From NCBI RefSeq assembly GCF_900182665.1, contig NZ_FXTL01000002.1, positions 310,001 to 374,000 of the forward strand: DNA of 64,000 nucleotides, read 5' to 3'. Below the pieces are notes generated by a model. It worked only from the letters and a program-made list of their open reading frames with translations, did no database searches and was not told the origin of the DNA. This DNA is from Propioniciclava tarda. Lineage in GTDB: Bacteria; Actinomycetota; Actinomycetes; Propionibacteriales; Propionibacteriaceae. The position numbers and the translations under genes were made by a program. Shown here piece after piece: positions 1 through 64,000 of the stretch (positions within the stretch are counted from its first letter, which is position 1; every line of letters begins with the position of its first letter).

Positions 1-720
1 TACGGCTGGGCGTTCGGCACCGCGCGTGGCGTCGTCAAGCGGACCAATCCCGAACTGCTCTCCAACAAGGACGCCTGGGAGCTGATCCGGCTCGACGAGG
101 GCGACGCGGTGGTCGGCGCGGTCGAGCTGACCGACGAGGCGGGTGAGCTCTGCTTCATCTCCGCGGACGCCCAACTGCTGCATTTCCCGGTGGCCTCGGT
201 GCGCCCGCAAGGTCGCACCGGTGGCGGGATGGCCGGTATCAAGCTCGCGTCCGGCGATGCGGTGGTGTGGTTCGGCCTAGTCGCCGATGACGACGCGACG
301 GTCGTCACCGTCTCGGGTGCGGGAACCGGGCTGCCCGGCACCGAGACCGGGCTCGTCAAGGTGACCGGTTGGAGCGAGTACCCCGGGAAGGGGCGCGCGA
401 CGGGCGGCGTCCGCTGTCATCGGTTCCTCAAGGGCGAGACTCGACTGCTGGCCGCGTGGGCCGGCTCGCGTCCGGCGATCGCCGCCGCGCCGAGCGGAAC
501 CCCGATCGAGTTCAACACCACCCATGACGGACGCCGCGACGGCTCCGGGACGCCCGTGCTGCAGCCCATCGGTGGCATCGGCTCGCGGCGCCACGGCGTC
601 CCGGGCGAGCAGAGCGAAGCGACCGCTCCTGAGAGCGCGACGCGTCCAGAGGTTGCTTCCCCGGCCGCAGCGCCGACCGCGGGCGCCTTCGGACTCAGCG
701 ACGACGAGACCTTGTTCTGA
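1..720 (+). CDS. parC: DNA topoisomerase IV (gyrase-like) subunit A, C-terminal part
   Basis: The frame is open from the first base, so the gene begins left of the window; 239 residues are visible. They carry the repeated blades of the GyrA/ParC beta-pinwheel DNA-wrapping domain, including the stretch GTARGVVKRT near the start and a GyrA-box-like QGRTGGGMAG about 60 residues later. The last 70 residues are a low-complexity Ala/Pro/Gly tail. The A subunit cuts and rejoins DNA together with the B subunit; the matching B subunit gene lies at 3524-5623. The catalytic tyrosine domain is outside the window. ParC rather than GyrA is inferred from the nearby ParE-type partner and from the usual actinobacterial location of the second type IIA enzyme. 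Confidence 0.85.
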   Translation, partial: YGWAFGTARGVVKRTNPELLSNKDAWELIRLDEGDAVVGAVELTDEAGELCFISADAQLLHFPVASVRPQGRTGGGMAGIKLASGDAVVWFGLVADDDATVVTVSGAGTGLPGTETGLVKVTGWSEYPGKGRATGGVRCHRFLKGETRLLAAWAGSRPAIAAAPSGTPIEFNTTHDGRRDGSGTPVLQPIGGIGSRRHGVPGEQSEATAPESATRPEVASPAAAPTAGAFGLSDDETLF

Positions 721-755
721 CCCAGCCTTCCGGTGGGAAGCGGCCAGGGCGGAGC

Positions 756-1250
756 TCAGACCTGACGCTCGAGCAGCCCGGTTTCCACGTCGTACAGGAA
801 GCCGGCGACCTTGGCGTAGGGCCCGATCAGCGGGTGCGAACGGACGGCTTCGACGTCCGCTGCGAGGCGTCCGAGTTGGTCGGGGTCGACACCGAAGTGG
901 AAGTCGCCGGTGTCGATACCCGTGGTCTCCAAGATGACGTCGCGGGTCTGCGCCTCGGTGCGCGACGCAGCGGCGCACTTGGTGTGCGGGATGATCAAGA
1001 TGCGGTTGACCTCCAGGCGATGAACGCCCATCACCATGCCGGCCAGGGCGTCCGGGGTCAGGTGGCTCCCGGGGGTGCGGAGGATCTTGGCCTCCCCCAC
1101 CCGCAGGCCGACCATCTCGAGCGGCTCCAGGCGCGAGTCCATGCACGTCAGGATCAACACGCCCTCGTGCGCGATGCCGTCGAAGCCTCGGGGTGCCGAC
1201 TTCGCGTAGCGTCGGTTGGCCGCGAGCAGGTCGTCGAATTCCTTGGTCAC
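756..1250 (-). CDS. beta-class carbonic anhydrase
   Basis: About 164 residues, the usual size of the short actinobacterial beta-carbonic anhydrases (Rv1284 type). It interconverts CO2 and bicarbonate. The zinc site is visible: the CMDSR motif gives Cys and the Asp-Arg pair, and HTKC later gives the His and second Cys. The start is chosen as a GTG at 1250 (residues VTKEFDD); the frame stays open further upstream but overlaps the end of the GH3 gene and loses similarity. A GAGGA sequence lies about 15 nt before this GTG and only 5 nt before an in-frame CTG, so the exact start is uncertain. It lies 31 bp after the GH3 gene on the same strand. Confidence 0.87.
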   Translation of the reverse strand: MTKEFDDLLAANRRYAKSAPRGFDGIAHEGVLILTCMDSRLEPLEMVGLRVGEAKILRTPGSHLTPDALAGMVMGVHRLEVNRILIIPHTKCAAASRTEAQTRDVILETTGIDTGDFHFGVDPDQLGRLAADVEAVRSHPLIGPYAKVAGFLYDVETGLLERQV

Positions 1251-1281
1251 GTGCGACAGACTAGTCCTCGGACCCGGCGTG

Positions 1282-3447
1282 TCAGACGTTGTCCCGCACG
1301 TGTACCAGCCCACCGTGGGGCGTGTCCGCGCTGGAGGTGCCGACGTAGAACGCGTAGTCACCGCTGACGACCTTGAAGCGCCTTTCGGCGTAGTCCCAGA
1401 CGCCCAGCGGATGATGGCTGGCCGCAGGGTCGATCCGCACGCTGACCGCCTTGGTCTCCCCCGGCTCGCAGGTCACCTTCGAGAAGCCCACCAGGCGCTT
1501 CGGTGGCTGCCCGGCGACCGGGATGCCCACGTAGACCTGGACGACGTCCGCGCCGGCCCGCGTCCCTGTGTTCGTGAGAGTCGCAGTGATCTCGATCACG
1601 TCGTCCCCGCCAGACACCGACGGGCTGACCGCTACGTCCGAGAGGTCGAACGTCGTGTACGACAGGCCGTGACCGAACGGGAACAGCGGCTCGATCCCCT
1701 GCCCTTGGAACCACCGGTAGCCCATCTGCAGACCCTCGGAGTAGCGGATCGTCGGGAAGCCCTCCCCCTCATCCACGCCGGGGTAGCGCTCGGGGCGCCC
1801 GGCGTACAACAGGTCGTCCGCGCGGGCGGCGTACGTCGTGGGGACCTTCCCCGAGGGGTTGACCACCCCGAATAGGAGGTCGGCGACGACATGGCCGTCC
1901 TCGGAGCCCTGATTCCAGGCTTCGAGCACGCTGGACGCCTCCGCGATCCACGGCATCAGCACGGGCGTCGAGTCCTTCAGCACCACCACGGACCGCGGGT
2001 TGGCCGCCAGCAGCGCGGCGATCATGCGGTCTTGATCGTGCGGCAGGTGGGCATCGGGCGCGTCCGCACCCTCGCTCGCCACGCAGCCCGCCATGATCAC
2101 GACGACATCGGACGCCGCCGCCGCGGCCAGGGCGTCCGGCAGGTTCGCGAGATCGTCCGCAACGGTGACGGTCGACACGGACGCCGTCGAGCCCAGCGAG
2201 CCGAGGACGTTCCGCAACCCCTGCAGCGGCGACACGGTGTAGAGCGGCGTCACCTTGGAGGACCCACCGCCGCCGTTGCACGCCTCGTCGACGAACGTCG
2301 ATTGGCCGATGAGCACGATGGAGCCGACCGCGCCCGAGTCCAGGGGCAGAAGGCCTGTGTCGTTCTTGAGGAGCACCGCCACCTGCCCGCCGATGCTGCG
2401 GGCGATCGCCCCGTGGGCGTCCGCGTCGATGACGCCTGGCGCGTACGGGCGCTCGAACTGGCCGAAGCGGAACATCTGGGTGAACCGGCGTACGAGGGCG
2501 CGATCGACGGTCTCGATCTCGAGCGACGTGTCTTTCAGCGCGGACGTCACGTTGGCCTCGTTGAGCCACTTGGAGTCGGGCATCTCGTGGTCCATGCCTG
2601 CCGTCAGGGACGCAGCGCACGAGCGGCACGACCAGAAGTCGGATTGGACGTAGCCCTGGAAGCCCCACTCGGTGCGCAGGATATCGGTCAGCGTGTGCCG
2701 GTTCTCGGTGGCGTACGTGCCCCGGATGCGGTTGTAGGCGCTCATGATGGCGCCGATCTCGGCGTCCTTCACCAGCATTTCGAACGGCAGGAGATACAGC
2801 TCGCGGAGCACGTGTTCATCGACCTCGACGTTCACCCGGAACCGCTCGACCTCCTGATCGTTGACGACGTAGTGCTTGCCCATGGCGATGACGCCGTGGG
2901 CCTGGATCGCCTTGGCCACCTCGACGCCCATGACACCGGAGAGGTACGGGTCTTCCGAGAAGTACTCGAAGTTGCGGCCGGCGATCGGCGTCCGGTGCAG
3001 ACAGACCCCCGGCCCCTCGAGGACGTGCTGGCCCAGGGTGGCCGTCTCGGAGCCGATCACGTCGCCATACTGGCGGGCCAGGTCCGGGTCGAAGCCCGCG
3101 GCGAGGGCGATCGTCATGGGCAGCGCCGTGGCGGCGGGGCTCGGGTGGCCGTCACCCATCCCGACGCCGACGGGGCCGTTCGTGATGCGGAAGCGCGGGA
3201 TCCCCAGCTCGTCGATACCGGTCACGTGCCGCTGGACCTGCAGTTGGGCCATGAGCTGGTCCTGCTCCTCGGCCGACATCGCGTTGATCTGCTCCAGGGT
3301 GGGCAGCGAGTAGATGTCGATCGTGTTCATTGCTCCGTGCAACTGAGCGATCTTCTGCTCCAGCGTCATCGCGCCCACCAGGAGCGTCGCTCGGTCCTCA
3401 GGCGTCCGCTGGGTGTCCAGCCACGGCCGCGTTGCGGTATCAGTCAT
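1282..3447 (-). CDS. glycoside hydrolase family 3 (beta-glucosidase/xylosidase type)
   Basis: A 721-residue, apparently cytoplasmic enzyme (no signal peptide) that should remove terminal beta-linked sugars from short oligosaccharides. The N-terminal (beta/alpha)8 domain contains the KH motif in GKHYVVND near residue 200 and the nucleophile Asp in VQSDFW near residue 269. A (alpha/beta)6 sandwich follows, with a glycine-rich segment CNGGGGSS, and the last 120 residues form the fibronectin-III-like domain (start DVVQVYVG). Domain order and length match bacterial GH3 beta-glucosidases. It starts 77 bp downstream of parE on the same strand. The natural substrate cannot be told from sequence. Confidence 0.9.
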   Translation of the reverse strand: MTDTATRPWLDTQRTPEDRATLLVGAMTLEQKIAQLHGAMNTIDIYSLPTLEQINAMSAEEQDQLMAQLQVQRHVTGIDELGIPRFRITNGPVGVGMGDGHPSPAATALPMTIALAAGFDPDLARQYGDVIGSETATLGQHVLEGPGVCLHRTPIAGRNFEYFSEDPYLSGVMGVEVAKAIQAHGVIAMGKHYVVNDQEVERFRVNVEVDEHVLRELYLLPFEMLVKDAEIGAIMSAYNRIRGTYATENRHTLTDILRTEWGFQGYVQSDFWSCRSCAASLTAGMDHEMPDSKWLNEANVTSALKDTSLEIETVDRALVRRFTQMFRFGQFERPYAPGVIDADAHGAIARSIGGQVAVLLKNDTGLLPLDSGAVGSIVLIGQSTFVDEACNGGGGSSKVTPLYTVSPLQGLRNVLGSLGSTASVSTVTVADDLANLPDALAAAAASDVVVIMAGCVASEGADAPDAHLPHDQDRMIAALLAANPRSVVVLKDSTPVLMPWIAEASSVLEAWNQGSEDGHVVADLLFGVVNPSGKVPTTYAARADDLLYAGRPERYPGVDEGEGFPTIRYSEGLQMGYRWFQGQGIEPLFPFGHGLSYTTFDLSDVAVSPSVSGGDDVIEITATLTNTGTRAGADVVQVYVGIPVAGQPPKRLVGFSKVTCEPGETKAVSVRIDPAASHHPLGVWDYAERRFKVVSGDYAFYVGTSSADTPHGGLVHVRDNV

Positions 3448-3523
3448 GCCCGAAGGCTAGGCCGCGGTCGCGGCGTCCGCCTCAGATTGCCGTTTGGTGC
3501 ACGGCCGGACGCCGACGGCGCGG

Positions 3524-5623
3524 CTAGGCGTCGATGCGGTCGGCGTCCAGGGCGTAGGCGCCCTCGATGATGAACTCCTTGCGCGGCGCCACCTCGTTGC
3601 CCATCAGCTTCTCGAAGGTGGCGATGGCCTGCTCCAAAGCCTCGCCCTCCTCGACCGTGATGCGGCGCAGCGTTCGGTGCTTGGGGTCCATGGTCGTCTC
3701 AGCCAGCTGGTCGGCGTCCATCTCGCCGAGGCCCTTGTAGCGCTGCGGCTCCTTGAACGAGATGCCCTTCTTGGTCAACTCGGCGAGCTTGCGGGCGTAC
3801 TCGGCGTCGGAGTATGTGTAGATGTACTTCTCCTGGCCCTTCTTGGGGTTGGTGAGCTCGAAGCGGTGCAGCGGCGGGACGGCCGTGTACACCCGGCCGG
3901 CCTCGATCAGCGGCTGCATGTACTTGAAGAACAACGTGGTCAGCAAGCAGCGGATGTGCGCGCCGTCGGAGTCGGCGTCCGCCATGAAGATGACCTTGCC
4001 GTAGCGCGCGGCGTCCACGTCGAACGTGCGCCCGGAGCCGGCCCCGACCACCTGGATGATCGAGGCGCACTCGGCGTTCTTGAGCATGTCGCCGACGGAC
4101 GCCTTCTGGACGTTGAGGATCTTGCCGCGGATGGGCAGCAGCGCCTGGAACTCGGAGTTGCGGGCGTGCTTGGCGGTGCCGAGCGCCGAATCGCCCTCGA
4201 CGATGAACAGTTCGGTGCGATCCACATCGGAGCTGCGGCAATCCGACAGCTTCGCCGGCAGCGAGGACGACTCGAGCGCCGACTTGCGGCGCTGGTTCTC
4301 GCGGTGCGCGCGGGCAGCAACCCTGGTCCGGGCAGCGCCGACCACCTTCTCCATGACCGACCGCGCCTGACCTCGCTGGGCGGCCTTGGTGCTGGTCAGA
4401 AAGTCGCTGAGCTGCTTCTCGACGATCTTCGTCACGAGACGGGCGACCGGCGGCGTGCCGAGGACCTCCTTGGTCTGGCCCTCGAACTGCGGCTCCGGCA
4501 GCCGCACCGTCACGACGGCGGTCAGGCCCTCCAGGATGTCCTCCTTGACGACCTCCTCGGACGCCTTGAGGATCCGGGTGCCATCGAGGCCCTTCGCGAA
4601 CGCCCGGACCAGCCCGCGCTCGAAGCCGGACACGTGGGTGCCGCCCTTCGGGGTGGCGACGATGTTCACGAACGACTGGACCTTCGGCTCGTAGCCGGTG
4701 CCCCAGCGCAGCGCGATATCGACGTCGAGGGTGCGCTCGACGTCGGTGGCCGTCATGGCGCCGGAGTCGTCCAACATGGGCACCGTCTCGGTGAAGGTGT
4801 CGCTGCCCGCGATGCGCAGGACGTCGGTCACCGCGGGGTCGCTGCTCAGGAACTCGCAGAACTCGGAGATGCCACCACGGAACTGAAACCGCTCGTGCGC
4901 TCCGTCCGGCGTCCGGTCGTCGCGGATGTCGAGCGTGAGGCCGGGGACCAGGAACGCCGTCTGCCGCGCGCGCGCCGTGAGCTGGGTCATCGAAAGTCGG
5001 GCGTCCGCGAGGAAGATCTGCCGGTCGGGCCAGTAGCGCTGGCGCGTCCCGGTGACGCCCTTGGCGACGCGTCCGACCTTGCGAAGGCCGGGTTCCGGCG
5101 TGAAGGGCGCGTCCGGGCCGTCGCCATCGAAGCGCCCCGGGACGCCGCGGCGGAACGACGTCGCCCACGTGGCGCCGTTGCGGTCGACCTCGACGTCCAG
5201 GCGCGACGAGAGCGCGTTGACCACGGACGCCCCCACGCCGTGCAGGCCGCCGGTCGCGTTGTACGAGCCGCTGCCGAACTTCCCGCCGGCGTGCAGTTTG
5301 GTGAAGATGACCTCGACGCCCGACAGCCCGGTGCGGGGCTCGGTGTCGACCGGCATGCCGCGGGCCACGTCGGCCACCGAGATCGAGCCGTCGCGGTTCA
5401 GGCTCACCGTGATGGTGTCTCCGTAGCCGCCCAGGGCCTCGTCGACCGAGTTGTCGATGATCTCCCACAGGCAGTGCATGAGGCCCTTGGTGTCGGTCGA
5501 GCCGATGTACATCGCCGGGCGCTTGCGGACGGCTTCGAGGCCTTCCAACACCAGCAGGTGGCGCGCCTCGTAGTCGCGCGTCTCTGCCTTGGGTCGGGTC
5601 CCCCGTTGAGCTGTCGTGGTCAC
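3524..5623 (-). CDS. parE: DNA topoisomerase IV subunit B
   Basis: A 699-residue ATPase subunit of a type IIA topoisomerase that decatenates or relaxes DNA with the A subunit. Visible features in order: GHKL ATP-binding motifs IIDNSVDEA and GLHGVGASVVNALS in the first 130 residues, the transducer domain, and the TOPRIM region with EGDSA, PIRGKILNVQ and DADSDGAH, ending in a tail typical of actinobacterial ParE. Start is GTG at 5623. The length (699) is nearer ParE or short GyrB than long GyrB. The partner A subunit ends at 720 on the opposite strand, with two metabolic genes between them. Confidence 0.92.
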   Translation of the reverse strand: MTTTAQRGTRPKAETRDYEARHLLVLEGLEAVRKRPAMYIGSTDTKGLMHCLWEIIDNSVDEALGGYGDTITVSLNRDGSISVADVARGMPVDTEPRTGLSGVEVIFTKLHAGGKFGSGSYNATGGLHGVGASVVNALSSRLDVEVDRNGATWATSFRRGVPGRFDGDGPDAPFTPEPGLRKVGRVAKGVTGTRQRYWPDRQIFLADARLSMTQLTARARQTAFLVPGLTLDIRDDRTPDGAHERFQFRGGISEFCEFLSSDPAVTDVLRIAGSDTFTETVPMLDDSGAMTATDVERTLDVDIALRWGTGYEPKVQSFVNIVATPKGGTHVSGFERGLVRAFAKGLDGTRILKASEEVVKEDILEGLTAVVTVRLPEPQFEGQTKEVLGTPPVARLVTKIVEKQLSDFLTSTKAAQRGQARSVMEKVVGAARTRVAARAHRENQRRKSALESSSLPAKLSDCRSSDVDRTELFIVEGDSALGTAKHARNSEFQALLPIRGKILNVQKASVGDMLKNAECASIIQVVGAGSGRTFDVDAARYGKVIFMADADSDGAHIRCLLTTLFFKYMQPLIEAGRVYTAVPPLHRFELTNPKKGQEKYIYTYSDAEYARKLAELTKKGISFKEPQRYKGLGEMDADQLAETTMDPKHRTLRRITVEEGEALEQAIATFEKLMGNEVAPRKEFIIEGAYALDADRIDA

Positions 5624-5818
5624 CGGGCGAGCCTACCGGGGACCTCAGACAGGCCGACTCCGACACGTCGGACGCCAGCCGCCCGGACGCCTCCTCCCCG
5701 GTTCGGGTTGGAGACGGCGGTAGTGTCTGGGGTGCCACGGGAATGAAGGCCTCGACCGAATCGTTGAGGGTGCGCACGGATGAACCGATGAGCCATCCCG
5801 TGACAGGAAGGAAGTCTG

Positions 5819-6010
5819 ATGACCACCACCATCGCCGAGCCGTTGACCGCCGCCGATCGTTGCGATCGCTGTGGAGCCCAGGCCTACCTTCGCGTCACCC
5901 TGGCCTCCGGAGGGGAGCTCCTCTTCTGCGCCCATCACGCGCGCGCCCACGAGGACAAGCTCAAGCAGGTAGCCCTGAACATCCACGACGAGAGTGCCAA
6001 GATCTCGTAG
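5819..6010 (+). CDS. DUF7455 family small zinc-ribbon-like protein
   Basis: A 63-residue protein with a CDRCG knuckle and a later FCAHHARAHEDK segment, so two Cys, one Cys and two His that could bind zinc. This is the small conserved actinobacterial family found next to parE and the main sigma factor gene in many genomes; its function is not known. The ATG at 5819 is preceded by a clear AGGAAGGA ribosome binding site. It is divergent from parE (195 bp shared upstream region) and is followed by a strong terminator hairpin. Confidence 0.85.
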   Translation: MTTTIAEPLTAADRCDRCGAQAYLRVTLASGGELLFCAHHARAHEDKLKQVALNIHDESAKIS

Positions 6011-6029
6011 GCCTGAAGGACTCCACAGG

Positions 6030-6065
6030 AGCCGGTTCCCGCCTCGGGCGGGGGCCGGCTCTTGT
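6030..6065 (+). terminator. Rho-independent terminator between convergent genes
   Basis: A GC-rich hairpin with AGCCGG at 6030-6035 pairing with CCGGCT at 6055-6060, and an inner stem CCCGCC with GGCGGG, followed by CTTGT. It lies just after the stop of the DUF7455 gene and against the stop of the convergent oxidoreductase gene, so it may serve both. Confidence 0.75.
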
Positions 6066-7045
6066 CATGCGGTCAGAAACCGCAGCGTGGCGATCCTGCT
6101 GGCCACGTCGAAGGTGGCCCCGGTCACCATGACCTCCTCGGCTCCCCCGCGTTCGACGAGGTCGTTGATACCGGCGGCGACGGCGTCCGGTGTGCCGACG
6201 AAGTTGACCGCCGAGATGCGGGACGCGTCCGGACCGAGCCGCGCGGCGGCGTCCTCGGGGCTGACGATCGGCTCGCGACGTCCTTCGCGCATCCCCAACC
6301 ACCGGACGCGGGCCGGACCCGCCAAGAACTGGGCTTCGGCGTCCGTGGCGGCGGCGATCGCGGAGACGCAGATCATGCCGTGCGGCGTCCCGAGGCCTTC
6401 AGCAGGACGAAACTCGCGTCGATACAGGTCCAGCACGGACGCCGGATCCAGGTCGCCGAAGTGCCCTGCGTAGGCGTAGCGGACGCCGAGACGTCCGGCC
6501 AGGCGCGCCGAGTAGTCGGACGAGCCCAGCAGCCAGATCTCGGGGTAGCTGGACGCCGCGGGCGTCGCCCGCAGCTCGCGTCCGTTGCCCGCCTGGACGC
6601 CGTGCGGGCTCAGCCAGGCCCGGATCAGTTCAACCGACTCGTCGAACTCGTCCACCCCGCCGCGCTCGAGTGAGCGCCTCAGTGCCCAGGCCGTCAGCTG
6701 GTCGGTTCCGGGCGCGCGTCCGATGCCGAGGTCGACGCGGCCGGGATACAGGGCCTCGAGCGCGGCGAACTGCTCGGCGACGACGTACGGGCTGTGGTTG
6801 GGCAGCATCACGCCGCCCGATCCCACGTGGATGCGCTGGGTGTGCGCACCGAGGGCGGCGATCAGCACGGCCGGACTCGTGGCCGCCACCGACTCCATGT
6901 TGTGGTGCTCGGCCGTCCAGAACCGGAGGCAGCCCAGCTCGTCCGCGGCCCGGGCGAGGTCCAGGGTGGCGGCGAAGGCGTCCGCTGTCGTCATACCAAC
7001 CGAGACGGTGGACAGGTCGAGGACGGAGAGGGGCACGGACAGCAT
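6065..7045 (-). CDS. LLM class flavin-dependent oxidoreductase (bacterial luciferase-like)
   Basis: A 326-residue member of the luciferase-like monooxygenase superfamily, using reduced FMN or F420. The TIM-barrel opening is typical (PLSVLDLSTV, FWTAEHHNM near residue 45, GSGGVMLPNHSPY near 77, and DLGIGRAPGTD near 110). This pattern matches the MsnO8/YhbW-like single-domain subgroup. The substrate cannot be predicted. It is divergent from the macrodomain gene with only 33 bp between starts, so the two may share a promoter region. Confidence 0.88.
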   Translation of the reverse strand: MLSVPLSVLDLSTVSVGMTTADAFAATLDLARAADELGCLRFWTAEHHNMESVAATSPAVLIAALGAHTQRIHVGSGGVMLPNHSPYVVAEQFAALEALYPGRVDLGIGRAPGTDQLTAWALRRSLERGGVDEFDESVELIRAWLSPHGVQAGNGRELRATPAASSYPEIWLLGSSDYSARLAGRLGVRYAYAGHFGDLDPASVLDLYRREFRPAEGLGTPHGMICVSAIAAATDAEAQFLAGPARVRWLGMREGRREPIVSPEDAAARLGPDASRISAVNFVGTPDAVAAGINDLVERGGAEEVMVTGATFDVASRIATLRFLTA

Positions 7046-7078
7046 TCCTGCACCCTAACGGCTCGCCACAATGGTGGG

Positions 7079-7594
7079 GTGCTGACCATCGAGGCCCGGC
7101 TGGGCGACATCACCCGAGAGGACGTGGACGCTATCGTCAACGCCGCGAACTCCACGCTGCTGGGCGGTGGCGGCGTCGACGGCGCGATCCACCAAGACGC
7201 CGGACCACTCCTGCTGCAGGCCTGTCGCGCTCTCCGGCGTAGCCAATTCCCCAGGGGGCTCCCCGTCGGGGACGCCGTCGCGACCGACGCCTTCGATCTT
7301 CCGTGCCGCTGGGTGATCCACACCGTGGGACCGAACCTGCACCGGGGGCAGGACGACCCGCAGCAGCTGGCGTCCTGCTTCACCCGCTCGCTGAACGTGG
7401 CCCGCGACCTCGGGGCGAGGACCGTCGCGATCCCGGCGATCAGCGGGGGCGCCTACGGGTGGGCCATGGATGACGTCGCCCGGATCGCCGTCGACGCGGT
7501 GCGCTCCTGGCCGGGCGGCACGGTCGAGGTCGTCCGGTTCGTCTTGGCGAGTCGGGCTGCTCTCGACGTCTTCACCGCTGCCCTGGAGGCCTAG
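7079..7594 (+). CDS. macrodomain protein, likely O-acetyl-ADP-ribose deacetylase or ADP-ribose hydrolase
   Basis: A 171-residue single macrodomain. The binding-site motifs are all present: GDITREDVDAIVNAAN at the N-terminus, the glycine-rich loop LLGGGGVDGAIH, and ISGGAYGW near residue 124. Proteins of this MacroD/YmdB type hydrolyse ADP-ribose from proteins or deacetylate O-acetyl-ADP-ribose. The start is taken as GTG at 7079, where similarity begins (LTIEARLGD); no ATG in frame is close by. It is divergent from the flavin oxidoreductase and convergent with the next acetyltransferase. Confidence 0.9.
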   Translation: MLTIEARLGDITREDVDAIVNAANSTLLGGGGVDGAIHQDAGPLLLQACRALRRSQFPRGLPVGDAVATDAFDLPCRWVIHTVGPNLHRGQDDPQQLASCFTRSLNVARDLGARTVAIPAISGGAYGWAMDDVARIAVDAVRSWPGGTVEVVRFVLASRAALDVFTAALEA

Positions 7595-7606
7595 GACGCC
7601 GCCGCG

Positions 7607-8125
7607 TCAGGCCGCGTCGTCAGTCGGCGCAGGTCGGAACATCCGAACCTGCCGCCCGCCCGGCCAGCCGGGCTCGATCGGCCGGGACACGCCGTCCAGC
7701 TCGAAGCCGTTCTTCCGGTAGAAGGCGATCGCCCGATCGTTGCCCTCGATGACCCACAGGTACGCCGGCAGATCGTCGGAGATCGCGCGGTGTAGCAGGG
7801 CGTCCGCGAGCCCACTCCCCTTTGCGGCGTCCAGGACATACAGGGTCTTCAGTTCCAAGGACGCCGGCGCGTCAGCCTCTCCGGCGGCGTCCGCGTGCGC
7901 GACGGCGACGATCTCGCCGGCGGCGTCCACGCCGAGCCAGAACGTCACGCCACGGTCCAGCATCGCGGACGCCCAGCGCTCCGCCACAGCGGGCGCCCAG
8001 GCTTCGGCATTCGCGACGACGTCGTCCGGCAGGACGCCGGCGAACGACTCCCGCCACGCGTGGGCACGGACGCGAGACGCGGCGTCCAGATCGGACAGCC
8101 GTGCCTCGCGAATCTTGAACGCCAT
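7607..8125 (-). CDS. GNAT family N-acetyltransferase
   Basis: A 172-residue acetyl-CoA-dependent transferase. The fold is recognisable from the N-terminal IREARLSDLDAASRV, the central LKTLYVLDAAKGSGLADALL (beta4 plus pyrophosphate-binding loop, with a slightly reduced GxG pattern) and the C-terminal ALAFYRKNGF-like segment reading IAFYRKNGFELDG. The acceptor is unknown. Its ATG at 8125 lies one base after the stop of the frameshifted membrane-protein gene upstream, so the pair was probably translated together. Confidence 0.85.
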   Translation of the reverse strand: MAFKIREARLSDLDAASRVRAHAWRESFAGVLPDDVVANAEAWAPAVAERWASAMLDRGVTFWLGVDAAGEIVAVAHADAAGEADAPASLELKTLYVLDAAKGSGLADALLHRAISDDLPAYLWVIEGNDRAIAFYRKNGFELDGVSRPIEPGWPGGRQVRMFRPAPTDDAA

Positions 8126-8127
8126 GT

Positions 8128-8476
8128 CAGAAGGACGGACGCGGGGCGCTGGCGGCGAAGACCGACGCTGCCACGACCAGAACGAAGGCGACCACAAGGG
8201 CTCGCCCGACCCACGCCCGTGGGCGACGCCCGACCAGCCTGAGCACCGTGAAGACGAGTGTCACGGGGCAGAGCTCGCCGTTCACGACGGCCAACGCAAC
8301 CAGCCTCGGGTCAACGTAGGTCCGCCACGCGACGTCTTGTCCGGCGTCGGCACCGCGTACCTCGTGACGCTGAGATCACCCAAGAGCACTGCGATTGCCC
8401 CCAAGACGACCGCCATCAGACCCCAGCCCAAGAGGAATCCCCTGCGATCGCGAGCCAGATCAGTCGAGGTAGTCAC
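8128..8476 (-). pseudogene. small membrane protein gene broken by a frameshift
   Basis: Two overlapping frames on the minus strand together make one plausible protein of about 116 residues. The first begins with GTG at 8476 (overlapping the end of sigA by 17 bp) and encodes one membrane segment around GWGLMAVVLGAIAVLL, but reaches a stop at 8282. The second, without a good start of its own, runs from about 8375 to the TGA at 8128-8130 and gives two further hydrophobic segments (LVALAVVNGELCPVTLVF and ALVVAFVLVVAASVFA). A one-base shift between about 8285 and 8375 joins them. No slippery heptamer was seen. It may be a true pseudogene or a sequencing error; the tight spacing to the acetyltransferase supports a once-functional gene. 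Confidence 0.7.
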
Positions 8477-9926
8477 GAAGGACTTGCGAGCGCGACGGGT
8501 GGCGCAGCTTGCTCATCGTCTTGGACTCGATCTGCCGGATCCGCTCGCGGGTCACCCCGTAGACCTTGCCGATCTCGTCCAGCGTCTTCGGCTGGCCATC
8601 GGTCAGGCCGAAGCGCATCGACACCACGCCGGCCTCGCGCTCGCTCAACGTGTCGAGGACGTCGTGTAGCTGCTCCTGCAGGAGGGTGAAGTTCACGGCC
8701 TCGGCGGGAACGACGGCCTCGGAGTCCTCGATGAGGTCGCCGAACTCGGAGTCACCGTCCTCGCCCAGCGGGGTGTGCAGCGAGATCGGCTCGCGTCCGT
8801 ACTTCTGCACCTCGACGACCTTCTCCGGCGTCATGTCGAGTTCCTTGGCGAGCTCCTCGGGCGTTGGCTCGCGGCCGAGATCCTGCAGCATCTGCCGCTG
8901 GACGCGGGCCAGCTTGTTGATGACCTCCACCATGTGCACCGGAATGCGGATCGTGCGGGCCTGGTCGGCCATGGCGCGCGTGATGGCCTGCTTGATCCAC
9001 CACGTGGCATAGGTCGAGAACTTGTAGCCCTTCGTGTAGTCGAACTTCTCGACCGCACGAATCAGGCCCAGGTTGCCCTCCTGGATCAGATCGAGGAACA
9101 GCATCCCGCGTCCGGTGTAGCGCTTGGCCAGCGACACCACGAGGCGGAGGTTGGCCTCGAGCAGGTGGTTCTTGGCGCGGCGTCCGTCTTCGGCGATCCA
9201 GTCGTAGTCCTCGACGTCGGTGTCCTTGACCTGACCGACGGTCATCGACTCGTCGGCGAACAGGCCGGCCTCGATGCGCTTGGCGAGCGACACTTCCTGC
9301 TCGGCGTTGAGCAGGGCGACCTTGCCGATCTGCTTGAGGTAGTCCTTGACCGGGTCGGCGGTGGCGCCCGCGGCCATGACCTGCTGCTCCGGCTCGTCGG
9401 TGTCGTCGGCGTCCGAGACCACGAAGCCCTCGTCCTCGGCGACGATCTCCTTCTCGTCCTTCTCGGCCTCGGCGGTGTCGAAGGCGCCCTCGTCGATCTC
9501 GTCCAGGCTGCGCTTCTTGCCGCCGACCGTCAGGACGACGTCGTCACCTTCGCGCTCGAAAGCCACGGCCTCGACCTTTCCGGTGGTGACGTCCTCGACG
9601 GTCAGCTCGTCGACGATCAGGTCCTCATCGATCAGCTCGTCGACGACATCCTCGTCGACGAGATCGGGCTCGACGTCCTCGTCGTCCGCCTCGGCGGGCT
9701 CGGCGACCTTCGCGGGTTCCTCGACCACGGGCTCTGCGACGACCGGCTTGCGCGTCCGGCTCCGCACGGCCTTGACCGGGGCCTCGGTGGCCTCGGACGC
9801 CTCCGGGGCGGCGGTCGGAGCGGGCTTCCGGGTCCGGCGCGGCTTGACCTCGGCCGTCTCGACGACGGGCGTGGACGCCTCGGCGGAATCGACGGTGGCA
9901 GGTTTGGACGCGGAGCGTGGAGTCAC
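8460..9926 (-). CDS. sigA: primary RNA polymerase sigma factor SigA/HrdB
   Basis: About 488 residues. An acidic, Lys/Pro/Ala-rich N-terminal extension of some 200 residues precedes region 1.2 ([16 protein letters not shown]), then regions 2.1-2.4 ([20 protein letters not shown] and [15 protein letters not shown]), region 3, and region 4.2 ([19 protein letters not shown]). The C-terminal ending [13 protein letters not shown] is typical of the essential factor that directs RNA polymerase to housekeeping promoters. The start is chosen as GTG at 9926, with a GAGAGG site just upstream; an upstream ATG at 9965 is less likely. Divergent from the oligopeptidase gene. Confidence 0.95.
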
Positions 9927-10058
9927 GGAGGGCCTCTCGGACGAGTTCCAGATTTGGGCGCGCAATAGACGGGACGTGTCAATACCCGCGCACGTGCGTC
10001 AGTCTGCCACGCTCCTGCCGCCAGCCCAAATGCGCGGGCCGACGAGCTGCCGCGCCCC

Positions 10059-10064
10059 TATCCT
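10059..10064 (+). promoter_or_regulatory. -10 hexamer of a probable leaderless promoter
   Basis: TATCCT ends 7 nt before the ATG at 10072, which places the transcription start at or next to the A of the start codon. No Shine-Dalgarno sequence precedes the ATG. Confidence 0.55.
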
Positions 10065-10071
10065 GGCGGGC

Positions 10072-12204
10072 ATGGTCGATCGCGAAGGTTCACCCGTCCC
10101 GCCCGATGCCCCCCAGGTGCCTTTCGTTCGCGAGTTCCACGGCGATCGAGTCGAGGACCCCTACCACTGGATGGCCGACAAGTCCGATCAGCGTTTCCTC
10201 GACTACCTGGCCGCGGAGAACGCCTACACCGACGCCATGACCGCCCACCTCGGACCCCTGCGCGAGGACCTGTTCGAGGACATCTCGAGCCGGACGAAGC
10301 AGACCGACCTCTCGGTGCCCGGCTTCATCACGCACGTGGGCGGACGGTCCTTTTGGTACTACACCCGGACCACGGAGGGCCTCGACTACCCGGCCCACTA
10401 CCGCCTCCCGGCGACCGATCGGGACCACATCCCGGACGTCACCCACGCCCCCGCCGGCGAGCAACTGGTCCTCGACGTGAACCAACTGGCGCAGGGCACC
10501 GACTTCCTCGCACTGGGTTTGGCCGACCTGTCCCCCGATGGCAACCTCATCGCCTACTCCACGGATACCGAAGGCGACGAACGCTTCGACCTGTACGTCA
10601 TGGATATCGACAGCCGCGAGGTGGTCGCGGGGCCGATCGAGGGTGTCGGCGGAGGCGGCACCTGGATCACCGACGAGTACCTGCTTTACCTGCGCATCGA
10701 CGACAGCTGGCGTCCGCACGAGGTGTGGCGGCATCGGCTCGGAACGCCCGTCGCCGAGGACGTCTTGGTCTACCGCGAAGATGACGAGCGGTTCTTCGTC
10801 GCGGTGGACGCCTCCCGCGATCGCGCCTTCACCCTCATCGAGGTCGCGTCCAAGATCACGGGAGAGACACACCTGATTCCAGCCGCGGACCCGACGGCGG
10901 GCCCTCGCTGCGTCGCGCCCCGTCGTGATGGCGTCGATTACACCGTCGAGGTGGCGCCGGACGGGCTGTACATCGTGCACAACGCCGACCATCCGCAGTT
11001 CTCGCTGTCGAAGGCCCCGCTGGACGCCTCATCGCCCGCTGACTGGCACACGATCCTCGCGGGGTCGAACGACCGCCGACTCCTCTCGGTGGCCGCCTAC
11101 GCGCGGGGTCTGGTCGTGTCTCACCGGACGGCCGGCCTGTCCGGGGTGGCCTTCCTGCGCTCGGACGCCGACGGCTCGCTGGGTCCGTGGCAGGACCTGA
11201 GCTTCAACGAACCGCTCTACGCCGTGGACGCCGCCGCCGACCCGGACTTCCACGCCGATCGGTTCCGGCTCAGCTACGAGTCGATGGTGACTCCGCTCAG
11301 CGTGCTCGAGTGCCGCCTGGACAGCCTCGAACTGACGACCCTCAAGCGGACGCCTGTCCTCGACCACCCCCGCTGGGGCGCCTACGACCCGAGCGACTAC
11401 GTGCAGGAGCGGCTGTGGGCTCAGGCGGACGACGGCACCGCGGTGCCGCTGTCGGTCGTGCGGCGACGCGACACGGCGCTGGACGGAACGGCGCCCGGGC
11501 TCTTGTACGGCTACGGCGCGTACGAGGTCTCGATGGACCCCTTCTTCAGCATCGCCAGGCTGTCGTTGCTGGATCGTGGCTTCGTCTATGCGATCGCGCA
11601 CGTCCGCGGCGGAGGCGAGCTGGGCCGCCCCTGGTACGAGCAGGGGCGACTCCAACACAAGCGCAACACCTTCACCGACTTCCTCGCCTGCGCCCGGACC
11701 CTCCTCGACGGCGGCCACGTCGCACCCGGACGCCTCATCGCCGAAGGGGGTTCGGCGGGCGGACTCCTGATGGGCGCCGTGTTGAACCTGGGCGCCGAGC
11801 TCTTCTGCGGCGTCCACGCCGCGGTGCCGTTCGTCGATGCGCTGACCACGATCCTCAATCCCGAGCTGCCCCTGACGGTGGTCGAGTGGGACGAGTGGGG
11901 CAATCCGCTGCACGACGCGGACGCTTACGCCTACCTGAAGAGCTACTCCCCCTACGAGAATGTCGCGCCGGGCCGACGCCCAGCTCTGCTCGTGACGGCG
12001 GGGCTCCACGACACGCGCGTCGAGGTCACCGAGCCGGGCAAGTGGGTGGCTCGACTTCGAGACCTGGCGGTCGCGGACACTGGCTCCCCCATCCTGCTCA
12101 AGACCGAGATGGCGTCGGGGCACGGCGGGGTGTCCGCCCGCTATCAGGCGTGGAGAGACCGCGCCTTCGAACTGGCCTGGATGATCGACCTGGTCGCGCG
12201 CTGA
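10072..12204 (+). CDS. ptrB: S9 family peptidase (oligopeptidase B-like)
   Basis: A 710-residue serine peptidase with an N-terminal seven-bladed beta-propeller and a C-terminal alpha/beta-hydrolase domain. The catalytic serine lies in EGGSAGGLLMG near residue 565, the Asp in TAGLHDTRVE and the His in SGHGGVSAR near the end. The propeller starts after the conserved DPYHWM motif near residue 26. Such enzymes cut short peptides after basic residues in the cytosol. The ATG at 10072 is preferred because the extended frame upstream runs through sigA antisense and because a -10 hexamer sits right before it. Confidence 0.9.
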   Translation: MVDREGSPVPPDAPQVPFVREFHGDRVEDPYHWMADKSDQRFLDYLAAENAYTDAMTAHLGPLREDLFEDISSRTKQTDLSVPGFITHVGGRSFWYYTRTTEGLDYPAHYRLPATDRDHIPDVTHAPAGEQLVLDVNQLAQGTDFLALGLADLSPDGNLIAYSTDTEGDERFDLYVMDIDSREVVAGPIEGVGGGGTWITDEYLLYLRIDDSWRPHEVWRHRLGTPVAEDVLVYREDDERFFVAVDASRDRAFTLIEVASKITGETHLIPAADPTAGPRCVAPRRDGVDYTVEVAPDGLYIVHNADHPQFSLSKAPLDASSPADWHTILAGSNDRRLLSVAAYARGLVVSHRTAGLSGVAFLRSDADGSLGPWQDLSFNEPLYAVDAAADPDFHADRFRLSYESMVTPLSVLECRLDSLELTTLKRTPVLDHPRWGAYDPSDYVQERLWAQADDGTAVPLSVVRRRDTALDGTAPGLLYGYGAYEVSMDPFFSIARLSLLDRGFVYAIAHVRGGGELGRPWYEQGRLQHKRNTFTDFLACARTLLDGGHVAPGRLIAEGGSAGGLLMGAVLNLGAELFCGVHAAVPFVDALTTILNPELPLTVVEWDEWGNPLHDADAYAYLKSYSPYENVAPGRRPALLVTAGLHDTRVEVTEPGKWVARLRDLAVADTGSPILLKTEMASGHGGVSARYQAWRDRAFELAWMIDLVAR

Positions 12205-12319
12205 GCCCGGCACCTGCCTTCTGACAAGGCAAGGAGCGCTCACCGCATCGGCCCACGGTCTGATTCTTGCCTCCCACTGGTGGCCGAATTGGCCCTCTCA
12301 GGGGGCTGCTCAGGGTCGG

Positions 12320-12337
12320 TTCGGGGCGCCGCCCGAA
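12320..12337 (+). other. perfect inverted repeat in the sigB leader
   Basis: TTCGGG and CCCGAA flank a 6-nt spacer upstream of the sigB start. A weaker repeat, TGCCTT/AAGGCA at 12215-12231, lies just after the oligopeptidase stop. Neither has a T-run, so they may be leader structures or weak terminators. Confidence 0.35.
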
Positions 12338-12392
12338 CAATTCGTCGGTGCCGGACGTTGTACTTCAAGCGTACGAAGCGAAAGGGACCCCG

Positions 12393-13343
12393 ATGATCTC
12401 CACAGCCCACCGCCAGCGGTCAACCGATGGAATCGAAGGCCGCGACGCCGTCGGCTTGTACCTCGACGGCATCGCCAAGACGCCACTGTTGACCGCGGAG
12501 GAAGAGGTGATCCTCGCCCGTCAGATCGAGGCCGGACTCTTCGCGCAGGCGATCCTCTCCGGCGAGGTCGGCGACGACGAGCGCGGGCTGGGTGCCGTCG
12601 AGGCGTCCGAGGATGAACTCCGTCAGATCGCCAGCACCGGCGAGGAGGCCCTGCACCGCTTCATTACCGCCAACCTCCGGCTCGTCGTGAGCGTCGCCCG
12701 CAAGTACGGCCGCTCGCAGATGCCGCTTCTCGACCTGGTCCAGGAGGGCAACACCGGCCTCATCCGCGCCGTCGAGAAGTTCGACTACACCAAGGGCTTC
12801 AAGTTCTCGACCTACGCCACCTGGTGGGTGCGGCAGTCGATCTCGCGGGGCATCGCGCAGCAGGCTCGCATCGTGCGGCTGCCCGTGCACGTCGCCGAGC
12901 AGATCAACCAGGTCTCCGCCGTCCGGCGCAACCTCGAACGCAAGCTCGGTCGCGAGCCCGAGGTCGAAGAGATCGCAGCCGAGCTGGGCCACGACGTCGA
13001 CCTGGTGATCGACTTGCTGCGCCTGGCCCGCGAGCACGTCAGCCTGGACGCCCCGGTCGAAGCCGACGGCGACACCGCGCTGGGCGACCTCCTGGCGCGC
13101 GACACGTCGCCCGGCCCCGACGACCTCGTGTTGGACGCCGTCGACCGCGAGCGGCTCGAAGACCTGCTCGGCACGCTCGACCCCCGGTCTGCCGACGTGG
13201 TCCGCCGCCGCTACGGCCTGCTGGACGGCCGTCAGGCCAAGCTGGCCGACATCGCCTTGGTCTGGGGCATCACCGCCGAGCGCGTCCGCCAGATCGAACG
13301 GCATGCCATCTCCAAGCTCCGCGACCGCAGCATGGCGGCGTAG
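12393..13343 (+). CDS. sigB: group 2 sigma-70 factor (SigB-like)
   Basis: A 316-residue sigma factor that lacks the long N-terminal extension of SigA but keeps region 1.2 (VGLYLDGIAKTPLL), region 2 ([35 protein letters not shown]), region 3 and region 4.2 (GITAERVRQIERHAISKLR). This fits the stress-related second sigma-70 factor found near sigA in actinobacteria (SigB/MysB, Hrd paralogues). The ATG at 12393 has an AAAGGG ribosome site 8 nt upstream; a longer frame upstream has no similarity. It ends ahead of a bidirectional terminator. Confidence 0.9.
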   Translation: MISTAHRQRSTDGIEGRDAVGLYLDGIAKTPLLTAEEEVILARQIEAGLFAQAILSGEVGDDERGLGAVEASEDELRQIASTGEEALHRFITANLRLVVSVARKYGRSQMPLLDLVQEGNTGLIRAVEKFDYTKGFKFSTYATWWVRQSISRGIAQQARIVRLPVHVAEQINQVSAVRRNLERKLGREPEVEEIAAELGHDVDLVIDLLRLAREHVSLDAPVEADGDTALGDLLARDTSPGPDDLVLDAVDRERLEDLLGTLDPRSADVVRRRYGLLDGRQAKLADIALVWGITAERVRQIERHAISKLRDRSMAA

Positions 13344-13354
13344 GCAGCGCCCCT

Positions 13355-13415
13355 GCAGGCGGACGCCTGCTCACGATCGCGAGGACCCTGGCAATCCCCC
13401 CGCCGGGGTCCTCGC
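13355..13415. terminator. terminator hairpins between convergent sigB and tesB
   Basis: Two hairpins lie in the 83 bp between the stops. GCAGGCG pairs with CGCCTGC at 13355-13370, and GCGAGGACCC (13379-13388) pairs with GGGTCCTCGC (13406-13415). The second is a 10-bp stem and looks like the main bidirectional terminator. Confidence 0.7.
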
Positions 13416-13426
13416 CCTCTCCGGAC

Positions 13427-14311
13427 TCACTTCAGCCAGGTGATGTCTTCGGGTGCCTCGTCCTCGGGCAGCACCCGGATCAGCCCCTCCTGCGCGCAGG
13501 ACGCCCCCAGGACGCCGCCCGCGTAGAGCCGGCCGGTGGAGAACCCCAAGCCGTTGGACGCCGACGGCGACTGCTGGTCGTACAGGACCCAGCCGTCCGC
13601 CCGGATCGGCCGGTGGAACCACATCGTGTGGTTGATGGTGGCCATCTGCATGCGCGGGCTGTAGAAGTCGATGTCGTGCGGCACGGTCGCGACGGCCAGG
13701 ATCGTCAGGTCCGACGCGTAGGCCAGGATCTCCTGGTGGACGCGGGGGTCGTCGCCCAGAGAGTCGACGGTCTTGACCCAGACCGTCATCCGGGCCGTCG
13801 CCTCCAGCGGATTGGCCAGCGACGAGTCGACGTAGCGGACGTCGAGGACGCCCCACTCGTCCTCCCAGTGCTGACGCCCCGCCCGGGATCTGCGGGCCAG
13901 GATCTCGGCCAGCGGCGGGCACTGATCCGGCGGGATCGGCGGGGCGTACGGCGCCAGCTGATGATCCAGGCCGACCTCGGGCGTCTTGAACGAGCCCGAC
14001 ATCACGAAGATGTCGCGGCCGGCCTGGGTGGCGACCACGCGCCGCGTCGAAAAGCCGCGTCCGTCGCGGGTGGCGGTGACGTGGTAGTCGATCGGGGCCG
14101 ACGTCACCCCCGGACGCAGGAAGTAGCTGGACAGCGAGTGACACAGCCGGTCGTCGCCGATGGTCGCGTAGGCCGCCGACAGGGCTTGGGCCAGCACCTG
14201 CCCACCGAAGGACCGCTGCATGTGCGTCGCGGGGTGCTGGCCGCGGAAGACCAGTCCGCCTCGGGGCTCGAGCGTCAGGATGTCGAGCAGTTCGTCCACG
14301 CCCTGGGGCAC
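13427..14311 (-). CDS. tesB: acyl-CoA thioesterase II
   Basis: A 294-residue double-hotdog thioesterase that hydrolyses medium- and long-chain acyl-CoA. Recognisable parts are RGQHPATHMQRSFGGQVLAQAL near residue 25 (first hotdog), SLSSYFLRPG, and the C-terminal hotdog with ATINHTMWFHRPI and YDQQSPSASNGLGFSTGRLY, which carries the catalytic Asp/Gln/Ser-type residues of the TesB family. The GTG start lies one base after the stop of the PAC2 gene, so the two are probably cotranscribed. Confidence 0.93.
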   Translation of the reverse strand: MPQGVDELLDILTLEPRGGLVFRGQHPATHMQRSFGGQVLAQALSAAYATIGDDRLCHSLSSYFLRPGVTSAPIDYHVTATRDGRGFSTRRVVATQAGRDIFVMSGSFKTPEVGLDHQLAPYAPPIPPDQCPPLAEILARRSRAGRQHWEDEWGVLDVRYVDSSLANPLEATARMTVWVKTVDSLGDDPRVHQEILAYASDLTILAVATVPHDIDFYSPRMQMATINHTMWFHRPIRADGWVLYDQQSPSASNGLGFSTGRLYAGGVLGASCAQEGLIRVLPEDEAPEDITWLK

Positions 14312-14312
14312 G

Positions 14313-15206
14313 TCAGGCCTCCCCGCGGTTCTCGTCGTGTTCGGCGAGGAAGCGTTCGACGGCCTGGCCGATCTCGTCGACGGACGGGACGCTGTTGCCC
14401 TTCGCCTGCAGCTCGTCGTAGCTCGCCTCCAGGCCCGTGATCAGCTGGGCGAGGTCTGAGTCGCCCGACAGCTCCTTGCCGAGGGCCTGCAGGGTGGCGG
14501 TCGAGGTGTCCTCCAGGTCCGACAGCGGCAGGGCGATGCCGACGGCGTCCGAAATCATGGACGCCACGCGCAGGGCGGCGGGGGTGAACGTACCCTGCGC
14601 GAGGTAGTGCGGCACGTGCGCGACGAAGCCGCGCGCGGCCATGCCGCGCTCCCCCGCGCGGATCTCGAGGAGGGCCGAGAAGCTGCCCGGCACCGAGACC
14701 CGGTCAATCAGGATCGGATTCTCCCCGGTCAGATCAGAACGCGTCCCGTGCGTGGTCACCAGCAGCGGACGCGTGTGCGGCACCCCCATCGGCACCCCGG
14801 ACGCCGTGACCAACATCGACACCCCGAGGCCACGAGCCACCTCCAAGATGGCGTCCACGGCCCGCGTCCATTGGGCGTCGGGCTCGGGTCCGGCCAACAA
14901 CAAGAAGTCGTGACCCGCGGCGTCCGTGACCTTGTGGAGCGTGAGCTCGGGCATCGTGACGTCGATCCAGCGGCTCGTGTCGAAGGTCATCGTCGGCCGC
15001 CGAGCCCGGTAGTCGTGCAGCTGATCGGTGTCGAACTCGACCAGCGGCGTGTGCTCGCAGTGCTCGAGGATCTGCTCGGCCAGGGTTCGCGTGACGCCGC
15101 CGGCGTCCACGTAGCCCTCCAGCAGATGCATCATGACGGGCTCGGTCCCCTGCACGCTGGCCCAGGCCTCGGGCGAGAAGGTGTAGAGCGAGTGCGGATC
15201 CGTCAC
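14313..15206 (-). CDS. PAC2 family protein (proteasome assembly chaperone-like)
   Basis: A 297-residue protein of the PAC2 family, common in actinobacteria (Rv2125 type). Features are the N-terminal ALLEGYVDAG-like segment (HLLEGYVDAGGVTRTL), the ARRPTMTFD patch, LLLAGPEPDAQW and the domain core GMAARGFVAHVPHYL. Archaeal and eukaryotic relatives chaperone proteasome assembly; the bacterial role is not established. The C-terminal 50 residues are acidic and helical. It is the first gene of a pair with tesB. Confidence 0.85.
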   Translation of the reverse strand: MTDPHSLYTFSPEAWASVQGTEPVMMHLLEGYVDAGGVTRTLAEQILEHCEHTPLVEFDTDQLHDYRARRPTMTFDTSRWIDVTMPELTLHKVTDAAGHDFLLLAGPEPDAQWTRAVDAILEVARGLGVSMLVTASGVPMGVPHTRPLLVTTHGTRSDLTGENPILIDRVSVPGSFSALLEIRAGERGMAARGFVAHVPHYLAQGTFTPAALRVASMISDAVGIALPLSDLEDTSTATLQALGKELSGDSDLAQLITGLEASYDELQAKGNSVPSVDEIGQAVERFLAEHDENRGEA

Positions 15207-15232
15207 ACCGCCACTCTAGGGGGCGAGGCCCC

Positions 15233-18200
15233 TCAGCCGAGGGCATCGATCGCCGACCGGACCCGCTTCGCGGACACTGGCTGCGCCGTCCCGAGCGACT
15301 GGGCGAACAGGCTCACCCGAAGCTCCTCGAGCAGCCACCCCACCTCCGCAGCCTCCGCCGGAAGCTCGCCGACGTCGTAGCGGTCGACGACGGCCGCGTA
15401 GGCGTCCTCCAGGGCGCCGATCACCTCGAGCCCCTGCTGCTCGCGGGCGGGGTGGGAGGTCCAGGCAGCCACCCGGCTCTGCGCAGCCTGCAGGTACCGC
15501 TCGAGAGCGCCGAAGTGGGGCTCGGGCGTCGCGGCGATGAACCCGGGGAACACGAGGTTGTCCAGTTGGGCGCGCAGGTCGGCGAGGCTCGCGTCCGTGG
15601 GGCGGCCCTCGACTGCCCGCAAGACCGCCTGGTGGCGCCCCAGGATGCGTCCGGCGATGGCGACCACCTGCTGCATGCGGTTCGCGACGTCGGGCCGGAC
15701 CACCTCTACGACTCGGGCGAACGCAGCCTCGTCTCGGACGCGGTCGGCGTCGATCCCCGCGCGGGCGAGCAGGTCGGCCGTGGCCTTCAACCGGGCGTCC
15801 GCCAGCAGGGCGTTGAGCGAGGCGTAGGGCCCGGCGGCCAGTGCGAACTTGGTCTCGTTCGACAGGTGGGCGAACACCGAGCGCGTCGGGTCGACCGACA
15901 CCAGGGTGACCAGGCGCCGCAGCCCGAGCCGCTGCCACCTGGAGGCCTGACGCGCGGTGTTGGCGATGCGGACGCCCACCTTGTCCGTCAGGTCGACCAG
16001 GGCGGGGTAGCCGAACAGCGGGCTCGGCGTGGTGGCCAGCTCCACCGTCTCCGGGATGGTCCCGAACTGCCAGTTGGACGCCCCCGCGTGCGCGAGCTCC
16101 CCGGCCGCCGCGTTGAGGCGCTGGGCCAGCGCCGGGGCGAACTGCTTCCGCAGGGCCGCGAGGTCCTTGCCGTGACCCAGCTCGGACTCCTGGGCGCGCA
16201 GGGTCGCGTCCGTCACGACGTAGGTGACGCGCAGGTGCTCGGGCAGGGCGTCCACCCCGAACGCGTCCTCGGTCAGCGGGTCGCCGCTCAGCGCTGTGAG
16301 GGCGCGGGCGAGCGCGACCGGGAAGGGCAGCGCCGACAGCTCGGGTTTGGCGCCGAGGTGATCCAGGGCCCGTCGAGCCCAGTCGGGCGCCGGCACGAAC
16401 CGGACGCGGGTCGCCTTGGGTAGCCCGCGAATCAGCTCGGTCGCGAGCTCCAGGCGCAGGCCCGGCACCTGCCAGGTGAAGGGCGCGGCGTCCACCTGGT
16501 TGAGCAGCGACACGTCCAGCTCGACGGTCACCCCGTCGTGGCGCTGGCCGGGATCGAACGTGTACGACACGGGCACCGAGGTGTCCCCCACCGTCCACAC
16601 GTCGGGGAAGTCGTCGGGGCGGAGCCCCCCGGCGGCGTCCGACGTGATGTCGTCGAACGTCAGGTCGAGGAAGGCGTCGTCGGCGCGTCGCTTGTCGCGC
16701 CACCAGCGATCGAAGTGGGCGACGGTGGTGATCCCCGCCGGGATGCGCTCGTCGTAGAAGGCGAAGAGAGCTCGATCGTCGACGACGAGATCGCGGCGTC
16801 GGGTGCGTTCCTCGAGGTCTTCGGCCTCCCGGCGGACGCGCTCGTTGCGGGCGAAGAAGTGGTGCCGCGTCCGCCACTGCCCCTCCACCAGGGCCGACTG
16901 GATGAAGATCTCGCGCGCGACGACCGGATCAATGCCGCCGTAGCTCACCGTCCGTCCGGCGACGATCGGTACGCCCAGCAGGCTCACCCGTTCGTCCGCG
17001 ACCACTTGTCCGCCCGAGGCAGACCAGCGGGGCTCGGAGTACTGGCGCTTCACGAGATGTGCGCCCACGTCCTCGATCCACTCGGCCCGGATCGGGGCGA
17101 CGGTCCGGGCCCACAGACGGGACGTCTCCACCAGCTCGACGGCCATCACCAGCGGCGGCTCGGCCTTGGCCGCCGCCGATCCGGGCTGGATGGCGAACCG
17201 CGCCCCCCGTGCGCCCAGGTACTCGGCCATCGGACGCCGCCGCCCCGGCTTGGCCGTCGGCTGGGTCGCCCGGGCCGCCGCGGCGGTGTCGACGAGGCCG
17301 ACGTGGGACAGCAGTCCCGACAGCACCGAGATGTGCAGGCCATCGCCGTCGGAGGTTGCCGCGGTGGGCGTCCGGCCAAGGCCCAGTTCCTTGCAGATGT
17401 CGCGCAGCTGCGAGGTGAGGTCCTGCCACTCGCGCACCCGCAGGTAGTTCAGGAACTCGTCCCGGCACAGACGCCGGAAGGCGTTGCCGGACAGCTCCCG
17501 ACGCTGCGTCCGTAGGTGGCGCCACAGCCGCAGGATGGCGTTGATGTCGGACGGATCGCGCTGACCCGACGCCGTCGCCGGATCGTCGCTCCAGAAGCGC
17601 CGGTGGAACTCGTCCGCCTGCTGCTGCTTGTCGGCCGGGCGTTCGCGCACGTCCGGGATGGCGAGGGCGGCGACGATCGCGGTCGCCTTCTTGAGACAGC
17701 CGCGTGCATCCGCCTCGACGAGCATCCGTCCGAGGCGCGGATCGAGGGGCAGACGCGCGAGGAGGCGTCCGATCGGCGTCAGCTGGACGCCAGCGCGCGC
17801 GTCCGGCTTGGCCAAGGCGCCCAGCTCGGTCAGCAGACGGAGACCGTCGCGGACCTGGTGGGTGTCGGGGCGCTCGACGAACGGGAAGTCCTCGATGGGG
17901 CCGAGGCGGGCCTCGGCCATCTGCAGGATGACCGAGGCGAGGTTGGTCCGCAGGATCTCGGGCTCGGTGAACTCCGGACGCGAGGCGAAGTCGTCCTCGG
18001 AGTAGAGGCGGATGCAGACTCCGGGTCCGAGGCGTCCACAGCGACCCGCGCGCTGGTTGGCCGACGCCTGGGAGATCGGCTCGATGGGCAGTCGCTGGAC
18101 CTTGGTCCGGGCCGAGTAGCGCGAGATGCGCGCGAAGCCCGGATCGACGACGTAGCGGATGCCCGGCACGGTCAGCGACGTCTCCGCGACGTTCGTCGCG

Positions 18201-19021
18201 AGCACCACGCGGGTCCCGCGATGCGGCTGGAAGACCCGGTTCTGCTCGGCTGCCGACAACCGGGCGAACAGGGGCAGGATCTCGACGTCGGGCAGCTTCA
18301 AGGCAGCGATCGCGTCGGCGGCGTCCGCGATCTCGCGCTCGCCGGACAGGAAGACGAGGATGTCGCCCCCGCCGAGGGCGTGCAGGGCCTTGACCGCCTC
18401 GGCGATGCCGTCGACTTGGTCGGCGTCGGGGTTGCTGGGCGGGTCGTAGACCACGTCGACCGGGAACGTGCGACCGGAGACCTCGATGATCGGGGCGCCG
18501 CCGAAGTGGGTGCTGAACCGCTCGGTGTCGATGGTGGCCGAGGTGACGATGACCCGCAGGTCCGGACGCCGCGGCAGCAGCTGTTTGAGGTAGCCGAGCA
18601 GGAAATCGATGTTGAGGCTGCGCTCGTGGGCCTCGTCGATGATGATCGTGTCGTAGTGCCGCAGGTCGCGGTCATGGGCGATCTCGGCCAAGAGGATGCC
18701 GTCGGTCATGACCTTGATCGCGGTGTCGCGTCCGGCCCTGCGGGTGAACCGGACCTGGTAGCCGACCGTGTCGCCCAACTCGACGCCGAGTTCCTCCGCG
18801 ATGCGTCCGGCGACGGTGCGCGCCGCGATCCGGCGAGGTTGGGTGTGGCCGATCCGGCGGCGTCCGGCGGCGAGGCAGATCTTCGGGAGCTGGGTGGTCT
18901 TGCCAGACCCGGTCTCGCCGGCGACGATCACGACCTGATGCGCGTCCAGGGCAGCACGGATCTCGTCGACGGCGGCGCTGATCGGCAGGCCGTCGGGGAA
19001 CGTGATGGGCGTCGACACCAT
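15233..19021 (-). CDS. hrpA: ATP-dependent RNA helicase HrpA
   Basis: A 1262-residue DEAH-box helicase of full length for the HrpA family. Motifs in order: Walker A GETGSGKTTQ near residue 36, Ia TQPRRIAA, DEAH in IIIDEAHERS, motif III VTSATID, and motif VI QRAGRCGRLGPG near residue 327. The helicase core is followed by the HA2/OB region and the long HrpA-specific C-terminal domain (DUF3418). It likely remodels mRNA or ribosomes. The ATG start is at 19021. It stands alone between the PAC2/tesB pair and the stress-protein gene, all on the minus strand. Confidence 0.95.
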   Translation of the reverse strand: MVSTPITFPDGLPISAAVDEIRAALDAHQVVIVAGETGSGKTTQLPKICLAAGRRRIGHTQPRRIAARTVAGRIAEELGVELGDTVGYQVRFTRRAGRDTAIKVMTDGILLAEIAHDRDLRHYDTIIIDEAHERSLNIDFLLGYLKQLLPRRPDLRVIVTSATIDTERFSTHFGGAPIIEVSGRTFPVDVVYDPPSNPDADQVDGIAEAVKALHALGGGDILVFLSGEREIADAADAIAALKLPDVEILPLFARLSAAEQNRVFQPHRGTRVVLATNVAETSLTVPGIRYVVDPGFARISRYSARTKVQRLPIEPISQASANQRAGRCGRLGPGVCIRLYSEDDFASRPEFTEPEILRTNLASVILQMAEARLGPIEDFPFVERPDTHQVRDGLRLLTELGALAKPDARAGVQLTPIGRLLARLPLDPRLGRMLVEADARGCLKKATAIVAALAIPDVRERPADKQQQADEFHRRFWSDDPATASGQRDPSDINAILRLWRHLRTQRRELSGNAFRRLCRDEFLNYLRVREWQDLTSQLRDICKELGLGRTPTAATSDGDGLHISVLSGLLSHVGLVDTAAAARATQPTAKPGRRRPMAEYLGARGARFAIQPGSAAAKAEPPLVMAVELVETSRLWARTVAPIRAEWIEDVGAHLVKRQYSEPRWSASGGQVVADERVSLLGVPIVAGRTVSYGGIDPVVAREIFIQSALVEGQWRTRHHFFARNERVRREAEDLEERTRRRDLVVDDRALFAFYDERIPAGITTVAHFDRWWRDKRRADDAFLDLTFDDITSDAAGGLRPDDFPDVWTVGDTSVPVSYTFDPGQRHDGVTVELDVSLLNQVDAAPFTWQVPGLRLELATELIRGLPKATRVRFVPAPDWARRALDHLGAKPELSALPFPVALARALTALSGDPLTEDAFGVDALPEHLRVTYVVTDATLRAQESELGHGKDLAALRKQFAPALAQRLNAAAGELAHAGASNWQFGTIPETVELATTPSPLFGYPALVDLTDKVGVRIANTARQASRWQRLGLRRLVTLVSVDPTRSVFAHLSNETKFALAAGPYASLNALLADARLKATADLLARAGIDADRVRDEAAFARVVEVVRPDVANRMQQVVAIAGRILGRHQAVLRAVEGRPTDASLADLRAQLDNLVFPGFIAATPEPHFGALERYLQAAQSRVAAWTSHPAREQQGLEVIGALEDAYAAVVDRYDVGELPAEAAEVGWLLEELRVSLFAQSLGTAQPVSAKRVRSAIDALG

Positions 19022-19067
19022 GGCCGCGCCACTCTACCGCCGGGGTGGAAGCGGCCCCAGGTGGGCG

Positions 19068-19937
19068 TCAGCCGTGCCGGATCAGGCCGAGCGTGCAGCC
19101 CGAGTGAGCCATCAGCCCTCGAACCACGCCGCCCAAGCTGTAGGTCGGGAAGGTCGGGTGGACGCCCACGATCAGGAGATCCAGTTCTTCGGACATCGAC
19201 ACCAGCTCATCGATCGGGCTGCCGAATCGGACGTCCACCGCGACGGGGACGCCCGGGATCTCCTCGGTGAGGCGGTCGACGGCAGCCTGAACCTTCTGGC
19301 GGACGTCCTCGATCGCGCGGAGTCGCTGCTCTTCGGACACGGTGCCACCGAAGAAGCGGCCCTGGGGCTTCTTCACCACGCTCACGACGTGCACGCGATC
19401 CCCGAGACGCTTGGCCCGCTTCATGGCCCACTCGACCGCCACCAGGCCGTGCGCGACCGGGTCGAGACCGACCCCGATGACCCGCTGCGGCGCGTCCGCG
19501 CGGTTGAGGGCGGACACCATGATCACCGGGCAGCCGGCGGTGCCGACGAGGCCGACCGCCGTCGAGCCGACGAACATCGAGTGCGTTCCGCTTTCGGCGC
19601 GGCGTCCGACCACGACCACGGACGCCGCCTCCGACAGCCGCGAGAGCACCGCTGCGGGCTGGCCGACCACGCACTCGGTCAGGATGTCCTCCAGTGGGAC
19701 GCCCAGCCCGTGGGCGATCTCCCCGGCCTGCGCGAGCAGCTCGAGGCCCTCGCGACGGACGGCGTCCACATCGAAGACGATGCCCCAGGCGCTGTTGAGC
19801 ACGGTGTCGTCCACGGCGTAGACGATGCGCAACATGCCCTCGCGGGCGACCGCCTCGGTGGCCGCGAAGGTGAGGGCGGCCATGCCGTCATCGGAGCCGT
19901 CGTAGCCGACCAGCACCTTCACGTCCGACGCGCTCAT
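19068..19937 (-). CDS. universal stress protein with two UspA domains
   Basis: A 289-residue tandem UspA protein. Domain 1 begins VKVLVGYDGSDDGMAAL and ends near residue 145; domain 2 begins RVIGVGLDPVAHGLVAVEWA and ends LGGVVRGLMAHSGCTLGLI, where the glycine pattern matches the ATP-binding G-2x-G-9x-G(S/T) motif only partly. Tandem Usp proteins are typical of actinobacteria and are linked to hypoxia or stationary phase. The next gene upstream, a PPOX-fold protein, is often a neighbour of Usp genes. Confidence 0.88.
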   Translation of the reverse strand: MSASDVKVLVGYDGSDDGMAALTFAATEAVAREGMLRIVYAVDDTVLNSAWGIVFDVDAVRREGLELLAQAGEIAHGLGVPLEDILTECVVGQPAAVLSRLSEAASVVVVGRRAESGTHSMFVGSTAVGLVGTAGCPVIMVSALNRADAPQRVIGVGLDPVAHGLVAVEWAMKRAKRLGDRVHVVSVVKKPQGRFFGGTVSEEQRLRAIEDVRQKVQAAVDRLTEEIPGVPVAVDVRFGSPIDELVSMSEELDLLIVGVHPTFPTYSLGGVVRGLMAHSGCTLGLIRHG

Positions 19938-19952
19938 GCTTCCTCCGCTTTC

Positions 19953-20342
19953 TCAGTCTGCCGAGACCGACCTGCCCGACAGCTGCCGGGGAGTGATCTC
20001 GAGCGCCACGTATTCTTCACCCGGCGCCCAGGGACGGCACAGCCCGGCAGGAAATTCGCCTTGCCAGGCCTGGACGGTCCCCCGCACCAGCACGCTCCAC
20101 CCGGTCAACGTGACCGGATCGAGGTCGTCGACCTCGAAGGCCACCTCGGTCGGCTGAGCCAACGTCGCCAGGACGCCCGACGCACCCACCTGCAAGCCAA
20201 GACGCCCGTCGACGTGGACGCCGTAGGCCACCGGAAGGGACGTCAGACCCTCTGGTGCCTGCCAGGTCAGCCGCCCGACGGTGGCGTCCCGCAGCAGGTT
20301 CCGACACTCCTGCGTGTCGATCGGCAACAGGTGGCCAGTCAT
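19953..20342 (-). CDS. pyridoxamine 5'-phosphate oxidase-fold protein
   Basis: A 129-residue split-barrel flavin or F420-binding protein. The opening LDTQECRNLL-like segment (LPIDTQECRNLLRDATVGRL) followed by LPVAYGV and VAFEVDDLDPVTLTGWSVLVRG matches the actinobacterial PPOX family. It lies 15 bp upstream of the stress-protein gene, so they form a likely operon. No DosR-type palindrome was found upstream. Enzymatic activity is not predictable. Confidence 0.8.
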   Translation of the reverse strand: MTGHLLPIDTQECRNLLRDATVGRLTWQAPEGLTSLPVAYGVHVDGRLGLQVGASGVLATLAQPTEVAFEVDDLDPVTLTGWSVLVRGTVQAWQGEFPAGLCRPWAPGEEYVALEITPRQLSGRSVSAD

Positions 20343-20392
20343 CCGGCTACCCGACGATGGATCATGGTCCGTAGGCTACAGCGCCGACACGA

Positions 20393-21361
20393 CTACGTGT
20401 GATCGTCCGCGCCGGGGCCTTCGTCGGCGAACGTGGTGCGGCCACGCAGCTTGGCCGCCAGTTCGTTGTCGATGGCGTCGCTGGTGACGGTGACCAGCTG
20501 CAGCGCCTGGCTGAGGTGGGCCGGCACGAACGGCTGCCCGTAGACCGAGAGGCTCGCGTAGACGCGGTCGCGAATGAGGATGAACCGGACGAAGCGGGCG
20601 TCGGTGTTCAGGTCGCTGAGCACCTCCATCGCCCGCGAACGACCGTCGACGTCGTGGACCAGGGACGCGAAGACCAGCACCTCGCGGGCGTCCGGGGTGG
20701 TCCGGACGAAGACCATGGTCGAACCGACCCGGATGCCGTAGTCGCCGTCGGCGTCCTGCACCGGCGGGTGGCCGAGGAGGCGTCCGAGCTGCGCCCGGAC
20801 CAGCGCGTCCAGGTGCTGTCGATCACGCGGCTGGACGGCCACCAACTCCTCTTCGGTGAAGGACGGGGGCGGCTGTGCCGGGAGCTCGGCGACGGCAGGG
20901 GGCGTCAGGATCTCGGCAAGGTGATCGGGGGCCAGGAAGGCCGGGTGGGGCACGCCGAACACCTCGTGGAGGGCGAAGATCGCCTTGTCAGCCAGGACTT
21001 GGGGGGCCTCCTGCTCGCCTTCAGTCTCGAAGCGCGTGGCCGACGGGCCGTCTGGGGAGGGCGGCGTCCACCCGCCGCGCTCGAGCGCGGCCAGCTGGTC
21101 GGCCGTGAGCTGGAAATGCGCCCCGAGCTCGGCGTTGCCCGGGGTCTCGGCGCGGAGGCGTCCGGCGGGCAGGCAGCGGAACTGGACGAACGGCGGCTCG
21201 GTGACCTGCTCGGACGCGACGGCGCCGATCGTCAGCTCGGCGGACTCGTCCATCACGGACAGGACTTCGGCGAGCCTCGTCCCGAACAGGGCCCAGGCCT
21301 CTGCGGTGCTCCGGTCGATGTCGAAGTCGGAGACCGAGGATGCGTCGGTGGCGTCGTTCAC
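20393..21361 (-). CDS. YbjN/T3SS-chaperone-like (TY-Chap) protein
   Basis: A 322-residue soluble protein. The N-terminal 120 residues (AWALFGTRLAEVLSVMDESAELTI, FVQFRCLPAGRLRAE) and the C-terminal 150 residues (VGSTMVFVRTTPDAREVLVFASLV, FVRFILIRDRVYASLSVYGQPFVPAHL) look like the two-domain actinobacterial proteins classed with YbjN and type III secretion chaperones. That assignment is from memory of the pattern. Function is unknown. It is followed on the same strand by the PPOX and Usp genes. Confidence 0.55.
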   Translation of the reverse strand: MNDATDASSVSDFDIDRSTAEAWALFGTRLAEVLSVMDESAELTIGAVASEQVTEPPFVQFRCLPAGRLRAETPGNAELGAHFQLTADQLAALERGGWTPPSPDGPSATRFETEGEQEAPQVLADKAIFALHEVFGVPHPAFLAPDHLAEILTPPAVAELPAQPPPSFTEEELVAVQPRDRQHLDALVRAQLGRLLGHPPVQDADGDYGIRVGSTMVFVRTTPDAREVLVFASLVHDVDGRSRAMEVLSDLNTDARFVRFILIRDRVYASLSVYGQPFVPAHLSQALQLVTVTSDAIDNELAAKLRGRTTFADEGPGADDHT

Positions 21362-21394
21362 GCGGCCAACCTATCCGCCTCCGTCACCGTCGTG

Positions 21395-22324
21395 TCAGGA
21401 GAGCCACGCCGAGATCGCCGTGATCACGGGCACGGTCAGGATCGTTGACCAGAAAAGAGCGTCCCGGGCCACGGGTAACGCGACGCGGTAGCGCGACGCG
21501 ATCACGAAGATGTTCTGGGCCGACGGCAGGGCGGCGATCACGGTCACCGCCATCAGCCCTGCCGGCGGTAGTCCGAGGAGCCGGCCGACGCCCCAGGCGA
21601 CCGCTGGCATCACGATCAGCTTGATGGCCTGGATGGCCCAGACCTCCCCGGCGTGCGCCCCACGACCCGGCAGCGGGTCGAGGCGCAGCGAGATGCCGAA
21701 CGCGATCAGCATCAACGGCACCGCGGTGGCCCCGACCATCGCCACCGCGTCCAGCAGCCAGCTTGGCAGCGGCGGCTGGGTGAGGTTCACCAGCAGGCCC
21801 GCCAGGATGCCGACCGTGATCGGGTTCCGCAACGGCAGCAGCGCGTACCTCGCCGGCGACAGTCTCACGCCGTCGGCGCGGGCCGCCGAGGCGTCCAGAC
21901 AGGCCAGCGCGAAGGGCTGCAGCAGACCGACCTGGAGCAGCAGGATGGGGGCCATCCAGGTCATGTCACCCAGCACGTGCAGGGCGATCGGCAGGCCGAG
22001 ATTGCCCGCGTTGGTATAGGCAGCCGAGAGCCAGCCGATCGTGCCGGCGTCCAATCCGTGGCGGAGCCAGAGGGCGTTGACGAGCAGGTACACGCCGATC
22101 GCGGCGGCGATCGCCACCACGGACGCGAGCAGCGTCGGCGACACCAGGTGGCCCAGCGAGCCCTTGGCCACGATCGTGAACAGCAGAGCGGGGGACGCCG
22201 CCGCGAACGTCAGCTTGTTCAGCGTCGCCTCGGCGGACGCCCCCAGGACGCCGGTGTGGGCCAGCAGGGCACCCAAGGCGACGATCGACCAGATGATCGC
22301 GAATCCGCCCAACGCTGCCAGCAC
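21395..22324 (-). CDS. AEC family transporter
   Basis: A 309-residue integral membrane protein with about ten hydrophobic segments and the repeated five-helix pattern of the auxin efflux carrier family. Family-typical stretches are AAYTNAGNLGLPIALHVLGD near residue 105 and LIAFGISLRL near residue 210, plus the end segment IAALPSAQNIFVIASRY. Such proteins export organic acids or similar anions; the substrate is unknown. Divergent from the acyltransferase gene with 42 bp between starts. Confidence 0.88.
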   Translation of the reverse strand: MLAALGGFAIIWSIVALGALLAHTGVLGASAEATLNKLTFAAASPALLFTIVAKGSLGHLVSPTLLASVVAIAAAIGVYLLVNALWLRHGLDAGTIGWLSAAYTNAGNLGLPIALHVLGDMTWMAPILLLQVGLLQPFALACLDASAARADGVRLSPARYALLPLRNPITVGILAGLLVNLTQPPLPSWLLDAVAMVGATAVPLMLIAFGISLRLDPLPGRGAHAGEVWAIQAIKLIVMPAVAWGVGRLLGLPPAGLMAVTVIAALPSAQNIFVIASRYRVALPVARDALFWSTILTVPVITAISAWLS

Positions 22325-22350
22325 GCGCTCAGCCTAGGGCCCGACTCGCC

Positions 22351-22356
22351 TACGAT
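22351..22356 (+). promoter_or_regulatory. -10 hexamer upstream of the acyltransferase
   Basis: TACGAT lies 10 nt before the ATG at 22367, which would leave a leader of only about 4 nt. This argues for the ATG at 22367 over the one at 22355, which overlaps the hexamer. Confidence 0.45.
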
Positions 22357-22366
22357 GACCCGCGTC

Positions 22367-23626
22367 ATGGACGTCGTGCGCGAGCCCCGAAACCACGTGA
22401 TCGATGCCGCCCGCGCGGCCTCGATCGTCGTCGTCGTCGTGTTCCACGCGCTGCTCTACGAGGTTCGCCTGGTGGACGGGCGTCCGGCCCTGGTGCCGTG
22501 GGCGCCGCCGCACGTGCCGTGGTGGCCCCTGTCCTGGCTGTTCATGGTGATCCCGATCTTCTTCATCGCCGGCGGCTACGCGCACGCGCTACTGGTCGAC
22601 CGGATGCGTCTGCAGGGCACGAGCTACGCACACTTCCTGGCCAATCGTGGACGCCGCCTCATCGGCCCGTTGATCCTGTTCGTGACGGTGCTGGCACTCG
22701 CCAGCACCGTGGCCGCCTGGCTGGGCTACGCGGACGTCGTGATCCCTGGCACCCGACAGCTGATGCAGCTGCTGTGGTTCATCTCGGTCTACCTGGTCAT
22801 CGCCGCCGTCGCGCCGTGGGCGGTGGCGGCTCACGAGCGGTGGGGGTGGCGGCCCATGCTGGTCGCAGCAGTCGCCGCGGCCGGGGTCGACACCTGGTCG
22901 TTCGCCACCGACGAGTTCTGGCTGCGCAACCTCAACATGCTGCTCGTCTGGCCGCTGGCCCACCAGCTCGGCATCGCCTACCACCGCGGCTGGTTCCGGA
23001 CGGGTCACGCGCTGGGTGCCGTGCTGGCGCTGGCGGGTGGGGTGTCCGGGATCGCGGTGCTGGTCTTCGGCTTTGGCTATCCGGGCAGTGCGGTGGGGCT
23101 GGCCGACATTCCGATCGCCAACGTCCAGCCGCCGACCCTGGCCATGGGCTTCCTCGCCCTCGCGCAGTGTGGGGCGCTCGCGCTCGTCGAGCGGGCCGGC
23201 TGGCTGCGCGATGTGTCGGGACGCGTCCAGCGGGCTCTCGCGTTGGTCAATGCCCTGATGATGACCGCCTACCTGTGGCACATCGGGTGCATCGCCCTGG
23301 CCGCGGGGGCGCTGCTCGCCCTCAGCATCGCGGCACCTGCGGCGTCCGGGATCGTGCTGTCCCAGGCGAGCGTCGCGGTCCTCAGCCTGGCCATCGTGGT
23401 GGCCGTCGTGCCCCTGCTCGGACGCATCGAGTACCGGCTCATTCCGCCGCTCGGGGAGCACCAGGACGGACGCATCGTGGTCGTGGCCTACGCCATCCTC
23501 GTGCTCGGGACGGGGATTGTCTGGCAGACGGGGACGGTCCTGCATCCGGCCAGCCCCGGATCAACGGCTGGGGTGGGGCTGGTCTGGCTCGGGTCCTGGC
23601 TGATGCGTCGGGCCGCGAACGCCTAG
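22367..23626 (+). CDS. membrane acyltransferase family 3 protein
   Basis: A 419-residue protein with about ten transmembrane segments. The N-terminal motif RNHVIDAARAASIVVVVVFH carries the family arginine and histidine (R-x10-H type) of acyltransferase 3 proteins that O-acylate sugars or lipids at the membrane. The partial pattern FFIAGGYAHALL follows. The acceptor is unknown. Start choice rests on the -10 hexamer. Its stop faces the stop of the ArsR gene 17 bp away. Confidence 0.8.
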   Translation: MDVVREPRNHVIDAARAASIVVVVVFHALLYEVRLVDGRPALVPWAPPHVPWWPLSWLFMVIPIFFIAGGYAHALLVDRMRLQGTSYAHFLANRGRRLIGPLILFVTVLALASTVAAWLGYADVVIPGTRQLMQLLWFISVYLVIAAVAPWAVAAHERWGWRPMLVAAVAAAGVDTWSFATDEFWLRNLNMLLVWPLAHQLGIAYHRGWFRTGHALGAVLALAGGVSGIAVLVFGFGYPGSAVGLADIPIANVQPPTLAMGFLALAQCGALALVERAGWLRDVSGRVQRALALVNALMMTAYLWHIGCIALAAGALLALSIAAPAASGIVLSQASVAVLSLAIVVAVVPLLGRIEYRLIPPLGEHQDGRIVVVAYAILVLGTGIVWQTGTVLHPASPGSTAGVGLVWLGSWLMRRAANA

Positions 23627-23642
23627 CAGGCTCCCAGAGGCT

Positions 23643-23999
23643 CTAGCGCGCGACCCGCAAGGACGGACGCGGCTGCCGAAGCTGTCGTCCCGCCCGCGCC
23701 ACGAGGTCGAAGACCGCGTCGGAGGTGGTGGCGTAGATCATCTCTCGACCGTTGCGCGCGCCGGCGACGAGGCCGGCAGACCGCAGCACGCGCAGGTGCT
23801 GGGAGACGAGCGGCTGAGACACTGCTAGGGCCTCGACGAGTTCGTTCACGCTGCGCGACCGCTCCTGGAGCAGGACGACGATGCCCACCCGCAGGGGCGA
23901 TCCCAGCGCCCGGAAGACGCTTCCGAGTTCCTCCCATTCCGCGTTGCGTTGCCCGTGGTCCTCTGCGGTCGGTCGCGGTGAACTTGTAGCGTGCGCCAT
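23643..23999 (-). CDS. ArsR/SmtB family transcriptional regulator
   Basis: A 118-residue winged-helix repressor. The helix-turn-helix is VNELVEALAVSQPLVSQHLR near residues 51-70, followed by the wing LVAGARNGREMIYATT. There are no cysteines in the recognition helix, so the inducer may be Zn/Ni bound by His/Asp residues, or something else. It is probably leaderless, with a TACGGT -10 (24007-24012, minus strand) ending 7 nt before the ATG. It is divergent from the patatin gene, a possible target. Confidence 0.88.
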   Translation of the reverse strand: MAHATSSPRPTAEDHGQRNAEWEELGSVFRALGSPLRVGIVVLLQERSRSVNELVEALAVSQPLVSQHLRVLRSAGLVAGARNGREMIYATTSDAVFDLVARAGRQLRQPRPSLRVAR

Positions 24000-24006
24000 G
24001 CGTGTG

Positions 24007-24012
24007 ACCGTA
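24007..24012 (-). promoter_or_regulatory. -10 hexamer of the ArsR gene
   Basis: TACGGT on the minus strand, 7 nt before the start codon at 23999, predicts a leaderless transcript. Confidence 0.45.
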
Positions 24013-24079
24013 TGTGTGGGGTCCGACGGACGTGAAGTGCCCCTCGGGGTGACAGGGTCGAGCGGGCTCGCTCTCGACG

Positions 24080-24085
24080 TACGCT
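24080..24085 (+). promoter_or_regulatory. -10 hexamer of the patatin gene
   Basis: TACGCT ends 6 nt before the ATG at 24092, again the leaderless arrangement; no Shine-Dalgarno sequence is visible. Confidence 0.45.
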
Positions 24086-24091
24086 GAGCGG

Positions 24092-24997
24092 ATGAACACC
24101 CCCGCGGGACTTCCCGCCGCTCCCAACGTCACGGACACCGCGCTCATCTGGGAAGGAGGGGGTATGCGGGCTGCGTACTCCTCGGGCGCTCTGGTGACAA
24201 TGCTGGCCCACGGCATCCGCTTCGGCTGGGTCGGCGGCATCTCGGCGGGCTCAAGCTGCACCTGCAACTACGTCGCCCAGGACGCCGATCGCGCGCGTCG
24301 GTCCTTCGTCGATCTCGCCGCCGATCCACGCTTCGGCGATCTGCGGACGTTCGTCTCGGGGAAGGGCTTCTTTCACGCCGAGTACATCTACGAGGGCACC
24401 GGGCACCCCGGCCAGGCACTTCCCTTTCCCTACGAGCGGTTCATGGCGAACGAGGCCCGCGTCCGGATCGGCGCGGTGAAGGCGTCCACCGGGGAGACCG
24501 TCTACTGGGGCAAGGACGACCTCGGCGGCCTGGACGGGCTCATGAAGAGGGTCCGGGCGTCGTCGACCATGCCCATCCTGATGCCGATGCCCGAGATCGA
24601 CTCCGAGCGCTACGTCGACGGCGCGCTCGGGACGTCCGGCGGCATCGCCCTCGACATCGCTCAGGAGGACGGGTTTTCGAAGTTCTTCGTCGTGCTGACG
24701 CGCCCGGCCGGCTATCGGAAGCGTCCGGAGCGGCACCCAGGTCTGTACCGGAGGGCCCTGCGTGGGTTCCCCGTGGTCGTGGACGCGCTGCTGCATCGCT
24801 ACCAGCGCTACAACGAGACTCTGGACCAACTCGAGGAGCTCGAACGGCAGGGACGCGCCTACCTCTTCCGTCCGGTCGATCTGCGCATCACCAACTCCGA
24901 GAAGCGCCTCGACCGGCTCGATCACGCCTTCCAGGCCGGCCGCATCCAGGCGGCCGGCGAGGTCGGCCGCTGGAAGGACTTCCTCGGCCTCGCCTAG
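24092..24997 (+). CDS. patatin-like phospholipase
   Basis: A 301-residue lipid acyl hydrolase. The catalytic dyad is visible: the oxyanion motif EGGGMRAAYSSG near residue 22, the nucleophile Ser in GGISAGSS near residue 51, and the Asp of VDGALG near residue 176. The overall form resembles the YjjU/RssA-type single-domain patatins. It could act on membrane phospholipids. Its TAG stop overlaps by 4 bp the stop of the convergent GlmS-like gene (CTAG shared). Confidence 0.88.
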   Translation: MNTPAGLPAAPNVTDTALIWEGGGMRAAYSSGALVTMLAHGIRFGWVGGISAGSSCTCNYVAQDADRARRSFVDLAADPRFGDLRTFVSGKGFFHAEYIYEGTGHPGQALPFPYERFMANEARVRIGAVKASTGETVYWGKDDLGGLDGLMKRVRASSTMPILMPMPEIDSERYVDGALGTSGGIALDIAQEDGFSKFFVVLTRPAGYRKRPERHPGLYRRALRGFPVVVDALLHRYQRYNETLDQLEELERQGRAYLFRPVDLRITNSEKRLDRLDHAFQAGRIQAAGEVGRWKDFLGLA

Positions 24998-27414
24998 TCG
25001 ACTGTGATCGACTTCGAGACGTTCTTCGGCGCGTCAGGATGGACGCCGTGGTCACGGACCCCCAGGGCGTCCAGGGCCTGCATCTTGAGCTCCGACATGC
25101 GGAACGCGAGCCTCTGCAGCGCCACCGAGGCCGAGAACACGAACAGGTTCGGGTCCCCCGACGGCGGCAAGTCGATGCACTGCGCCCAGTAGTCGTCCAC
25201 GCCGGCGGGACGCCCCTCGACGGCAGCCGTCAGTGCCGCGTCCGACTCGGCCAGCAGCAAGACGTTGGCCCCGCGGATCTTGTGGGTGTGGATCTGGCTG
25301 ATGGTGATGCGCTGGTCGCGGGCGTCCGGAGGGCAGACGAACAGCAGCGGATAGTTCGAGAACAGGCCCTCGAGGAGTTCGGGCCGCTCGGTCAGGGTCT
25401 GGCGTCCACCAGTGAAGCGGGCGCTGGGGCGTCCGGCCTCGTAGGCGTCCAGCAGGGCGCCCAGGTCGTCGATCGAGAAGATCGTGTTCTTGCCCAGGAT
25501 GGTGTTCGGGCCGTGCTTGAACTCCGCTGCGTCGTAGCCCTCGGCGTGGTTCAGGACGACCTCGCGGATCTTCAGGGCGCCCTCCCGGGCGATGCCGATG
25601 AGGCTCGTGCCCAGCAGATGCATGCTCGGCTCCTGGAACAGCCGCTCGGCCGCCGCGTCGAGGGCGGCGGAGCATTGGGTCAAGGTGTCGCTCACCAACC
25701 GCTTGGCGGTGCTCACCCGAGGGGCGATCTGGGCGTCCGTGTGGGTGAACGCACAGGCCAGGACGTACAAGACGGCCAACTGGCTCACGAAGCTCTTCGT
25801 GGCCGCCACGGCGATCTCGGGGCCGCAGAGCAGCGGCAGGTAGTAGTCGCTCAGCTCCTGCGGGATGCGGCTGTTTTCGTTGTTGACGAGGGTGACCCGA
25901 CGGATCGCGGGCTGCTGCGCGGCGGCGTCCAGGTAGATGTCGACGAGGTCCTTGGTCTCACCCGACTGGGTGATGCCCACGAGCGTGTCGCGGGGCGTCA
26001 GCGAGCCCAGGTACATCGAGCGGAACATGCCGGGGTTGCACGCGATGACGCTGATGCCAGCGAGTCCGTTGAAGAAGTAGGCCCCCACCAGGGCGGCGTG
26101 ATACGACGTGCCGGACGCCACCAGGAAGATGCGTCCGCCCTTGTCGTAGGTGCTCTTCAGGTCGGCGACGAGGCGGTCCCGGTTGGCGACGACGTCGTGC
26201 CTCTTCGCGGCCACCAGCAGGCGGTCCGCGAGGGCGAAGGACGCCGCGGCGCCGGGCAGCACGCGGGTCGCGTCCGCCAGGAGGGCGCGTTCATCAGAGA
26301 CCAGCGGCGCCGCGGTCGGGTTGTGGGCGACGGAGGCGAGCACGGGGGCGTCCGCGAGGGCCTGGGACGCCGCGAGGAGCGAGGCCTCGTCGGTCGCGTC
26401 CCCCAGTTGCTGGACAGCAGCGATCACCGAGGCGACGGCGTCCGGCTGGTCGGTGACGACCGGCGCGAGGGCATCGGACGCGTCTGCGAGGTAGTACCGC
26501 GCCACGGCGTCCAGGTTCTCGGGGACAGACGAGATCTCCTGGTCCATGTAGTACTCGAACTCGGGCCGCAGCGCGGTGTCGTGGACGCCGAGGCGCGACC
26601 GCTTCGGGGCGGGCACGCTCAGGGTGAGCGGTCCGGCGAGGTTGAACACGACATAGCGGTTCTCGGTGAACCAGACGCCCTGGCCCTCGGTGAAGGGGAT
26701 CAGCAGTTGGGTCTTCGAGAGCACCGACGTCAGATCGCTGGACACGACCACGAACTCGCCGAAGCCGTCCGAGCCGATGCCGGCGTACAGCGACGAACCT
26801 GACTTGACCGCCACCACGCCCGGCGAGGCCGGGTCGCAGAAGGCGGCGGCGTAGCTGCCGTCGGCCTGGGCGTCCGCCCGACGGGCGCCCTCGATCAGCA
26901 GCAGGGCGGTGTCAGGAACATCGATTCCGGACGCCGTCGCCGCGGCCTGGACCTCGGTCAGCACGGCCGCGTCGGCGAGGCCCTGGGCGTAGTAGTGCTC
27001 GGTGAGGTGGGTGATCATCTCGCCGTCGTTGTCGGACACGACCGTGTGGCCGGCGTCGGCGAGGAACGTCTTGAGCGCGTCAGTGTTGGAGATGTTGCCG
27101 TTGTGGGCGCCCAGGAACGGCAGCCGGCAGGCCATCTGGTGGGGCTGGCAGTTCTCCTGCGTCACGGCGCCGTAAGTGGCCCAGCGGACCTGACCGATGA
27201 AGCGCTGGCCGCTCGCCCGATCGATGCCGAGGTCCGGGACGACGCGGCTGGGCGCGCCGACGGCCTTGAGGAGGTTGATCGAACGGTCCTCGGCCACGAA
27301 GCCGCCACCGGTCGAGTCGTAGCCGCGGTACTCGAGTCGCTTCAGCAGCTCACCGCCCTCGAAACCAAGGCGGGGGTTGTCCTGGCCGTAGCACAGGGAG
27401 ACGATGCCGCACAC
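24994..27414 (-). CDS. long GlmS-like glutamine amidotransferase / SIS domain protein
   Basis: An 806-residue relative of glucosamine-6-phosphate synthase (usually about 610 residues). The N-terminal glutaminase domain starts with the catalytic Cys in MCGIVSL and holds RWATYGAVTQENCQPHQ (Tyr where GlmS usually has His), HNGNISN and DGSYAAAF. Two SIS domains follow: the first with ASGTSYHAALVGAYFFNGLAG and ITQSGETKDLVD, the second ending in NVSKSITVD. An extra region of about 120 residues (roughly 300-420) sits between the halves. It may be the amino-sugar pathway enzyme or a specialised paralogue. Start is GTG at 27414, 8 nt after a GAAGGAG site. Confidence 0.82.
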   Translation of the reverse strand: MCGIVSLCYGQDNPRLGFEGGELLKRLEYRGYDSTGGGFVAEDRSINLLKAVGAPSRVVPDLGIDRASGQRFIGQVRWATYGAVTQENCQPHQMACRLPFLGAHNGNISNTDALKTFLADAGHTVVSDNDGEMITHLTEHYYAQGLADAAVLTEVQAAATASGIDVPDTALLLIEGARRADAQADGSYAAAFCDPASPGVVAVKSGSSLYAGIGSDGFGEFVVVSSDLTSVLSKTQLLIPFTEGQGVWFTENRYVVFNLAGPLTLSVPAPKRSRLGVHDTALRPEFEYYMDQEISSVPENLDAVARYYLADASDALAPVVTDQPDAVASVIAAVQQLGDATDEASLLAASQALADAPVLASVAHNPTAAPLVSDERALLADATRVLPGAAASFALADRLLVAAKRHDVVANRDRLVADLKSTYDKGGRIFLVASGTSYHAALVGAYFFNGLAGISVIACNPGMFRSMYLGSLTPRDTLVGITQSGETKDLVDIYLDAAAQQPAIRRVTLVNNENSRIPQELSDYYLPLLCGPEIAVAATKSFVSQLAVLYVLACAFTHTDAQIAPRVSTAKRLVSDTLTQCSAALDAAAERLFQEPSMHLLGTSLIGIAREGALKIREVVLNHAEGYDAAEFKHGPNTILGKNTIFSIDDLGALLDAYEAGRPSARFTGGRQTLTERPELLEGLFSNYPLLFVCPPDARDQRITISQIHTHKIRGANVLLLAESDAALTAAVEGRPAGVDDYWAQCIDLPPSGDPNLFVFSASVALQRLAFRMSELKMQALDALGVRDHGVHPDAPKNVSKSITVD

Positions 27415-27964
27415 GTTGGTGCTCCTTCAGCGATGCGCCGTCGGTCCTTCGGCGGCAGGCGGATTTCACTGGTGATGTTGCCACATGGGGACGCCGCCGA
27501 GGCACCACGCTGACGTGACGGCCGCCAGGCGACCACGAGTTGACTCTTCACACCCGTGGCCTGCCTTGAATCAATGCTTCCCCCGGGTCGATCCTGGCCC
27601 TCGCCACGACGCGCCAATGCCAGAGCGGGCTCCGGATGACTCCGAGACCGCTCACGACCGGCCCATAACCGCAAGTTCACCCGCAGTTGTCAGTCCAGTT
27701 CTCACTCGGTCGCTTGAACCTCGTCAACGGTGCTGATGGCGCCAGCGGCCGGCACCCGCTAATCGCTTTCGGTCGGGCGACGAGCCCTACTTTCGTGTGG
27801 GCCAACCCGGCGCCGGCCACCACTGGGCACGGTGACCTTGTACCTTCTGCCAACTGGCTTGAGGGTGGAAGCAAGGTCTGCATCGAGTTCGCGCTTGGGT
27901 GCTATCGGCTGGCTGGCAAGGTGAGCGCGAACGTGCCGATGTGTCGTTGAGGCTGTGGTTGTAT

Positions 27965-27985
27965 GCGACCTTCAAGCGACCTTCA
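27965..27985. repeat. tandem 10-bp direct repeat downstream of the methylase
   Basis: GCGACCTTCA occurs at 27965-27974 and again at 27976-27985, one base apart, so with an 11-bp period (one helical turn). It lies about 50 bp past the methylase stop. Confidence 0.7.
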
Positions 27986-27991
27986 GCTCGC

Positions 27992-28010
27992 GGGCGTCGC
28001 GACGGCGCCC
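27992..28010 (-). terminator. hairpin after the ParB-like/methylase operon
   Basis: GGGCGTCG and CGGCGCCC form an 8-bp stem with one G-T pair and a three-base loop, 27 bp beyond the methylase stop. There is no T-run on the minus strand (T/C-rich on the plus strand), so termination is likely but not certain. Confidence 0.45.
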
Positions 28011-28036
28011 TTATCTTCCTCCGGTCCGGGTAGTGA

Positions 28037-28963
28037 TCAGTTGCTGCCTGCAGGTTCCAATGAACCACCTATGACCGGCCCGTCGTGGACCCATCGAGAC
28101 TCGCCTAGCCGCATGAGCCGCTCGCCCGAGGCGGTGGCGTGGTCGCTGAACAGGGCGTATTCGGTGCCGACGTGCTGGGTATGCGCGGTGTGGGCGATGT
28201 CGAACTCCTTGCACCTTAGTCCCGCATATAGCTCGTCCGTGATGCGCGGGTCGGCATCGTAAGTGAGGAACCACTTCACCGGGGTCGCGCGGAGGCGGGT
28301 TGCGAGCTCCTGGTGGTCGACGAGAGTTAGCGAGTCCATGTAGAGGTGCTCGCCCTGGCCGAGGTATGGCGGATCCACGTACATGAACAGCAGGTCCGCG
28401 TCCGCGCGCTTCTCCAGGCCGGTGATAAAAGCTCGGGCGTCGAGCTCGGTGACATGGATGCGGGACGAGTACTGGCCGATGAGGCGGACGCGCCGGGCGA
28501 GCGTGTCGTGGTTATAGCGGGCGTCGATCTTCCACGCACCGGTCTGATCGAGCCCGCCAATAGGTCGGGCATCTAGGATCCCCGACCTATTGCACCTGTT
28601 AAGCAAGAAGGTGGCGAAGCCGAGAGTGAGGTCATCGCGAGTCTCCAGGTCGTTGTAGGTGGCGACGGCCTCGTGCCACGTGTCGAGGTTCACGATGGCT
28701 CTACGGACTCGCTCCTCGAACTCAGCAGGGTGGTTTGTGACTGCTCGCCAGAACGCGGCAATGCCCGGGTTCAGGTCGTTGATGTGGATGGTCTCTACGT
28801 GCTCGTCAACGAGGAGGCGGAGGGCTGCTCCTGCTCCGCCGGCGAACGGTTCTGCGTATGCGGTCGGTCGGGGTCGTTGTTGTCGGAGCAGGCTGGCGAG
28901 GTAGGGAGCGAGACGTGCTTTACCCCCTGGATACCGCAGTGGGGAGAGATAGCGCGTCGTCAC
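28037..28963 (-). CDS. D12-class (Dam-type) N6-adenine DNA methyltransferase
   Basis: A 308-residue alpha-class adenine methylase. The expected motif order is present: motif X in LRYPGGKARL near residue 11, motif I in AEPFAGGAGAAL near residue 38, a helical target-recognition region, and motif IV DPPYLGQG near residue 197. It transfers methyl from S-adenosylmethionine to adenine in a short site that cannot be predicted here. The GTG start overlaps the TGA of the ParB-like gene by 4 bp, so the two are translationally coupled. Codon choice is less GC-rich than in the flanking genes, suggesting horizontal acquisition. Confidence 0.9.
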   Translation of the reverse strand: MTTRYLSPLRYPGGKARLAPYLASLLRQQRPRPTAYAEPFAGGAGAALRLLVDEHVETIHINDLNPGIAAFWRAVTNHPAEFEERVRRAIVNLDTWHEAVATYNDLETRDDLTLGFATFLLNRCNRSGILDARPIGGLDQTGAWKIDARYNHDTLARRVRLIGQYSSRIHVTELDARAFITGLEKRADADLLFMYVDPPYLGQGEHLYMDSLTLVDHQELATRLRATPVKWFLTYDADPRITDELYAGLRCKEFDIAHTAHTQHVGTEYALFSDHATASGERLMRLGESRWVHDGPVIGGSLEPAGSN

Positions 28964-30312
28964 GGGACAGGATTCTGCCCGACATAGGTGTCCACGGCCA
29001 CGAGCAGCGGCCCGAAGTCCGCAGAGCGTGCCCGCACGTCGGACGAGGACGCGACCTTGGAGAAGTTGTGGACTGCCTGGTTCAGGTCGACGATCGCGAC
29101 CCCGCCCTTGCCGGTGTTAGAGGAGATGTATGCCGGCTGCAGCTTCCTGTCGCACTTCGATGAGTTGTCGCAGTCCGGGTCGAGTATCCTGATCGCCTTG
29201 ACGACCTTCTGATGCAGTTTGTCACTTTCGGCGCACCATCCGTACCTCTGCCCCGCCTCAGACAGGACAAGTTCAAGTATCACTCGGAGCATGACAGCGC
29301 CGACGTGAGGAGCATCCTCGATGGCGACCCTCTGCGCCTCGCTCAGAGTGATCTTCGTCCGGTTCGCGACGTACTTCAGCTTCACCGTTTCGAAGATGAC
29401 GCGTTCGTCCTTTGTCATCTTGCTCTTCGGCTTGCTCTCCACAGGGCTTCCCTTGCCCGCCCGTTCATCATCGTCGGAGTCCGTGACAGGGGCTAGCTCG
29501 CTTGCCTGCACGGGCTTCGCCAGACGGGTTTCCTTCGTCGGCTGATCGGACACGGCATCCTTCGTGTAGTCGCGCCGATCCTCCTTCGACATGAACGTGC
29601 CCACCGTGTTCGCCGCCAGGTCCCGCAGTAGCCTCAGCAAAGACCGTCGAATTGCCGCCCGCTCGTACAGGAACACGAGTTGCCCGTTGTGGAGGTCGAA
29701 ACCGAACGCGGCCCGCACGTCCGGGTCGGCGATGACACGCCCGATTGTGGTGATCGAACGCGCCTTCGCCTGCCGCAAAGCGTCCGTCATCTCCTTGTCG
29801 CCAGCGAATGCGACCGCTACCCCGTCTGTAAACGTCAAAGCACGATCTGCCTGAGTGCCGAGTTTCCTGTCGAACCTGTGCTGCTGCTCCGTCGTCCACG
29901 GGTTCACGCCTACCCCGCCGTTCTGGCCGGTGTGCCGCAGTTCGATCCAGTGACGGGCCGCGTCCCGCGAGGGGGCAACCCACACGTCGATACGCGCCGG
30001 ACCGGGCCCCCTCTGTGCGAGACGCTCGAACGCAGCCCTGATCTTCGGGTCGTCCGCTAGATCGGGGTTCGCGAGAACCTTCAGGCAGGCCAAGCGACGG
30101 TTTCCCTCAACAACGATCCGGGCTCCGTCCTCTTCTACCACGATGGGCGACTCGGCAGGGTTCAGCATGCCCTTGTCCCCTATGTCGGCCGCCAGAGCAA
30201 GCATCTTCTCCCGGTCCGCGAGCAGCGCGTTGATCGCCTCGCGCTGGCTCGCGGTCGCCTCGAACCGCGGATTGGTCACGTCGAGCAACAACTCGGCGGG
30301 GGTGAACTCCAT
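28960..30312 (-). CDS. ParB-like domain protein paired with the methylase
   Basis: About 450 residues. The N-terminal part resembles the ParB/sulfiredoxin fold: TPAELLLDVTNPRFEA, then IVVEGNRRLACLKVLANPDL near residue 60, which corresponds to the GxRR box. The middle is Lys/Asp-rich (a linker near residues 260-310). The C-terminal 150 residues are helical and carry LNQAVHNFSK, a pattern like LNxxVHN seen in helical C-terminal domains of other ParB-like proteins in mobile elements. No partition partner (ParA) or site is present. The start at 30312 is where similarity begins; the frame is open to 30819 and an ATG at 30468 is possible. Role unknown: modification, restriction or regulation with the methylase. 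Confidence 0.7.
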   Translation of the reverse strand: MEFTPAELLLDVTNPRFEATASQREAINALLADREKMLALAADIGDKGMLNPAESPIVVEEDGARIVVEGNRRLACLKVLANPDLADDPKIRAAFERLAQRGPGPARIDVWVAPSRDAARHWIELRHTGQNGGVGVNPWTTEQQHRFDRKLGTQADRALTFTDGVAVAFAGDKEMTDALRQAKARSITTIGRVIADPDVRAAFGFDLHNGQLVFLYERAAIRRSLLRLLRDLAANTVGTFMSKEDRRDYTKDAVSDQPTKETRLAKPVQASELAPVTDSDDDERAGKGSPVESKPKSKMTKDERVIFETVKLKYVANRTKITLSEAQRVAIEDAPHVGAVMLRVILELVLSEAGQRYGWCAESDKLHQKVVKAIRILDPDCDNSSKCDRKLQPAYISSNTGKGGVAIVDLNQAVHNFSKVASSSDVRARSADFGPLLVAVDTYVGQNPVP

Positions 30313-30907
30313 TGACCCATTCTGTACTCGGCCGCCTGCCGCTGGCTCGTCGACACGCACCCACTTTGGGTCCGCTGCTTGGCAACGCCACTTAAGGTTC
30401 CCACTCTTGCTCATCGCCATCTTCGTCATCAGAGGGCTGAGCATGTTGAGGTAGTCGTCCTCGGTCATGGCCGGGTACGTGCCATGCCTCGCCAACGAGG
30501 CGGTGAACCAGTCGAAGCGTTTCGGCCCAGTCGAGCGTCCGTGGCCGGGTTCAGCTCGCGAGGTGGTGGAAGTGGGCTGGCAGGTCCGTGGTCGTGTGGT
30601 CGGCGGTTGGTCGTCGCCCACGCCAACATGGGCACGTCGGCTGCCGGGTTCGGGCGGTTGATGGACGCAGCGCACGGGCCTGGGGCATGCTTCACGCCCG
30701 AGCGCCACACCACAACCCACAGGACCCGTCAACGAGAACCCCGGCCCGCCAATGCGGACCGGGGAAATCGTCATCCCTATGTCGCTCCTGCTCTCACCTG
30801 GCCGCTCCGGGCCGTCCAAAGTCTTTCGACCCGCGGTTCACCCAGCCCGGTTGTGAGCACCCACTGACATTTGATGAGTTCGGCGACATCTCAGTGAGGA
30901 CTGACAT
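30313..30907. other. 595-bp stretch between the ParB-like gene and nrdJ
   Basis: No confident gene. The minus-strand frame of the ParB-like gene stays open to 30819; between 30312 and about 30530 it has coding-like composition (for example MTEDDYLNMLSPLMTKMAM from the ATG at 30468), but upstream of that it is rich in Pro, Arg and His and looks random. Two hairpins are present: GCCTCG/CGAGGC at 30486-30501, and a stronger one at 30739-30764. Confidence 0.55.
30739..30764. terminator. strong GC hairpin between nrdJ and the island
   Basis: CCCCGG pairs with CCGGGG, and an inner CCGC with GCGG, around a CAAT loop. No T-run follows on either strand. It lies 144 bp past the nrdJ stop and may end nrdJ transcription or protect the island from read-through. 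Confidence 0.5.
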
Positions 30908-33766
30908 TCAGCTGCAGCCGGACGTGGACCCGCAGCCCTCGCAGACGTAGCACGACCCGGACGGACGCATCTTGGTGCCGCACGTGAGGCACAGGGGGGC
31001 GTCCACGGCGTGGCCGGTCAGCTTCTCCATCAGCTCGGCCGACGTGCGCGCCGTGCCGCTGAGCCGGGGCTCGATGGTGAGCAGGGCGGGCTGGTTGGCG
31101 CCGCGCTCGTCGAAGGTCATGTTGTCGGCCGCGTCGTTCTTGAGTGACTCGGACTCGATCATCTGAGCCTCGTCCTCCTCCGAGAGGTACGACCCGGTCG
31201 CCACGTACCGAGCGCGCTCGTCCGCGGTGTAGATGCCGAGCTCGGAGCGCTCGTCGAAGGCCAGGTAGTCCAGCGCCAGCCGCTTGAACACGTAGTCGAT
31301 GATCGACTGCGCCATCCGCAGATCCGGGTCGTCGGTCATGCCGGCGGGCTCGAACTTCAGGTTCGTGAACTTCTGGACGTACGTCTCGAGCGGGACGCCG
31401 TACTGGAGCGCGATCGAGATGGCGATCGAGAAGGCGTCCATCACGCCGGCGAGGGTGGAGCCCTGCTTGCCGAGCTTGAGGAACAACTCGCCGAGGCGTC
31501 CGTCGGTGTACTCCGAGGAGGTCATGTAGCCCTCGGCGCCGCCGACCGTGAACGAGGTCGTCTTGCCGCGCCGCGACTTGGGCAGCCGCTGGCGGCGGGG
31601 CCGGTACTCGATCCGCACCTCGGGCTCGGCGACCGGCGCCTCGACGACGGCCTCCTTCTTCTTGCCGTCCGACAGCGGCTGGCCGACCTTGCAGTTGTCG
31701 CGGTAGACGGCCAGCGCCTTGAGGCCGAGCTTCCAGCCCTGCAGGTAGACGTCCGCGATCTCCTCGACCGTCGCGGTCTCGGGCAGGTTCACCGTCTTGG
31801 AGATGGCGCCCGAGATGAACGGCTGCACGGCGGCCATCATCCGGACGTGCCCCATCGGCTTGATGGCGCGCTCCCCCATGGCCGTGTCGAAGACCTCGTA
31901 GTGCTCGCGCTTGAGCCCGGGGGCGTCCACAACGTGCCCGTTCTCGGCGATGTAGGCGACGATGGCTTCGGAGATCTCGTCCGAGTAGCCCAGCCGCTTC
32001 AGTGCCCGCGGCACCGTCTGGTTGACGATCTGCATCGAGCCGCCGCCGACCAGCTTCTTGAACTTGACCAGCGAGAAGTCGGGCTCCACGCCGGTGGTGT
32101 CGCAGTCCATCATGAAGCCGATGGTGCCGGTCGGGGCCAGCACGGACGCCTGCGCGTTGCGGAAGCCGTTGCGGGCACCCAGCTCGATCACCCGGGACCA
32201 CTCGTGCGTTGCCACCTCGTGGATGTCGCGATCGGCCTCTTCGATGAGGCGCAGCTCGTCGTTCGCGACCTGATGCTTGCGCATCACCTTCTGGTGCGCG
32301 GACGCGTTGCGCGCGTAGCCGTTGTAGGGGCCGACGATCGCGGCCAACTCGGCGGAGCGGCGGTAGGACGCGCCCGTCATCGCCGAGGTGATCGCCGCGG
32401 CCAGGGAGCGTCCGTTCTCGGTGTCGTAGCCGCGACCCATCGCCATGAGCAGGGCGCCCAGGTTGGCGTACCCGATGCCCAGCTGGCGGTAGTTGCGCGT
32501 GGTCTCCGCGATCGACTCGGTCGGGAAGTCGGCGAAGCAGATCGAGATGTCCATCGCGGTAATGATCAGCTCGACGGCCTTCACGAACGTGGCGGCGTCG
32601 AAGGTGTCGTCCTCGCCGAGGAACTTCAGCAGGTTCAGCGAGGCCAGGTTGCAGGAGCTGTTGTCGAGGCTCATGTACTCCGAGCAGGGGTTGGACGCCG
32701 TGATGCGTCCGGTCTCTGGGTTGGTGTGCCAGGCGTTGATCGTGTCGTCGTACTGAATGCCCGGGTCGGCGCACTCCCAAGCGGCCAGCGCGATCTTGTT
32801 CCACAGCTCGCGGGCGTCGACCGTCTCGACGACGCGTCCGTCCTTGCGGCCGCGAAGCCCGAACTCGCTGCCGGCCTCCACCGCCGCCATGTAGGAGTCG
32901 GAGACGCGCACCGAGTTGTTGGCGTTCTGGTACTGGACGCTGACGATGTCCTTGCCGCCGAGATCCATGTCGAAGCCGGCGTCGCGGAGCGCGCGGATCT
33001 TGTCCTCCTCGCGCGCCTTGGTCTCGACGAACTCGACGATGTCGGGGTGGTCGACGTCCAGAACGACCATCTTCGCAGCGCGCCGCGTGGCGCCGCCGGA
33101 CTTGATCGTGCCCGCGGAGGCGTCCGCGCCACGCATGAAGCTGACCGGACCCGACGCCGTACCACCCGAGCTCAGCAGCTCCTTGGACGAGCGGATGCGC
33201 GACAGGTTCAGGCCTGCGCCCGAGCCGCCCTTGAAGATGAACCCCTCTTCGCGGTACCAGTTCAGAATCGACTCCATGGAGTCGTCGACGCTGAGGATGA
33301 AGCAGGCCGACACCTGCTGCGGGGACGCCGTGCCGACGTTGAACCACACCGGGGAGTTGAAGCTGAAGTACTGGTGGATCAGCATCCACTTGAGCTCGTG
33401 CCCGAAGATCTCGGCGTCCTCGGCGGTCGCGAAGTAGCCGTATCGCTCGCCGGCCGCCTGGTAGGTGTCGACGACGCGATCGACGAGCGCCTTGAGGGAC
33501 GCCTCGCGGGCGTCCGTCCCGACGGCCCCGCGGAAGTACTTGGTGGTCACGATGGTCGACGCGTTCAGCGACCAGTAGTCGGGGAACTCGACACCGCGCT
33601 GCTCGAAGACGGTCTCGCCGGTCTTCCAGTTGGTCTGGACGACGTCGCGGCGCTCCCAGGTCACCTCGTCGTACGGGTGGACGCCCGCCGTGGTGAAGAC
33701 CCGCTGGATCGTCAGGCCCTTCGGCTTTCCGGACGCCTTCGTGCGCTCGGTCTTGGTGTCGGTCAT
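30908..33766 (-). CDS. nrdJ: vitamin B12-dependent (class II) ribonucleotide reductase
   Basis: A 952-residue adenosylcobalamin-dependent enzyme that reduces ribonucleotides to deoxyribonucleotides. Landmarks are FNSPVWFN, the active-site region NPCSEYMSLDNSSCNLASLN near residue 372, LAPTGTIGFMMDCDTTG, and the C-terminal cysteine cluster CLTCGTKMRPSGSCYVCEGC, which fits a redox-active or zinc-binding tail. Length matches the long actinobacterial NrdJ. It is 52 bp downstream of nrdR and shares its promoter. Its far side is the junction with the ParB-like/methylase island. Confidence 0.96.
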   Translation of the reverse strand: MTDTKTERTKASGKPKGLTIQRVFTTAGVHPYDEVTWERRDVVQTNWKTGETVFEQRGVEFPDYWSLNASTIVTTKYFRGAVGTDAREASLKALVDRVVDTYQAAGERYGYFATAEDAEIFGHELKWMLIHQYFSFNSPVWFNVGTASPQQVSACFILSVDDSMESILNWYREEGFIFKGGSGAGLNLSRIRSSKELLSSGGTASGPVSFMRGADASAGTIKSGGATRRAAKMVVLDVDHPDIVEFVETKAREEDKIRALRDAGFDMDLGGKDIVSVQYQNANNSVRVSDSYMAAVEAGSEFGLRGRKDGRVVETVDARELWNKIALAAWECADPGIQYDDTINAWHTNPETGRITASNPCSEYMSLDNSSCNLASLNLLKFLGEDDTFDAATFVKAVELIITAMDISICFADFPTESIAETTRNYRQLGIGYANLGALLMAMGRGYDTENGRSLAAAITSAMTGASYRRSAELAAIVGPYNGYARNASAHQKVMRKHQVANDELRLIEEADRDIHEVATHEWSRVIELGARNGFRNAQASVLAPTGTIGFMMDCDTTGVEPDFSLVKFKKLVGGGSMQIVNQTVPRALKRLGYSDEISEAIVAYIAENGHVVDAPGLKREHYEVFDTAMGERAIKPMGHVRMMAAVQPFISGAISKTVNLPETATVEEIADVYLQGWKLGLKALAVYRDNCKVGQPLSDGKKKEAVVEAPVAEPEVRIEYRPRRQRLPKSRRGKTTSFTVGGAEGYMTSSEYTDGRLGELFLKLGKQGSTLAGVMDAFSIAISIALQYGVPLETYVQKFTNLKFEPAGMTDDPDLRMAQSIIDYVFKRLALDYLAFDERSELGIYTADERARYVATGSYLSEEDEAQMIESESLKNDAADNMTFDERGANQPALLTIEPRLSGTARTSAELMEKLTGHAVDAPLCLTCGTKMRPSGSCYVCEGCGSTSGCS

Positions 33767-33818
33767 GCGTTTCGCCTTCCTCAGGACGTACCGGGTGGTG
33801 TGGGTGGTTCTTGGTGGT

Positions 33819-34310
33819 TCAGAACAGGTGCTCAGCAGAGCTCTGTGCGCGGGGTGGGACGGCGGCTACCGTGTCACGGAGCCGCTGGATCTCGGTCTCG
33901 AAGTCGTCGAGGCAGGCGTAGTTCTTATAAACGGACGCGAACCGGAGGTACGCGACCGGGTCCAGGCTCTTCAGCGGGCCCAGGATCGCGACCCCGACCT
34001 GCTCGGCCGGCACTTCGGCCTGGCCGCACGCCCGAATGGTCTCCTCGACCTGCTGGCCGAGTTTGGCCAGGTCGGCCTCGCTGACCGGACGCCCCTTGCA
34101 GGCCTTGCGGACGCCGCCGATGACCTTCTCGCGCGAGAAGGGTTCGACGACGCCGGATCGCTTCAGCACGACGAGCTGCGTGGCTTCCAGCGTGGTGAAC
34201 CGGCGCGCGCACTCCTTGCACTCGCGGCGGCGGCGGATGCTGGAGCCGTCCTCGGCGACCCGAGAGTCGAGGACGCGCGAATCAGGGTGCCGACAGTAAG
34301 GGCAATGCAC
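33819..34310 (-). CDS. nrdR: transcriptional repressor NrdR
   Basis: A 163-residue nucleotide-sensing repressor of ribonucleotide reductase genes. The N-terminal zinc ribbon has CPYCRHPDS and CKECARRF; the ATP-cone follows from [17 protein letters not shown]. The GTG start (VHCPYC) at 34310 is the universal one for the family. It is the first gene of the nrdR-nrdJ operon and its own promoter region carries two candidate NrdR boxes, so autoregulation is expected. Confidence 0.95.
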
Positions 34311-34384
34311 GCCGTACCCCTTCCAGTTCGGACGCCTGCGCCGCGAGGATGTGGACGACGCTGTGGACGAGATGTGCACTCTCA

Positions 34385-34397
34385 CCACAATCTGTGG
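34385..34397 (-). promoter_or_regulatory. candidate NrdR box 2
   Basis: A 13-bp palindrome CCACA-ATC-TGTGG upstream of nrdR. Its centre is 32 bp from that of box 1, about three helical turns, the usual spacing of paired NrdR sites. Confidence 0.65.
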
Positions 34398-34416
34398 GAA
34401 AAACACACCCTTGTAA

Positions 34417-34429
34417 CTACTAGATGTAG
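34417..34429 (-). promoter_or_regulatory. candidate NrdR box 1
   Basis: A 13-bp palindrome CTAC-TAGAT-GTAG, close to the actinobacterial NrdR-box form, 107 bp upstream of the nrdR start. With box 2 it should mediate dATP-dependent repression of nrdRJ. Confidence 0.7.
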
Positions 34430-34497
34430 AGGTTAGGCCGCGAGTGTCGTGGGCTGCAAGTGCCGACACGCCGACGCACCGATCCGGAAAAAGATCA

Positions 34498-34520
34498 AGC
34501 CCGACCCACCGGGCCGGGCT
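34498..34520 (-). terminator. terminator of the DivS-like gene
   Basis: AGCCCG pairs with CGGGCT around an inner CCC/GGG, and on the minus strand it is followed by TTGATCTTTTT, a good Rho-independent tail. It lies 17 bp past the stop at 34537. Confidence 0.75.
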
Positions 34521-34536
34521 CGAACGTGGCTCTGCC

Positions 34537-34944
34537 TCAGCGGCCGATGGCGGCCTCCGCAACGATGCCGGCTGCGGCGACTTGTCCCGAGATCGGGGCG
34601 TCACTCACGGCCAGGAATGACGACACCAAGGTGGTCGTCATCGCGACCACCACGAGGGTGACCATCGCGAGCATGACAGCGAGGCCCCGGCTCGTCCACT
34701 CGTAGCGCGGCGCCGGATCGGCCAGCCGGACGACGCGGACCGTGTCGGCCTCATGCTGAGGTGCGCCCTCGTTGACAAAGGTCGGCGCCAGGTTGACGGG
34801 CACCATGGCCGCTCTCGCGGTCCAACGCGTCGGCTGCTGGGGGCCGACGGGTGCACTCGATCGGGCCCTCGGTGCGTGGCGAACGTCCGCCGGGCGCTTC
34901 GGCGCGACATGGCTGGGCGCCGGCTGTGCCAGAAGTGCGGTCAT
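34537..34944 (-). CDS. SOS-regulated single-pass membrane protein, DivS-like by position
   Basis: A 135-residue protein with an N-terminal Ala/Pro/Arg-rich cytoplasmic region, one clear membrane segment ([19 protein letters not shown], near residues 85-105) and a short outer tail. Mycobacteria and corynebacteria carry at this spot, divergent from lexA and next to nrdR, an SOS-induced cell division inhibitor or LysM protein (DivS, Rv2719c). No LysM domain is present here, so DivS-like is inferred from context and size. The ATG at 34944 has a GGGAG site. An SOS box overlaps the predicted transcription start. Confidence 0.65.
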
Positions 34945-34961
34945 CTCGATCTCCCATCGAC

Positions 34962-34977
34962 TCGAACGTCTGTTCGG
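34962..34977 (-). promoter_or_regulatory. SOS box (LexA operator) of the DivS-like gene
   Basis: The 16-mer TCGAACGTCTGTTCGG matches the actinobacterial CGAAC-N4-GTTCG operator in both half-sites. It lies 17 bp before the start codon and overlaps the transcription start expected from the -10 GATAAT at 34982-34987. Confidence 0.9.
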
Positions 34978-34981
34978 AAGT

Positions 34982-34987
34982 ATTATC
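34982..34987 (-). promoter_or_regulatory. -10 hexamer of the DivS-like gene
   Basis: GATAAT on the minus strand, just upstream of the SOS box, so LexA bound there would block initiation. A TTGCAA lies 14 bp further upstream, short for a -35 spacing. Confidence 0.55.
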
Positions 34988-35120
34988 GAACGCAGGCCCG
35001 ATTGCAAGACGTAATCGGCTGGTTGTTCGATCCGTGCTTCCGTGACGAGGAGCCTGCCAGGCGCCTCCGACAGTTTTGGGAAGCGCCCTGGACGGGACTC
35101 GGGGAGAATCGAACGACACG

Positions 35121-35136
35121 CCGAACGTGTGTTTGA
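35121..35136 (+). promoter_or_regulatory. SOS box (LexA operator) of lexA
   Basis: CCGAACGTGTGTTTGA keeps one perfect half-site (CGAAC) and one near-perfect (GTTTG). It is about 20 bp upstream of the lexA -10, over the -35 region. Further half-sites (TCGAACGACA at 35109, GTTCGAA near 35146) are in the same region. Confidence 0.85.
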
Positions 35137-35156
35137 TTAGGCTCCGTTCGAATGCT

Positions 35157-35162
35157 TAGGTT
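35157..35162 (+). promoter_or_regulatory. -10 hexamer of lexA
   Basis: TAGGTT ends 6 nt before the lexA ATG at 35169, predicting a leaderless mRNA; no Shine-Dalgarno sequence is visible. Confidence 0.5.
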
Positions 35163-35168
35163 GATGGC

Positions 35169-36002
35169 ATGGGTACCTCAGAACCTCCGAAGCGGGTCGG
35201 CCGTCCGCCGACGAAGAAGGTCATCCCGTCCCAGGCGCGGCGGGGGCGTCCGACCGATGACGAGATCGTCGCGCTCGGGAAGGTGGCCAAGAAGCTCGGG
35301 AAGGTCACCAGCCTGCCGGACGGTCCGGTCGACGGCGCCGGGCTCACGCTGCGCCAACGGCTGATCCTGCAGATGATCAAGGAGTCCACCGAGTCCCGCG
35401 GCTACCCGCCCACGATCCGCGAGATGGGTGAGGCTGTCGGGCTGGCGTCCCCCTCGTCGGTGACGCACCAGCTCAAGGCGTTGGAGGCCAAGGGCTTCCT
35501 GCGTCGTGATCCGAAGCGCCCGAGGGCCCTGATGGTCCATCTGCCGCCTGCCGACGTGTCAGAGGTGGTCGAGGCGCCGGCGTCCGTTCACGAACTCGAC
35601 TCCGCCCAGGACTTCTCGTCCACCGGCAACGCGGTGAACGTGCCCGTCGTCGGACGCATCGCAGCGGGCGGTCCGATCCTCGCCGAGGAGCGGATCGAAG
35701 ATGTCTTCCCGCTGCCGCGCGAGCTGGTCGGCGAGGGCACCCTGTTCCTGCTGGAGGTCCGCGGCGACTCGATGATCGACGCCGCCATCTGCGACGGCGA
35801 CTACGTAGTGGTCCGCCAGCAGCCCGACGCCAACAACGGCGACATCGTCGCCGCCCTGATCGGCGACGAGGCCACGGTCAAGACGTTCAAGCGGACGCCG
35901 GGGCAGGTGTGGCTGCTGCCGCACAACCCCGCGTACTCCCCCATCGACGGCAACGAAGCCACGATCCTCGGCAAGGTGACGGCCGTTCTGCGTCGCGTCT
36001 AG
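35169..36002 (+). CDS. lexA: SOS repressor LexA
   Basis: A 277-residue LexA with a 50-residue basic N-terminal extension ([10 protein letters not shown]) before the winged helix-turn-helix ([20 protein letters not shown] to [14 protein letters not shown]). The self-cleavage site is the Ala-Gly bond in [12 protein letters not shown], with the catalytic Ser in GDSMIDAA and the Lys in ATVKTFKR. It represses recA, itself and other damage genes by binding CGAAC-N4-GTTCG. It ends back to back with the E2 gene: the two stop codons form TAGCTA with no base between. Confidence 0.96.
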
Positions 36003-37385
36003 CTAGAACAGCAGGGCCAGGCCCGGTTCCCTCAACACGGTGGCCACGTCGTTGAGGAACCGGGCTCCTGCTTCTCCGTCCAGGACGCGGTGATCGATCG
36101 TGAGCGTGAGCGTCGCCACCGACCGGATCTCCAGCTGATCCCCGTCCGGGCCGGACACCACCCAGGGTCGCTTGTTGATGGCCCCCAGGCACAAGACGGC
36201 CGACTCCCCCGGCACCAGGATCGGCGTCCCGCCTTCGATGCCGAACACGCCGACGTTCGTGATGGTGAACGTACCGCCCCGGCAGTCGGCCGGCGTGATC
36301 CGTCCTTCGCGGGCCGCGGTCACGATGCCGTTCAGGGCCTGCGCCAGCGCCACGAGGCTGAGCTGGTTGGCCGCCTTGATGTTCGGCACGACCAGCCCGC
36401 GGGCGGTCGCGGCGGCCACGCCGAGGTTCACGTCGTCGGGGACGACGATCTCGCCTCGATCGAGGTCGATCGAGCCGTTGACTTCGGGACTGCGGTTCAT
36501 GGCCAGGCACACCGCCCGGGCGAGCACCAGGATGGGCGAGATGCGCAGCCCGTCGAACTCGCGGCGCTTCTTGAGCGCCTCAATCAAGCGCACCGTCTCG
36601 GTCACGTCGACGTCGGCCCACAGCGAGGCCTGCGGGGCCTTGACCGAGTTGATCATCGCGTTGACCATCTCGCGCCGCACGCCGCGCAGGGGCGTCCGGG
36701 TGACCCGTCCGGGCTGCGGACCGTTCCCGCCTGAGACGGACGCCGCCCGCGCCACGTCGGCCGCGGTGATGGTCCCGTCCGGACCCGTCCCGGTGACAGT
36801 CGAGAGGTCGACCTCCAGGTCGCGGGCCAGCCGCCGGACCTGCGGCTTCGCCCGGACACCGTTGAAGCCGGACGCCCCGGACGCCGGTTCGCCCGGCTCG
36901 GGCAGCGGCGGCGGGACGGCTCCCGCCGAGAGGGGCGCGGGCGACGAGACCTCGTCGACGGGCCGGGACACGGGGGCGTCCGTGGCGTAGGACTCGTTCA
37001 CCAGCTCGTGCCGCTCGTCGGCCACGACCGCCCCCTTGCGGGGGCGTCGGCTGACGGCCGCCGCAGAGGTGCCGTAGCCGACCAGGACGGCACCCGAGCC
37101 TTCAACCTCGCCCACGACAGGGCCGGACACCGTCGGCGTCCCGGCGTCCTGGCCCTCGTCGACCGTCATGATGGCCGATCCGACGGGCACGATTTGCCCC
37201 TCGTCCACCAGCAGGGCCACCACGGTGCCGGCATGCGGCGCGGGCAGTTCGACGAGCGACTTGGCCGTCTCGATCTCGACGATGGCGTCGTTGACGGCCA
37301 CCACGTCGCCCGGCTTCACCAGCCAGTGCACGATCTCAGCCTCGACGAGACCCTCACCGGGGTCGGGCAGCAGCACGGTCTTCAT
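36003..37385 (-). CDS. bkdC: dihydrolipoamide acyltransferase (E2) of a 2-oxoacid dehydrogenase
   Basis: A 460-residue E2. The N-terminal lipoyl domain has its lipoylated lysine in EIETAKSLVELPAP near residue 46; a Pro/Ala/Ser-rich linker follows, then the peripheral subunit-binding domain (RAKPQVRRLARDLEVDLSTV near residue 170) and the catalytic domain ending with the active-site HRVLDGEAG. It is the last gene of the E1alpha-E1beta-E2 operon. Branched-chain substrate preference (bkdC) is inferred from similarity to actinobacterial clusters; a pyruvate role cannot be excluded. Confidence 0.88.
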   Translation of the reverse strand: MKTVLLPDPGEGLVEAEIVHWLVKPGDVVAVNDAIVEIETAKSLVELPAPHAGTVVALLVDEGQIVPVGSAIMTVDEGQDAGTPTVSGPVVGEVEGSGAVLVGYGTSAAAVSRRPRKGAVVADERHELVNESYATDAPVSRPVDEVSSPAPLSAGAVPPPLPEPGEPASGASGFNGVRAKPQVRRLARDLEVDLSTVTGTGPDGTITAADVARAASVSGGNGPQPGRVTRTPLRGVRREMVNAMINSVKAPQASLWADVDVTETVRLIEALKKRREFDGLRISPILVLARAVCLAMNRSPEVNGSIDLDRGEIVVPDDVNLGVAAATARGLVVPNIKAANQLSLVALAQALNGIVTAAREGRITPADCRGGTFTITNVGVFGIEGGTPILVPGESAVLCLGAINKRPWVVSGPDGDQLEIRSVATLTLTIDHRVLDGEAGARFLNDVATVLREPGLALLF

Positions 37386-37395
37386 CGGACTCTCC

Positions 37396-38370
37396 TCAGT
37401 AGGCGAACGCGCGGTCCACGGCGTCCAGGACGCGGTCGACGTCGGGCAGGTAGGCGTGTTCGGTCTTGGCCGGCGGGTAGGGGATGTCGTAGCCGGTGAC
37501 GCGCAGGACGGGCGCGTCCAGGCTGTAGAAGCACGACTCGGTGACGCGGGCGGCGATCTCGGCGCCAAGCCCGCCCGAGCGGGACGCCTCGTGCACGACG
37601 ATGCAGCGGCCGGTGCGCTCGACAGATGCCACGATCGCGTCGTCGTCCAACGGAGCTAGCGAGCGGAGGTCGACGACCTCCAGCTGTCGACCTTCGGACG
37701 CCGCCGCCTCCGCGGCGTCCAGGCACGTCTGCACGGTGGGGCCGTAGGCGAGCAGCGTGGCGTCGGTGCCCGACCGGACGACCCGGGCGGCGTGCAGGGG
37801 CTCGGGCGAGACGTCGGGATCCACCTCCCCGCGCACGTAGTAGCGCCGCTTCGGCTCGAGGAAGATCACCGGGTCGTCCGATGCGATCGCCTGCTGGATG
37901 CCCCAGTAGCCGTCCGACGGGTTGCTGACCGTGATGACCTTGAGCCCGGGCGTGTGGGCGAAGTAGGCCTCGGGCGACTCGGAGTGGTGCTCGATGGCCC
38001 CGATGCCGCCGCCGTAGGGGATCCGGATCACCAGCGGCGCCGTCAGGCGTCCGTGCGAGCGGAAGTGCAGCCGCGAGACCTGAGACGTGATCTGGTCGAA
38101 GGCCGGGAAGACGAACCCGTCGAACTGAATCTCGACGACGGGCCGATACCCGCGCAGGGCCAGCCCGACGGCCGTGCCGACGATCCCGGACTCGGCCAGC
38201 GGCGAGTCCATGACCCGGCTCTCGCCGAAGTCGGCCTGCAAGCCCTCGGTGACGCGGAAGACGCCACCGAGGCGTCCGATGTCTTCGCCCATGAGGACGA
38301 CCTTCGGGTCGGCCTCCAGGGCGCGCCGCAGGCCGGCGTTGATCGCCTTGGCCAGGGTCATCGTCATCAT
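37396..38370 (-). CDS. bkdB: 2-oxoacid dehydrogenase E1 component beta subunit
   Basis: A 324-residue transketolase-like subunit. Typical segments are LMGEDIGRLGGVFRVTEGL near residue 26, SPLAESGIVGTAVGLALRG, and GGGIGAIEHHSESPEAYF. With the alpha subunit it decarboxylates branched-chain 2-oxoacids or pyruvate using thiamine diphosphate. The ATG overlaps the E1alpha stop by 4 bp, and E2 begins 10 bp after its stop. Confidence 0.9.
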   Translation of the reverse strand: MMTMTLAKAINAGLRRALEADPKVVLMGEDIGRLGGVFRVTEGLQADFGESRVMDSPLAESGIVGTAVGLALRGYRPVVEIQFDGFVFPAFDQITSQVSRLHFRSHGRLTAPLVIRIPYGGGIGAIEHHSESPEAYFAHTPGLKVITVSNPSDGYWGIQQAIASDDPVIFLEPKRRYYVRGEVDPDVSPEPLHAARVVRSGTDATLLAYGPTVQTCLDAAEAAASEGRQLEVVDLRSLAPLDDDAIVASVERTGRCIVVHEASRSGGLGAEIAARVTESCFYSLDAPVLRVTGYDIPYPPAKTEHAYLPDVDRVLDAVDRAFAY

Positions 38371-39467
38371 GCGGTCTCCTCGAAGGACGCCTCGTAGGCC
38401 TCGTGGGCGTCGCGCTGGCGGATCAGCCCGGACGGCGTCTTGGCGTAGACGCGGGTGAACCAGTCGGCGAGGGCCGGATCGGGCAGTGAGACGACGTCGT
38501 CGCGCAGCTGCTCGGCGAGGGCGTCGGACTCGTTGGTGAGATGACCCTCCCAGAGGTCGTCGATGGCCCCGGTCGACCGCAGGTAGGCCCGGACGCGGGC
38601 GATCGGGTCCTTGGCCCGCCAGGACGCCTCTTCGTCGCGTCCCCGGTACTTGGTGGGGTCGTCCGAGGTGGTGTGGGCGCCCATGCGGTAGGTGAAGGCC
38701 TCGATGAACGTCGGACCCTCGCCGCGACGCGCCCGGTCGAGCGCCCATGACGTGACGGCCTGCACGGCCAGGACGTCGTTGCCGTCCACGCGGACGCTGG
38801 GGATGCCGAACCCCCGGGCACGCTGGTAGAGCGGGATCTTGGTCTGGCGCTCGATCGGCACCGAGATGGCCCACTGGTTGTTCTGGCAGAACAAGACCAG
38901 CGGCGCGTTGTAGGACGCGGCGAACACGAAGGCCTCGCTGACGTCGCCCTGGGACGTCGCCCCGTCGCCGAAGTAGACCATGGCGGCGGCGTTGGTGGCG
39001 TCGTCGGGGCCCACGCGTCCGTCGAGCTGGAGGGCCATCGCGATGCCCGTGGCATGCAGCGCCTGGGTGCCGATCACGAAGCTGTACAGGTGGAAGCGCA
39101 GGGCGCGGCTGTCCCAGTCGACCATGTGGGTGCCGCGGAACGTCTTGAGGATCTCCAGGGGCGTCACGCCCATCCCGAGCGCGACGGCGTGCTCGCGATA
39201 GCTCGGGATGACCTCGTCGCGCGACCCCACTGCGGCCACGGAGCCCACCTGGGCCGCCTCCTGCCCCAGCATCGGCGGCCACAGCCCGAGTTCCCCCTTG
39301 CGTTGCAGGGCGGTCGCTTCGGCGTCCAACCGGCGCGCCAGCACCATGGCGCGCAGGTGGGCCGCGATCGAGGAATCGTCGCCGGCGTAGCCGAAGTCAG
39401 GGTGGGAGACGCGGCGTCCGTCGGGCGTCAGCAGCTGGACGAAGCCGGGATCGTGGTCGAGATCCAT
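38367..39467 (-). CDS. bkdA: 2-oxoacid dehydrogenase E1 component alpha subunit
   Basis: A 366-residue subunit with the thiamine-diphosphate motif GDGATSQGDVSEAFVFAASY running to FCQNNQW near residues 170-200. The start MDLDHDPGFVQLL and the sequence YRMGAHTTSDDPTKYR match the BkdA/PdhA type of actinobacteria. It is the first gene of the three-gene operon. A -10 hexamer TAGGAT ends 6 nt before the ATG, so the transcript is probably leaderless. Confidence 0.9.
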   Translation of the reverse strand: MDLDHDPGFVQLLTPDGRRVSHPDFGYAGDDSSIAAHLRAMVLARRLDAEATALQRKGELGLWPPMLGQEAAQVGSVAAVGSRDEVIPSYREHAVALGMGVTPLEILKTFRGTHMVDWDSRALRFHLYSFVIGTQALHATGIAMALQLDGRVGPDDATNAAAMVYFGDGATSQGDVSEAFVFAASYNAPLVLFCQNNQWAISVPIERQTKIPLYQRARGFGIPSVRVDGNDVLAVQAVTSWALDRARRGEGPTFIEAFTYRMGAHTTSDDPTKYRGRDEEASWRAKDPIARVRAYLRSTGAIDDLWEGHLTNESDALAEQLRDDVVSLPDPALADWFTRVYAKTPSGLIRQRDAHEAYEASFEETA

Positions 39468-39473
39468 GCCGCG

Positions 39474-39490
39474 ATCCTACACTTACGTAA
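39474..39490 (-). promoter_or_regulatory. bkd operon promoter with adjacent palindrome
   Basis: On the minus strand TTACGTAA (39483-39490) is followed 3 bp later by the -10 TAGGAT (39474-39479). The AT-containing 8-bp palindrome stands out in this GC-rich sequence and sits where a repressor would act. The regulator is unknown. Confidence 0.45.
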
Positions 39491-39507
39491 CCGTAGCTAG
39501 CGAGTCG

Positions 39508-41517
39508 TCAGGCGTCCGCGTCCTTCGCGCTGGACGCCAGACGGCGCAGCGCCGACACCGCGATCTCGCGATCGGTGGTTTGCCAGAAGCCCGGCATGGA
39601 TGCCCTCAGGAAGCTCCCGTACCGCGCGCGCTTGAGCCGTGGATCGAGGACGGCCACCACTCCCCTGTCGCTCAGCCGCCGGATGAGGCGTCCGGAGCCT
39701 TGGGCCAGCAGGAGCGCCGCGTGCGTGGCCGCGACCGCCATGAATCCGTTGCCGCCGGCCTGCGCCACCGCCTGCTGGCGGGCCTGCATGAGCGGCTCGT
39801 CCGGACGCGGGAACGGGATCTTGTCGATGATCACCAACAAGCAGGTGTCGCCCGGGATGTCGACGCCCTGCCACAACGACAGCGTGCCGAACAGCGCCGT
39901 CTCGGGCTCGTTCACGAATCGCCTCGTCAGCTCGGGAAGCTGGGCGTCGCCTTGGCACAGGATCGTGCGTCCCGGCAGCTCCGCCCGACAGTGGCGAGCG
40001 GCGGCCTCGGCGTTGCGCTGGGACGCGAACAGCCCCAGGACGCGCCCATCCGCGGCCCACAGCAGCTCGGCAACCTCGGCCAGGACCTCGGGGCCGATGC
40101 CGTCGCGCCCCGGTGTAGGCAGCTGATCGGCGATGTAGAGGATGCCCTGACGCGCGTAGTCAAACGGCGAGCCCACGTCCAGAGCGGTCCAGGTCAGGCC
40201 GTCGCCGTCGGCGTCCAGTTCGGCATCGCGCTCGTCGCGGCGCAGCCCCACGCTGGACGCGACCGCTTCGAAGTCGCCCCCGAGCTTGAGGGTGGCCGAG
40301 GTCAGGACGGTCGGCGTCCGGCTCAGGACCCGCTCCCGCAGCAGGCCGGCGACGTCGAGCGGGGCCAGGACGAGCCAGCGTCCGAACCGCTCCCGCTCGC
40401 TGACGTAGACCACGTCGGTCGGCTTCAGCGTCGCCATCGCGGACGCCGCGTCGTGCACCTCCTTGGCCGCCGCCGACGCCTGCTTGGCGTCCGGGTCGTC
40501 GCTCGGGAGGGCGGAGACCACCCGGCGGGACACGTCCGCGACGAGGGAGAGCACGGCGATCACCTCGGCATCCGGGTCCTCGATGCGGCCCAGCGGGGCG
40601 TCCAGCAGTGCCGCCCCGAGATCGTCGGCGACGTTGAGGAACTCCAGGCCGAGGTCGTCGTCCAGCCAGGTGAGGCAGCGCTTGGCGACCCGCTCGACCT
40701 GCTGCGGGGAGAGCTCCATGGACGCCGCCCCCGTCACGCGCGCGACGAGTTCGTGCGCCTCGTCGATGATCAGCCGCGAGTGCTCGGGCAGCGCGGTGCC
40801 GCCGTGCATCGCATCGATGGCCAGGAGCGCGTGGTTGGTCACGATCAGCTGGGAACCGCGAGCGATCTCCCGCGACTTCTCGACGAAGCACTCACCCCCG
40901 TACGGGCAGTTCGTGGCGCCCAGGCACTCGCGAACGGGCACCGACACCTGCGACCACGCCGCCGGGGTGTGCGTCGGCGCCCCGTCGCGATCGGCCAGGC
41001 CACCGTCGGACGCCTCGTCCTCGGCCCACTCCCGCAGGGCCACCACCTCGGCGCCGAGCACCGAGGTGGCGTCGGCGGCGCCCTTGCGCAGCGTGTCCGC
41101 CAGGTCCGCGGCGCCCAGCAGCGTCGACTGGTCCTCGTGGCCGGCTCCGTTGCGGACCTTCAGCAGGCAGGCGTAGTTCGAGCGCCCCTTCAACACGGCG
41201 TGGCTCACCGTCCGCCCGGTCACCGAGGCCGCCGCGTCGACGGCCGCAGGAATGTCCGAGCCCGCCAGCTGAGCCTGGAGCGCCAGCGTGGCCGTCGCGA
41301 TGACGACCCGCTCGGACGGGTGCTCACTCAAGTAGTTCAGCGCCGGGGCCAGATAGCCCAACGATTTCCCGGTGCCGGTGCCCGCCTGCACCAAGACATT
41401 GCCGCCGTGCTCGATGACCGCTGCGACGGCGTCCGCCATCTGTTCTTGGCCCTCGCGGGGCGCGCCGCCGATCGCGGCGACGGCCGCGGCCAGGATCTCG
41501 GAGCTACTCGACGACAC
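39508..41517 (-). CDS. dinG: DinG-family ATP-dependent DNA helicase
   Basis: A 669-residue XPD-like superfamily 2 helicase. Walker A is QAGTGTGKSLGYLAP near residue 36, the DEAH box is LIIDEAHELVAR, and the four cysteines for a 4Fe-4S cluster appear in NYACLLK and CLGATNCPYGGEC. Motif VI is QGSGRLIRR near the C-terminus. It likely unwinds DNA-RNA hybrids or D-loops in repair. The GTG start at 41517 overlaps the DUF952 gene by 14 bp. No SOS box was found upstream, unlike E. coli dinG. Confidence 0.9.
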   Translation of the reverse strand: MSSSSSEILAAAVAAIGGAPREGQEQMADAVAAVIEHGGNVLVQAGTGTGKSLGYLAPALNYLSEHPSERVVIATATLALQAQLAGSDIPAAVDAAASVTGRTVSHAVLKGRSNYACLLKVRNGAGHEDQSTLLGAADLADTLRKGAADATSVLGAEVVALREWAEDEASDGGLADRDGAPTHTPAAWSQVSVPVRECLGATNCPYGGECFVEKSREIARGSQLIVTNHALLAIDAMHGGTALPEHSRLIIDEAHELVARVTGAASMELSPQQVERVAKRCLTWLDDDLGLEFLNVADDLGAALLDAPLGRIEDPDAEVIAVLSLVADVSRRVVSALPSDDPDAKQASAAAKEVHDAASAMATLKPTDVVYVSERERFGRWLVLAPLDVAGLLRERVLSRTPTVLTSATLKLGGDFEAVASSVGLRRDERDAELDADGDGLTWTALDVGSPFDYARQGILYIADQLPTPGRDGIGPEVLAEVAELLWAADGRVLGLFASQRNAEAAARHCRAELPGRTILCQGDAQLPELTRRFVNEPETALFGTLSLWQGVDIPGDTCLLVIIDKIPFPRPDEPLMQARQQAVAQAGGNGFMAVAATHAALLLAQGSGRLIRRLSDRGVVAVLDPRLKRARYGSFLRASMPGFWQTTDREIAVSALRRLASSAKDADA

Positions 41518-41899
41518 CCGGCGTCCCCAGGACCAGACCGCCGCCCTCGTCGAAGGTCGCCGGCCGGACGGTGAGGACGGCGTCCACCGCGATCGGCCCG
41601 TAGACGTGCGGGAACCGCTGCCCGTTCGAGGCGGGCACCTCCTCGACGTGCACCCGGACGCCGCGGGCCGCGAGCGCCTCGCGGTTGAGTTCCAAGACCA
41701 GCAACGGCTCGTCGACGTCGGCATAGAAGGCCCTGGCCACGCCGGCGAGCTGATGCGGGTAGGAGCAGTGGATGAAGCCCTCCTCGGCCAGCGACCGTCC
41801 CCGGGTGCTGATCTCGTACGAGCCGGACGCCAAGGCGTCCTCCCAGTCGGACGCCAGCGCCAGGTGCCACAGCGGGAACAGGACCGGCTCGGTCGTCAC
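41504..41899 (-). CDS. DUF952 family protein
   Basis: A 131-residue protein of the DUF952 family, recognisable by LWHLALASDWEDALASG and EGFIHCSYPHQLAGVARAFYAD, and by the tail RFPHVYGPIAVDAVL. Family members resemble the ADP-ribosyltransferase-like fold but have no established activity. Its GTG start overlaps the hflX stop by 4 bp (GTGA), and dinG overlaps its end, so hflX-DUF952-dinG form one operon. Confidence 0.85.
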   Translation of the reverse strand: MTTEPVLFPLWHLALASDWEDALASGSYEISTRGRSLAEEGFIHCSYPHQLAGVARAFYADVDEPLLVLELNREALAARGVRVHVEEVPASNGQRFPHVYGPIAVDAVLTVRPATFDEGGGLVLGTPGVVE

Positions 41900-43314
41900 G
41901 AGGCGTCCTGCACGAACGGCGACAGCTCGTCGGCAAGGGCCGGCGCGACGCGGGCGACGACGAGGGTGCCGTCTCCGGTGTGCTCGGTGGAGATCAGCTC
42001 GCCGGCCTTGTGGATGCGGTCGATCAGGTCGCCGCGGGCGTACGGCACCAGGGCGCGGATCTCGATCTGCAGCCGCGGCAGCCGCTCCTCGACCCGGGCC
42101 AGGAGTTCCTCGATGCCCTCCCCGGTGCGCGCCGAGACGAAGATCGCTCCCGCGTCCAGGGTGCGCAGTTCGGTGATCCGGTCGGCGTCGGCGAGGTCGA
42201 CCTTGTTGAAGACCAGCTGCTCGGCCACCCCGGACGCCCCGATCTCGGCCAGGACCGTCCGCACGGCTCGGATCTGGCCGGCGGGGTCGGCGTCCGAGGC
42301 ATCGACCACGTGCAGGAGCAGGTCGGCCTCGACGGACTCCTCCAGCGTCGACCGGAACGCCTCCACCAGGTCGTGCGGCAGGTTCCGGACGAAACCGACG
42401 GTGTCGGTGAGGGTGTAGACGCGTCCGTCGCCGGTCGCGGTGCGGCGCGTCGTCGGGTCGAGGGTCGCGAACAGCGCGTCCTGCACGAGCACGCCCGCGC
42501 CGGTCAGCCGGTTCAGCAGCGACGACTTGCCCGCGTTGGTGTAGCCCACGATCGCGACGGACGGCACCGCGTTGCGTCGGCGCTCGGCGCGCGTCGTCGC
42601 GCGCACGGCGTCCATGTCACGCAGCTTGCGGCGCAGGATGGCGATGCGGGTCTTGATGCGGCGACGATCGGTCTCGATCTTCGTCTCACCGGGGCCGCGG
42701 CCGCCGATCCCGGCGCCGCCGGCCGCGCGACCGCCCGCCTGGCGCGACAGGTTGCCACCCCAGCCGCGGAGGCGCTGGCGAAGGTACTGCAGCTGCGCGA
42801 GCTCGACCTGGGCCTTGCCTTCGACCGACTTCGCGTGCTGGGCGAAGATGTCCAGGATCAGCCCGGTGCGGTCGATGACCTTGACCTGCAGGCGGTCTTC
42901 CAGGTTGCGGAGCTGCGCGGGGTCGAGTTCGCCGTCCGCGATCACGGTGTCGGCGGCCGTCGCGATGACGACCTCGCGCACCTCGTCCACTTTGCCGCGA
43001 CCGACGAAGGTCGCGGCGTCCGGATGCGATCGGCGCTGGACGAGCGCGTCCAGGACCTCGGCTCCGGCGGTCTCGGCGAGCAGTCGGAGTTCGGCCATCG
43101 AGTTCTCGGCGTCCGCAGCCGAGCCCGACATCCACACTCCGACGAGCACGACCCGCTCCAGTTGCAGGTCGCGGTACTCGACCTCGGAGATGTCGGTCAG
43201 CTGCGTCGACATGCCGGCGACCCGGCGCAGCGCGAGGCGCTCGGCCAGCTCGCTCTGGTCGCCGTCGTACGCCTCCGGATCGGCGGCGTCCGTGTACTCC
43301 ACGCGCTCAGCCAC
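41896..43314 (-). CDS. hflX: ribosome-associated GTPase HflX
   Basis: A 472-residue GTPase. The N-terminal HflX domain contains the glycine-rich RGWGGNLSRQAGGRAAGGAG and RGPGETKIETDRRRI; the G domain follows with P-loop GYTNAGKSSL near residue 265, DTVGF (switch II) and NKVD. HflX splits stalled or hibernating ribosomes. The GTG start at 43314 is used because it begins the conserved region and overlaps dapF by 8 bp; the frame upstream is dapF antisense. Confidence 0.93.
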   Translation of the reverse strand: MAERVEYTDAADPEAYDGDQSELAERLALRRVAGMSTQLTDISEVEYRDLQLERVVLVGVWMSGSAADAENSMAELRLLAETAGAEVLDALVQRRSHPDAATFVGRGKVDEVREVVIATAADTVIADGELDPAQLRNLEDRLQVKVIDRTGLILDIFAQHAKSVEGKAQVELAQLQYLRQRLRGWGGNLSRQAGGRAAGGAGIGGRGPGETKIETDRRRIKTRIAILRRKLRDMDAVRATTRAERRRNAVPSVAIVGYTNAGKSSLLNRLTGAGVLVQDALFATLDPTTRRTATGDGRVYTLTDTVGFVRNLPHDLVEAFRSTLEESVEADLLLHVVDASDADPAGQIRAVRTVLAEIGASGVAEQLVFNKVDLADADRITELRTLDAGAIFVSARTGEGIEELLARVEERLPRLQIEIRALVPYARGDLIDRIHKAGELISTEHTGDGTLVVARVAPALADELSPFVQDAS

Positions 43315-44155
43315 GATGCTCCTCCTCAGGCACGACGATCGTGCCGTGGTAGACGATCTCGGCGGGCCCGCTGAGGTACGCGTCACCGCCGGCCAGCTCC
43401 ACCCGGACGCTTCCGCCGGGCACGTGCACCACGTATTCGGCCTCGGTTTCGCCGTGATCAGCGGCGAAGGCGGACGCCGCCGCGACCGTCCCCGTGCCGC
43501 ACGAGAAGGTCTCGCCCACCCCGCGCTCGAACACCCGCATGCGCAGCTCGTTCGCGCCGACCGGCGTGATGAACTCGAGGTTCACGCCGTTCGCGAAGGC
43601 GTCCGACGGTGACCAGGCGGGCATGCGCGTCAGGTCCAGCGAGCGCAGGCGGTCGGCGTCCACGACGCTCACGGCGTGCGGGTTGCCCACGTCCACCGCC
43701 CGGGCGCGCCACGTGTGCGAGCCGACGCTCACCTCGACCGCGGGCTCCTCGACCGCGGGGCGGCCCATCCAGACGCGCACCCCGCCGGCCGGCAGGTACG
43801 TGCCGATCCGGACGCCGGCGCGCGTGCCGATGGTGACCGATTCGACGTCGGCCGGCACCAGCCCGGCCGCCTTCAGGAAGACGAGGAAGACCCGGACGCC
43901 GTTGCCGCACATCTCGGCCAGCGAACCGTCGGCGTTGCGGTAGTCCATGAACCACAGCTCCGGCTTGCCGGCCCAGCCCTCGATGAACCGGGCGGGCACG
44001 GCCCGCAGCACCCCGTCGGCCCCGACTCCGGCTCGACGGTCGCACAGGAAGCGCACCTGCGCCGGGCTCGGATCGAACGAGCCGTCGGGATCTGACAACA
44101 CGACGAAGTCGTTCATCGTGCCGTGACCCTTGGCGAACTCGAGCTGGACAGGCAT
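43307..44155 (-). CDS. dapF: diaminopimelate epimerase
   Basis: A 282-residue enzyme that converts LL- to meso-diaminopimelate for lysine and peptidoglycan synthesis. The two catalytic cysteines are in AEMCGNGVR near residue 87 and FSCGTGTVA near residue 222. Start is ATG at 44155 (MPVQLEFAKGHGTMNDF). It begins the dapF-hflX-DUF952-dinG group. Use of meso-DAP rather than LL-DAP in the wall cannot be settled from this gene alone. Confidence 0.95.
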   Translation of the reverse strand: MPVQLEFAKGHGTMNDFVVLSDPDGSFDPSPAQVRFLCDRRAGVGADGVLRAVPARFIEGWAGKPELWFMDYRNADGSLAEMCGNGVRVFLVFLKAAGLVPADVESVTIGTRAGVRIGTYLPAGGVRVWMGRPAVEEPAVEVSVGSHTWRARAVDVGNPHAVSVVDADRLRSLDLTRMPAWSPSDAFANGVNLEFITPVGANELRMRVFERGVGETFSCGTGTVAAASAFAADHGETEAEYVVHVPGGSVRVELAGGDAYLSGPAEIVYHGTIVVPEEEHRG

Positions 44156-44225
44156 GTGCGCGATTCTCCCACAGCACTCCGACAGTCTCCGGACGCCCCT
44201 TGCCAGGTCAGGCACGATAGAGGCC

Positions 44226-44717
44226 ATGACCGACAAGAGCGCCTCTGGAGCCGCCGACGCCCGCGCCGCCCTCGCCAAGCTCCGCGCCTACGCCACGGAC
44301 CACTCCGACGACATCGTCGGCGTGATCGACTCGCTCGGTGCCTTCGTCGACGCGCGCACCAAGGGCCGCTACAGCGACCGCATCGACCGCGCCCAGGCTG
44401 CGGTGACGACGCGCGTGAAGTCGACGCTCAAGCCGGACGCCCCCGCGCACGCCGCCGACCCGTTCAACCTCGACGAGGAGCCCACCTGGCAGCAGCCGCC
44501 GGGCGGCGCCGGCTCGCGGGCGGCCACGTCGTCGAGGCCCGACGTCAAGGCGGCCCTGGTCAAGCTCCGCGGCTTCGCGGCCGAGCACGCCGACGACCTG
44601 GCGGGCCTCGTCGATCAGGTCGGCGACTTCGTGGACGCCCAGACGAAGGGGCGCTATACGCGCAAGATCGACCAGGCGCAGGCGCTCGCGAAGTCCCAGC
44701 TTCGGCGGCTCAAGTAG
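44226..44717 (+). CDS. protein with two tandem MT0933-antitoxin-like domains
   Basis: A 163-residue charged protein made of two similar copies of about 50 residues, near 13-66 and 107-160. Each has the pattern KLR-x-(Y/F)A-x(2)-H-x-DD, then FVDA-x-TKGRY and ID-x-AQA. This matches the short MT0933-type antitoxin family (also seen as CsbD-like proteins). No toxin gene is adjacent, so an antitoxin role is doubtful; DNA- or wall-stress roles are also possible. Its end overlaps the convergent miaA stop by 8 bp. Confidence 0.7.
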   Translation: MTDKSASGAADARAALAKLRAYATDHSDDIVGVIDSLGAFVDARTKGRYSDRIDRAQAAVTTRVKSTLKPDAPAHAADPFNLDEEPTWQQPPGGAGSRAATSSRPDVKAALVKLRGFAAEHADDLAGLVDQVGDFVDAQTKGRYTRKIDQAQALAKSQLRRLK

Positions 44718-45648
44718 CCGCGACGGCGTCCGCGAGCTCGGCGGCCAGTCCCGGCGTGCCGGCCGCACGCCAGGTGATCCGCGCGTCGCGCCTGAACCAG
44801 CCCAGCTGCTTGCGGGCAAAGCGACGCGTGCCGCGGATCGTTGCCTCCTGAGCCTCCTGTTCGGTGCAGCTTCCGTCCAGGAACTCCAGCACCTGCCGGT
44901 ACCCCAGCGCCCTGGACGCCGTGCGTCCGTTCCGCAGGCCCAGCGGCAGCAGCGCCCTGACCTCGTCCACCAGCCCGTCCGCCCACATCGCGTGGACGCG
45001 CGCCTCGATGCGGGCGTCCATGACCTCGCGCGGCAGCTCCAGGCCGTAGGACAGCACCCCCTCCACGGCGTAGGTCCACTCCGGCAGCGTGGACGTGAAG
45101 CCGCCGGTCAGCTCGATCACCTCGAGCGCCCTGACGATGCGGCGGCCGTTGCCGGGCAGAATGCCGGACGCGACGTCCGGGGCCGACGCTGCGAGGCGTC
45201 CGTGCAGCGCCTCGGGGCCGACGCGCTCGAGCTCGGCCTCCCAGCGGGCCCGGACCTCGGCGTCCGTTCCGGGGAACTCGAAGTTGTCGAGGATCGCCCG
45301 CACGTAGAGCGCAGACCCCCCCACGACGATCGGAACGACCCCGCGCTCCCGGCAGTCGGCGATCGCGGCGCGCGCGAGCCGCTGGAAGTCCGCCACGGTC
45401 GCCGTCGCGGTCACGTCGATGATGTCGACGAGGTGATGCCGGACGCCCCTGCGCTCGGCGAGCGTGGGCTTGGCCGTGCCGATGTCCATGCCTCGATAGA
45501 CGAGCATCGAGTCGGCGTTGACGATCTCTGCCGGCTGCCCGCGTTCGATCAGCGCGAGGGCGACGTCGACGGCGAGGGTCGATTTGCCGGACGCCGTCGG
45601 TCCGTTGAGCGCGAGCACGGGGGGCACCGGGCCATTCTGCCCTGTCAC
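44710..45648 (-). CDS. miaA: tRNA dimethylallyltransferase
   Basis: A 312-residue enzyme that adds a dimethylallyl group to A37 of tRNAs reading UNN codons. The P-loop is NGPTASGKSTLA near residue 15, followed by NADSMLVYRGMDIGTAKP and LVDIIDV. The C-terminal RRFARKQLGWFRRD is typical. MiaB, encoded at 46157-47611, acts next on the same nucleotide. The start may be the GTG at 45648 or a nearby internal GTG 7 codons on. Confidence 0.95.
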   Translation of the reverse strand: MTGQNGPVPPVLALNGPTASGKSTLAVDVALALIERGQPAEIVNADSMLVYRGMDIGTAKPTLAERRGVRHHLVDIIDVTATATVADFQRLARAAIADCRERGVVPIVVGGSALYVRAILDNFEFPGTDAEVRARWEAELERVGPEALHGRLAASAPDVASGILPGNGRRIVRALEVIELTGGFTSTLPEWTYAVEGVLSYGLELPREVMDARIEARVHAMWADGLVDEVRALLPLGLRNGRTASRALGYRQVLEFLDGSCTEQEAQEATIRGTRRFARKQLGWFRRDARITWRAAGTPGLAAELADAVAAT

Positions 45649-45659
45649 CGGTCCTCGGG

Positions 45660-45665
45660 TACGGT
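45660..45665 (+). promoter_or_regulatory. -10 hexamer of the small membrane protein gene
   Basis: TACGGT abuts the ATG at 45666. The expected transcription start falls on the in-frame GTG at 45672, so that GTG may be the true, leaderless start. Confidence 0.4.
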
Positions 45666-46160
45666 ATGCCGGTGCCGACCACCACCCAGCCCACCGCGTT
45701 CTGGATCGCGCTGGCGGGGCTCTTCGCGATCGCGATGCTCCGGGGCCAAGGCACCTACTGGCTGGCCCGCCTCGTCGCCCACGGCTCGACGCGCGTCACG
45801 GAGAACTCGCGGCCTTGGCGCCTTCGGGTGGCCGCGTGGCTGGACGGCCCCCGCGTCGCGGTCGGCCGCCGCCTCCTCGGGCGCTGGGGCCTGCCGCTCA
45901 TCACGATCTGCTATCTCACGGTGGGCCTGCAGACGATCATCCTGGCCAGCGCCGGACTCCTCCGCGTCGGGTGGGTGCGCTTCACCCTCGCCCAGCTGCC
46001 CGGCGCCATCGCCTGGGCCTGGATCTACTCCACGATCGGGATCGCCGCCTTCGAGGCGCTGCTCGGGGCGGCTATTTCGTCGCCACTCGGGATCGCCGTC
46101 ATTGCCGCGGTCGCCGTCGTCGTCATCGCGACGATCGTCGTTCGGCGGCGCGCCCGCTAG
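45666..46160 (+). CDS. small integral membrane protein (possibly DedA/VTT-like)
   Basis: A 164-residue protein with about four hydrophobic segments. The middle part ([26 protein letters not shown] followed by [20 protein letters not shown], given here as two pieces) resembles the core of the SNARE-associated DedA/VTT family, shortened. Function unknown. It lies between the convergent-divergent genes miaA and miaB; its stop overlaps that of miaB in the four bases CTAG. Confidence 0.6.
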
Positions 46161-47611
46161 GACCGTCGCGTCGGCAGACCGAGCCCCACGGACGCCGTCG
46201 CCGCCGGCTCCTGCGCGGCGGCCAACCGGGCTTCGTGGGCGTCGCCGCCCTGGGTCCGACGCAGGTTCGTCAGGCCAGCGTCCGCGTTCAGGTGGTGCGG
46301 GGCCGCGTAGGTGATCTCGACGTCGGCGATGTCACCAGGACGCGGCACCTCGCCGTCGGCCACCGCGACGTGCACGAGGCGGTTGTCGCGGGCGCGTCCG
46401 GAGACGCGGCGCGTGGCGGCGTCCTTGCGGCCCTCGCCCTCGGCGAACATGACCTCGACGGTCTGGCCGACGAGCTTCTTGTTCTCGTCCCACGAGATGT
46501 CGCCGACGAGCTCGACCAGCCGCTCGTAGCGCGCCTGCACGACCTCCTTGGGCACCTGGTTCGGCATCGTGGCGGCGGGCGTCCCGGGGCGGATCGAGTA
46601 CTGGAAGGTGAAGGCGGCGGCGAACCGAGACGCCGCGACGACGTCCATCGTCCGCTCGAAGTCGTCCTCGGTCTCGCCCGGGAAGCCGACGATGATGTCG
46701 GTCGTGATGGCGGCGTCCGGCATGGCGGCCCGGACGCGCTCGATGATGCCGAGGAACTTCTCGGAGCGGTAGCTGCGCTTCATGGCGCGCAGGACGGCGT
46801 CCGACCCGGACTGCAGCGGCATGTGCAGGCTGGGCATCACGTTCGGCGTCTCGGCCATGGCGGCGATGACGTCGTCGGTGAACGCTGCCGGATGGGGCGA
46901 GGTGAACCGGACGCGCTCCAGCCCGTCGATGCGTCCGCAAGCCCGCAGCAGCTTGCCGAAGGCCAGCCGGTCGCCGAACTCGACGCCGTAGGTGTTGACG
47001 TTCTGGCCGAGCAGCGTGACCTCCTGGACGCCCTCGCTCACCAGGTGCTCGATCTCGGCCAGGATGTCGCCCGGGCGGCGGTCCTGCTCGGTGCCCCGCA
47101 GCGAGGGAACGATGCAGAAAGTGCACGTGTTGTTGCAGCCGACGCTGATCGACACCCAGGCCGAGTAGGCGGACTCGCGGCGCGTCGGCAGCGTGGACGG
47201 GAACCGGGTCAGCGCCTCTTCGATCTCGACCTGGGACGCTTCAAGCGCTCGGGCCCGCTCGAGCAGGATCGGCAACGAGCCGATGTTGTGGGTGCCGAAG
47301 ACGACGTCCACCCACGGGGCGCGCGACGTGACGATGTCCTTGTCCTTCTGCGCCATGCAGCCACCCACCGCGATCTGCATCCCGGGGTGCGCGTTCTTGA
47401 CCGGACGCAGATGGCCGAGGTTGCCGTACAGCCGGTTGTCGGCGTTCTCGCGGACCGCGCAGGTGTTGAAGACCACGACGTCGGCCTGGGCGTCCTCCGC
47501 AGCCCGTACGTAGCCCGCGTCCTCCAGCAGCCCCGAGATGCGCTCGGAGTCGTGGACGTTCATCTGGCACCCGTAGGTGATCACCTGGTAGCTGCGCGTG
47601 GCGTTCGTCAT
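46157..47611 (-). CDS. miaB: tRNA-2-methylthio-N6-dimethylallyladenosine synthase
   Basis: A 484-residue radical SAM methylthiotransferase. The N-terminal UPF0004 domain has three cysteines (TYGCQMN, FNTCAVR, VGGCMAQ); the radical SAM cluster cysteines are in [12 protein letters not shown] near residue 160; a TRAM domain lies near 380-445. It adds methylthio to the i6A37 made by MiaA. The start is ATG at 47611; the extended frame upstream overlaps the GH13 gene region. Confidence 0.95.
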
Positions 47612-47681
47612 AACGAAGGGGGATCCTAGCTGTCGTCGTTGAGCTTTGCCTCGACACCTAACTCCCGTTCGAAGGATCGCC

Positions 47682-49373
47682 ATGGCCCACACCGCGCCCG
47701 AGTCCACCGTCCGACCCGACCCAAACTGGTGGCGCCACGCCGTCGTCTACCAGATCTACCCGCGCAGTTTCGCCGACAGCAACGGCGACGGCGTCGGCGA
47801 CATCGGCGGGATCCGCGCCCACCTCGACCACCTGGCCGAGCTGGGGGTGGACGCCATCTGGATCAACCCGTGGTACCCCTCCCCCATGAAGGACGCCGGC
47901 TACGACGTGTCCGACTACCGCGACATCGAACCCATCTTCGGGACGATGGCCGAGGCCGAAGCGCTCATCGCCGAGGCGCATGCGCGTGGCATCCGGGTCA
48001 TCATCGACATCGTCCCCAACCACACCTCTGATCAGCACCGTTGGTTCAAGGACGCCGTGGCGGCGGGCCCGGGCTCACCGGAGCGCGAGCGGTTCATTGT
48101 CCGGGACGGCCGCGGCGAGGACGGCGCCGAACCGCCGAACGACTGGATGAGCGTGTTCGGCGGCCCCGCCTGGACGCGCCTGACGGACGCCGACGGTCGC
48201 GGTGAGCAGTGGTACCTGCGCCTGTTCGCCCCGGAGCAGCCCGACGTCAACTGGTCGCACCCCGACATCCACGCCGAGTTCGAGGAGACCCTGCGGTTCT
48301 GGTTCGACCGCGGGGTCGACGGGTTCCGCATCGACGTGGCGCACGGTCTCGTGAAGGACCCGTCCCTGCCCGACCTCGACGGCCTGGGCTTCCCGCTGCC
48401 CGACGACACCCCGGACGGCGTCGACCACCCGCACTGGGATCGTCCCGACGTGCACGAGATTTTCCGGGCCTGGCGGCGGGTGGCCGACTCGTATGAGGGC
48501 GCGCGTGCCTTCTGCGGCGAGATCTGGGTGGGTCGTGACGCGCGGCTGGCCGCCTACCTGCGTCCAGACGAGTTGCACACGGCGTTCAACTTCAACTTCC
48601 TGATGGCCCCGTGGCTGCCCGGACCCATGCGGACCGTCATCGACCGAACCCTGGACGCCCACGCGTCCGTCGGCGCGCCGCCCACGTGGGTGCTGGGGAA
48701 CCACGACGTGTGTCGTCCGGTGTCGCGGTACGCGCGTCCGCAGGACCTGTTGAAGCCCGAGGATCGATTCCTCTCCGACTTCCTACCCTTCCCGGCCGAC
48801 TTCGAGGTGGGCCTGCGGCGTGCCCGCGCCGCGGCGCTGCTGTCGCTGGCCCTGCCGGGCGGCGCCTACATCTACCAGGGCGAGGAGCTGGGCCTCCCCG
48901 AGGCTGAGGCCATCCCGCGGGAGGCGCTGCAGGACCCGTGGGCCTTCGGTACCAACTTCGAGAATCTCGGCCGCGACGGGTGCCGCGTGCCGCTGCCCTG
49001 GACGGCGTCCGGTGACACCTTCGGCTTCGGCCCCATCGGCGGCGAGCAGCCTTGGCTGCCGCAGCCGGAGTTCTTCGGACGCCTCAGCGCGGCCGCGCAG
49101 GAAGGTGACCCGTCCTCGACGCTGAGCTTCTATCGCGCGGCGCTGAAGGCGCGGGCTGGCAACCCCGCGTTGGGAGACGGTGGCATGACCTGGGTGGACG
49201 CCGGACCCGAGGTCCTCGCCTTCACCAGAGATCCGGGGTTCGGTTGCTGGGTGAACTTCGGGCCCGAGCCGGTCGCTCTGCCCGCCGGCGCCGAGCCGAT
49301 CCTGAGCAGCGGTGCACCGATCGATGGCGGGCTGCTGCCGTCCGACACGGCCGTGTGGCTGCGGCTGGCCTAG
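47682..49373 (+). CDS. GH13 alpha-glucosidase (oligo-1,6-glucosidase type)
   Basis: A 563-residue alpha-amylase superfamily enzyme. The four conserved regions are visible: [11 protein letters not shown] near residue 108, GFRIDVAHG with the nucleophile Asp near 212, FCGEIWV with the acid Glu near 283, and NHDVCRP near 345. The absence of a signal peptide suggests it handles imported maltose, isomaltose or trehalose-type sugars. The ATG at 47682 follows a GAAGGA site. A terminator hairpin follows the stop. Confidence 0.9.
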
Positions 49374-49409
49374 GGCTATTCAAGGCGCACCGGCACTCCA
49401 TGGGTCCAG

Positions 49410-49440
49410 AGAGCGGGCTCATCGGGTGGTCCCGCTCTTT
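49410..49440 (+). terminator. terminator after the GH13 gene
   Basis: AGAGCGGG (49410-49417) pairs with CCCGCTCT (49431-49438), followed by a short TT. It lies between the convergent GH13 and ribonuclease Y genes. Confidence 0.7.
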
Positions 49441-49490
49441 CGGTGGCCAGCGGGACGCCAGCTCGGCCCGATCTGGCTGCCAGCGGTCGG

Positions 49491-51134
49491 CTAGTGGGCG
49501 AGCTCGGTGGCGCGGGACTCCCGGACGACCGTGATCTTGATCGTGCCCGGGTAGGTGAGCTCCGCCTCCACCTGCTTGGCGATGTCGCGGGCGAGGAACT
49601 GCGCGTCGGCGTCCGAGACCGCTTCGGGGCTGACCATGACGCGGATCTCCCGTCCGGCCTGCATGGCGAACACGCGGTCGACCCCGTCCCTGTCGCCCGC
49701 GATCTCCTCGAGCCGCTCCAGCCGCTGAACGTAGGCTTCGAGGCTCTCCCGACGCGCCCCGGGTCGCGACCCGGAGATCGCGTCCGCGGCCTGGGTGAGG
49801 ACCGCTTCGACGGTGCGGGGCTCGACCTCGTTGTGGTGCGCCTCGACGGCGTGCGCGATGTCGGCGTGCTCCCCGTGCCGGCGGAGCAACTCCGCCCCGA
49901 CGATCGCGTGGGAGCCCCCCGCCTCGTGGGTCAAGGCCTTGCCGATGTCGTGCAGGAAGGCGGCCCTCCGACAGGTGTCGACGTCGAGCCCGAGTTCAGC
50001 AGCCATCATGGCGGCGAGATGACCGCACTCGATGAGGTGCTTGAGGACGTTCTGGCCGTACGAGGTTCGGTACTGGAGCGCCCCCACGATCGGCACCAGC
50101 GCAGGCGCCAGGTCGGTGATCTTCATCTCGACCAGCGCCTCCTGGCCCGCTCGCAGGCAGCGCTCCTCGACGGTGGCCAGGCTGCGTTCGTACGCCTCCT
50201 CGATGCGCGCCGGCTGGATGCGGCCGTCGCGGATCAGCTCGACGAGCGTGATCCTGGCCGTCTCCCGCCGCACCGGGTCGAAGCAGCTGAGTAGGACGGC
50301 TTCGGGGGTGTCATCGATCATCAGGTTCACGCCGGTGATCTGCTCGAACGCGCGGATGTTGCGTCCCTCGCGGCCGATGATGCGTCCCTTGAGGTCCTCG
50401 CTCGGCAGCGGGACGGTGGTCACGACCGACTCCGACGTCTGTTCCGACGCAAGCCGCTGGATCGATTCCACGATGGTCCGGCGTGCCCGGGCCTCGGCGT
50501 CCCGGACGGCGGCGGTCTCGATCTCGCGCGCGAGGGCTGCGGCGGACAGCTTGGCCTCGTGTTCGACGCGGGCCATCAGGGCCTGCCGAGCCTCCTCGGC
50601 GGTCAGCCCGGCCAACTGCTCCAGCGTCGCGCGCGCCGTGGCCTCCGTCCGGGCCAAGTCCTGCGCTCGCCGCTCGACGTCGAGTTCACGCTTGCTCAGG
50701 GTCTCGAGGCGGCGCAGCACCTCATCCTGTTGGCCAACCAGCTTGGCCTCGTGCTCGACGGCCGCGCGCCGGGACCGGTTCAGCTCGTCCTCCCGCGTCG
50801 AAAGTTCGGACGCCTTCTGGTCCAGCTCCTCTCGCTGCCGCCCCAGGGCATCGGTCTGGACCGCGAGGACCTCACGGGCTTGAATCCGAAGACGCTCGGC
50901 TTCGAGTTTGATCCCCTCGACTTCGGCCCGCGCCTTCTCGAGGCTCGCCTTCTCCATCGCGGTCTGCTTCTTGCTGACCTGCTCGGCGGGACGCTGGGTC
51001 GGCTCGACTGGAGGGCGCCGCAGCCGGACCAACAGCCTCGGCATGCGCGCCATGATGACCAGGACGGCCGCGACGAGCACGACCACGACGATCAGGAGCA
51101 CGACGCCCAGCCTCAGCAATGCGTCTGTCGTCAT
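49491..51134 (-). CDS. rny: ribonuclease Y
   Basis: A 547-residue membrane-anchored endoribonuclease. In order: an N-terminal membrane helix (LLIVVVVLVAAVLVIMA), about 170 residues of charged coiled coil, a KH domain (LKGRIIGREGRNIRAFEQ near 235), and an HD domain with the metal-binding HDIGKA near 385. It initiates mRNA decay at the membrane. The ATG at 51134 has a GAGGGGG site 5 nt upstream. The location between recX and miaB is typical of actinobacteria. Confidence 0.93.
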   Translation of the reverse strand: MTTDALLRLGVVLLIVVVVLVAAVLVIMARMPRLLVRLRRPPVEPTQRPAEQVSKKQTAMEKASLEKARAEVEGIKLEAERLRIQAREVLAVQTDALGRQREELDQKASELSTREDELNRSRRAAVEHEAKLVGQQDEVLRRLETLSKRELDVERRAQDLARTEATARATLEQLAGLTAEEARQALMARVEHEAKLSAAALAREIETAAVRDAEARARRTIVESIQRLASEQTSESVVTTVPLPSEDLKGRIIGREGRNIRAFEQITGVNLMIDDTPEAVLLSCFDPVRRETARITLVELIRDGRIQPARIEEAYERSLATVEERCLRAGQEALVEMKITDLAPALVPIVGALQYRTSYGQNVLKHLIECGHLAAMMAAELGLDVDTCRRAAFLHDIGKALTHEAGGSHAIVGAELLRRHGEHADIAHAVEAHHNEVEPRTVEAVLTQAADAISGSRPGARRESLEAYVQRLERLEEIAGDRDGVDRVFAMQAGREIRVMVSPEAVSDADAQFLARDIAKQVEAELTYPGTIKITVVRESRATELAH

Positions 51135-51210
51135 GTCGCCCCCTCGTCGCGTCGGGGCCATCGTAGGACGTGATCGGACCTAAACAATCGCCCCCGGGCA
51201 ACACCCGGCG

Positions 51211-51364
51211 CCGTGCGGACTCACTCGGGCTCGTAGTCGCTCGGGACCTCGCGAGCACCCGGCGGCGTCTGAGCCCCGACTAGGTGCGCTCGGGATCCGT
51301 CGCCCTGGTTTCTCGTCGTGCACACGGGTGACCGCGTTTTCCCCGTACGAACTCACTCAGGCTC
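51211..51364 (-). repeat. direct repeat around the recX 3' end
   Basis: The 22-nt segment at 51343-51364 (the end of recX and its stop) recurs with 3 mismatches at 51211-51232, exactly 132 bp away. Similarity continues past it with one indel. Downstream of the recX stop the frame is open for 43 codons up to the second copy's TGA. Confidence 0.6.
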
Positions 51365-51877
51365 GGATGGGTTCAGCACCTCGCGGAGCACGCGGGCTAC
51401 GACGCCGGACGGGAAGCCTCGACGCGCGAGCGCCCCGGCGAGACGCCGATACCGCACTGCGGGCTCCACGTTCCGCAGGGCCGAGACCCGCTTGCGCGCG
51501 AAGGCGAGCGCCGATTGCAGGTCGGCGTCCTCGTCCAGGCTGCCCATGGCCTCCAGAACAGTGTCGGAGTCGACGCCCTTCGTGCGCAGCTCCTGTCGGA
51601 TGACACGGGTGCTGCGCCCCGACCGCTGGCGGTTCTCGGCCCAGGCCTGCGAGAACGCGGCGTCGTCGACCAGCCGAAGCTCCTCGAACCGGTCGAGCAC
51701 TTCCTCGGACGCCTCGGCCGGCACCCCGCGCGCATCAAGCGCCTTCTGCAACTCGGCCCGGCTACGCGCCCGGGTGGTGAGCTGCCGCAGCACGATCTCG
51801 CGGGCGACGGCCACGGGATCGGCCGGGGGGCCAGACCCGCCCTCCGGCTCTTCCCGGGGCCGTCGTCGAGAGACCAT
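51353..51877 (-). CDS. recX: RecA regulator RecX
   Basis: A 174-residue inhibitor of RecA filament growth. It is made of three-helix repeats: VAREIVLRQLTTRARSRAEL, then VLDRFEELRLVDDAAFSQAW and a third with VRYRRLAGALARRGFPSGVV. It starts 5 bp after the recA stop, the standard arrangement for joint SOS induction. The 3' end is partly duplicated 132 bp downstream. Confidence 0.92.
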   Translation of the reverse strand: MVSRRRPREEPEGGSGPPADPVAVAREIVLRQLTTRARSRAELQKALDARGVPAEASEEVLDRFEELRLVDDAAFSQAWAENRQRSGRSTRVIRQELRTKGVDSDTVLEAMGSLDEDADLQSALAFARKRVSALRNVEPAVRYRRLAGALARRGFPSGVVARVLREVLNPSEPE

Positions 51878-51882
51878 CGGCG

Positions 51883-53019
51883 TCAGAAGACCAGCTCGCC
51901 GGTCAGGGGGTCGACGCCGTCGGGAACAGCGGACGCCTTGCGTCCGCGCGGCGACGGCGAGGCGGGCTCGGCTGCGGGCGCCGGAGCGCTCGCAGCCGTG
52001 GCGGCGGCCAGCGCGGCCGCACCTTCCGGACCGATGCCCAGCTTGGCCTTGATGCGCCGTTCGATCTCGTTCGCAACCTCAGGGTTGCGCTTGAGGTAGT
52101 TGCGGGCGTTCTCCTTGCCCTGGCCGAGTTGATCGCCCTCGTAGGTGAACCAGGCCCCTGCCTTGCGGATGATGCCCTCTTCCACACCGGCGTCGATCAG
52201 GCTGCCCTCACGGCTGATGCCCTCGCCGTAGATGATGTCGAACTCGGCCTGCTTGAAGGGCGGCGCGACCTTGTTCTTGACGACCTTGACGCGGGTGCGG
52301 TTGCCCACCGACTCGGTGCCGTCCTTGAGGGTCTCGATGCGACGCACGTCGAGGCGCACGGTGGAGTAGAACTTCAGGGCGCGGCCACCCGTGGTGGTCT
52401 CGGGTGAGCCGAACATCACCCCGATCTTCTCGCGCAGCTGGTTGATGAAGATGGCGGTGGTGTTCGACGAGTTCAGAGCGCCCGTCATCTTGCGCAGCGC
52501 CTGGCTCATGAGGCGCGCCTGCAGGCCGACGTGGCTGTCGCCCATCTCGCCCTCGATCTCGGCGCGCGGGGTCAGAGCTGCGACGGAGTCGATGACCACC
52601 AGTGCAAGGGCACCCGAGCGCACCAGCATGTCGGCGATCTCCAGCGCCTGCTCGCCGTTGTCGGGCTGGCTGACCAGCAGGGCGTCGGTGTCGACGCCCA
52701 GCGCCTTCGCGTAGTCGGGATCCAGGGCGTGCTCGGCGTCGATGAAGGCGCAGATGCCACCCGCGCGCTGGGCGTTCGCCACCGCGTGCAGGGCCACGGT
52801 CGTCTTACCGCTCGACTCCGGGCCGTAGATCTCCACCACGCGCCCGCGCGGCAGGCCGCCCACCCCGAGCGCCACGTCCAGAGCGATGGACCCGGTCGGG
52901 ATGATCTCCATCGGCAACCGGGTCTCATCGCCCAGCCGCATGACCGACCCCTTGCCGTGCTGCTTCTCGATCTGGGCGAGCGCGGCCTCCAGAGCCTTCT
53001 CGCGATCAGCTACCGCCAT
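51883..53019 (-). CDS. recA: recombinase RecA
   Basis: A 378-residue RecA. Walker A is [12 protein letters not shown] near residue 66; the L1/L2 DNA-binding loops and [20 protein letters not shown] are intact. The C-terminal tail (residues about 335-378) is Ala/Pro-rich. It catalyses strand exchange and triggers LexA cleavage. It is preceded by a GGAAAGGA ribosome site and a 120-nt leader, with an SOS-controlled promoter at 53136-53163. No intein is present, unlike some mycobacterial RecA. Confidence 0.98.
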
Positions 53020-53135
53020 GACCGTTCCTTTCCTGCCTCAGCCAGTTGACGTCCACACATTAGGAACCGCCTCCGACATTTCGTCACGTTCGCCAAATCT
53101 GTGGATAACTCTGCTCGGATCCAGCGTCGCGAGAC

Positions 53136-53163
53136 AGACTACCGAACACATGTTCGAAGACAA
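53136..53163 (-). promoter_or_regulatory. recA promoter with SOS box in the spacer
   Basis: On the minus strand TTGTCT (53158-53163) and TAGTCT (53136-53141) are separated by 16 bp, and that spacer is the LexA operator TCGAACATGTGTTCGG (53142-53157), perfect in both CGAAC/GTTCG half-sites. LexA bound here would cover both promoter elements. Confidence 0.9.
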
Positions 53164-53195
53164 GCAACCGGTCTCCGGCGTGTCGAGGAGCGGAA

Positions 53196-53390
53196 TCAGC
53201 GCTCGGAATCAGGCAGTTCCAGGGCGACCCACACGGCATCCCAGACCGCCCGTGTCGGCACGCCGTCAGCCAGTGCCTCCAGGACGGTTCGGCTGTCGAG
53301 GGCGGTCAAGGCGACCTGGCCGGCCCAGCTTTTCGCGTAGCCAGCGCCGACATGGCTGTCCAGACGGCGCCACAGCTCCGTCTCCCTCAC
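53196..53390 (-). CDS. DUF3046 family protein
   Basis: A 64-residue protein of an actinobacterial family usually encoded just upstream of recA. The pattern RETELWRRLDSHVG, AKSWAGQVAL and VWDAVWVALELP is typical. Function unknown. Start GTG at 53390; no better start exists because the frame upstream is not conserved. Confidence 0.85.
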   Translation of the reverse strand: MRETELWRRLDSHVGAGYAKSWAGQVALTALDSRTVLEALADGVPTRAVWDAVWVALELPDSER

Positions 53391-53406
53391 CGCAGGTTGC
53401 CGAGGA

Positions 53407-53688
53407 TCAGGCCGCGCGGACCGTGCGCAGCGGCAGCGGGGTGATGCGGGTGCCGGCATCGGCCCGCTCGGCGACATCGCGCAGGACGTCCGCCAAAGGG
53501 ACGTCCAGGGCGGCACAGATCGCGTTCAGCAGCTCGCTGGACGCCTCCTTGTGGCCACGCTCGATCTCCGAGAGGTAGCCCAACGAGACCCGCGCGGACG
53601 ACGAGACGTCACGCAACGTGAGGTCGGAGGACACGCGCAACTCGCGCAGCGTCTGCCCCAGCATGTCTCTCATCAGCACCGCAGCCAT
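53407..53688 (-). CDS. clgR: XRE family regulator ClgR
   Basis: A 93-residue helix-turn-helix activator. The HTH is [21 protein letters not shown] followed by [10 protein letters not shown], the signature of ClgR, which activates clp protease and other stress genes and is itself degraded by Clp. The start at 53688 has GGAGG four nt upstream; another ATG at 53700 is possible. The cinA-clgR-recA neighbourhood supports the name. Confidence 0.88.
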
Positions 53689-53757
53689 CTCGCCTCCCAT
53701 CCTCAAGCCATGCCCTGAAACCCACACGAGCCGTGAGGTATTCCGGATCGTTTCAGC

Positions 53758-54249
53758 CTACACCGGGGACAAGATGCGCAGCAGCATCGACAACGCCGCG
53801 TCGACGGTGGCCATTCGGACTGCCGAGCGGTCGCCTTCGAACTGGAACTGCTGGGTCATCACCAAGGGGGCCAGCGTTCCGATGCGCGGGCCCTGGACGC
53901 CGATCCAGACCTCGCCCGGATCATGGCCGTCCTGCGGATCCGGACCCGCAACGCCGGTGACGCCGATGCACCAGTCGGCCCCCGTGGCTGCGCTGATGCC
54001 GGCGGCCATCCCCTGCGCGACCTGCGAGCTGACCACCGAGAACGTCTCGATCTCCAAGCGCTCGACCTGCAGCAGGCTCGACTTGAGCTCGGTGGCGTAG
54101 GCAACCACTCCACCCAGGTACACCTTGGACGCCCCCGGCACCGATGTGATGGCCGCCCCCAGCATCCCGCCGGTCAACGACTCGGCCGTGGCCAAGGTGA
54201 TGTCCCGCTCGCGCATGGTCGCCACCACGCGGGCGGCCAGGTCGGTCAT
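53758..54249 (-). CDS. cinA: CinA C-terminal domain / nicotinamide-nucleotide amidase PncC
   Basis: A 163-residue single-domain CinA. Conserved parts are LATAESLTGGMLGAAIT, YLGGVVAYATELKSSLL and CIGVTGVAGPDPQDGHDPG. It deamidates nicotinamide mononucleotide. The ATG overlaps the pgsA stop by 4 bp. The full-length CinA N-terminal domain is absent, as is common here in actinobacteria. Confidence 0.9.
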   Translation of the reverse strand: MTDLAARVVATMRERDITLATAESLTGGMLGAAITSVPGASKVYLGGVVAYATELKSSLLQVERLEIETFSVVSSQVAQGMAAGISAATGADWCIGVTGVAGPDPQDGHDPGEVWIGVQGPRIGTLAPLVMTQQFQFEGDRSAVRMATVDAALSMLLRILSPV

Positions 54250-54854
54250 CGCCGTCGTTCCTCGGGGTGCGCTTCGAAGTAGGCCGCCCGGGTGCGTCCT
54301 GCCGCCAGCAGGTAGTCGATGCCCGTGTAGACGGTCAGCGCGAAGGCCAGGATCATGATCGCCCACGCGATCCACCCCCACCACGCCGGGAGGAAGCCCA
54401 GCCCCGGAATGAACATGGCCAGGGCGACCGCCTGGGTGACGGTCTTGAGTTTGCCGCCCATATTGGCGGCCATGACCGTTCCGTACTGGAGGATCCAGAC
54501 CCGCATCAGCGTGATGCCCCACTCGCGCAGCAGGATCATCACGGTGATCCACCACGGCAGCTCGCCGAGGATCGACAGCCCGATGAAGCCCATTCCGGTC
54601 AGGGCCTTGTCGGCGATCGGATCCCACAGCTTGCCGAAGTTGGTGATCAGGTTGTACCTGCGGGCGATCTTGCCGTCGGCCATGTCGGTGAGGATCGCGA
54701 GGATGAAGACCCCGTCGGCGATCCACCTCATCGACGGGCTGGCGAGGTTGGCCAGCAGCAGCCAGGCAAAGACGGGCACCAGCACGATGCGCAGGACGGT
54801 CAAGGCGTTCGGCACGTTCCAGTTGCTGGTCGTGCCCTGCACCGGTGTGGTCAT
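54246..54854 (-). CDS. pgsA: CDP-diacylglycerol-glycerol-3-phosphate 3-phosphatidyltransferase
   Basis: A 202-residue membrane enzyme with about five transmembrane segments. The CDP-alcohol phosphotransferase motif is present: DMADGKIARR, then G-K-L-W-D-P-I-A-D, matching DGx2ARx8Gx3Dx3D. It makes phosphatidylglycerol phosphate. It is coupled at both ends by 4-bp overlaps, to rimO upstream and cinA downstream. Confidence 0.93.
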   Translation of the reverse strand: MTTPVQGTTSNWNVPNALTVLRIVLVPVFAWLLLANLASPSMRWIADGVFILAILTDMADGKIARRYNLITNFGKLWDPIADKALTGMGFIGLSILGELPWWITVMILLREWGITLMRVWILQYGTVMAANMGGKLKTVTQAVALAMFIPGLGFLPAWWGWIAWAIMILAFALTVYTGIDYLLAAGRTRAAYFEAHPEERRR

Positions 54855-56314
54855 CGCTCACGCTCCACGATCAGGTCTGCGCCGTCAGTTGCCGTGACCC
54901 TACCCCACACGAGTTCGCCCACGGCGAGGCGGCCCGCGGCGTCCTCGATCGACACCGAGCCGTCCACGTCGGGGCCCTGGTGCTCGGCCCGTCCGACCGC
55001 TCCCCGCTCGTCGCGGCCCTCGATCAGCACCTGGACGCGCTCCCCCATCCGTTCGTCTGCTCGCGCCTCGACCAGGTCGTTCGCGAGCGTGGACAGGCGC
55101 TCGTACCGCTCGGCGATCACGTCGTCGTCCACGTGGTCCGGCAGTGCGACGCCTTCGGTGCCCTCCTCGTCGGAGTACGCGAAGACGCCGAGCGCGTCCA
55201 GTCGAGCTTCTGACACGAAGTCGACGAGGGTCTGGACGTCGGCGTCCGTCTCGCCGGGGAACCCGACGATGACGTTGCTGCGGACGCCAGCGTTCGGCGC
55301 CAACGTGCGAATCCGCTCTAGCAGGCCGAGGAACTGTTCGGGGCTGCCATAGCGGCGCATGCGCCGCAGCACGGGAGTCGAGGCGTGCTGGAACGACAAG
55401 TCGAAGTACGGCACGACCTTCGGCGTCGAGCACATGGCCTCCAGCAGCCCGGGCCGCACCTCGGCCGGCTGCAGATAGCTCACTCGAATCCACTCCAGCT
55501 CGTCGATCGCCGACAGCTCCCGCAGCAATCGAGGCAGCGCGTCCAGATCGCGCAGGTCCTTGCCGTACGAGGTCGAGTTCTCGCTGACGAGGAACGCCTC
55601 CTTGACGCCCTGGGCGGCCAGGGCGCGCACCTCGGCCACGACGTCCTCCACCGGACGCGACACGAACGAGCCCCTAAACGAGGGAATGGCGCAGAACGTG
55701 CAGCGACGGTCGCAGCCGGACGCGATCTTCACCGGCGCGGACGGACCCGGGCTCAGCCGGCGTCGCACCGGACGAGGGCCGGACGCCGGGGCGGCCACGC
55801 TGGGCAGATCCGGCAGGTCGTCGGTCGGCTCCAACAGCTGCGGCTGGAACAGGCCGGGAACGGCGACATCGGACGCCGCACGCTGGCGTCCGCTCGGTGC
55901 CAGCGGCAAGAGCCGCCGACGATCGGTCGGGACGTGGGAGTCGAGGTGCTCGCCCGCCATGATCCGGCGCAGCCGGGCATCGATGTCGGCGTACGCGTCG
56001 AAGCCCAGGACGGCGTCCGCCTCGGGCAGCGCGTCGGCGAGCTCGGCGCCGTAGCGCTCGGCCATGCAACCGACTGCCACGACGCGCCGCGTCGTTCCGC
56101 CCTTCAGATCGGACGCCGCGAGCAGCGTGTCGATGGAGTCCTTCTTGGCCGACTCGATGAAGCCGCACGTGTTCACGACGATCGCCTCGGCGTCCGATGG
56201 CTCGTCGACGAGGACGAAACCGCCGGCCTCGAGGCGTCCGGCGAGCTCGTCGGAATCCACCTCGTTGCGGGCGCAGCCGAGGGAGACGATGTGCACGGTG
56301 GTCGCAGCAGTCAC
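54851..56314 (-). CDS. rimO: ribosomal protein S12 methylthiotransferase
   Basis: A 487-residue radical SAM methylthiotransferase acting on Asp of ribosomal protein S12. N-terminal cysteines are in SLGCARNEVD, VNTCGFI and VGCMAERYG; the radical SAM cysteines are in GCDRRCTFCAIP near residue 200; a TRAM domain closes the protein. The RimO start LGCARNEVDS distinguishes it from MiaB. First gene of rimO-pgsA-cinA. Confidence 0.95.
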   Translation of the reverse strand: MTAATTVHIVSLGCARNEVDSDELAGRLEAGGFVLVDEPSDAEAIVVNTCGFIESAKKDSIDTLLAASDLKGGTTRRVVAVGCMAERYGAELADALPEADAVLGFDAYADIDARLRRIMAGEHLDSHVPTDRRRLLPLAPSGRQRAASDVAVPGLFQPQLLEPTDDLPDLPSVAAPASGPRPVRRRLSPGPSAPVKIASGCDRRCTFCAIPSFRGSFVSRPVEDVVAEVRALAAQGVKEAFLVSENSTSYGKDLRDLDALPRLLRELSAIDELEWIRVSYLQPAEVRPGLLEAMCSTPKVVPYFDLSFQHASTPVLRRMRRYGSPEQFLGLLERIRTLAPNAGVRSNVIVGFPGETDADVQTLVDFVSEARLDALGVFAYSDEEGTEGVALPDHVDDDVIAERYERLSTLANDLVEARADERMGERVQVLIEGRDERGAVGRAEHQGPDVDGSVSIEDAAGRLAVGELVWGRVTATDGADLIVERER

Positions 56315-56392
56315 CCGAACAGGCTAGCGGCGCGGCAACCGGACGCGGCGAACGCGCGATGGGCCTCCGGAGGATCGGCCGCGCCCGGGTGC

Positions 56393-56398
56393 GATAAT
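56393..56398 (+). promoter_or_regulatory. -10 hexamer of the aminotransferase
   Basis: GATAAT ends 7 nt before the ATG at 56406, a clear leaderless arrangement without a Shine-Dalgarno sequence. Confidence 0.6.
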
Positions 56399-56405
56399 CG
56401 CCCCC

Positions 56406-57626
56406 ATGCGCCGACAGATCTTTCAGAGCCGCAAGCTGGCCGACGTCCGCTACGACGTCCGGGGACCCATCCTCGTCGAGGCCCAGCGGCTCGAGGCCGA
56501 GGGCCACAAGATCCTGAAGCTCAACATCGGCAATCCGGCTCCGTTCGGCTTCGAGGCCCCCGAGGGCATCCAGGCGGCGATGATCCATACGTTGGGCGAG
56601 TCGCAGGGCTACTCGGACTCGCGCGGCATCTACGCCGCCCGGACGGCCGTGGCGAACTACTACCAGTCGCACGGGCTGACCGGGGTCGGCGTCGACGACG
56701 TCTACATCGGCAACGGGGTCAGTGAGCTGATCAGCATGATCCTGCAGGCCTACACCGACAACGGCGACGAGATCCTGGTGCCCGCGCCCGACTATCCGCT
56801 CTGGACGGGCGCCGTCACGCTGTCGGGCGGCAAGGCCGTCCACTACCTGTGCGACGAGAGCAACGGCTGGAACCCCGACCTCGCCGACATCGAGGCCAAG
56901 ATCACCGACCGCACCAAGGCGCTGGTCGTGATCAACCCCAACAACCCCACCGGAGCGGTCTATAGCGAGGACATCGTCAAGGGCCTTGCCGAGATCGCCC
57001 GCCGCCACGAGCTGGTCCTGTTCAGCGACGAGATCTACGAGAAGATCCTGTTCGACGGGCACGTCCACCACCACACGGCGACGTTCGCCGGCGACGACGT
57101 GCTGTGCATCACCTTCAGCGGGCTGTCGAAGGCATACCAGGTCTGCGGCTACCGGGCCGGCTGGGCCGTGATCACCGGCCCGAAGGACATCGCCGCCGAC
57201 TTCATCGAGGGCATCACGCTGCTGGCCAATATGCGGATGTGCGCCAACGTGCCTGGTCAGCAGGCCATCCAAACCGCGCTGGGCGGCTACCAGAGCATCG
57301 ACGAGTACATCGTCCCGGGGGGCCGCTTCTACGACCAGAGCAAGCTCGCCTGGAAGCTCCTCAACGAGATCCCCGGCGTGAGCTGCGTCGAACCGCAGGG
57401 CGCGTTGTACGTCTTCCCGCGCCTCGACCCGGACGTCTACCCCATCGAGGACGACCAGGCGTTCGTCATCGAGCTGCTGCGGGCCAAGAAGATCCTGGTC
57501 ACGCACGGGACCGGCTTCAACTGGCCGCACCCGGATCACTTCCGCCTCGTCGCACTGCCGGACACGTCCGTGCTGACCGAGGCCATCGGCCGGATCGCGA
57601 GCTTCCTCGAGACCAAGCGAGCCTGA
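56406..57626 (+). CDS. pyridoxal phosphate-dependent aminotransferase (AlaA/AspC-like)
   Basis: A 406-residue class I aminotransferase. The pyridoxal phosphate lysine is in FSGLSKAYQVCGYRAGW near residue 240; other marks are LKLNIGNPAPFGFEAP, NPNNPTGAVYS and SDEIYEKILFDG. The pattern matches glutamate-pyruvate type AlaA and the actinobacterial AspC annotated in M. tuberculosis (Rv0337c). GC content is lower than in its neighbours, and the GGACGCC heptamer is absent, unlike most genes here. It interrupts the usual ftsK-rimO order. Confidence 0.9.
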   Translation: MRRQIFQSRKLADVRYDVRGPILVEAQRLEAEGHKILKLNIGNPAPFGFEAPEGIQAAMIHTLGESQGYSDSRGIYAARTAVANYYQSHGLTGVGVDDVYIGNGVSELISMILQAYTDNGDEILVPAPDYPLWTGAVTLSGGKAVHYLCDESNGWNPDLADIEAKITDRTKALVVINPNNPTGAVYSEDIVKGLAEIARRHELVLFSDEIYEKILFDGHVHHHTATFAGDDVLCITFSGLSKAYQVCGYRAGWAVITGPKDIAADFIEGITLLANMRMCANVPGQQAIQTALGGYQSIDEYIVPGGRFYDQSKLAWKLLNEIPGVSCVEPQGALYVFPRLDPDVYPIEDDQAFVIELLRAKKILVTHGTGFNWPHPDHFRLVALPDTSVLTEAIGRIASFLETKRA

Positions 57627-57629
57627 TCC

Positions 57630-58631
57630 GTGCGGTCGGCGGGCCTGCTGGCCGGGGCGGCCGTCGTCGCCCTCACGGTCGGCGCGTGCGCGTCGGCGCC
57701 GGGTCCGGTGCCCGGTGTGGGGGCGTCGCCGTCGACCTCGACGTCGGCGTCCGGGATCGCGTCAGCCAGCGCGGCGACGCCGTCGGCGTCCGTTCCTCGG
57801 GGGACGCCGGGGGCGGCCTACCTGGACGTCGCGTACGCCTCGGACGACTCGGTGTCCCATCGGTTGGACCTGTACCTCCCCACAACCCCGGGGCCGTCCG
57901 CGACCGTGCTGTTCCTCCACGGTGGGTCCTGGGCGATCGGCCGCAAGACGATGCTCGGCGGCTACGGGGCGCTCAGAGACGCCCTGCTGGCACGGGGCTA
58001 CGCGGTGGCGAGCGCGGAGTTCCGCCCGAGCACCTCCGCGCGGTTCCCGGCCCAGCTCGACGACGTCAAGGCGGCGATCAGGTTCCTGCGGGCGAACGCG
58101 GGGGGCCTCACGCTTAAACCTGACACCCTGGTCCTCGCCGGCGACTCCTCCGGCGCCCACCTGGCCCAGCTCGCCGCCCTGACCGGTGACGATCCCGCCT
58201 GGGAGGGGACGGTCGGGACGACCGGCGTCTCCACCAAGGCGTCCGCCGTGGTCAGCTTCTACGGCGTCTCCGATCTCACGCGGCTGACGTCCGATCAGGA
58301 CGCCGCCGGCTGCCAGTTCGACGCCGCGACGACGGGCGTCCTGATCACGCTGCTGGGTGGCGACCCGGCCGGCGCCGCGCGCGAGGAGGCCCTCCGGGCG
58401 AGCCCCGTGTCCCACGCGGGCGGCGCCAGGACGCCGATGCTGCTGCTCCACGGGACGAAGGACTGCCTGGTGCCCGCGGCGCAGAGTCAGCGGATGGCCG
58501 ACGCGCTCCGGGCCGCCGGGACGCCGGTGCAGCTCGAACTGCTGCCCGCGGGCCACGATGACGGCGCGTTCTACACCGACCAGGTGCTGCGCGGACTGGT
58601 CCTGCCGTTCCTGGATCGCACCCTCGGCTGA
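57630..58631 (+). CDS. alpha/beta-hydrolase esterase, predicted lipoprotein
   Basis: A 333-residue secreted esterase. The signal peptide ends at the lipobox VGAC, with the Cys at residue 20, so it should be lipid-anchored on the cell surface. A 40-residue Ser/Ala/Pro-rich linker follows. The hydrolase has the oxyanion motif FLHGGSW, nucleophile Ser in AGDSSGAH near residue 170, Asp in GTKDCLV and His in PAGHDDGAF. It belongs with the BD-FAE/carboxylesterase group; the substrate is unknown. The GTG start at 57630 is 3 bp after the aminotransferase stop. Confidence 0.82.
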   Translation: MRSAGLLAGAAVVALTVGACASAPGPVPGVGASPSTSTSASGIASASAATPSASVPRGTPGAAYLDVAYASDDSVSHRLDLYLPTTPGPSATVLFLHGGSWAIGRKTMLGGYGALRDALLARGYAVASAEFRPSTSARFPAQLDDVKAAIRFLRANAGGLTLKPDTLVLAGDSSGAHLAQLAALTGDDPAWEGTVGTTGVSTKASAVVSFYGVSDLTRLTSDQDAAGCQFDAATTGVLITLLGGDPAGAAREEALRASPVSHAGGARTPMLLLHGTKDCLVPAAQSQRMADALRAAGTPVQLELLPAGHDDGAFYTDQVLRGLVLPFLDRTLG

Positions 58632-58647
58632 GCGCGGAGGCGTCCTG

Positions 58648-61086
58648 TCAGCCCTCGCGCAGGTTGAGCAGCACGGCGTCCAGATCGTCCGGCTTGACGA
58701 GGACCTCGCGGGGCTTCGAGCCCTCGGACGGGCCCACGACGCCGCGGGTCTCGAGGATGTCCATGAGGCGTCCGGCCTTGGCGAAGCCGACCCGCAGCTT
58801 CCGCTGCAGCATCGACGTCGAGCCCAACTGCAGGTTGACCACCAGGGACGCCGCCTCGAGCACCAGCTCGAGGTCGTCCCCGATGTCCTCGGCGACCTTC
58901 GTCGACTCGGCCACGACCGAGACGTCCTCGCGGAAGACCGGCTTGGCCTGCGCGCTGATGGCCGCGACGACCTCGCGGATCTCGTGCTCGGTCACCCAGG
59001 CGCCCTGGACGCGCACCGGCTTGCTCTGCCCCATCGGCAGGAACAGCCCGTCGCCCTGGCCGACCAGCTTCTCGGCGCCCGGCTGGTCCAAAATCACGCG
59101 GCTGTCGGTCATGGATGACGTCGCGAACGCGAGGCGGGACGGCACGTTGGCCTTGATCAGGCCGGTCACGACGTCCGTGGACGGACGCTGAGTCGCCAGC
59201 ACGAGGTGGATGCCCGCCGCCCGCGCCAGCTGGGTGATGCGGACGATCGAGTCCTCGACGTCGCGGGGGGCGACCATCATCAGGTCGGCGAGCTCGTCGA
59301 CGATCACCAGCAGGTAGGGGTACGGCTCAAGGCTGCGCTCGGAGCCCGGCGGCAGCTTGACCTGGCCGGCCGCGACCGCCTTGTTGAAGTCGTCGATGTG
59401 CCGGAACCCGAACGCTGCGAGGTCGTCGTAGCGGGCGTCCATCTCGCGGCAGACCCACTGCAGCGCCTCCGCGGCCTTCTTCGGGCTGGTGATGATCGGC
59501 GTGACCAGGTGCGGAATGCCCTCGTAGTGCGTGAGCTCGACCCGCTTGGGGTCGACCAGCAGCATGCGCACCTCGTCCGGAGTCGACCGCATCATGATCG
59601 AGGTGATCATCGAGTTCACGAAGCTCGACTTGCCCGAGCCGGTGGCGCCGGCGACCAGCAGGTGCGGCATCTTGGCGAGGTTGGCGACGAGGTAGCCGCC
59701 CTCGACGTCCTTCCCCAGGCCGACGGTCATCGGGTGATGGTCGTTGCGCGCCTTCGGCGAGCGCAGCACGTCGCCCAGCGAGACGATCTCCTTGTCGCTG
59801 TTGGGGATCTCGATGCCGATGGCCGACTTGCCGGGGATCGGCGAGAGGATGCGCACGTCCGGGGACGCCACCGCGTACGCGATGTTCTTCGCCAGGGCGG
59901 TGACCTTCTCGACCTTGATGCCCGTGCCCAGCTCGACGGCGTAGCGCGTGACCGTCGGCCCGCGCTGGTAGCCGGTCACGGTCGCATCGATGTCGAACTG
60001 CTTCAGCACGTCCTGCAATCGTCCCACGACGGCATCGGACGCCTCAGAGCGCGCCTTGGGCGTCGTGCCCGGCTTGAGGATGGAGTGGTCCGGCAGGACG
60101 TAGGCGACGTCGCCCGACAAGGTCAGCTGCTCCGCGCGTAGCGGGGCGTTCGAGTGGGCGGGCGGGAGCAACTCGGCCGGGGCGTCCGCCTTGGCCGCAC
60201 GGCTGCGTCCGGCGGTCACCGGCGCCTTGGGGGCCTCGTCCAGGGCGAGCGGGGCTGCGCCCGGGGCGCCCTCGTCGTCGGTCAGCGCCTCGAGGATCAA
60301 CGGGGTCTCGTAGGCCAGGTCCGCGCGGTAGGTCGTGACCCGAGGGGTGCGCGAGGCGGCCATGACCTCGCGAACCCGCTGCAGGCGCATCGGCACCTCG
60401 TGCAGCGGAATGCCGACGATGACCAGGACGCCGAACAGGCTGAGCAGGACCAGGATCGGGGCGGCCACCCAGGCCGTGAGCAGATCGGCCAGGAAGCTGG
60501 AGGAGATGAAGCCGAGCATGCCGCCCGCGGCGCGCAGGTCGAGCGGGTGCTGTGGGTTGGGGATTCCCTTGGCGATGCTGATCAGGCCCAGCACGCCGAG
60601 CACCAGAGCCGTCCAACCGACCGCCTGGCGTCCGGCTGGGCCGTTGTTCTCGGGATGGCGAAGCGTCCGCCAGGCCATCGCGGCGGCGCACAGCGGCAGC
60701 GCGTAGCTGAACGACCCGAAGACCGTGGTGACGACCATCCGCAGCCAATCGCCAGCCGCGCCAGGCAAGGCGAACCAGGACGCCGCGGCCGTGACAAGCG
60801 CCACCGCCACGAGTGCGAGCCCGGCGCCGTCGCGGCGCACGGAAGGATCGATGTTGCGGACCGCGCGACCCACCGACCGGACGGCTCCGCCGAGCAGATG
60901 GGCGATGCCGTTCCAGAGCCCCGCCACGCCGCGTCCGAGCGTCGACAACACGCCACCCGAGGACCTGGTCCTGGGACGTGCCGTCGTGGGTCGTTTGCTT
61001 CCGGAGCCAGCCGAACCTGACCTCGCCCCGCCCGTACGGGCAGACGTCGATCGGGTCCGCGTGGGGGAAGACGCGCGGGTCGCCAT
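58648..61086 (-). CDS. ftsK: DNA translocase FtsK/SpoIIIE
   Basis: An 812-residue septal DNA pump. It has a basic Ser/Thr/Arg-rich N-terminus, four membrane segments (roughly residues 80-230), a linker, the motor domain with Walker A AGATGSGKSSFVN near residue 475 and Walker B VIVDELADLMM, and the C-terminal gamma winged helix (QRKLRVGFAKAGRLMDILE) that reads orienting sequences. The ATG at 61086 is 7 nt after the -10 TAGGGT, so leaderless; a GTG at 61095 is less likely. Confidence 0.95.
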   Translation of the reverse strand: MATRASSPTRTRSTSARTGGARSGSAGSGSKRPTTARPRTRSSGGVLSTLGRGVAGLWNGIAHLLGGAVRSVGRAVRNIDPSVRRDGAGLALVAVALVTAAASWFALPGAAGDWLRMVVTTVFGSFSYALPLCAAAMAWRTLRHPENNGPAGRQAVGWTALVLGVLGLISIAKGIPNPQHPLDLRAAGGMLGFISSSFLADLLTAWVAAPILVLLSLFGVLVIVGIPLHEVPMRLQRVREVMAASRTPRVTTYRADLAYETPLILEALTDDEGAPGAAPLALDEAPKAPVTAGRSRAAKADAPAELLPPAHSNAPLRAEQLTLSGDVAYVLPDHSILKPGTTPKARSEASDAVVGRLQDVLKQFDIDATVTGYQRGPTVTRYAVELGTGIKVEKVTALAKNIAYAVASPDVRILSPIPGKSAIGIEIPNSDKEIVSLGDVLRSPKARNDHHPMTVGLGKDVEGGYLVANLAKMPHLLVAGATGSGKSSFVNSMITSIMMRSTPDEVRMLLVDPKRVELTHYEGIPHLVTPIITSPKKAAEALQWVCREMDARYDDLAAFGFRHIDDFNKAVAAGQVKLPPGSERSLEPYPYLLVIVDELADLMMVAPRDVEDSIVRITQLARAAGIHLVLATQRPSTDVVTGLIKANVPSRLAFATSSMTDSRVILDQPGAEKLVGQGDGLFLPMGQSKPVRVQGAWVTEHEIREVVAAISAQAKPVFREDVSVVAESTKVAEDIGDDLELVLEAASLVVNLQLGSTSMLQRKLRVGFAKAGRLMDILETRGVVGPSEGSKPREVLVKPDDLDAVLLNLREG

Positions 61087-61093
61087 GGAGGTC

Positions 61094-61099
61094 ACCCTA
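61094..61099 (-). promoter_or_regulatory. -10 hexamer of ftsK
   Basis: TAGGGT on the minus strand, 7 nt before the ATG at 61086, predicts a leaderless transcript. Confidence 0.5.
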
Positions 61100-61153
61100 A
61101 CAAGCTCCCGCGGCCGGACCCCCGAGCCGGGCGTCCGCCACGCCGAGCGCGGC

Positions 61154-61483
61154 TCAGACGGTGGGGTCGTCGGTGAGAGCTTGGTAGAGCACGTGGTCCT
61201 GCCAGACGCCGGCGATCTTCACCAGCTTCGGCGCGAGGCCGTAGCGCTCGAATCCGTTGGCGAGTAGAGCCTTCTGCGACGCGACGCTGTGGACGAGGGT
61301 GCCGGCCTCGAGCCGGTGCAGACGCAGCGCCTTCTCGATCACGGTGCGCTGACCCGTCAGCGTGAAGTAGTCGTCGCCCCGGGTCGGCTCCCACGGCTCG
61401 AGGTGTTCACGGGACGCGACCAGCAGGGCCGCCAGTTCGTCCGCGTCCGAGAGCTCGACCAGGCGAATGCGCAGCTTCGTCAT
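61154..61483 (-). pseudogene. RimJ/RimL-type GNAT with the acetyl-CoA core deleted
   Basis: A 109-residue open frame that joins the N-terminal part of a RimJ/RimL acetyltransferase (SREHLEPWEPTRGDDYFTL) directly to its C-terminal part (LHRLEAGTLVHSVASQKALL, NGFERYGL, WQDHVLYQ). Family members are about 170-180 residues; the missing 55-65 residues include the acetyl-CoA pyrophosphate loop. The reading frame is intact, so this is an in-frame internal deletion. The product is unlikely to be an active acetyltransferase. It lies 8 bp after thiL on the same strand. Confidence 0.7.
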
Positions 61484-61491
61484 CCCCGGAC

Positions 61492-62454
61492 TCAGAAGTG
61501 CGTCCAGCCGCCATCGGCGTCCCAGGGACGTCCGTCGACGAGGACGCCCGGGGTCCCGTCGGCGGCGGCAACGCCGCCGATGACGGTCCAGCCGGCCGGG
61601 ACGCGTCCCGGAGCGAAGGTGGCCAGCAGCGCGTGATCGTCGCCGCCGCGCAGGATGAAGTCGAGCGGTTCCGCTCCCCCGATGGCCGCGGCGACCGTCT
61701 TCTGCGGCTCGGCCACCTGCAGCGCGTCCGTCTCGAGGGCGATGACCACCCCGGACGCCTCGGCGATGTGCCGCAGGTCGGCCACGAGCCCGTCCGAGCA
61801 GTCGATCATGGCCCCCGCTCCCGCTTCGGACGCGACGATCCCCTGGCCGTACGGCGGTGCGGGCACCCGGTGCGCGTTCACGACCGCCGCCGGCGAGCGG
61901 AAGCCGCGACGCAGCACCGTGAGCCCGGCCTCGGCCATGCCGAGGTTGCCGATGTAGGCCACGACCTGGCCCGGCACCGCGCCGCACCGCAGCGTCGGCG
62001 TCCGGCCTTCGAGGTCTCCGAAGACGGTGCAGACGATGCCGATCTTGTCGCCGCTGGTGATATCGCCGCCGACGAGTTGGGCGCCGCACAGCTCGGCCTC
62101 GGCGCGGATGCCTGCGGTCAGTTCCCGCGCCCAGGACGCCGGCAGGTCCTTGGGCAGCGAGGCGCTGACCACGAGACCCAGGGGGCGCGCCCCCATCGCC
62201 TCGACATCGGCCATCGCGGACGCCACGGCCTTGCGTCCGACGTCGTGGGCCGACGACCAGACACGCTTGAAGTGGACGTCCTCGATCATCGCGTCCGTCG
62301 ACACCGCGAGGCGTCCGGTCGGGGCCAGCACGGCGCAGTCGTCGCCGACGCTCACCGGCACGGACGCCGTGGGCCCGAGGCCTTCCGTGATCGCGGCGAT
62401 CAGCCCAAACTCGCCGACGTCCCGGACGGTCGGCTCCGGTGGCCGGAGGCTCAC
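61492..62454 (-). CDS. thiL: thiamine-monophosphate kinase
   Basis: A 320-residue kinase that makes thiamine diphosphate. Conserved parts are VGEFGLIAAI near the start, SVGDDCAVL, DAMIEDVHFKR and MIDCSDGLVADL. The GTG start at 62454 overlaps the ddl stop by 4 bp. The ddl-thiL pairing is common in actinobacteria. The thiamine diphosphate product is the cofactor of the E1 enzyme encoded at 37.4-39.5 kb. Confidence 0.94.
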   Translation of the reverse strand: MSLRPPEPTVRDVGEFGLIAAITEGLGPTASVPVSVGDDCAVLAPTGRLAVSTDAMIEDVHFKRVWSSAHDVGRKAVASAMADVEAMGARPLGLVVSASLPKDLPASWARELTAGIRAEAELCGAQLVGGDITSGDKIGIVCTVFGDLEGRTPTLRCGAVPGQVVAYIGNLGMAEAGLTVLRRGFRSPAAVVNAHRVPAPPYGQGIVASEAGAGAMIDCSDGLVADLRHIAEASGVVIALETDALQVAEPQKTVAAAIGGAEPLDFILRGGDDHALLATFAPGRVPAGWTVIGGVAAADGTPGVLVDGRPWDADGGWTHF

Positions 62455-63578
62455 CGCAGGCCCATGGGGCGCTCGAGGGCCAACTGGACGAGGGCCGCGA
62501 TCAGGTCGGGGTAGGCCAGCCCGGACGCCGCCCACAGCGAGGGGTACATCGACGTCCGGGTGAAGCCCGGCATGGTGTTGATCTCGTTGACGACCACGTC
62601 GTCGTCCTCGGTGACGAAGAGATCGACGCGTGCCAGCCCCTCGCAGTCGAGGGAGTTGAACGCTGTGGCCGCGACCCGCTGCATCCGGCTCAGCAGGGCC
62701 GGGCTGACGTCGGCGGGGATCTGCAGCGTGACACGCTCGTCCGGGGTGTACTTGGCCTCGTAGTCGTAGAAGGCGTCGTCGGTGTGCACGAGAATCTCGC
62801 CCGCGATCGACACCCGCGGACGCCCGCCGGTCACCCCCAGCACCGACAGCTCGATCTCGCGGACGCCGACCAGCCCCTCTTCGACCAGGACCTTGGGGTC
62901 GTGCTGCTGGGCCGCATGGATTGCTGCAGGGAGGTCCGCGGGACCAGTCACGCGGCTGATGCCCATGGACGACCCAGCGCGGGCCGGCTTGACGTAGAGC
63001 GGGAACGAGAGGTCCGCAGAGCACTTGTCGAGGAGGCGTCCGGGGTTGGCGTCCCAGGCGGCCTTCGTGATCGTCACCCACGGACTGACGCTCAGCCCGG
63101 CGCCCATCAGCTGGCGCTTCATGATGTCCTTGTCCATCCCGTTGGCGGACGCGGCGACGCCGGAGCCGACATACCGGATACCCAGCATCTCGAACAGGCC
63201 CTGGATCGTGCCGTCCTCGCCGAACGGTCCGTGGAGCAGGGCGAACGCCACGTCGAAGTCGTGGACGTCGGAGAGCCGGTCGCCGTCCAGCGTGGCGACC
63301 CGGCCGCCGCCGTTGGTTCCGCGGAAGACGGACGCCTCGGGGCGTCCCTCGTCCAACCGTGGAAGACGGTCGTCGACGACCTCCATCGCCCGCATGTCGG
63401 CCAGGGGCACCTGCACCCAGCGACCGGACGGCGTGATCCCGATGCCGACGACGTCGAAGCGCTCGCTGTCGATCGCGCGCGTGACCCCGCCGGCCGTGAG
63501 GCACGAGACGTCGTGCTCCGAGCTGACCCCGCCGAAGATCAGCGCCACCGTGATGCGGTCTGCTTGGTGGTTCGACAT
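62451..63578 (-). CDS. ddl: D-alanine-D-alanine ligase
   Basis: A 375-residue ATP-grasp ligase for peptidoglycan precursors. The N-terminal FGGVSSEHDVSCLTAGGV, the catalytic-loop FALLHGPFGEDGTIQGLFEM, LYVKPARAGSSMGISRV and the C-terminal NEINTMPGFTRTSMYP are all typical of Ddl. Start is ATG at 63578. It follows a plsC-like gene on the same strand. Confidence 0.95.
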   Translation of the reverse strand: MSNHQADRITVALIFGGVSSEHDVSCLTAGGVTRAIDSERFDVVGIGITPSGRWVQVPLADMRAMEVVDDRLPRLDEGRPEASVFRGTNGGGRVATLDGDRLSDVHDFDVAFALLHGPFGEDGTIQGLFEMLGIRYVGSGVAASANGMDKDIMKRQLMGAGLSVSPWVTITKAAWDANPGRLLDKCSADLSFPLYVKPARAGSSMGISRVTGPADLPAAIHAAQQHDPKVLVEEGLVGVREIELSVLGVTGGRPRVSIAGEILVHTDDAFYDYEAKYTPDERVTLQIPADVSPALLSRMQRVAATAFNSLDCEGLARVDLFVTEDDDVVVNEINTMPGFTRTSMYPSLWAASGLAYPDLIAALVQLALERPMGLR

Positions 63579-63642
63579 GGAGGCTCCTGCCGGTCGTCAG
63601 TGTGGTGGACCGCGGGCCAGCCTAGCGAAGCCCTCAGCGCCG

Positions 63643-64000
63643 TCAGTGCGGCTGGCGCGCGCCGACCCGGGTGTCCCAGCGTCCCTCGGGGGCCTGTTGG
63701 CCACGCGCCTGCTCGACGAGCACCGTGATGGCGTCGAGGATCCGGTCGGTGGCGACCTGGAGGTCGGCCTTGCTGGGCTCGTCGCCGTACAGGTCGGCCA
63801 GGGGCACCGGCGGGCCGGCGATCACCCGCATCGTCCGGCGCGGCCAGATGTGGAATCCCGGCCGCCCGGGCGGCATGACCTCTTGCGCGCCCCATTGCCC
63901 GACCGGGATGACGGGCGTCCGGGTGGTGAGGGCCAGGCGGGCCGCGCCGGGGCGTCCGGTCATGGGCCAAAGATCGGGATCCTTGGTCCGGGTGCCCTCG
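63643..64000 (-). CDS. 1-acyl-sn-glycerol-3-phosphate acyltransferase-like, C-terminal part
   Basis: Open at the right edge of the window; 118 C-terminal residues are seen. They begin with the PlsC motif EGTRTKDPDLWPM, followed by GAARLALTTRTPVIPVG (motif IV, the conserved proline block), and end in a hydrophilic tail. The acyl-accepting HxxxxD motif is outside the window. The gene would feed phosphatidic acid to phospholipid synthesis, the pathway that also uses PgsA. Confidence 0.85.
   Translation of the reverse strand, partial: EGTRTKDPDLWPMTGRPGAARLALTTRTPVIPVGQWGAQEVMPPGRPGFHIWPRRTMRVIAGPPVPLADLYGDEPSKADLQVATDRILDAITVLVEQARGQQAPEGRWDTRVGARQPH

Follow-up and report, generated by a model that had tools for sequence, protein, structure and literature searches.

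The window, i.e., the whole 64-kb stretch of DNA analysed here, is strewn with copies of a single heptamer, GGACGCC, and of its reverse complement GGCGTCC, an exact scan finding 284 of them, 137 in the forward and 147 in the reverse orientation (4.4 per kb). Genes rich in the word, genes poor in it and one word-free stretch are listed in Table 1. The initial annotation had counted copies by hand in three intervals, and its counts agree with the scan at 36001-37000 (six copies, at all six positions given) and 57630-58640 (eight copies), while in 37381-38380 there are six rather than seven, the seventh beginning at 38385. Its observations that recA carries the word in its variable tail alone and that the aminotransferase lacks it are both correct. 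The alpha/beta-hydrolase gene is among the denser genes for the word. The third-position GC of the word-free stretch (0.77-0.78) lies below that of most called genes of the window, its ORF 28960-30312 has no Pfam match and, to judge by its sequence, the stretch is probably acquired DNA; foreign-looking islands are poor in the word.

Table 1. Features of the window that are rich in, poor in or devoid of GGACGCC/GGCGTCC.
Feature	Position	Strand	Remarks
Gene resembling dihydrolipoamide acyltransferase	36223-, 36691-, 36738+, 36870+, 36879+, 36975- (span 36223..36981)		six copies, sign giving the orientation of each; gene named by reading the sequence
Alpha/beta-hydrolase gene	gene 57630-58631; copies 57746..58525	+	eight copies; Pfam BD-FAE/Abhydrolase_3
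Called gene with the highest word density in the window	7607..8125	-	8 copies in 519 bases, 15.4 per kb
Copy in recA	51931..51937	+	sole copy, in the variable tail, about residue 361 of 378
Aminotransferase-like gene	56406..57626	+	conserved; zero copies; name from the initial annotation
Word-free stretch, 3.5 kb	27496..30997		holds D12-class adenine methylase 28037-28963 (-) and ORF 28960-30312 (-)

The strong over-representation asserted in the initial annotation is larger than had been stated. Dinucleotide shuffles of the window (n = 100) give a mean of 42.86 copies (sd 5.84, maximum 56), and under a second-order Markov model GGACGCC ranks first among all 7-mers of the window (284 vs 41.4 expected, z 37), with 7-mers that do not overlap it reaching z values of 9 at most. 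The 2.97-Mb genome contains 13,828 copies, i.e., one per approximately 215 bases, compared with 1,180 for the reversed control word. Enrichment is 7.4-fold in coding, 5.8-fold in noncoding and 6.8-fold in short intergenic DNA, the last being safer than the general noncoding figure, as genes were called crudely by codon score and the noncoding class thus takes in some missed genes. The two orientations, described at the outset as about equal, are indeed so both in the window and along a closed congener chromosome (565 forward and 531 reverse over 23 stretches of 20 kb), and the spacing between copies is near-exponential, that is, close to random.

Codon usage does not reproduce this abundance. 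While 260 coding copies are observed, shuffles of codons within genes yield 81.7 ± 7.1 (n = 40, maximum 94), shuffles that also preserve codon-junction dinucleotides yield 79.0 ± 7.5 (n = 40, maximum 94), and the seven heptamers lying furthest above the codon shuffles are GGACGCC itself plus words that overlap it; the refuting tests named in the initial annotation leave the excess standing. Codon or dipeptide bias as a cause is rejected or at least weakened by these shuffles, which, together with the intergenic copies, uphold the early view that no single amino-acid pair or codon bias would suffice. That view had also stressed occurrence in several frames; all six frame and orientation classes are occupied, but their evenness was overstated, as the classes xxG-GAC-GCC and xxG-GCG-TCC together make up 177 of the 260 coding copies (68%). 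In the proteome, Asp-Ala and Ala-Ser are raised against four low relatives (252 vs 167 and 184 vs 132, respectively); the reversed dipeptides differ equally within the genus, and the shift is only partly specific to the word.

Over a model that masks the word itself, GGACGCC is enriched 9.3-fold, compared with 1.31-fold in total for its 21 one-base neighbours, which range from 0.82-fold to 2.6-fold (GGACGCG). Maximum-order Markov statistics were set aside for judging neighbour depletion, because an enriched word lowers its sister extensions by construction. In congeners some neighbours are low (GGACGCA 0.6-fold, GGACCCC 0.5- to 0.6-fold), GGACGCA being low (0.2- to 0.6-fold) in word-poor genomes also. 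In a substitution model, a 30-fold boost of all three edges leading into the word at one position raises it only 2.3-fold (3.7-fold at position 3), and the source words fall to 0.33-0.51. The lack of depletion among the neighbours argues against a base-specific mutation bias, and single-base bias is countered by the model as well: to reach the observed excess, the word has to be favoured or protected at many of its positions.

The word is, moreover, maintained at synonymous sites. In counts pooled over six congeners, which leave out genome G086, the completing G before a shared GAC-GCC is kept in 18 of 24 cases vs 25 of 98 in a control context (Fisher p 1.8e-5), in 4 of 12 in a second control context and in a fraction of 0.37 of 124 before GCC codons, while the completing base of the reverse context is kept in 21 of 25 cases vs 27 of 45 (p 0.059). 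Counted by distinct site, retention is 0.83 (26 sites) vs 0.41 (60 sites; Mann-Whitney p 5e-5). Conservation of copies in place is not clearly above that of other frequent 7-mers, exceeding their median in four of seven congeners (28.7% vs 24.8% against G249) and falling below it in G083, G086 and G241. Likewise, Asp-Ala and Ala-Ser dipeptides within words are not better conserved than those outside (23/65 vs 38/77 against G249). The word had been said to favour linkers and tails over conserved cores, and it does lie preferentially at residues that are less conserved: in all six congeners run (G086 left out), codons within the word show lower amino-acid identity than the rest, but the effect is modest (0.713 vs 0.792 in G249).

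A comparison with related species, which the initial annotation had proposed, extends the observation to the genus and beyond. An excess of GGACGCC is present in each of the 13 genomes of the genus, and other genera of the family carry related words, namely GGACG+N, GGACGA, GACGCC and GTACGCC (up to 18-fold), most of them with a common core, G(G/T)ACG. The word of g19, GACGCC, lacks the full core. Among the named relatives in the 80 loci listed, the word does not exceed 1.44 per kb and none resembles this genus; the nearest of the listed relatives are Propionibacteriaceae MAGs, with 73-75% MiaA identity. On a MiaB tree the dialects are clustered, label shuffles scoring as low in 0 of 500 cases for the GGACG type and 9 of 500 for the GTACG type, the tree being based on a single gene, its deep branching weak, and the labels having been assigned by hand. 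The tree comprises 29 of 30 genomes (absent is G215, whose gene spans two stretches; the G107 row is shortened by 81 bases), and G012, judged on 40 kb, bears the label "none" despite a moderate excess of GTACGCC in its closed genome (3,132 vs 720 for the control).

The excess of GGACGCC acts at the DNA level, affecting genes and intergenic DNA in both orientations, with near-random spacing, in every genome of the genus. The excess, together with the related variants in sister bacteria, suggests that the word tells the cell which DNA is its own. We consider it very probable that GGACGCC is recognised as a whole word, and propose that it is a self-identity word of the genus. Some DNA-binding protein would recognise the complete heptamer in double-stranded DNA, and copies would accumulate and persist since the intact word would be favoured over its one-base variants. 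Fragments bearing the word would be taken in or recombined preferentially, overwriting alleles without it, a molecular drive like that proposed for the DUS and USS of Neisseriaceae and Pasteurellaceae, and the dialects would reflect drift in the specificity of the recogniser. By analogy with these systems, the recogniser may belong to DNA uptake or to the subsequent homologous recombination, an attribution that we place somewhat short of an even chance.

Of the analogies drawn in the initial annotation, that with uptake sequences fits better, and that with the cyanobacterial HIP1 fits worse, given a non-palindromic word, dialects and, in the two methylase families searched, no orthologous enzyme across the genus. 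The traits of DUS and USS found here are a genome-wide excess beyond codon usage, dispersal in both orientations over coding and intergenic DNA, and dialects with a shared core that go with phylogeny. The uptake signal sequences of Pasteurellaceae have another sequence and are longer and AT-rich. As far as the accessible accounts of them go, they share with GGACGCC the dispersal throughout the genome, and molecular drive has been proposed for them; their function has been demonstrated, whereas here the evidence comes from sequence. In the accessible part of PMC3630211, the DUS of Neisseriaceae appear as abundant short non-palindromic words with core-sharing dialects that follow phylogeny, in permissive sites and with some inverted pairs, but they have 10 or more bases rather than seven, and the present word belongs to high-GC actinobacteria and is known from DNA data alone. 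Its density, up to 4.65 per kb, exceeds the approximately 2.5 per kb given in that paper for the most closely packed DUS (5,918 in 2.4 Mb). As a signal for uptake, a heptamer is short. Matches to ComEC occur in 49 of 50 genomes (48 over the cut-off), including 12 of 13 of this genus, and a T2SSE-family ATPase in 40 of 40; in G012 ComEC lies in two pieces. Both also occur in word-poor genera, so that the machinery does not track the word and its presence or absence is rejected, or at least weakened, as the determinant.

HIP1 is the best known of such words. A comparable origin of GGACGCC, as a by-product of methylation by an orphan methylase acting on all or part of the word and of repair, either methyl-directed or specific for the word, by which it would be restored or fixed, is unlikely, though by no means negligible. 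According to the accessible part of PMC4390886, HIP1 and the alternate HIPs of cyanobacteria are, like GGACGCC, highly iterated and lineage-specific, with other words substituted in some relatives; methylases that match them accompany the alternate HIPs, and sites with one mismatch deviate chiefly at their ends. Here, too, the single change that is tolerated best, GGACGCG, affects an end, and the top 6-mer of genus g11, CGTACG, is a palindrome, the sole one among the family's related leading words. HIPs, however, are palindromes, and GGACGCC is not. PF01555 methylases match in 10 of 11 genomes of the genus, the exception being G086, which has the lowest word density of the genus, and G000, G249 and G083 share one orthologue (69-82% identity). 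Against this, G107, G223 and G293 carry another kind, those of G098 and G241 are distantly alike, and G294 and G295 stand apart (the grouping leaves out two matches, one in G083 with an internal stop and one in G098 below the cut-off), while word-rich G152 has no PF01555 match over the cut-off and GTACGCC-rich G123 has none at all. PF00145 methylases are found in only 8 of 13 genomes, and those lacking them include three with a completeness of at least 99%. No single orthologous methylase of these two families spans the genus, and one orthologous C5 or PF01555 enzyme is rejected, or at least weakened, as the cause, given patchy presence and several kinds. In addition, MutS/MutL are absent from almost all Actinobacteria, as stated for the phylum rather than for these genomes in the accessible parts of PMC5290159 and PMC12892979, so that the published MutSL-based HIP model would need another repair route.

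It is unlikely that the word is instead a site for an abundant chromosome-organising, replication or defence protein, with each copy under weak direct selection. Dependence on the whole word, both orientations, occurrence in coding and intergenic DNA and maintenance would all be expected of such a site, and the 9-fold excess translates arithmetically into a scaled advantage of about ln 9 = 2.2. Near-random spacing and positional turnover speak against it, selection on each of 13,828 sites would be demanding, and a change of dialect would mean rewriting thousands of sites. Chi words have 5 to 8 bases and drift between related groups, and their orientation, like that of KOPS words, follows replication. 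A Chi-like regulator of recombination, or a self mark read by a RecBCD, AddAB or AdnAB-type nuclease, would resemble GGACGCC in word length, lineage-specific over-representation and drift, and word-poor islands would fit the marking of self DNA, but we regard it as quite improbable: across the 23 stretches of the closed congener, word orientation is unrelated to GC skew (Spearman 0.13, p 0.54), and polarity of the Chi or KOPS kind is rejected (565 vs 531). Ordinary composition, whether through codon bias, pairs of amino acids or a single-base mutation bias that depends on context, has only the concentration of coding copies in two frame classes in its favour and is very improbable in the face of the codon shuffles, the intergenic excess, the reversed control, the undepleted neighbours and the substitution model.

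Genomes filled with one short word are an old question (HIP1, DUS, USS), to which the self-identity word proposed here adds a case in high-GC actinobacteria, with relatives that lack it, keep it or alter it by one base forming a natural series that makes causes testable. Should the word serve uptake or recombination, it would be a sign that these bacteria exchange genes actively and with a preference for their own DNA, in a group for which we know of no demonstration of such exchange or of natural transformation, and it might aid the transformation of these bacteria. Tentatively, and with the balance leaning against it, one may envisage family-wide self-DNA words in actinobacteria, probably Propionibacteriaceae, in which each of several genera would maintain its dialect, usually built on the core G(G/T)ACG, in thousands of copies; a putative recogniser would read the word, and uptake or recombination biased towards it would spread it. 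To our knowledge, such a dialect system would be the first outside Neisseriaceae and Pasteurellaceae. No report of a GGACGCC/GGCGTCC system was found in the open-access literature, which leaves out most subscription papers; literal searches there gave unrelated matches for GGACGCC/GGCGTCC and none for GTACGCC/GGCGTAC, and the accessible part of PMC2843746 contains nothing on GGACGCC. Finally, 13 of 22 noncoding pairs of words lying 7-30 bases apart are inverted inward, vs 1/4 expected (binomial 0.0007), which recalls the occurrence of DUS in terminators described in the accessible part of PMC3630211; only two of these inverted pairs lie between convergent genes, and two more lie near a gene end.

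The heptamer GGACGCC and its reverse complement GGCGTCC occur 284 times in the window by exact count (137 copies in the plus and 147 in the minus orientation), against an expectation of 42.9 from dinucleotide-preserving shuffles, the largest of 100 giving 56. Under a second-order Markov model, which predicts 41.4 copies, it is the most over-represented 7-mer of the window, where the initial annotation had proposed a strong excess, and the next-ranked 7-mers, down to a z of 9.4, all overlap it. The local counts reported there were also reproduced, save that 37381-38380 holds 6 copies and not 7. In the whole genome of Propioniciclava tarda (2,974,143 bases), 6,848 + 6,980 = 13,828 copies are present (4.65 per kb), compared with 1,180 of the word read backwards (the reversed control). 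Two much weaker words, CGAGTTC/GAACTCG (41 vs 10.4 expected; raised in some relatives too) and CGAGATC/GATCTCG (64 vs 23.1), were also observed in the window.

The abundance of the word is not a product of coding. The called genes of the window contain 260 copies, whereas 40 within-gene synonymous-codon shuffles yield 81.7 +/- 7.1 (maximum 94), or 79.0 +/- 7.5 (maximum 94) when codon-junction dinucleotides are kept too; codon-preserving shuffling, named beforehand as a test that could refute the excess, does not reproduce the frequency. These shuffles are conservative, since the codon usage that they keep may itself be shaped by the word. Several frames are indeed used, although less evenly than had been claimed, 177 of the 260 coding copies falling into the classes xxG GAC GCC and xxG GCG TCC. 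Over 432 kb (the window and 19 further stretches, 14.5% of the genome), the excess is 7.4-fold in coding DNA (1,675 vs 227 expected), 5.8-fold in noncoding DNA (222 vs 38.5) and 6.8-fold in intergenic stretches of up to 300 bases (73 vs 10.8).

This excess is real and extreme, and is best explained by recognition of the word as a whole. Against a model with the word masked, GGACGCC stands at 9.3 times expectation and its 21 one-base neighbours together at 1.31 times, the lowest in P. tarda being at 0.82 and GGACGCG at 2.6. Some neighbours are lower in congeners (GGACGCA 0.6, GGACCCC 0.5-0.6), and GGACGCA is also low in word-poor genomes. Mutation bias was represented by a stationary model over all 7-mers in which all edges leading to the word at a single position were boosted 30-fold; the word then reaches only 2.3 times expectation (3.7 at position 3), and its source words would fall to 0.33-0.51. 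A 9-fold excess beside undepleted neighbours requires the word to be favoured or protected at many positions, as a whole word.

Turnover was followed in seven congeners, whose proteins are on average 70-77% identical to those of P. tarda and whose aligned blocks have a nucleotide identity of 0.71-0.78. The share of copies unchanged in place is not unusual: four congeners lie above the median for frequent 7-mers (28.7% vs 24.8% for G249) and three lie below it. This is partly because the word occupies less conserved residues, a preference noticed in the initial annotation: amino-acid identity is 0.63-0.71 at word codons vs 0.72-0.79 elsewhere in all six congeners run. The Asp-Ala and Ala-Ser dipeptides within words are conserved no better than those outside. 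Retention of the completing G shows that the sequence is maintained as a DNA word. With the two following codons shared and a fourfold degenerate preceding codon box, the G before GAC-GCC is retained in 18/24 cases vs 25/98 before GAC and a non-Ala codon (Fisher p 1.8e-5), a small further control context giving 4/12; before GCG-TCC the figures are 21/25 vs 27/45 (p 0.059). All these counts pool six congeners, so that sites repeat. When a site is allowed to count only once, the retained fraction is 0.83 (26 sites) vs 0.41 (60 control sites; Mann-Whitney p 5e-5). Asp-Ala and Ala-Ser number 252 and 184, vs 167 and 132 at the corresponding aligned positions in four relatives with little of the word; reversed dipeptides differ as well within the genus, and a push of the word on the proteome is uncertain.

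Distances between copies follow a near-exponential distribution. The balance of orientations pointed out earlier extends to the closed chromosome of the congener G107, where 23 stretches of 20 kb carry 565 and 531 copies, with orientation unrelated to GC skew (Spearman 0.13, p 0.54); its two lowest-GC stretches are word-poor (21 and 14 copies vs a mean of 47.7). In the word-free stretch of the window, third-position GC is lower (0.77-0.78), and the methylase with this low value, together with the absence of the word, suggests that the stretch is probably acquired DNA. Contig C4 of this genome begins with 16 kb that are probably an acquired restriction-modification island. Among close noncoding pairs of the word, 13/22 are inward-inverted, two of these between convergent genes; inverted pairs are described as a habit of the uptake sequences termed DUS in PMC3630211.

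Word-free and word-poor DNA of P. tarda and the methylase genes located there
Feature	Position	Content
Word-free stretch	window, 27496-30997	D12-class adenine methylase; adjacent ORF lacking a Pfam match
Word-poor stretch L175	C4:1-20000	11 copies in the first 16 kb, 62.9% GC
C5 methylase (PF00145), the genome's only one	C4:13143-14210	no word copy across it

Comparison with related species, as advised at the outset, reveals the excess in all 13 genomes of the genus examined (1.6-4.65 per kb with rounded genome sizes; 3.5-11.7 times the reversed control). In a set of 293 genomes from the order, the word is raised outside the genus in scattered genomes only, for example G152 (2.4 per kb, its congener G262 having 0.84), G176 (1.7) and G215 (1.65). 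Across 394 genomes of the class, of which 39 belong to the order, every genome from outside the order stays, by inspection of the counts, within about 1.7 per kb and about 3.4 times its own reversed control.

Other genera of the family have related words, or dialects, that rank with their most over-represented ones. Four g6 genomes favour GGACG with any next base (GGACG 1.9-2.3 times expectation), GGACGA is raised in 2/3 g17 genomes as well as in the g14 genome G306, GGACGG and GGACGC are among the leading words of G262, and GACGCC reaches 2.4 times in g19. A second type, GTACGCC, stands at 8.5 and 18.4 times in g9, 7.6 in g13, 3.4 in g11 (where CGTACGC leads at 6.5) and 4.7 in G131 of g10, with other words ahead. 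Whole-genome counts bear this out: the five g9 genomes carry 7,478, 7,335, 6,354, 3,329 and 3,082 copies of GTACGCC, g13 has 5,836, and G131 has 4,672 against 1,323 for its congener G156, whereas the 13 genomes of P. tarda's genus contain only 562-968 each. Its anatomy is that of GGACGCC: it tolerates change at the last base, its coding and noncoding excesses are similar (11.6 and 11.0 in two g9 genomes), and its orientations are balanced (82 and 77). Neither word exceeds about twice expectation in the g4, g5 and g7 genomes sampled (20-60 kb each). In a tree of MiaB proteins from 29 genomes, with weak deep forks, 10/26 inner branches open and type labels hand-assigned from the family word survey, the GGACG type needs 5 changes and the GTACG type 3, numbers as low being reached by 0/500 and 9/500 label shuffles, respectively. 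Separately, AACCGTCC, ACCGTCCC and ACGGTTCT each reach about 12-17 times expectation in G262 (L123-L124, 40 kb), which suggests a longer word or dispersed repeat. CTTCTCC is at 6-12 times in both g10 genomes (G131: L228, L248; G156: L151, L229, L249), with TGATCA-type words at 4-9 times in the same stretches; these words are unrelated to GGACGCC.

In our preferred reading, held tentatively, GGACGCC is a self-DNA word whose copies would be spread by biased uptake or recombination. Uptake-sequence systems match its dialects, symmetry, scatter and maintenance better than HIP1 or Chi: the cyanobacterial HIP1 is a palindrome, unlike GGACGCC, and no constant methylase was found here in searches for PF00145 and PF01555, while Chi is polar and GGACGCC is without polarity. 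There are two main rivals. The first, that methylation or repair lies behind the word, is rather unlikely. G086, the sole genome without PF01555 of the 11 genus genomes, has the lowest word density, as this explanation would have it, but PF01555 is absent or below cut-off in word-rich G152 and absent in GTACGCC-rich G123, and it is of several kinds within the genus, one methylase being common to G000, G249 and G083 (69-82% identity), another to G107, G223 and G293, with unlike matches in G098/G241, G294 and G295. C5 methylases occur in only 8/13 genus genomes, and three of the genomes lacking one have a completeness of 99% or more. The two shared PF01555-family methylase genes look inherited in parts of the genus (L277, L279, L280, L283-L285). 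The second main rival, direct selection on the word for a chromosome-binding protein, seems to us unlikely.

As to the machinery that biased uptake would employ, 49/50 genomes have ComEC, 48 of them with a match over cut-off, and 40/40 have a T2SSE-family ATPase, word-poor ones included, so their presence neither supports nor contradicts uptake of a self-DNA word. Among actinobacteria, Micrococcus luteus, which has Flp/Tad pili, comEA and comEC, offers a precedent for transformation (PMC6370729). In G012, a single-contig genome with a moderate GTACGCC excess, ComEC is matched in two pieces separated by about 1.3 kb (G012:C1:3721636-3723718), as if interrupted.
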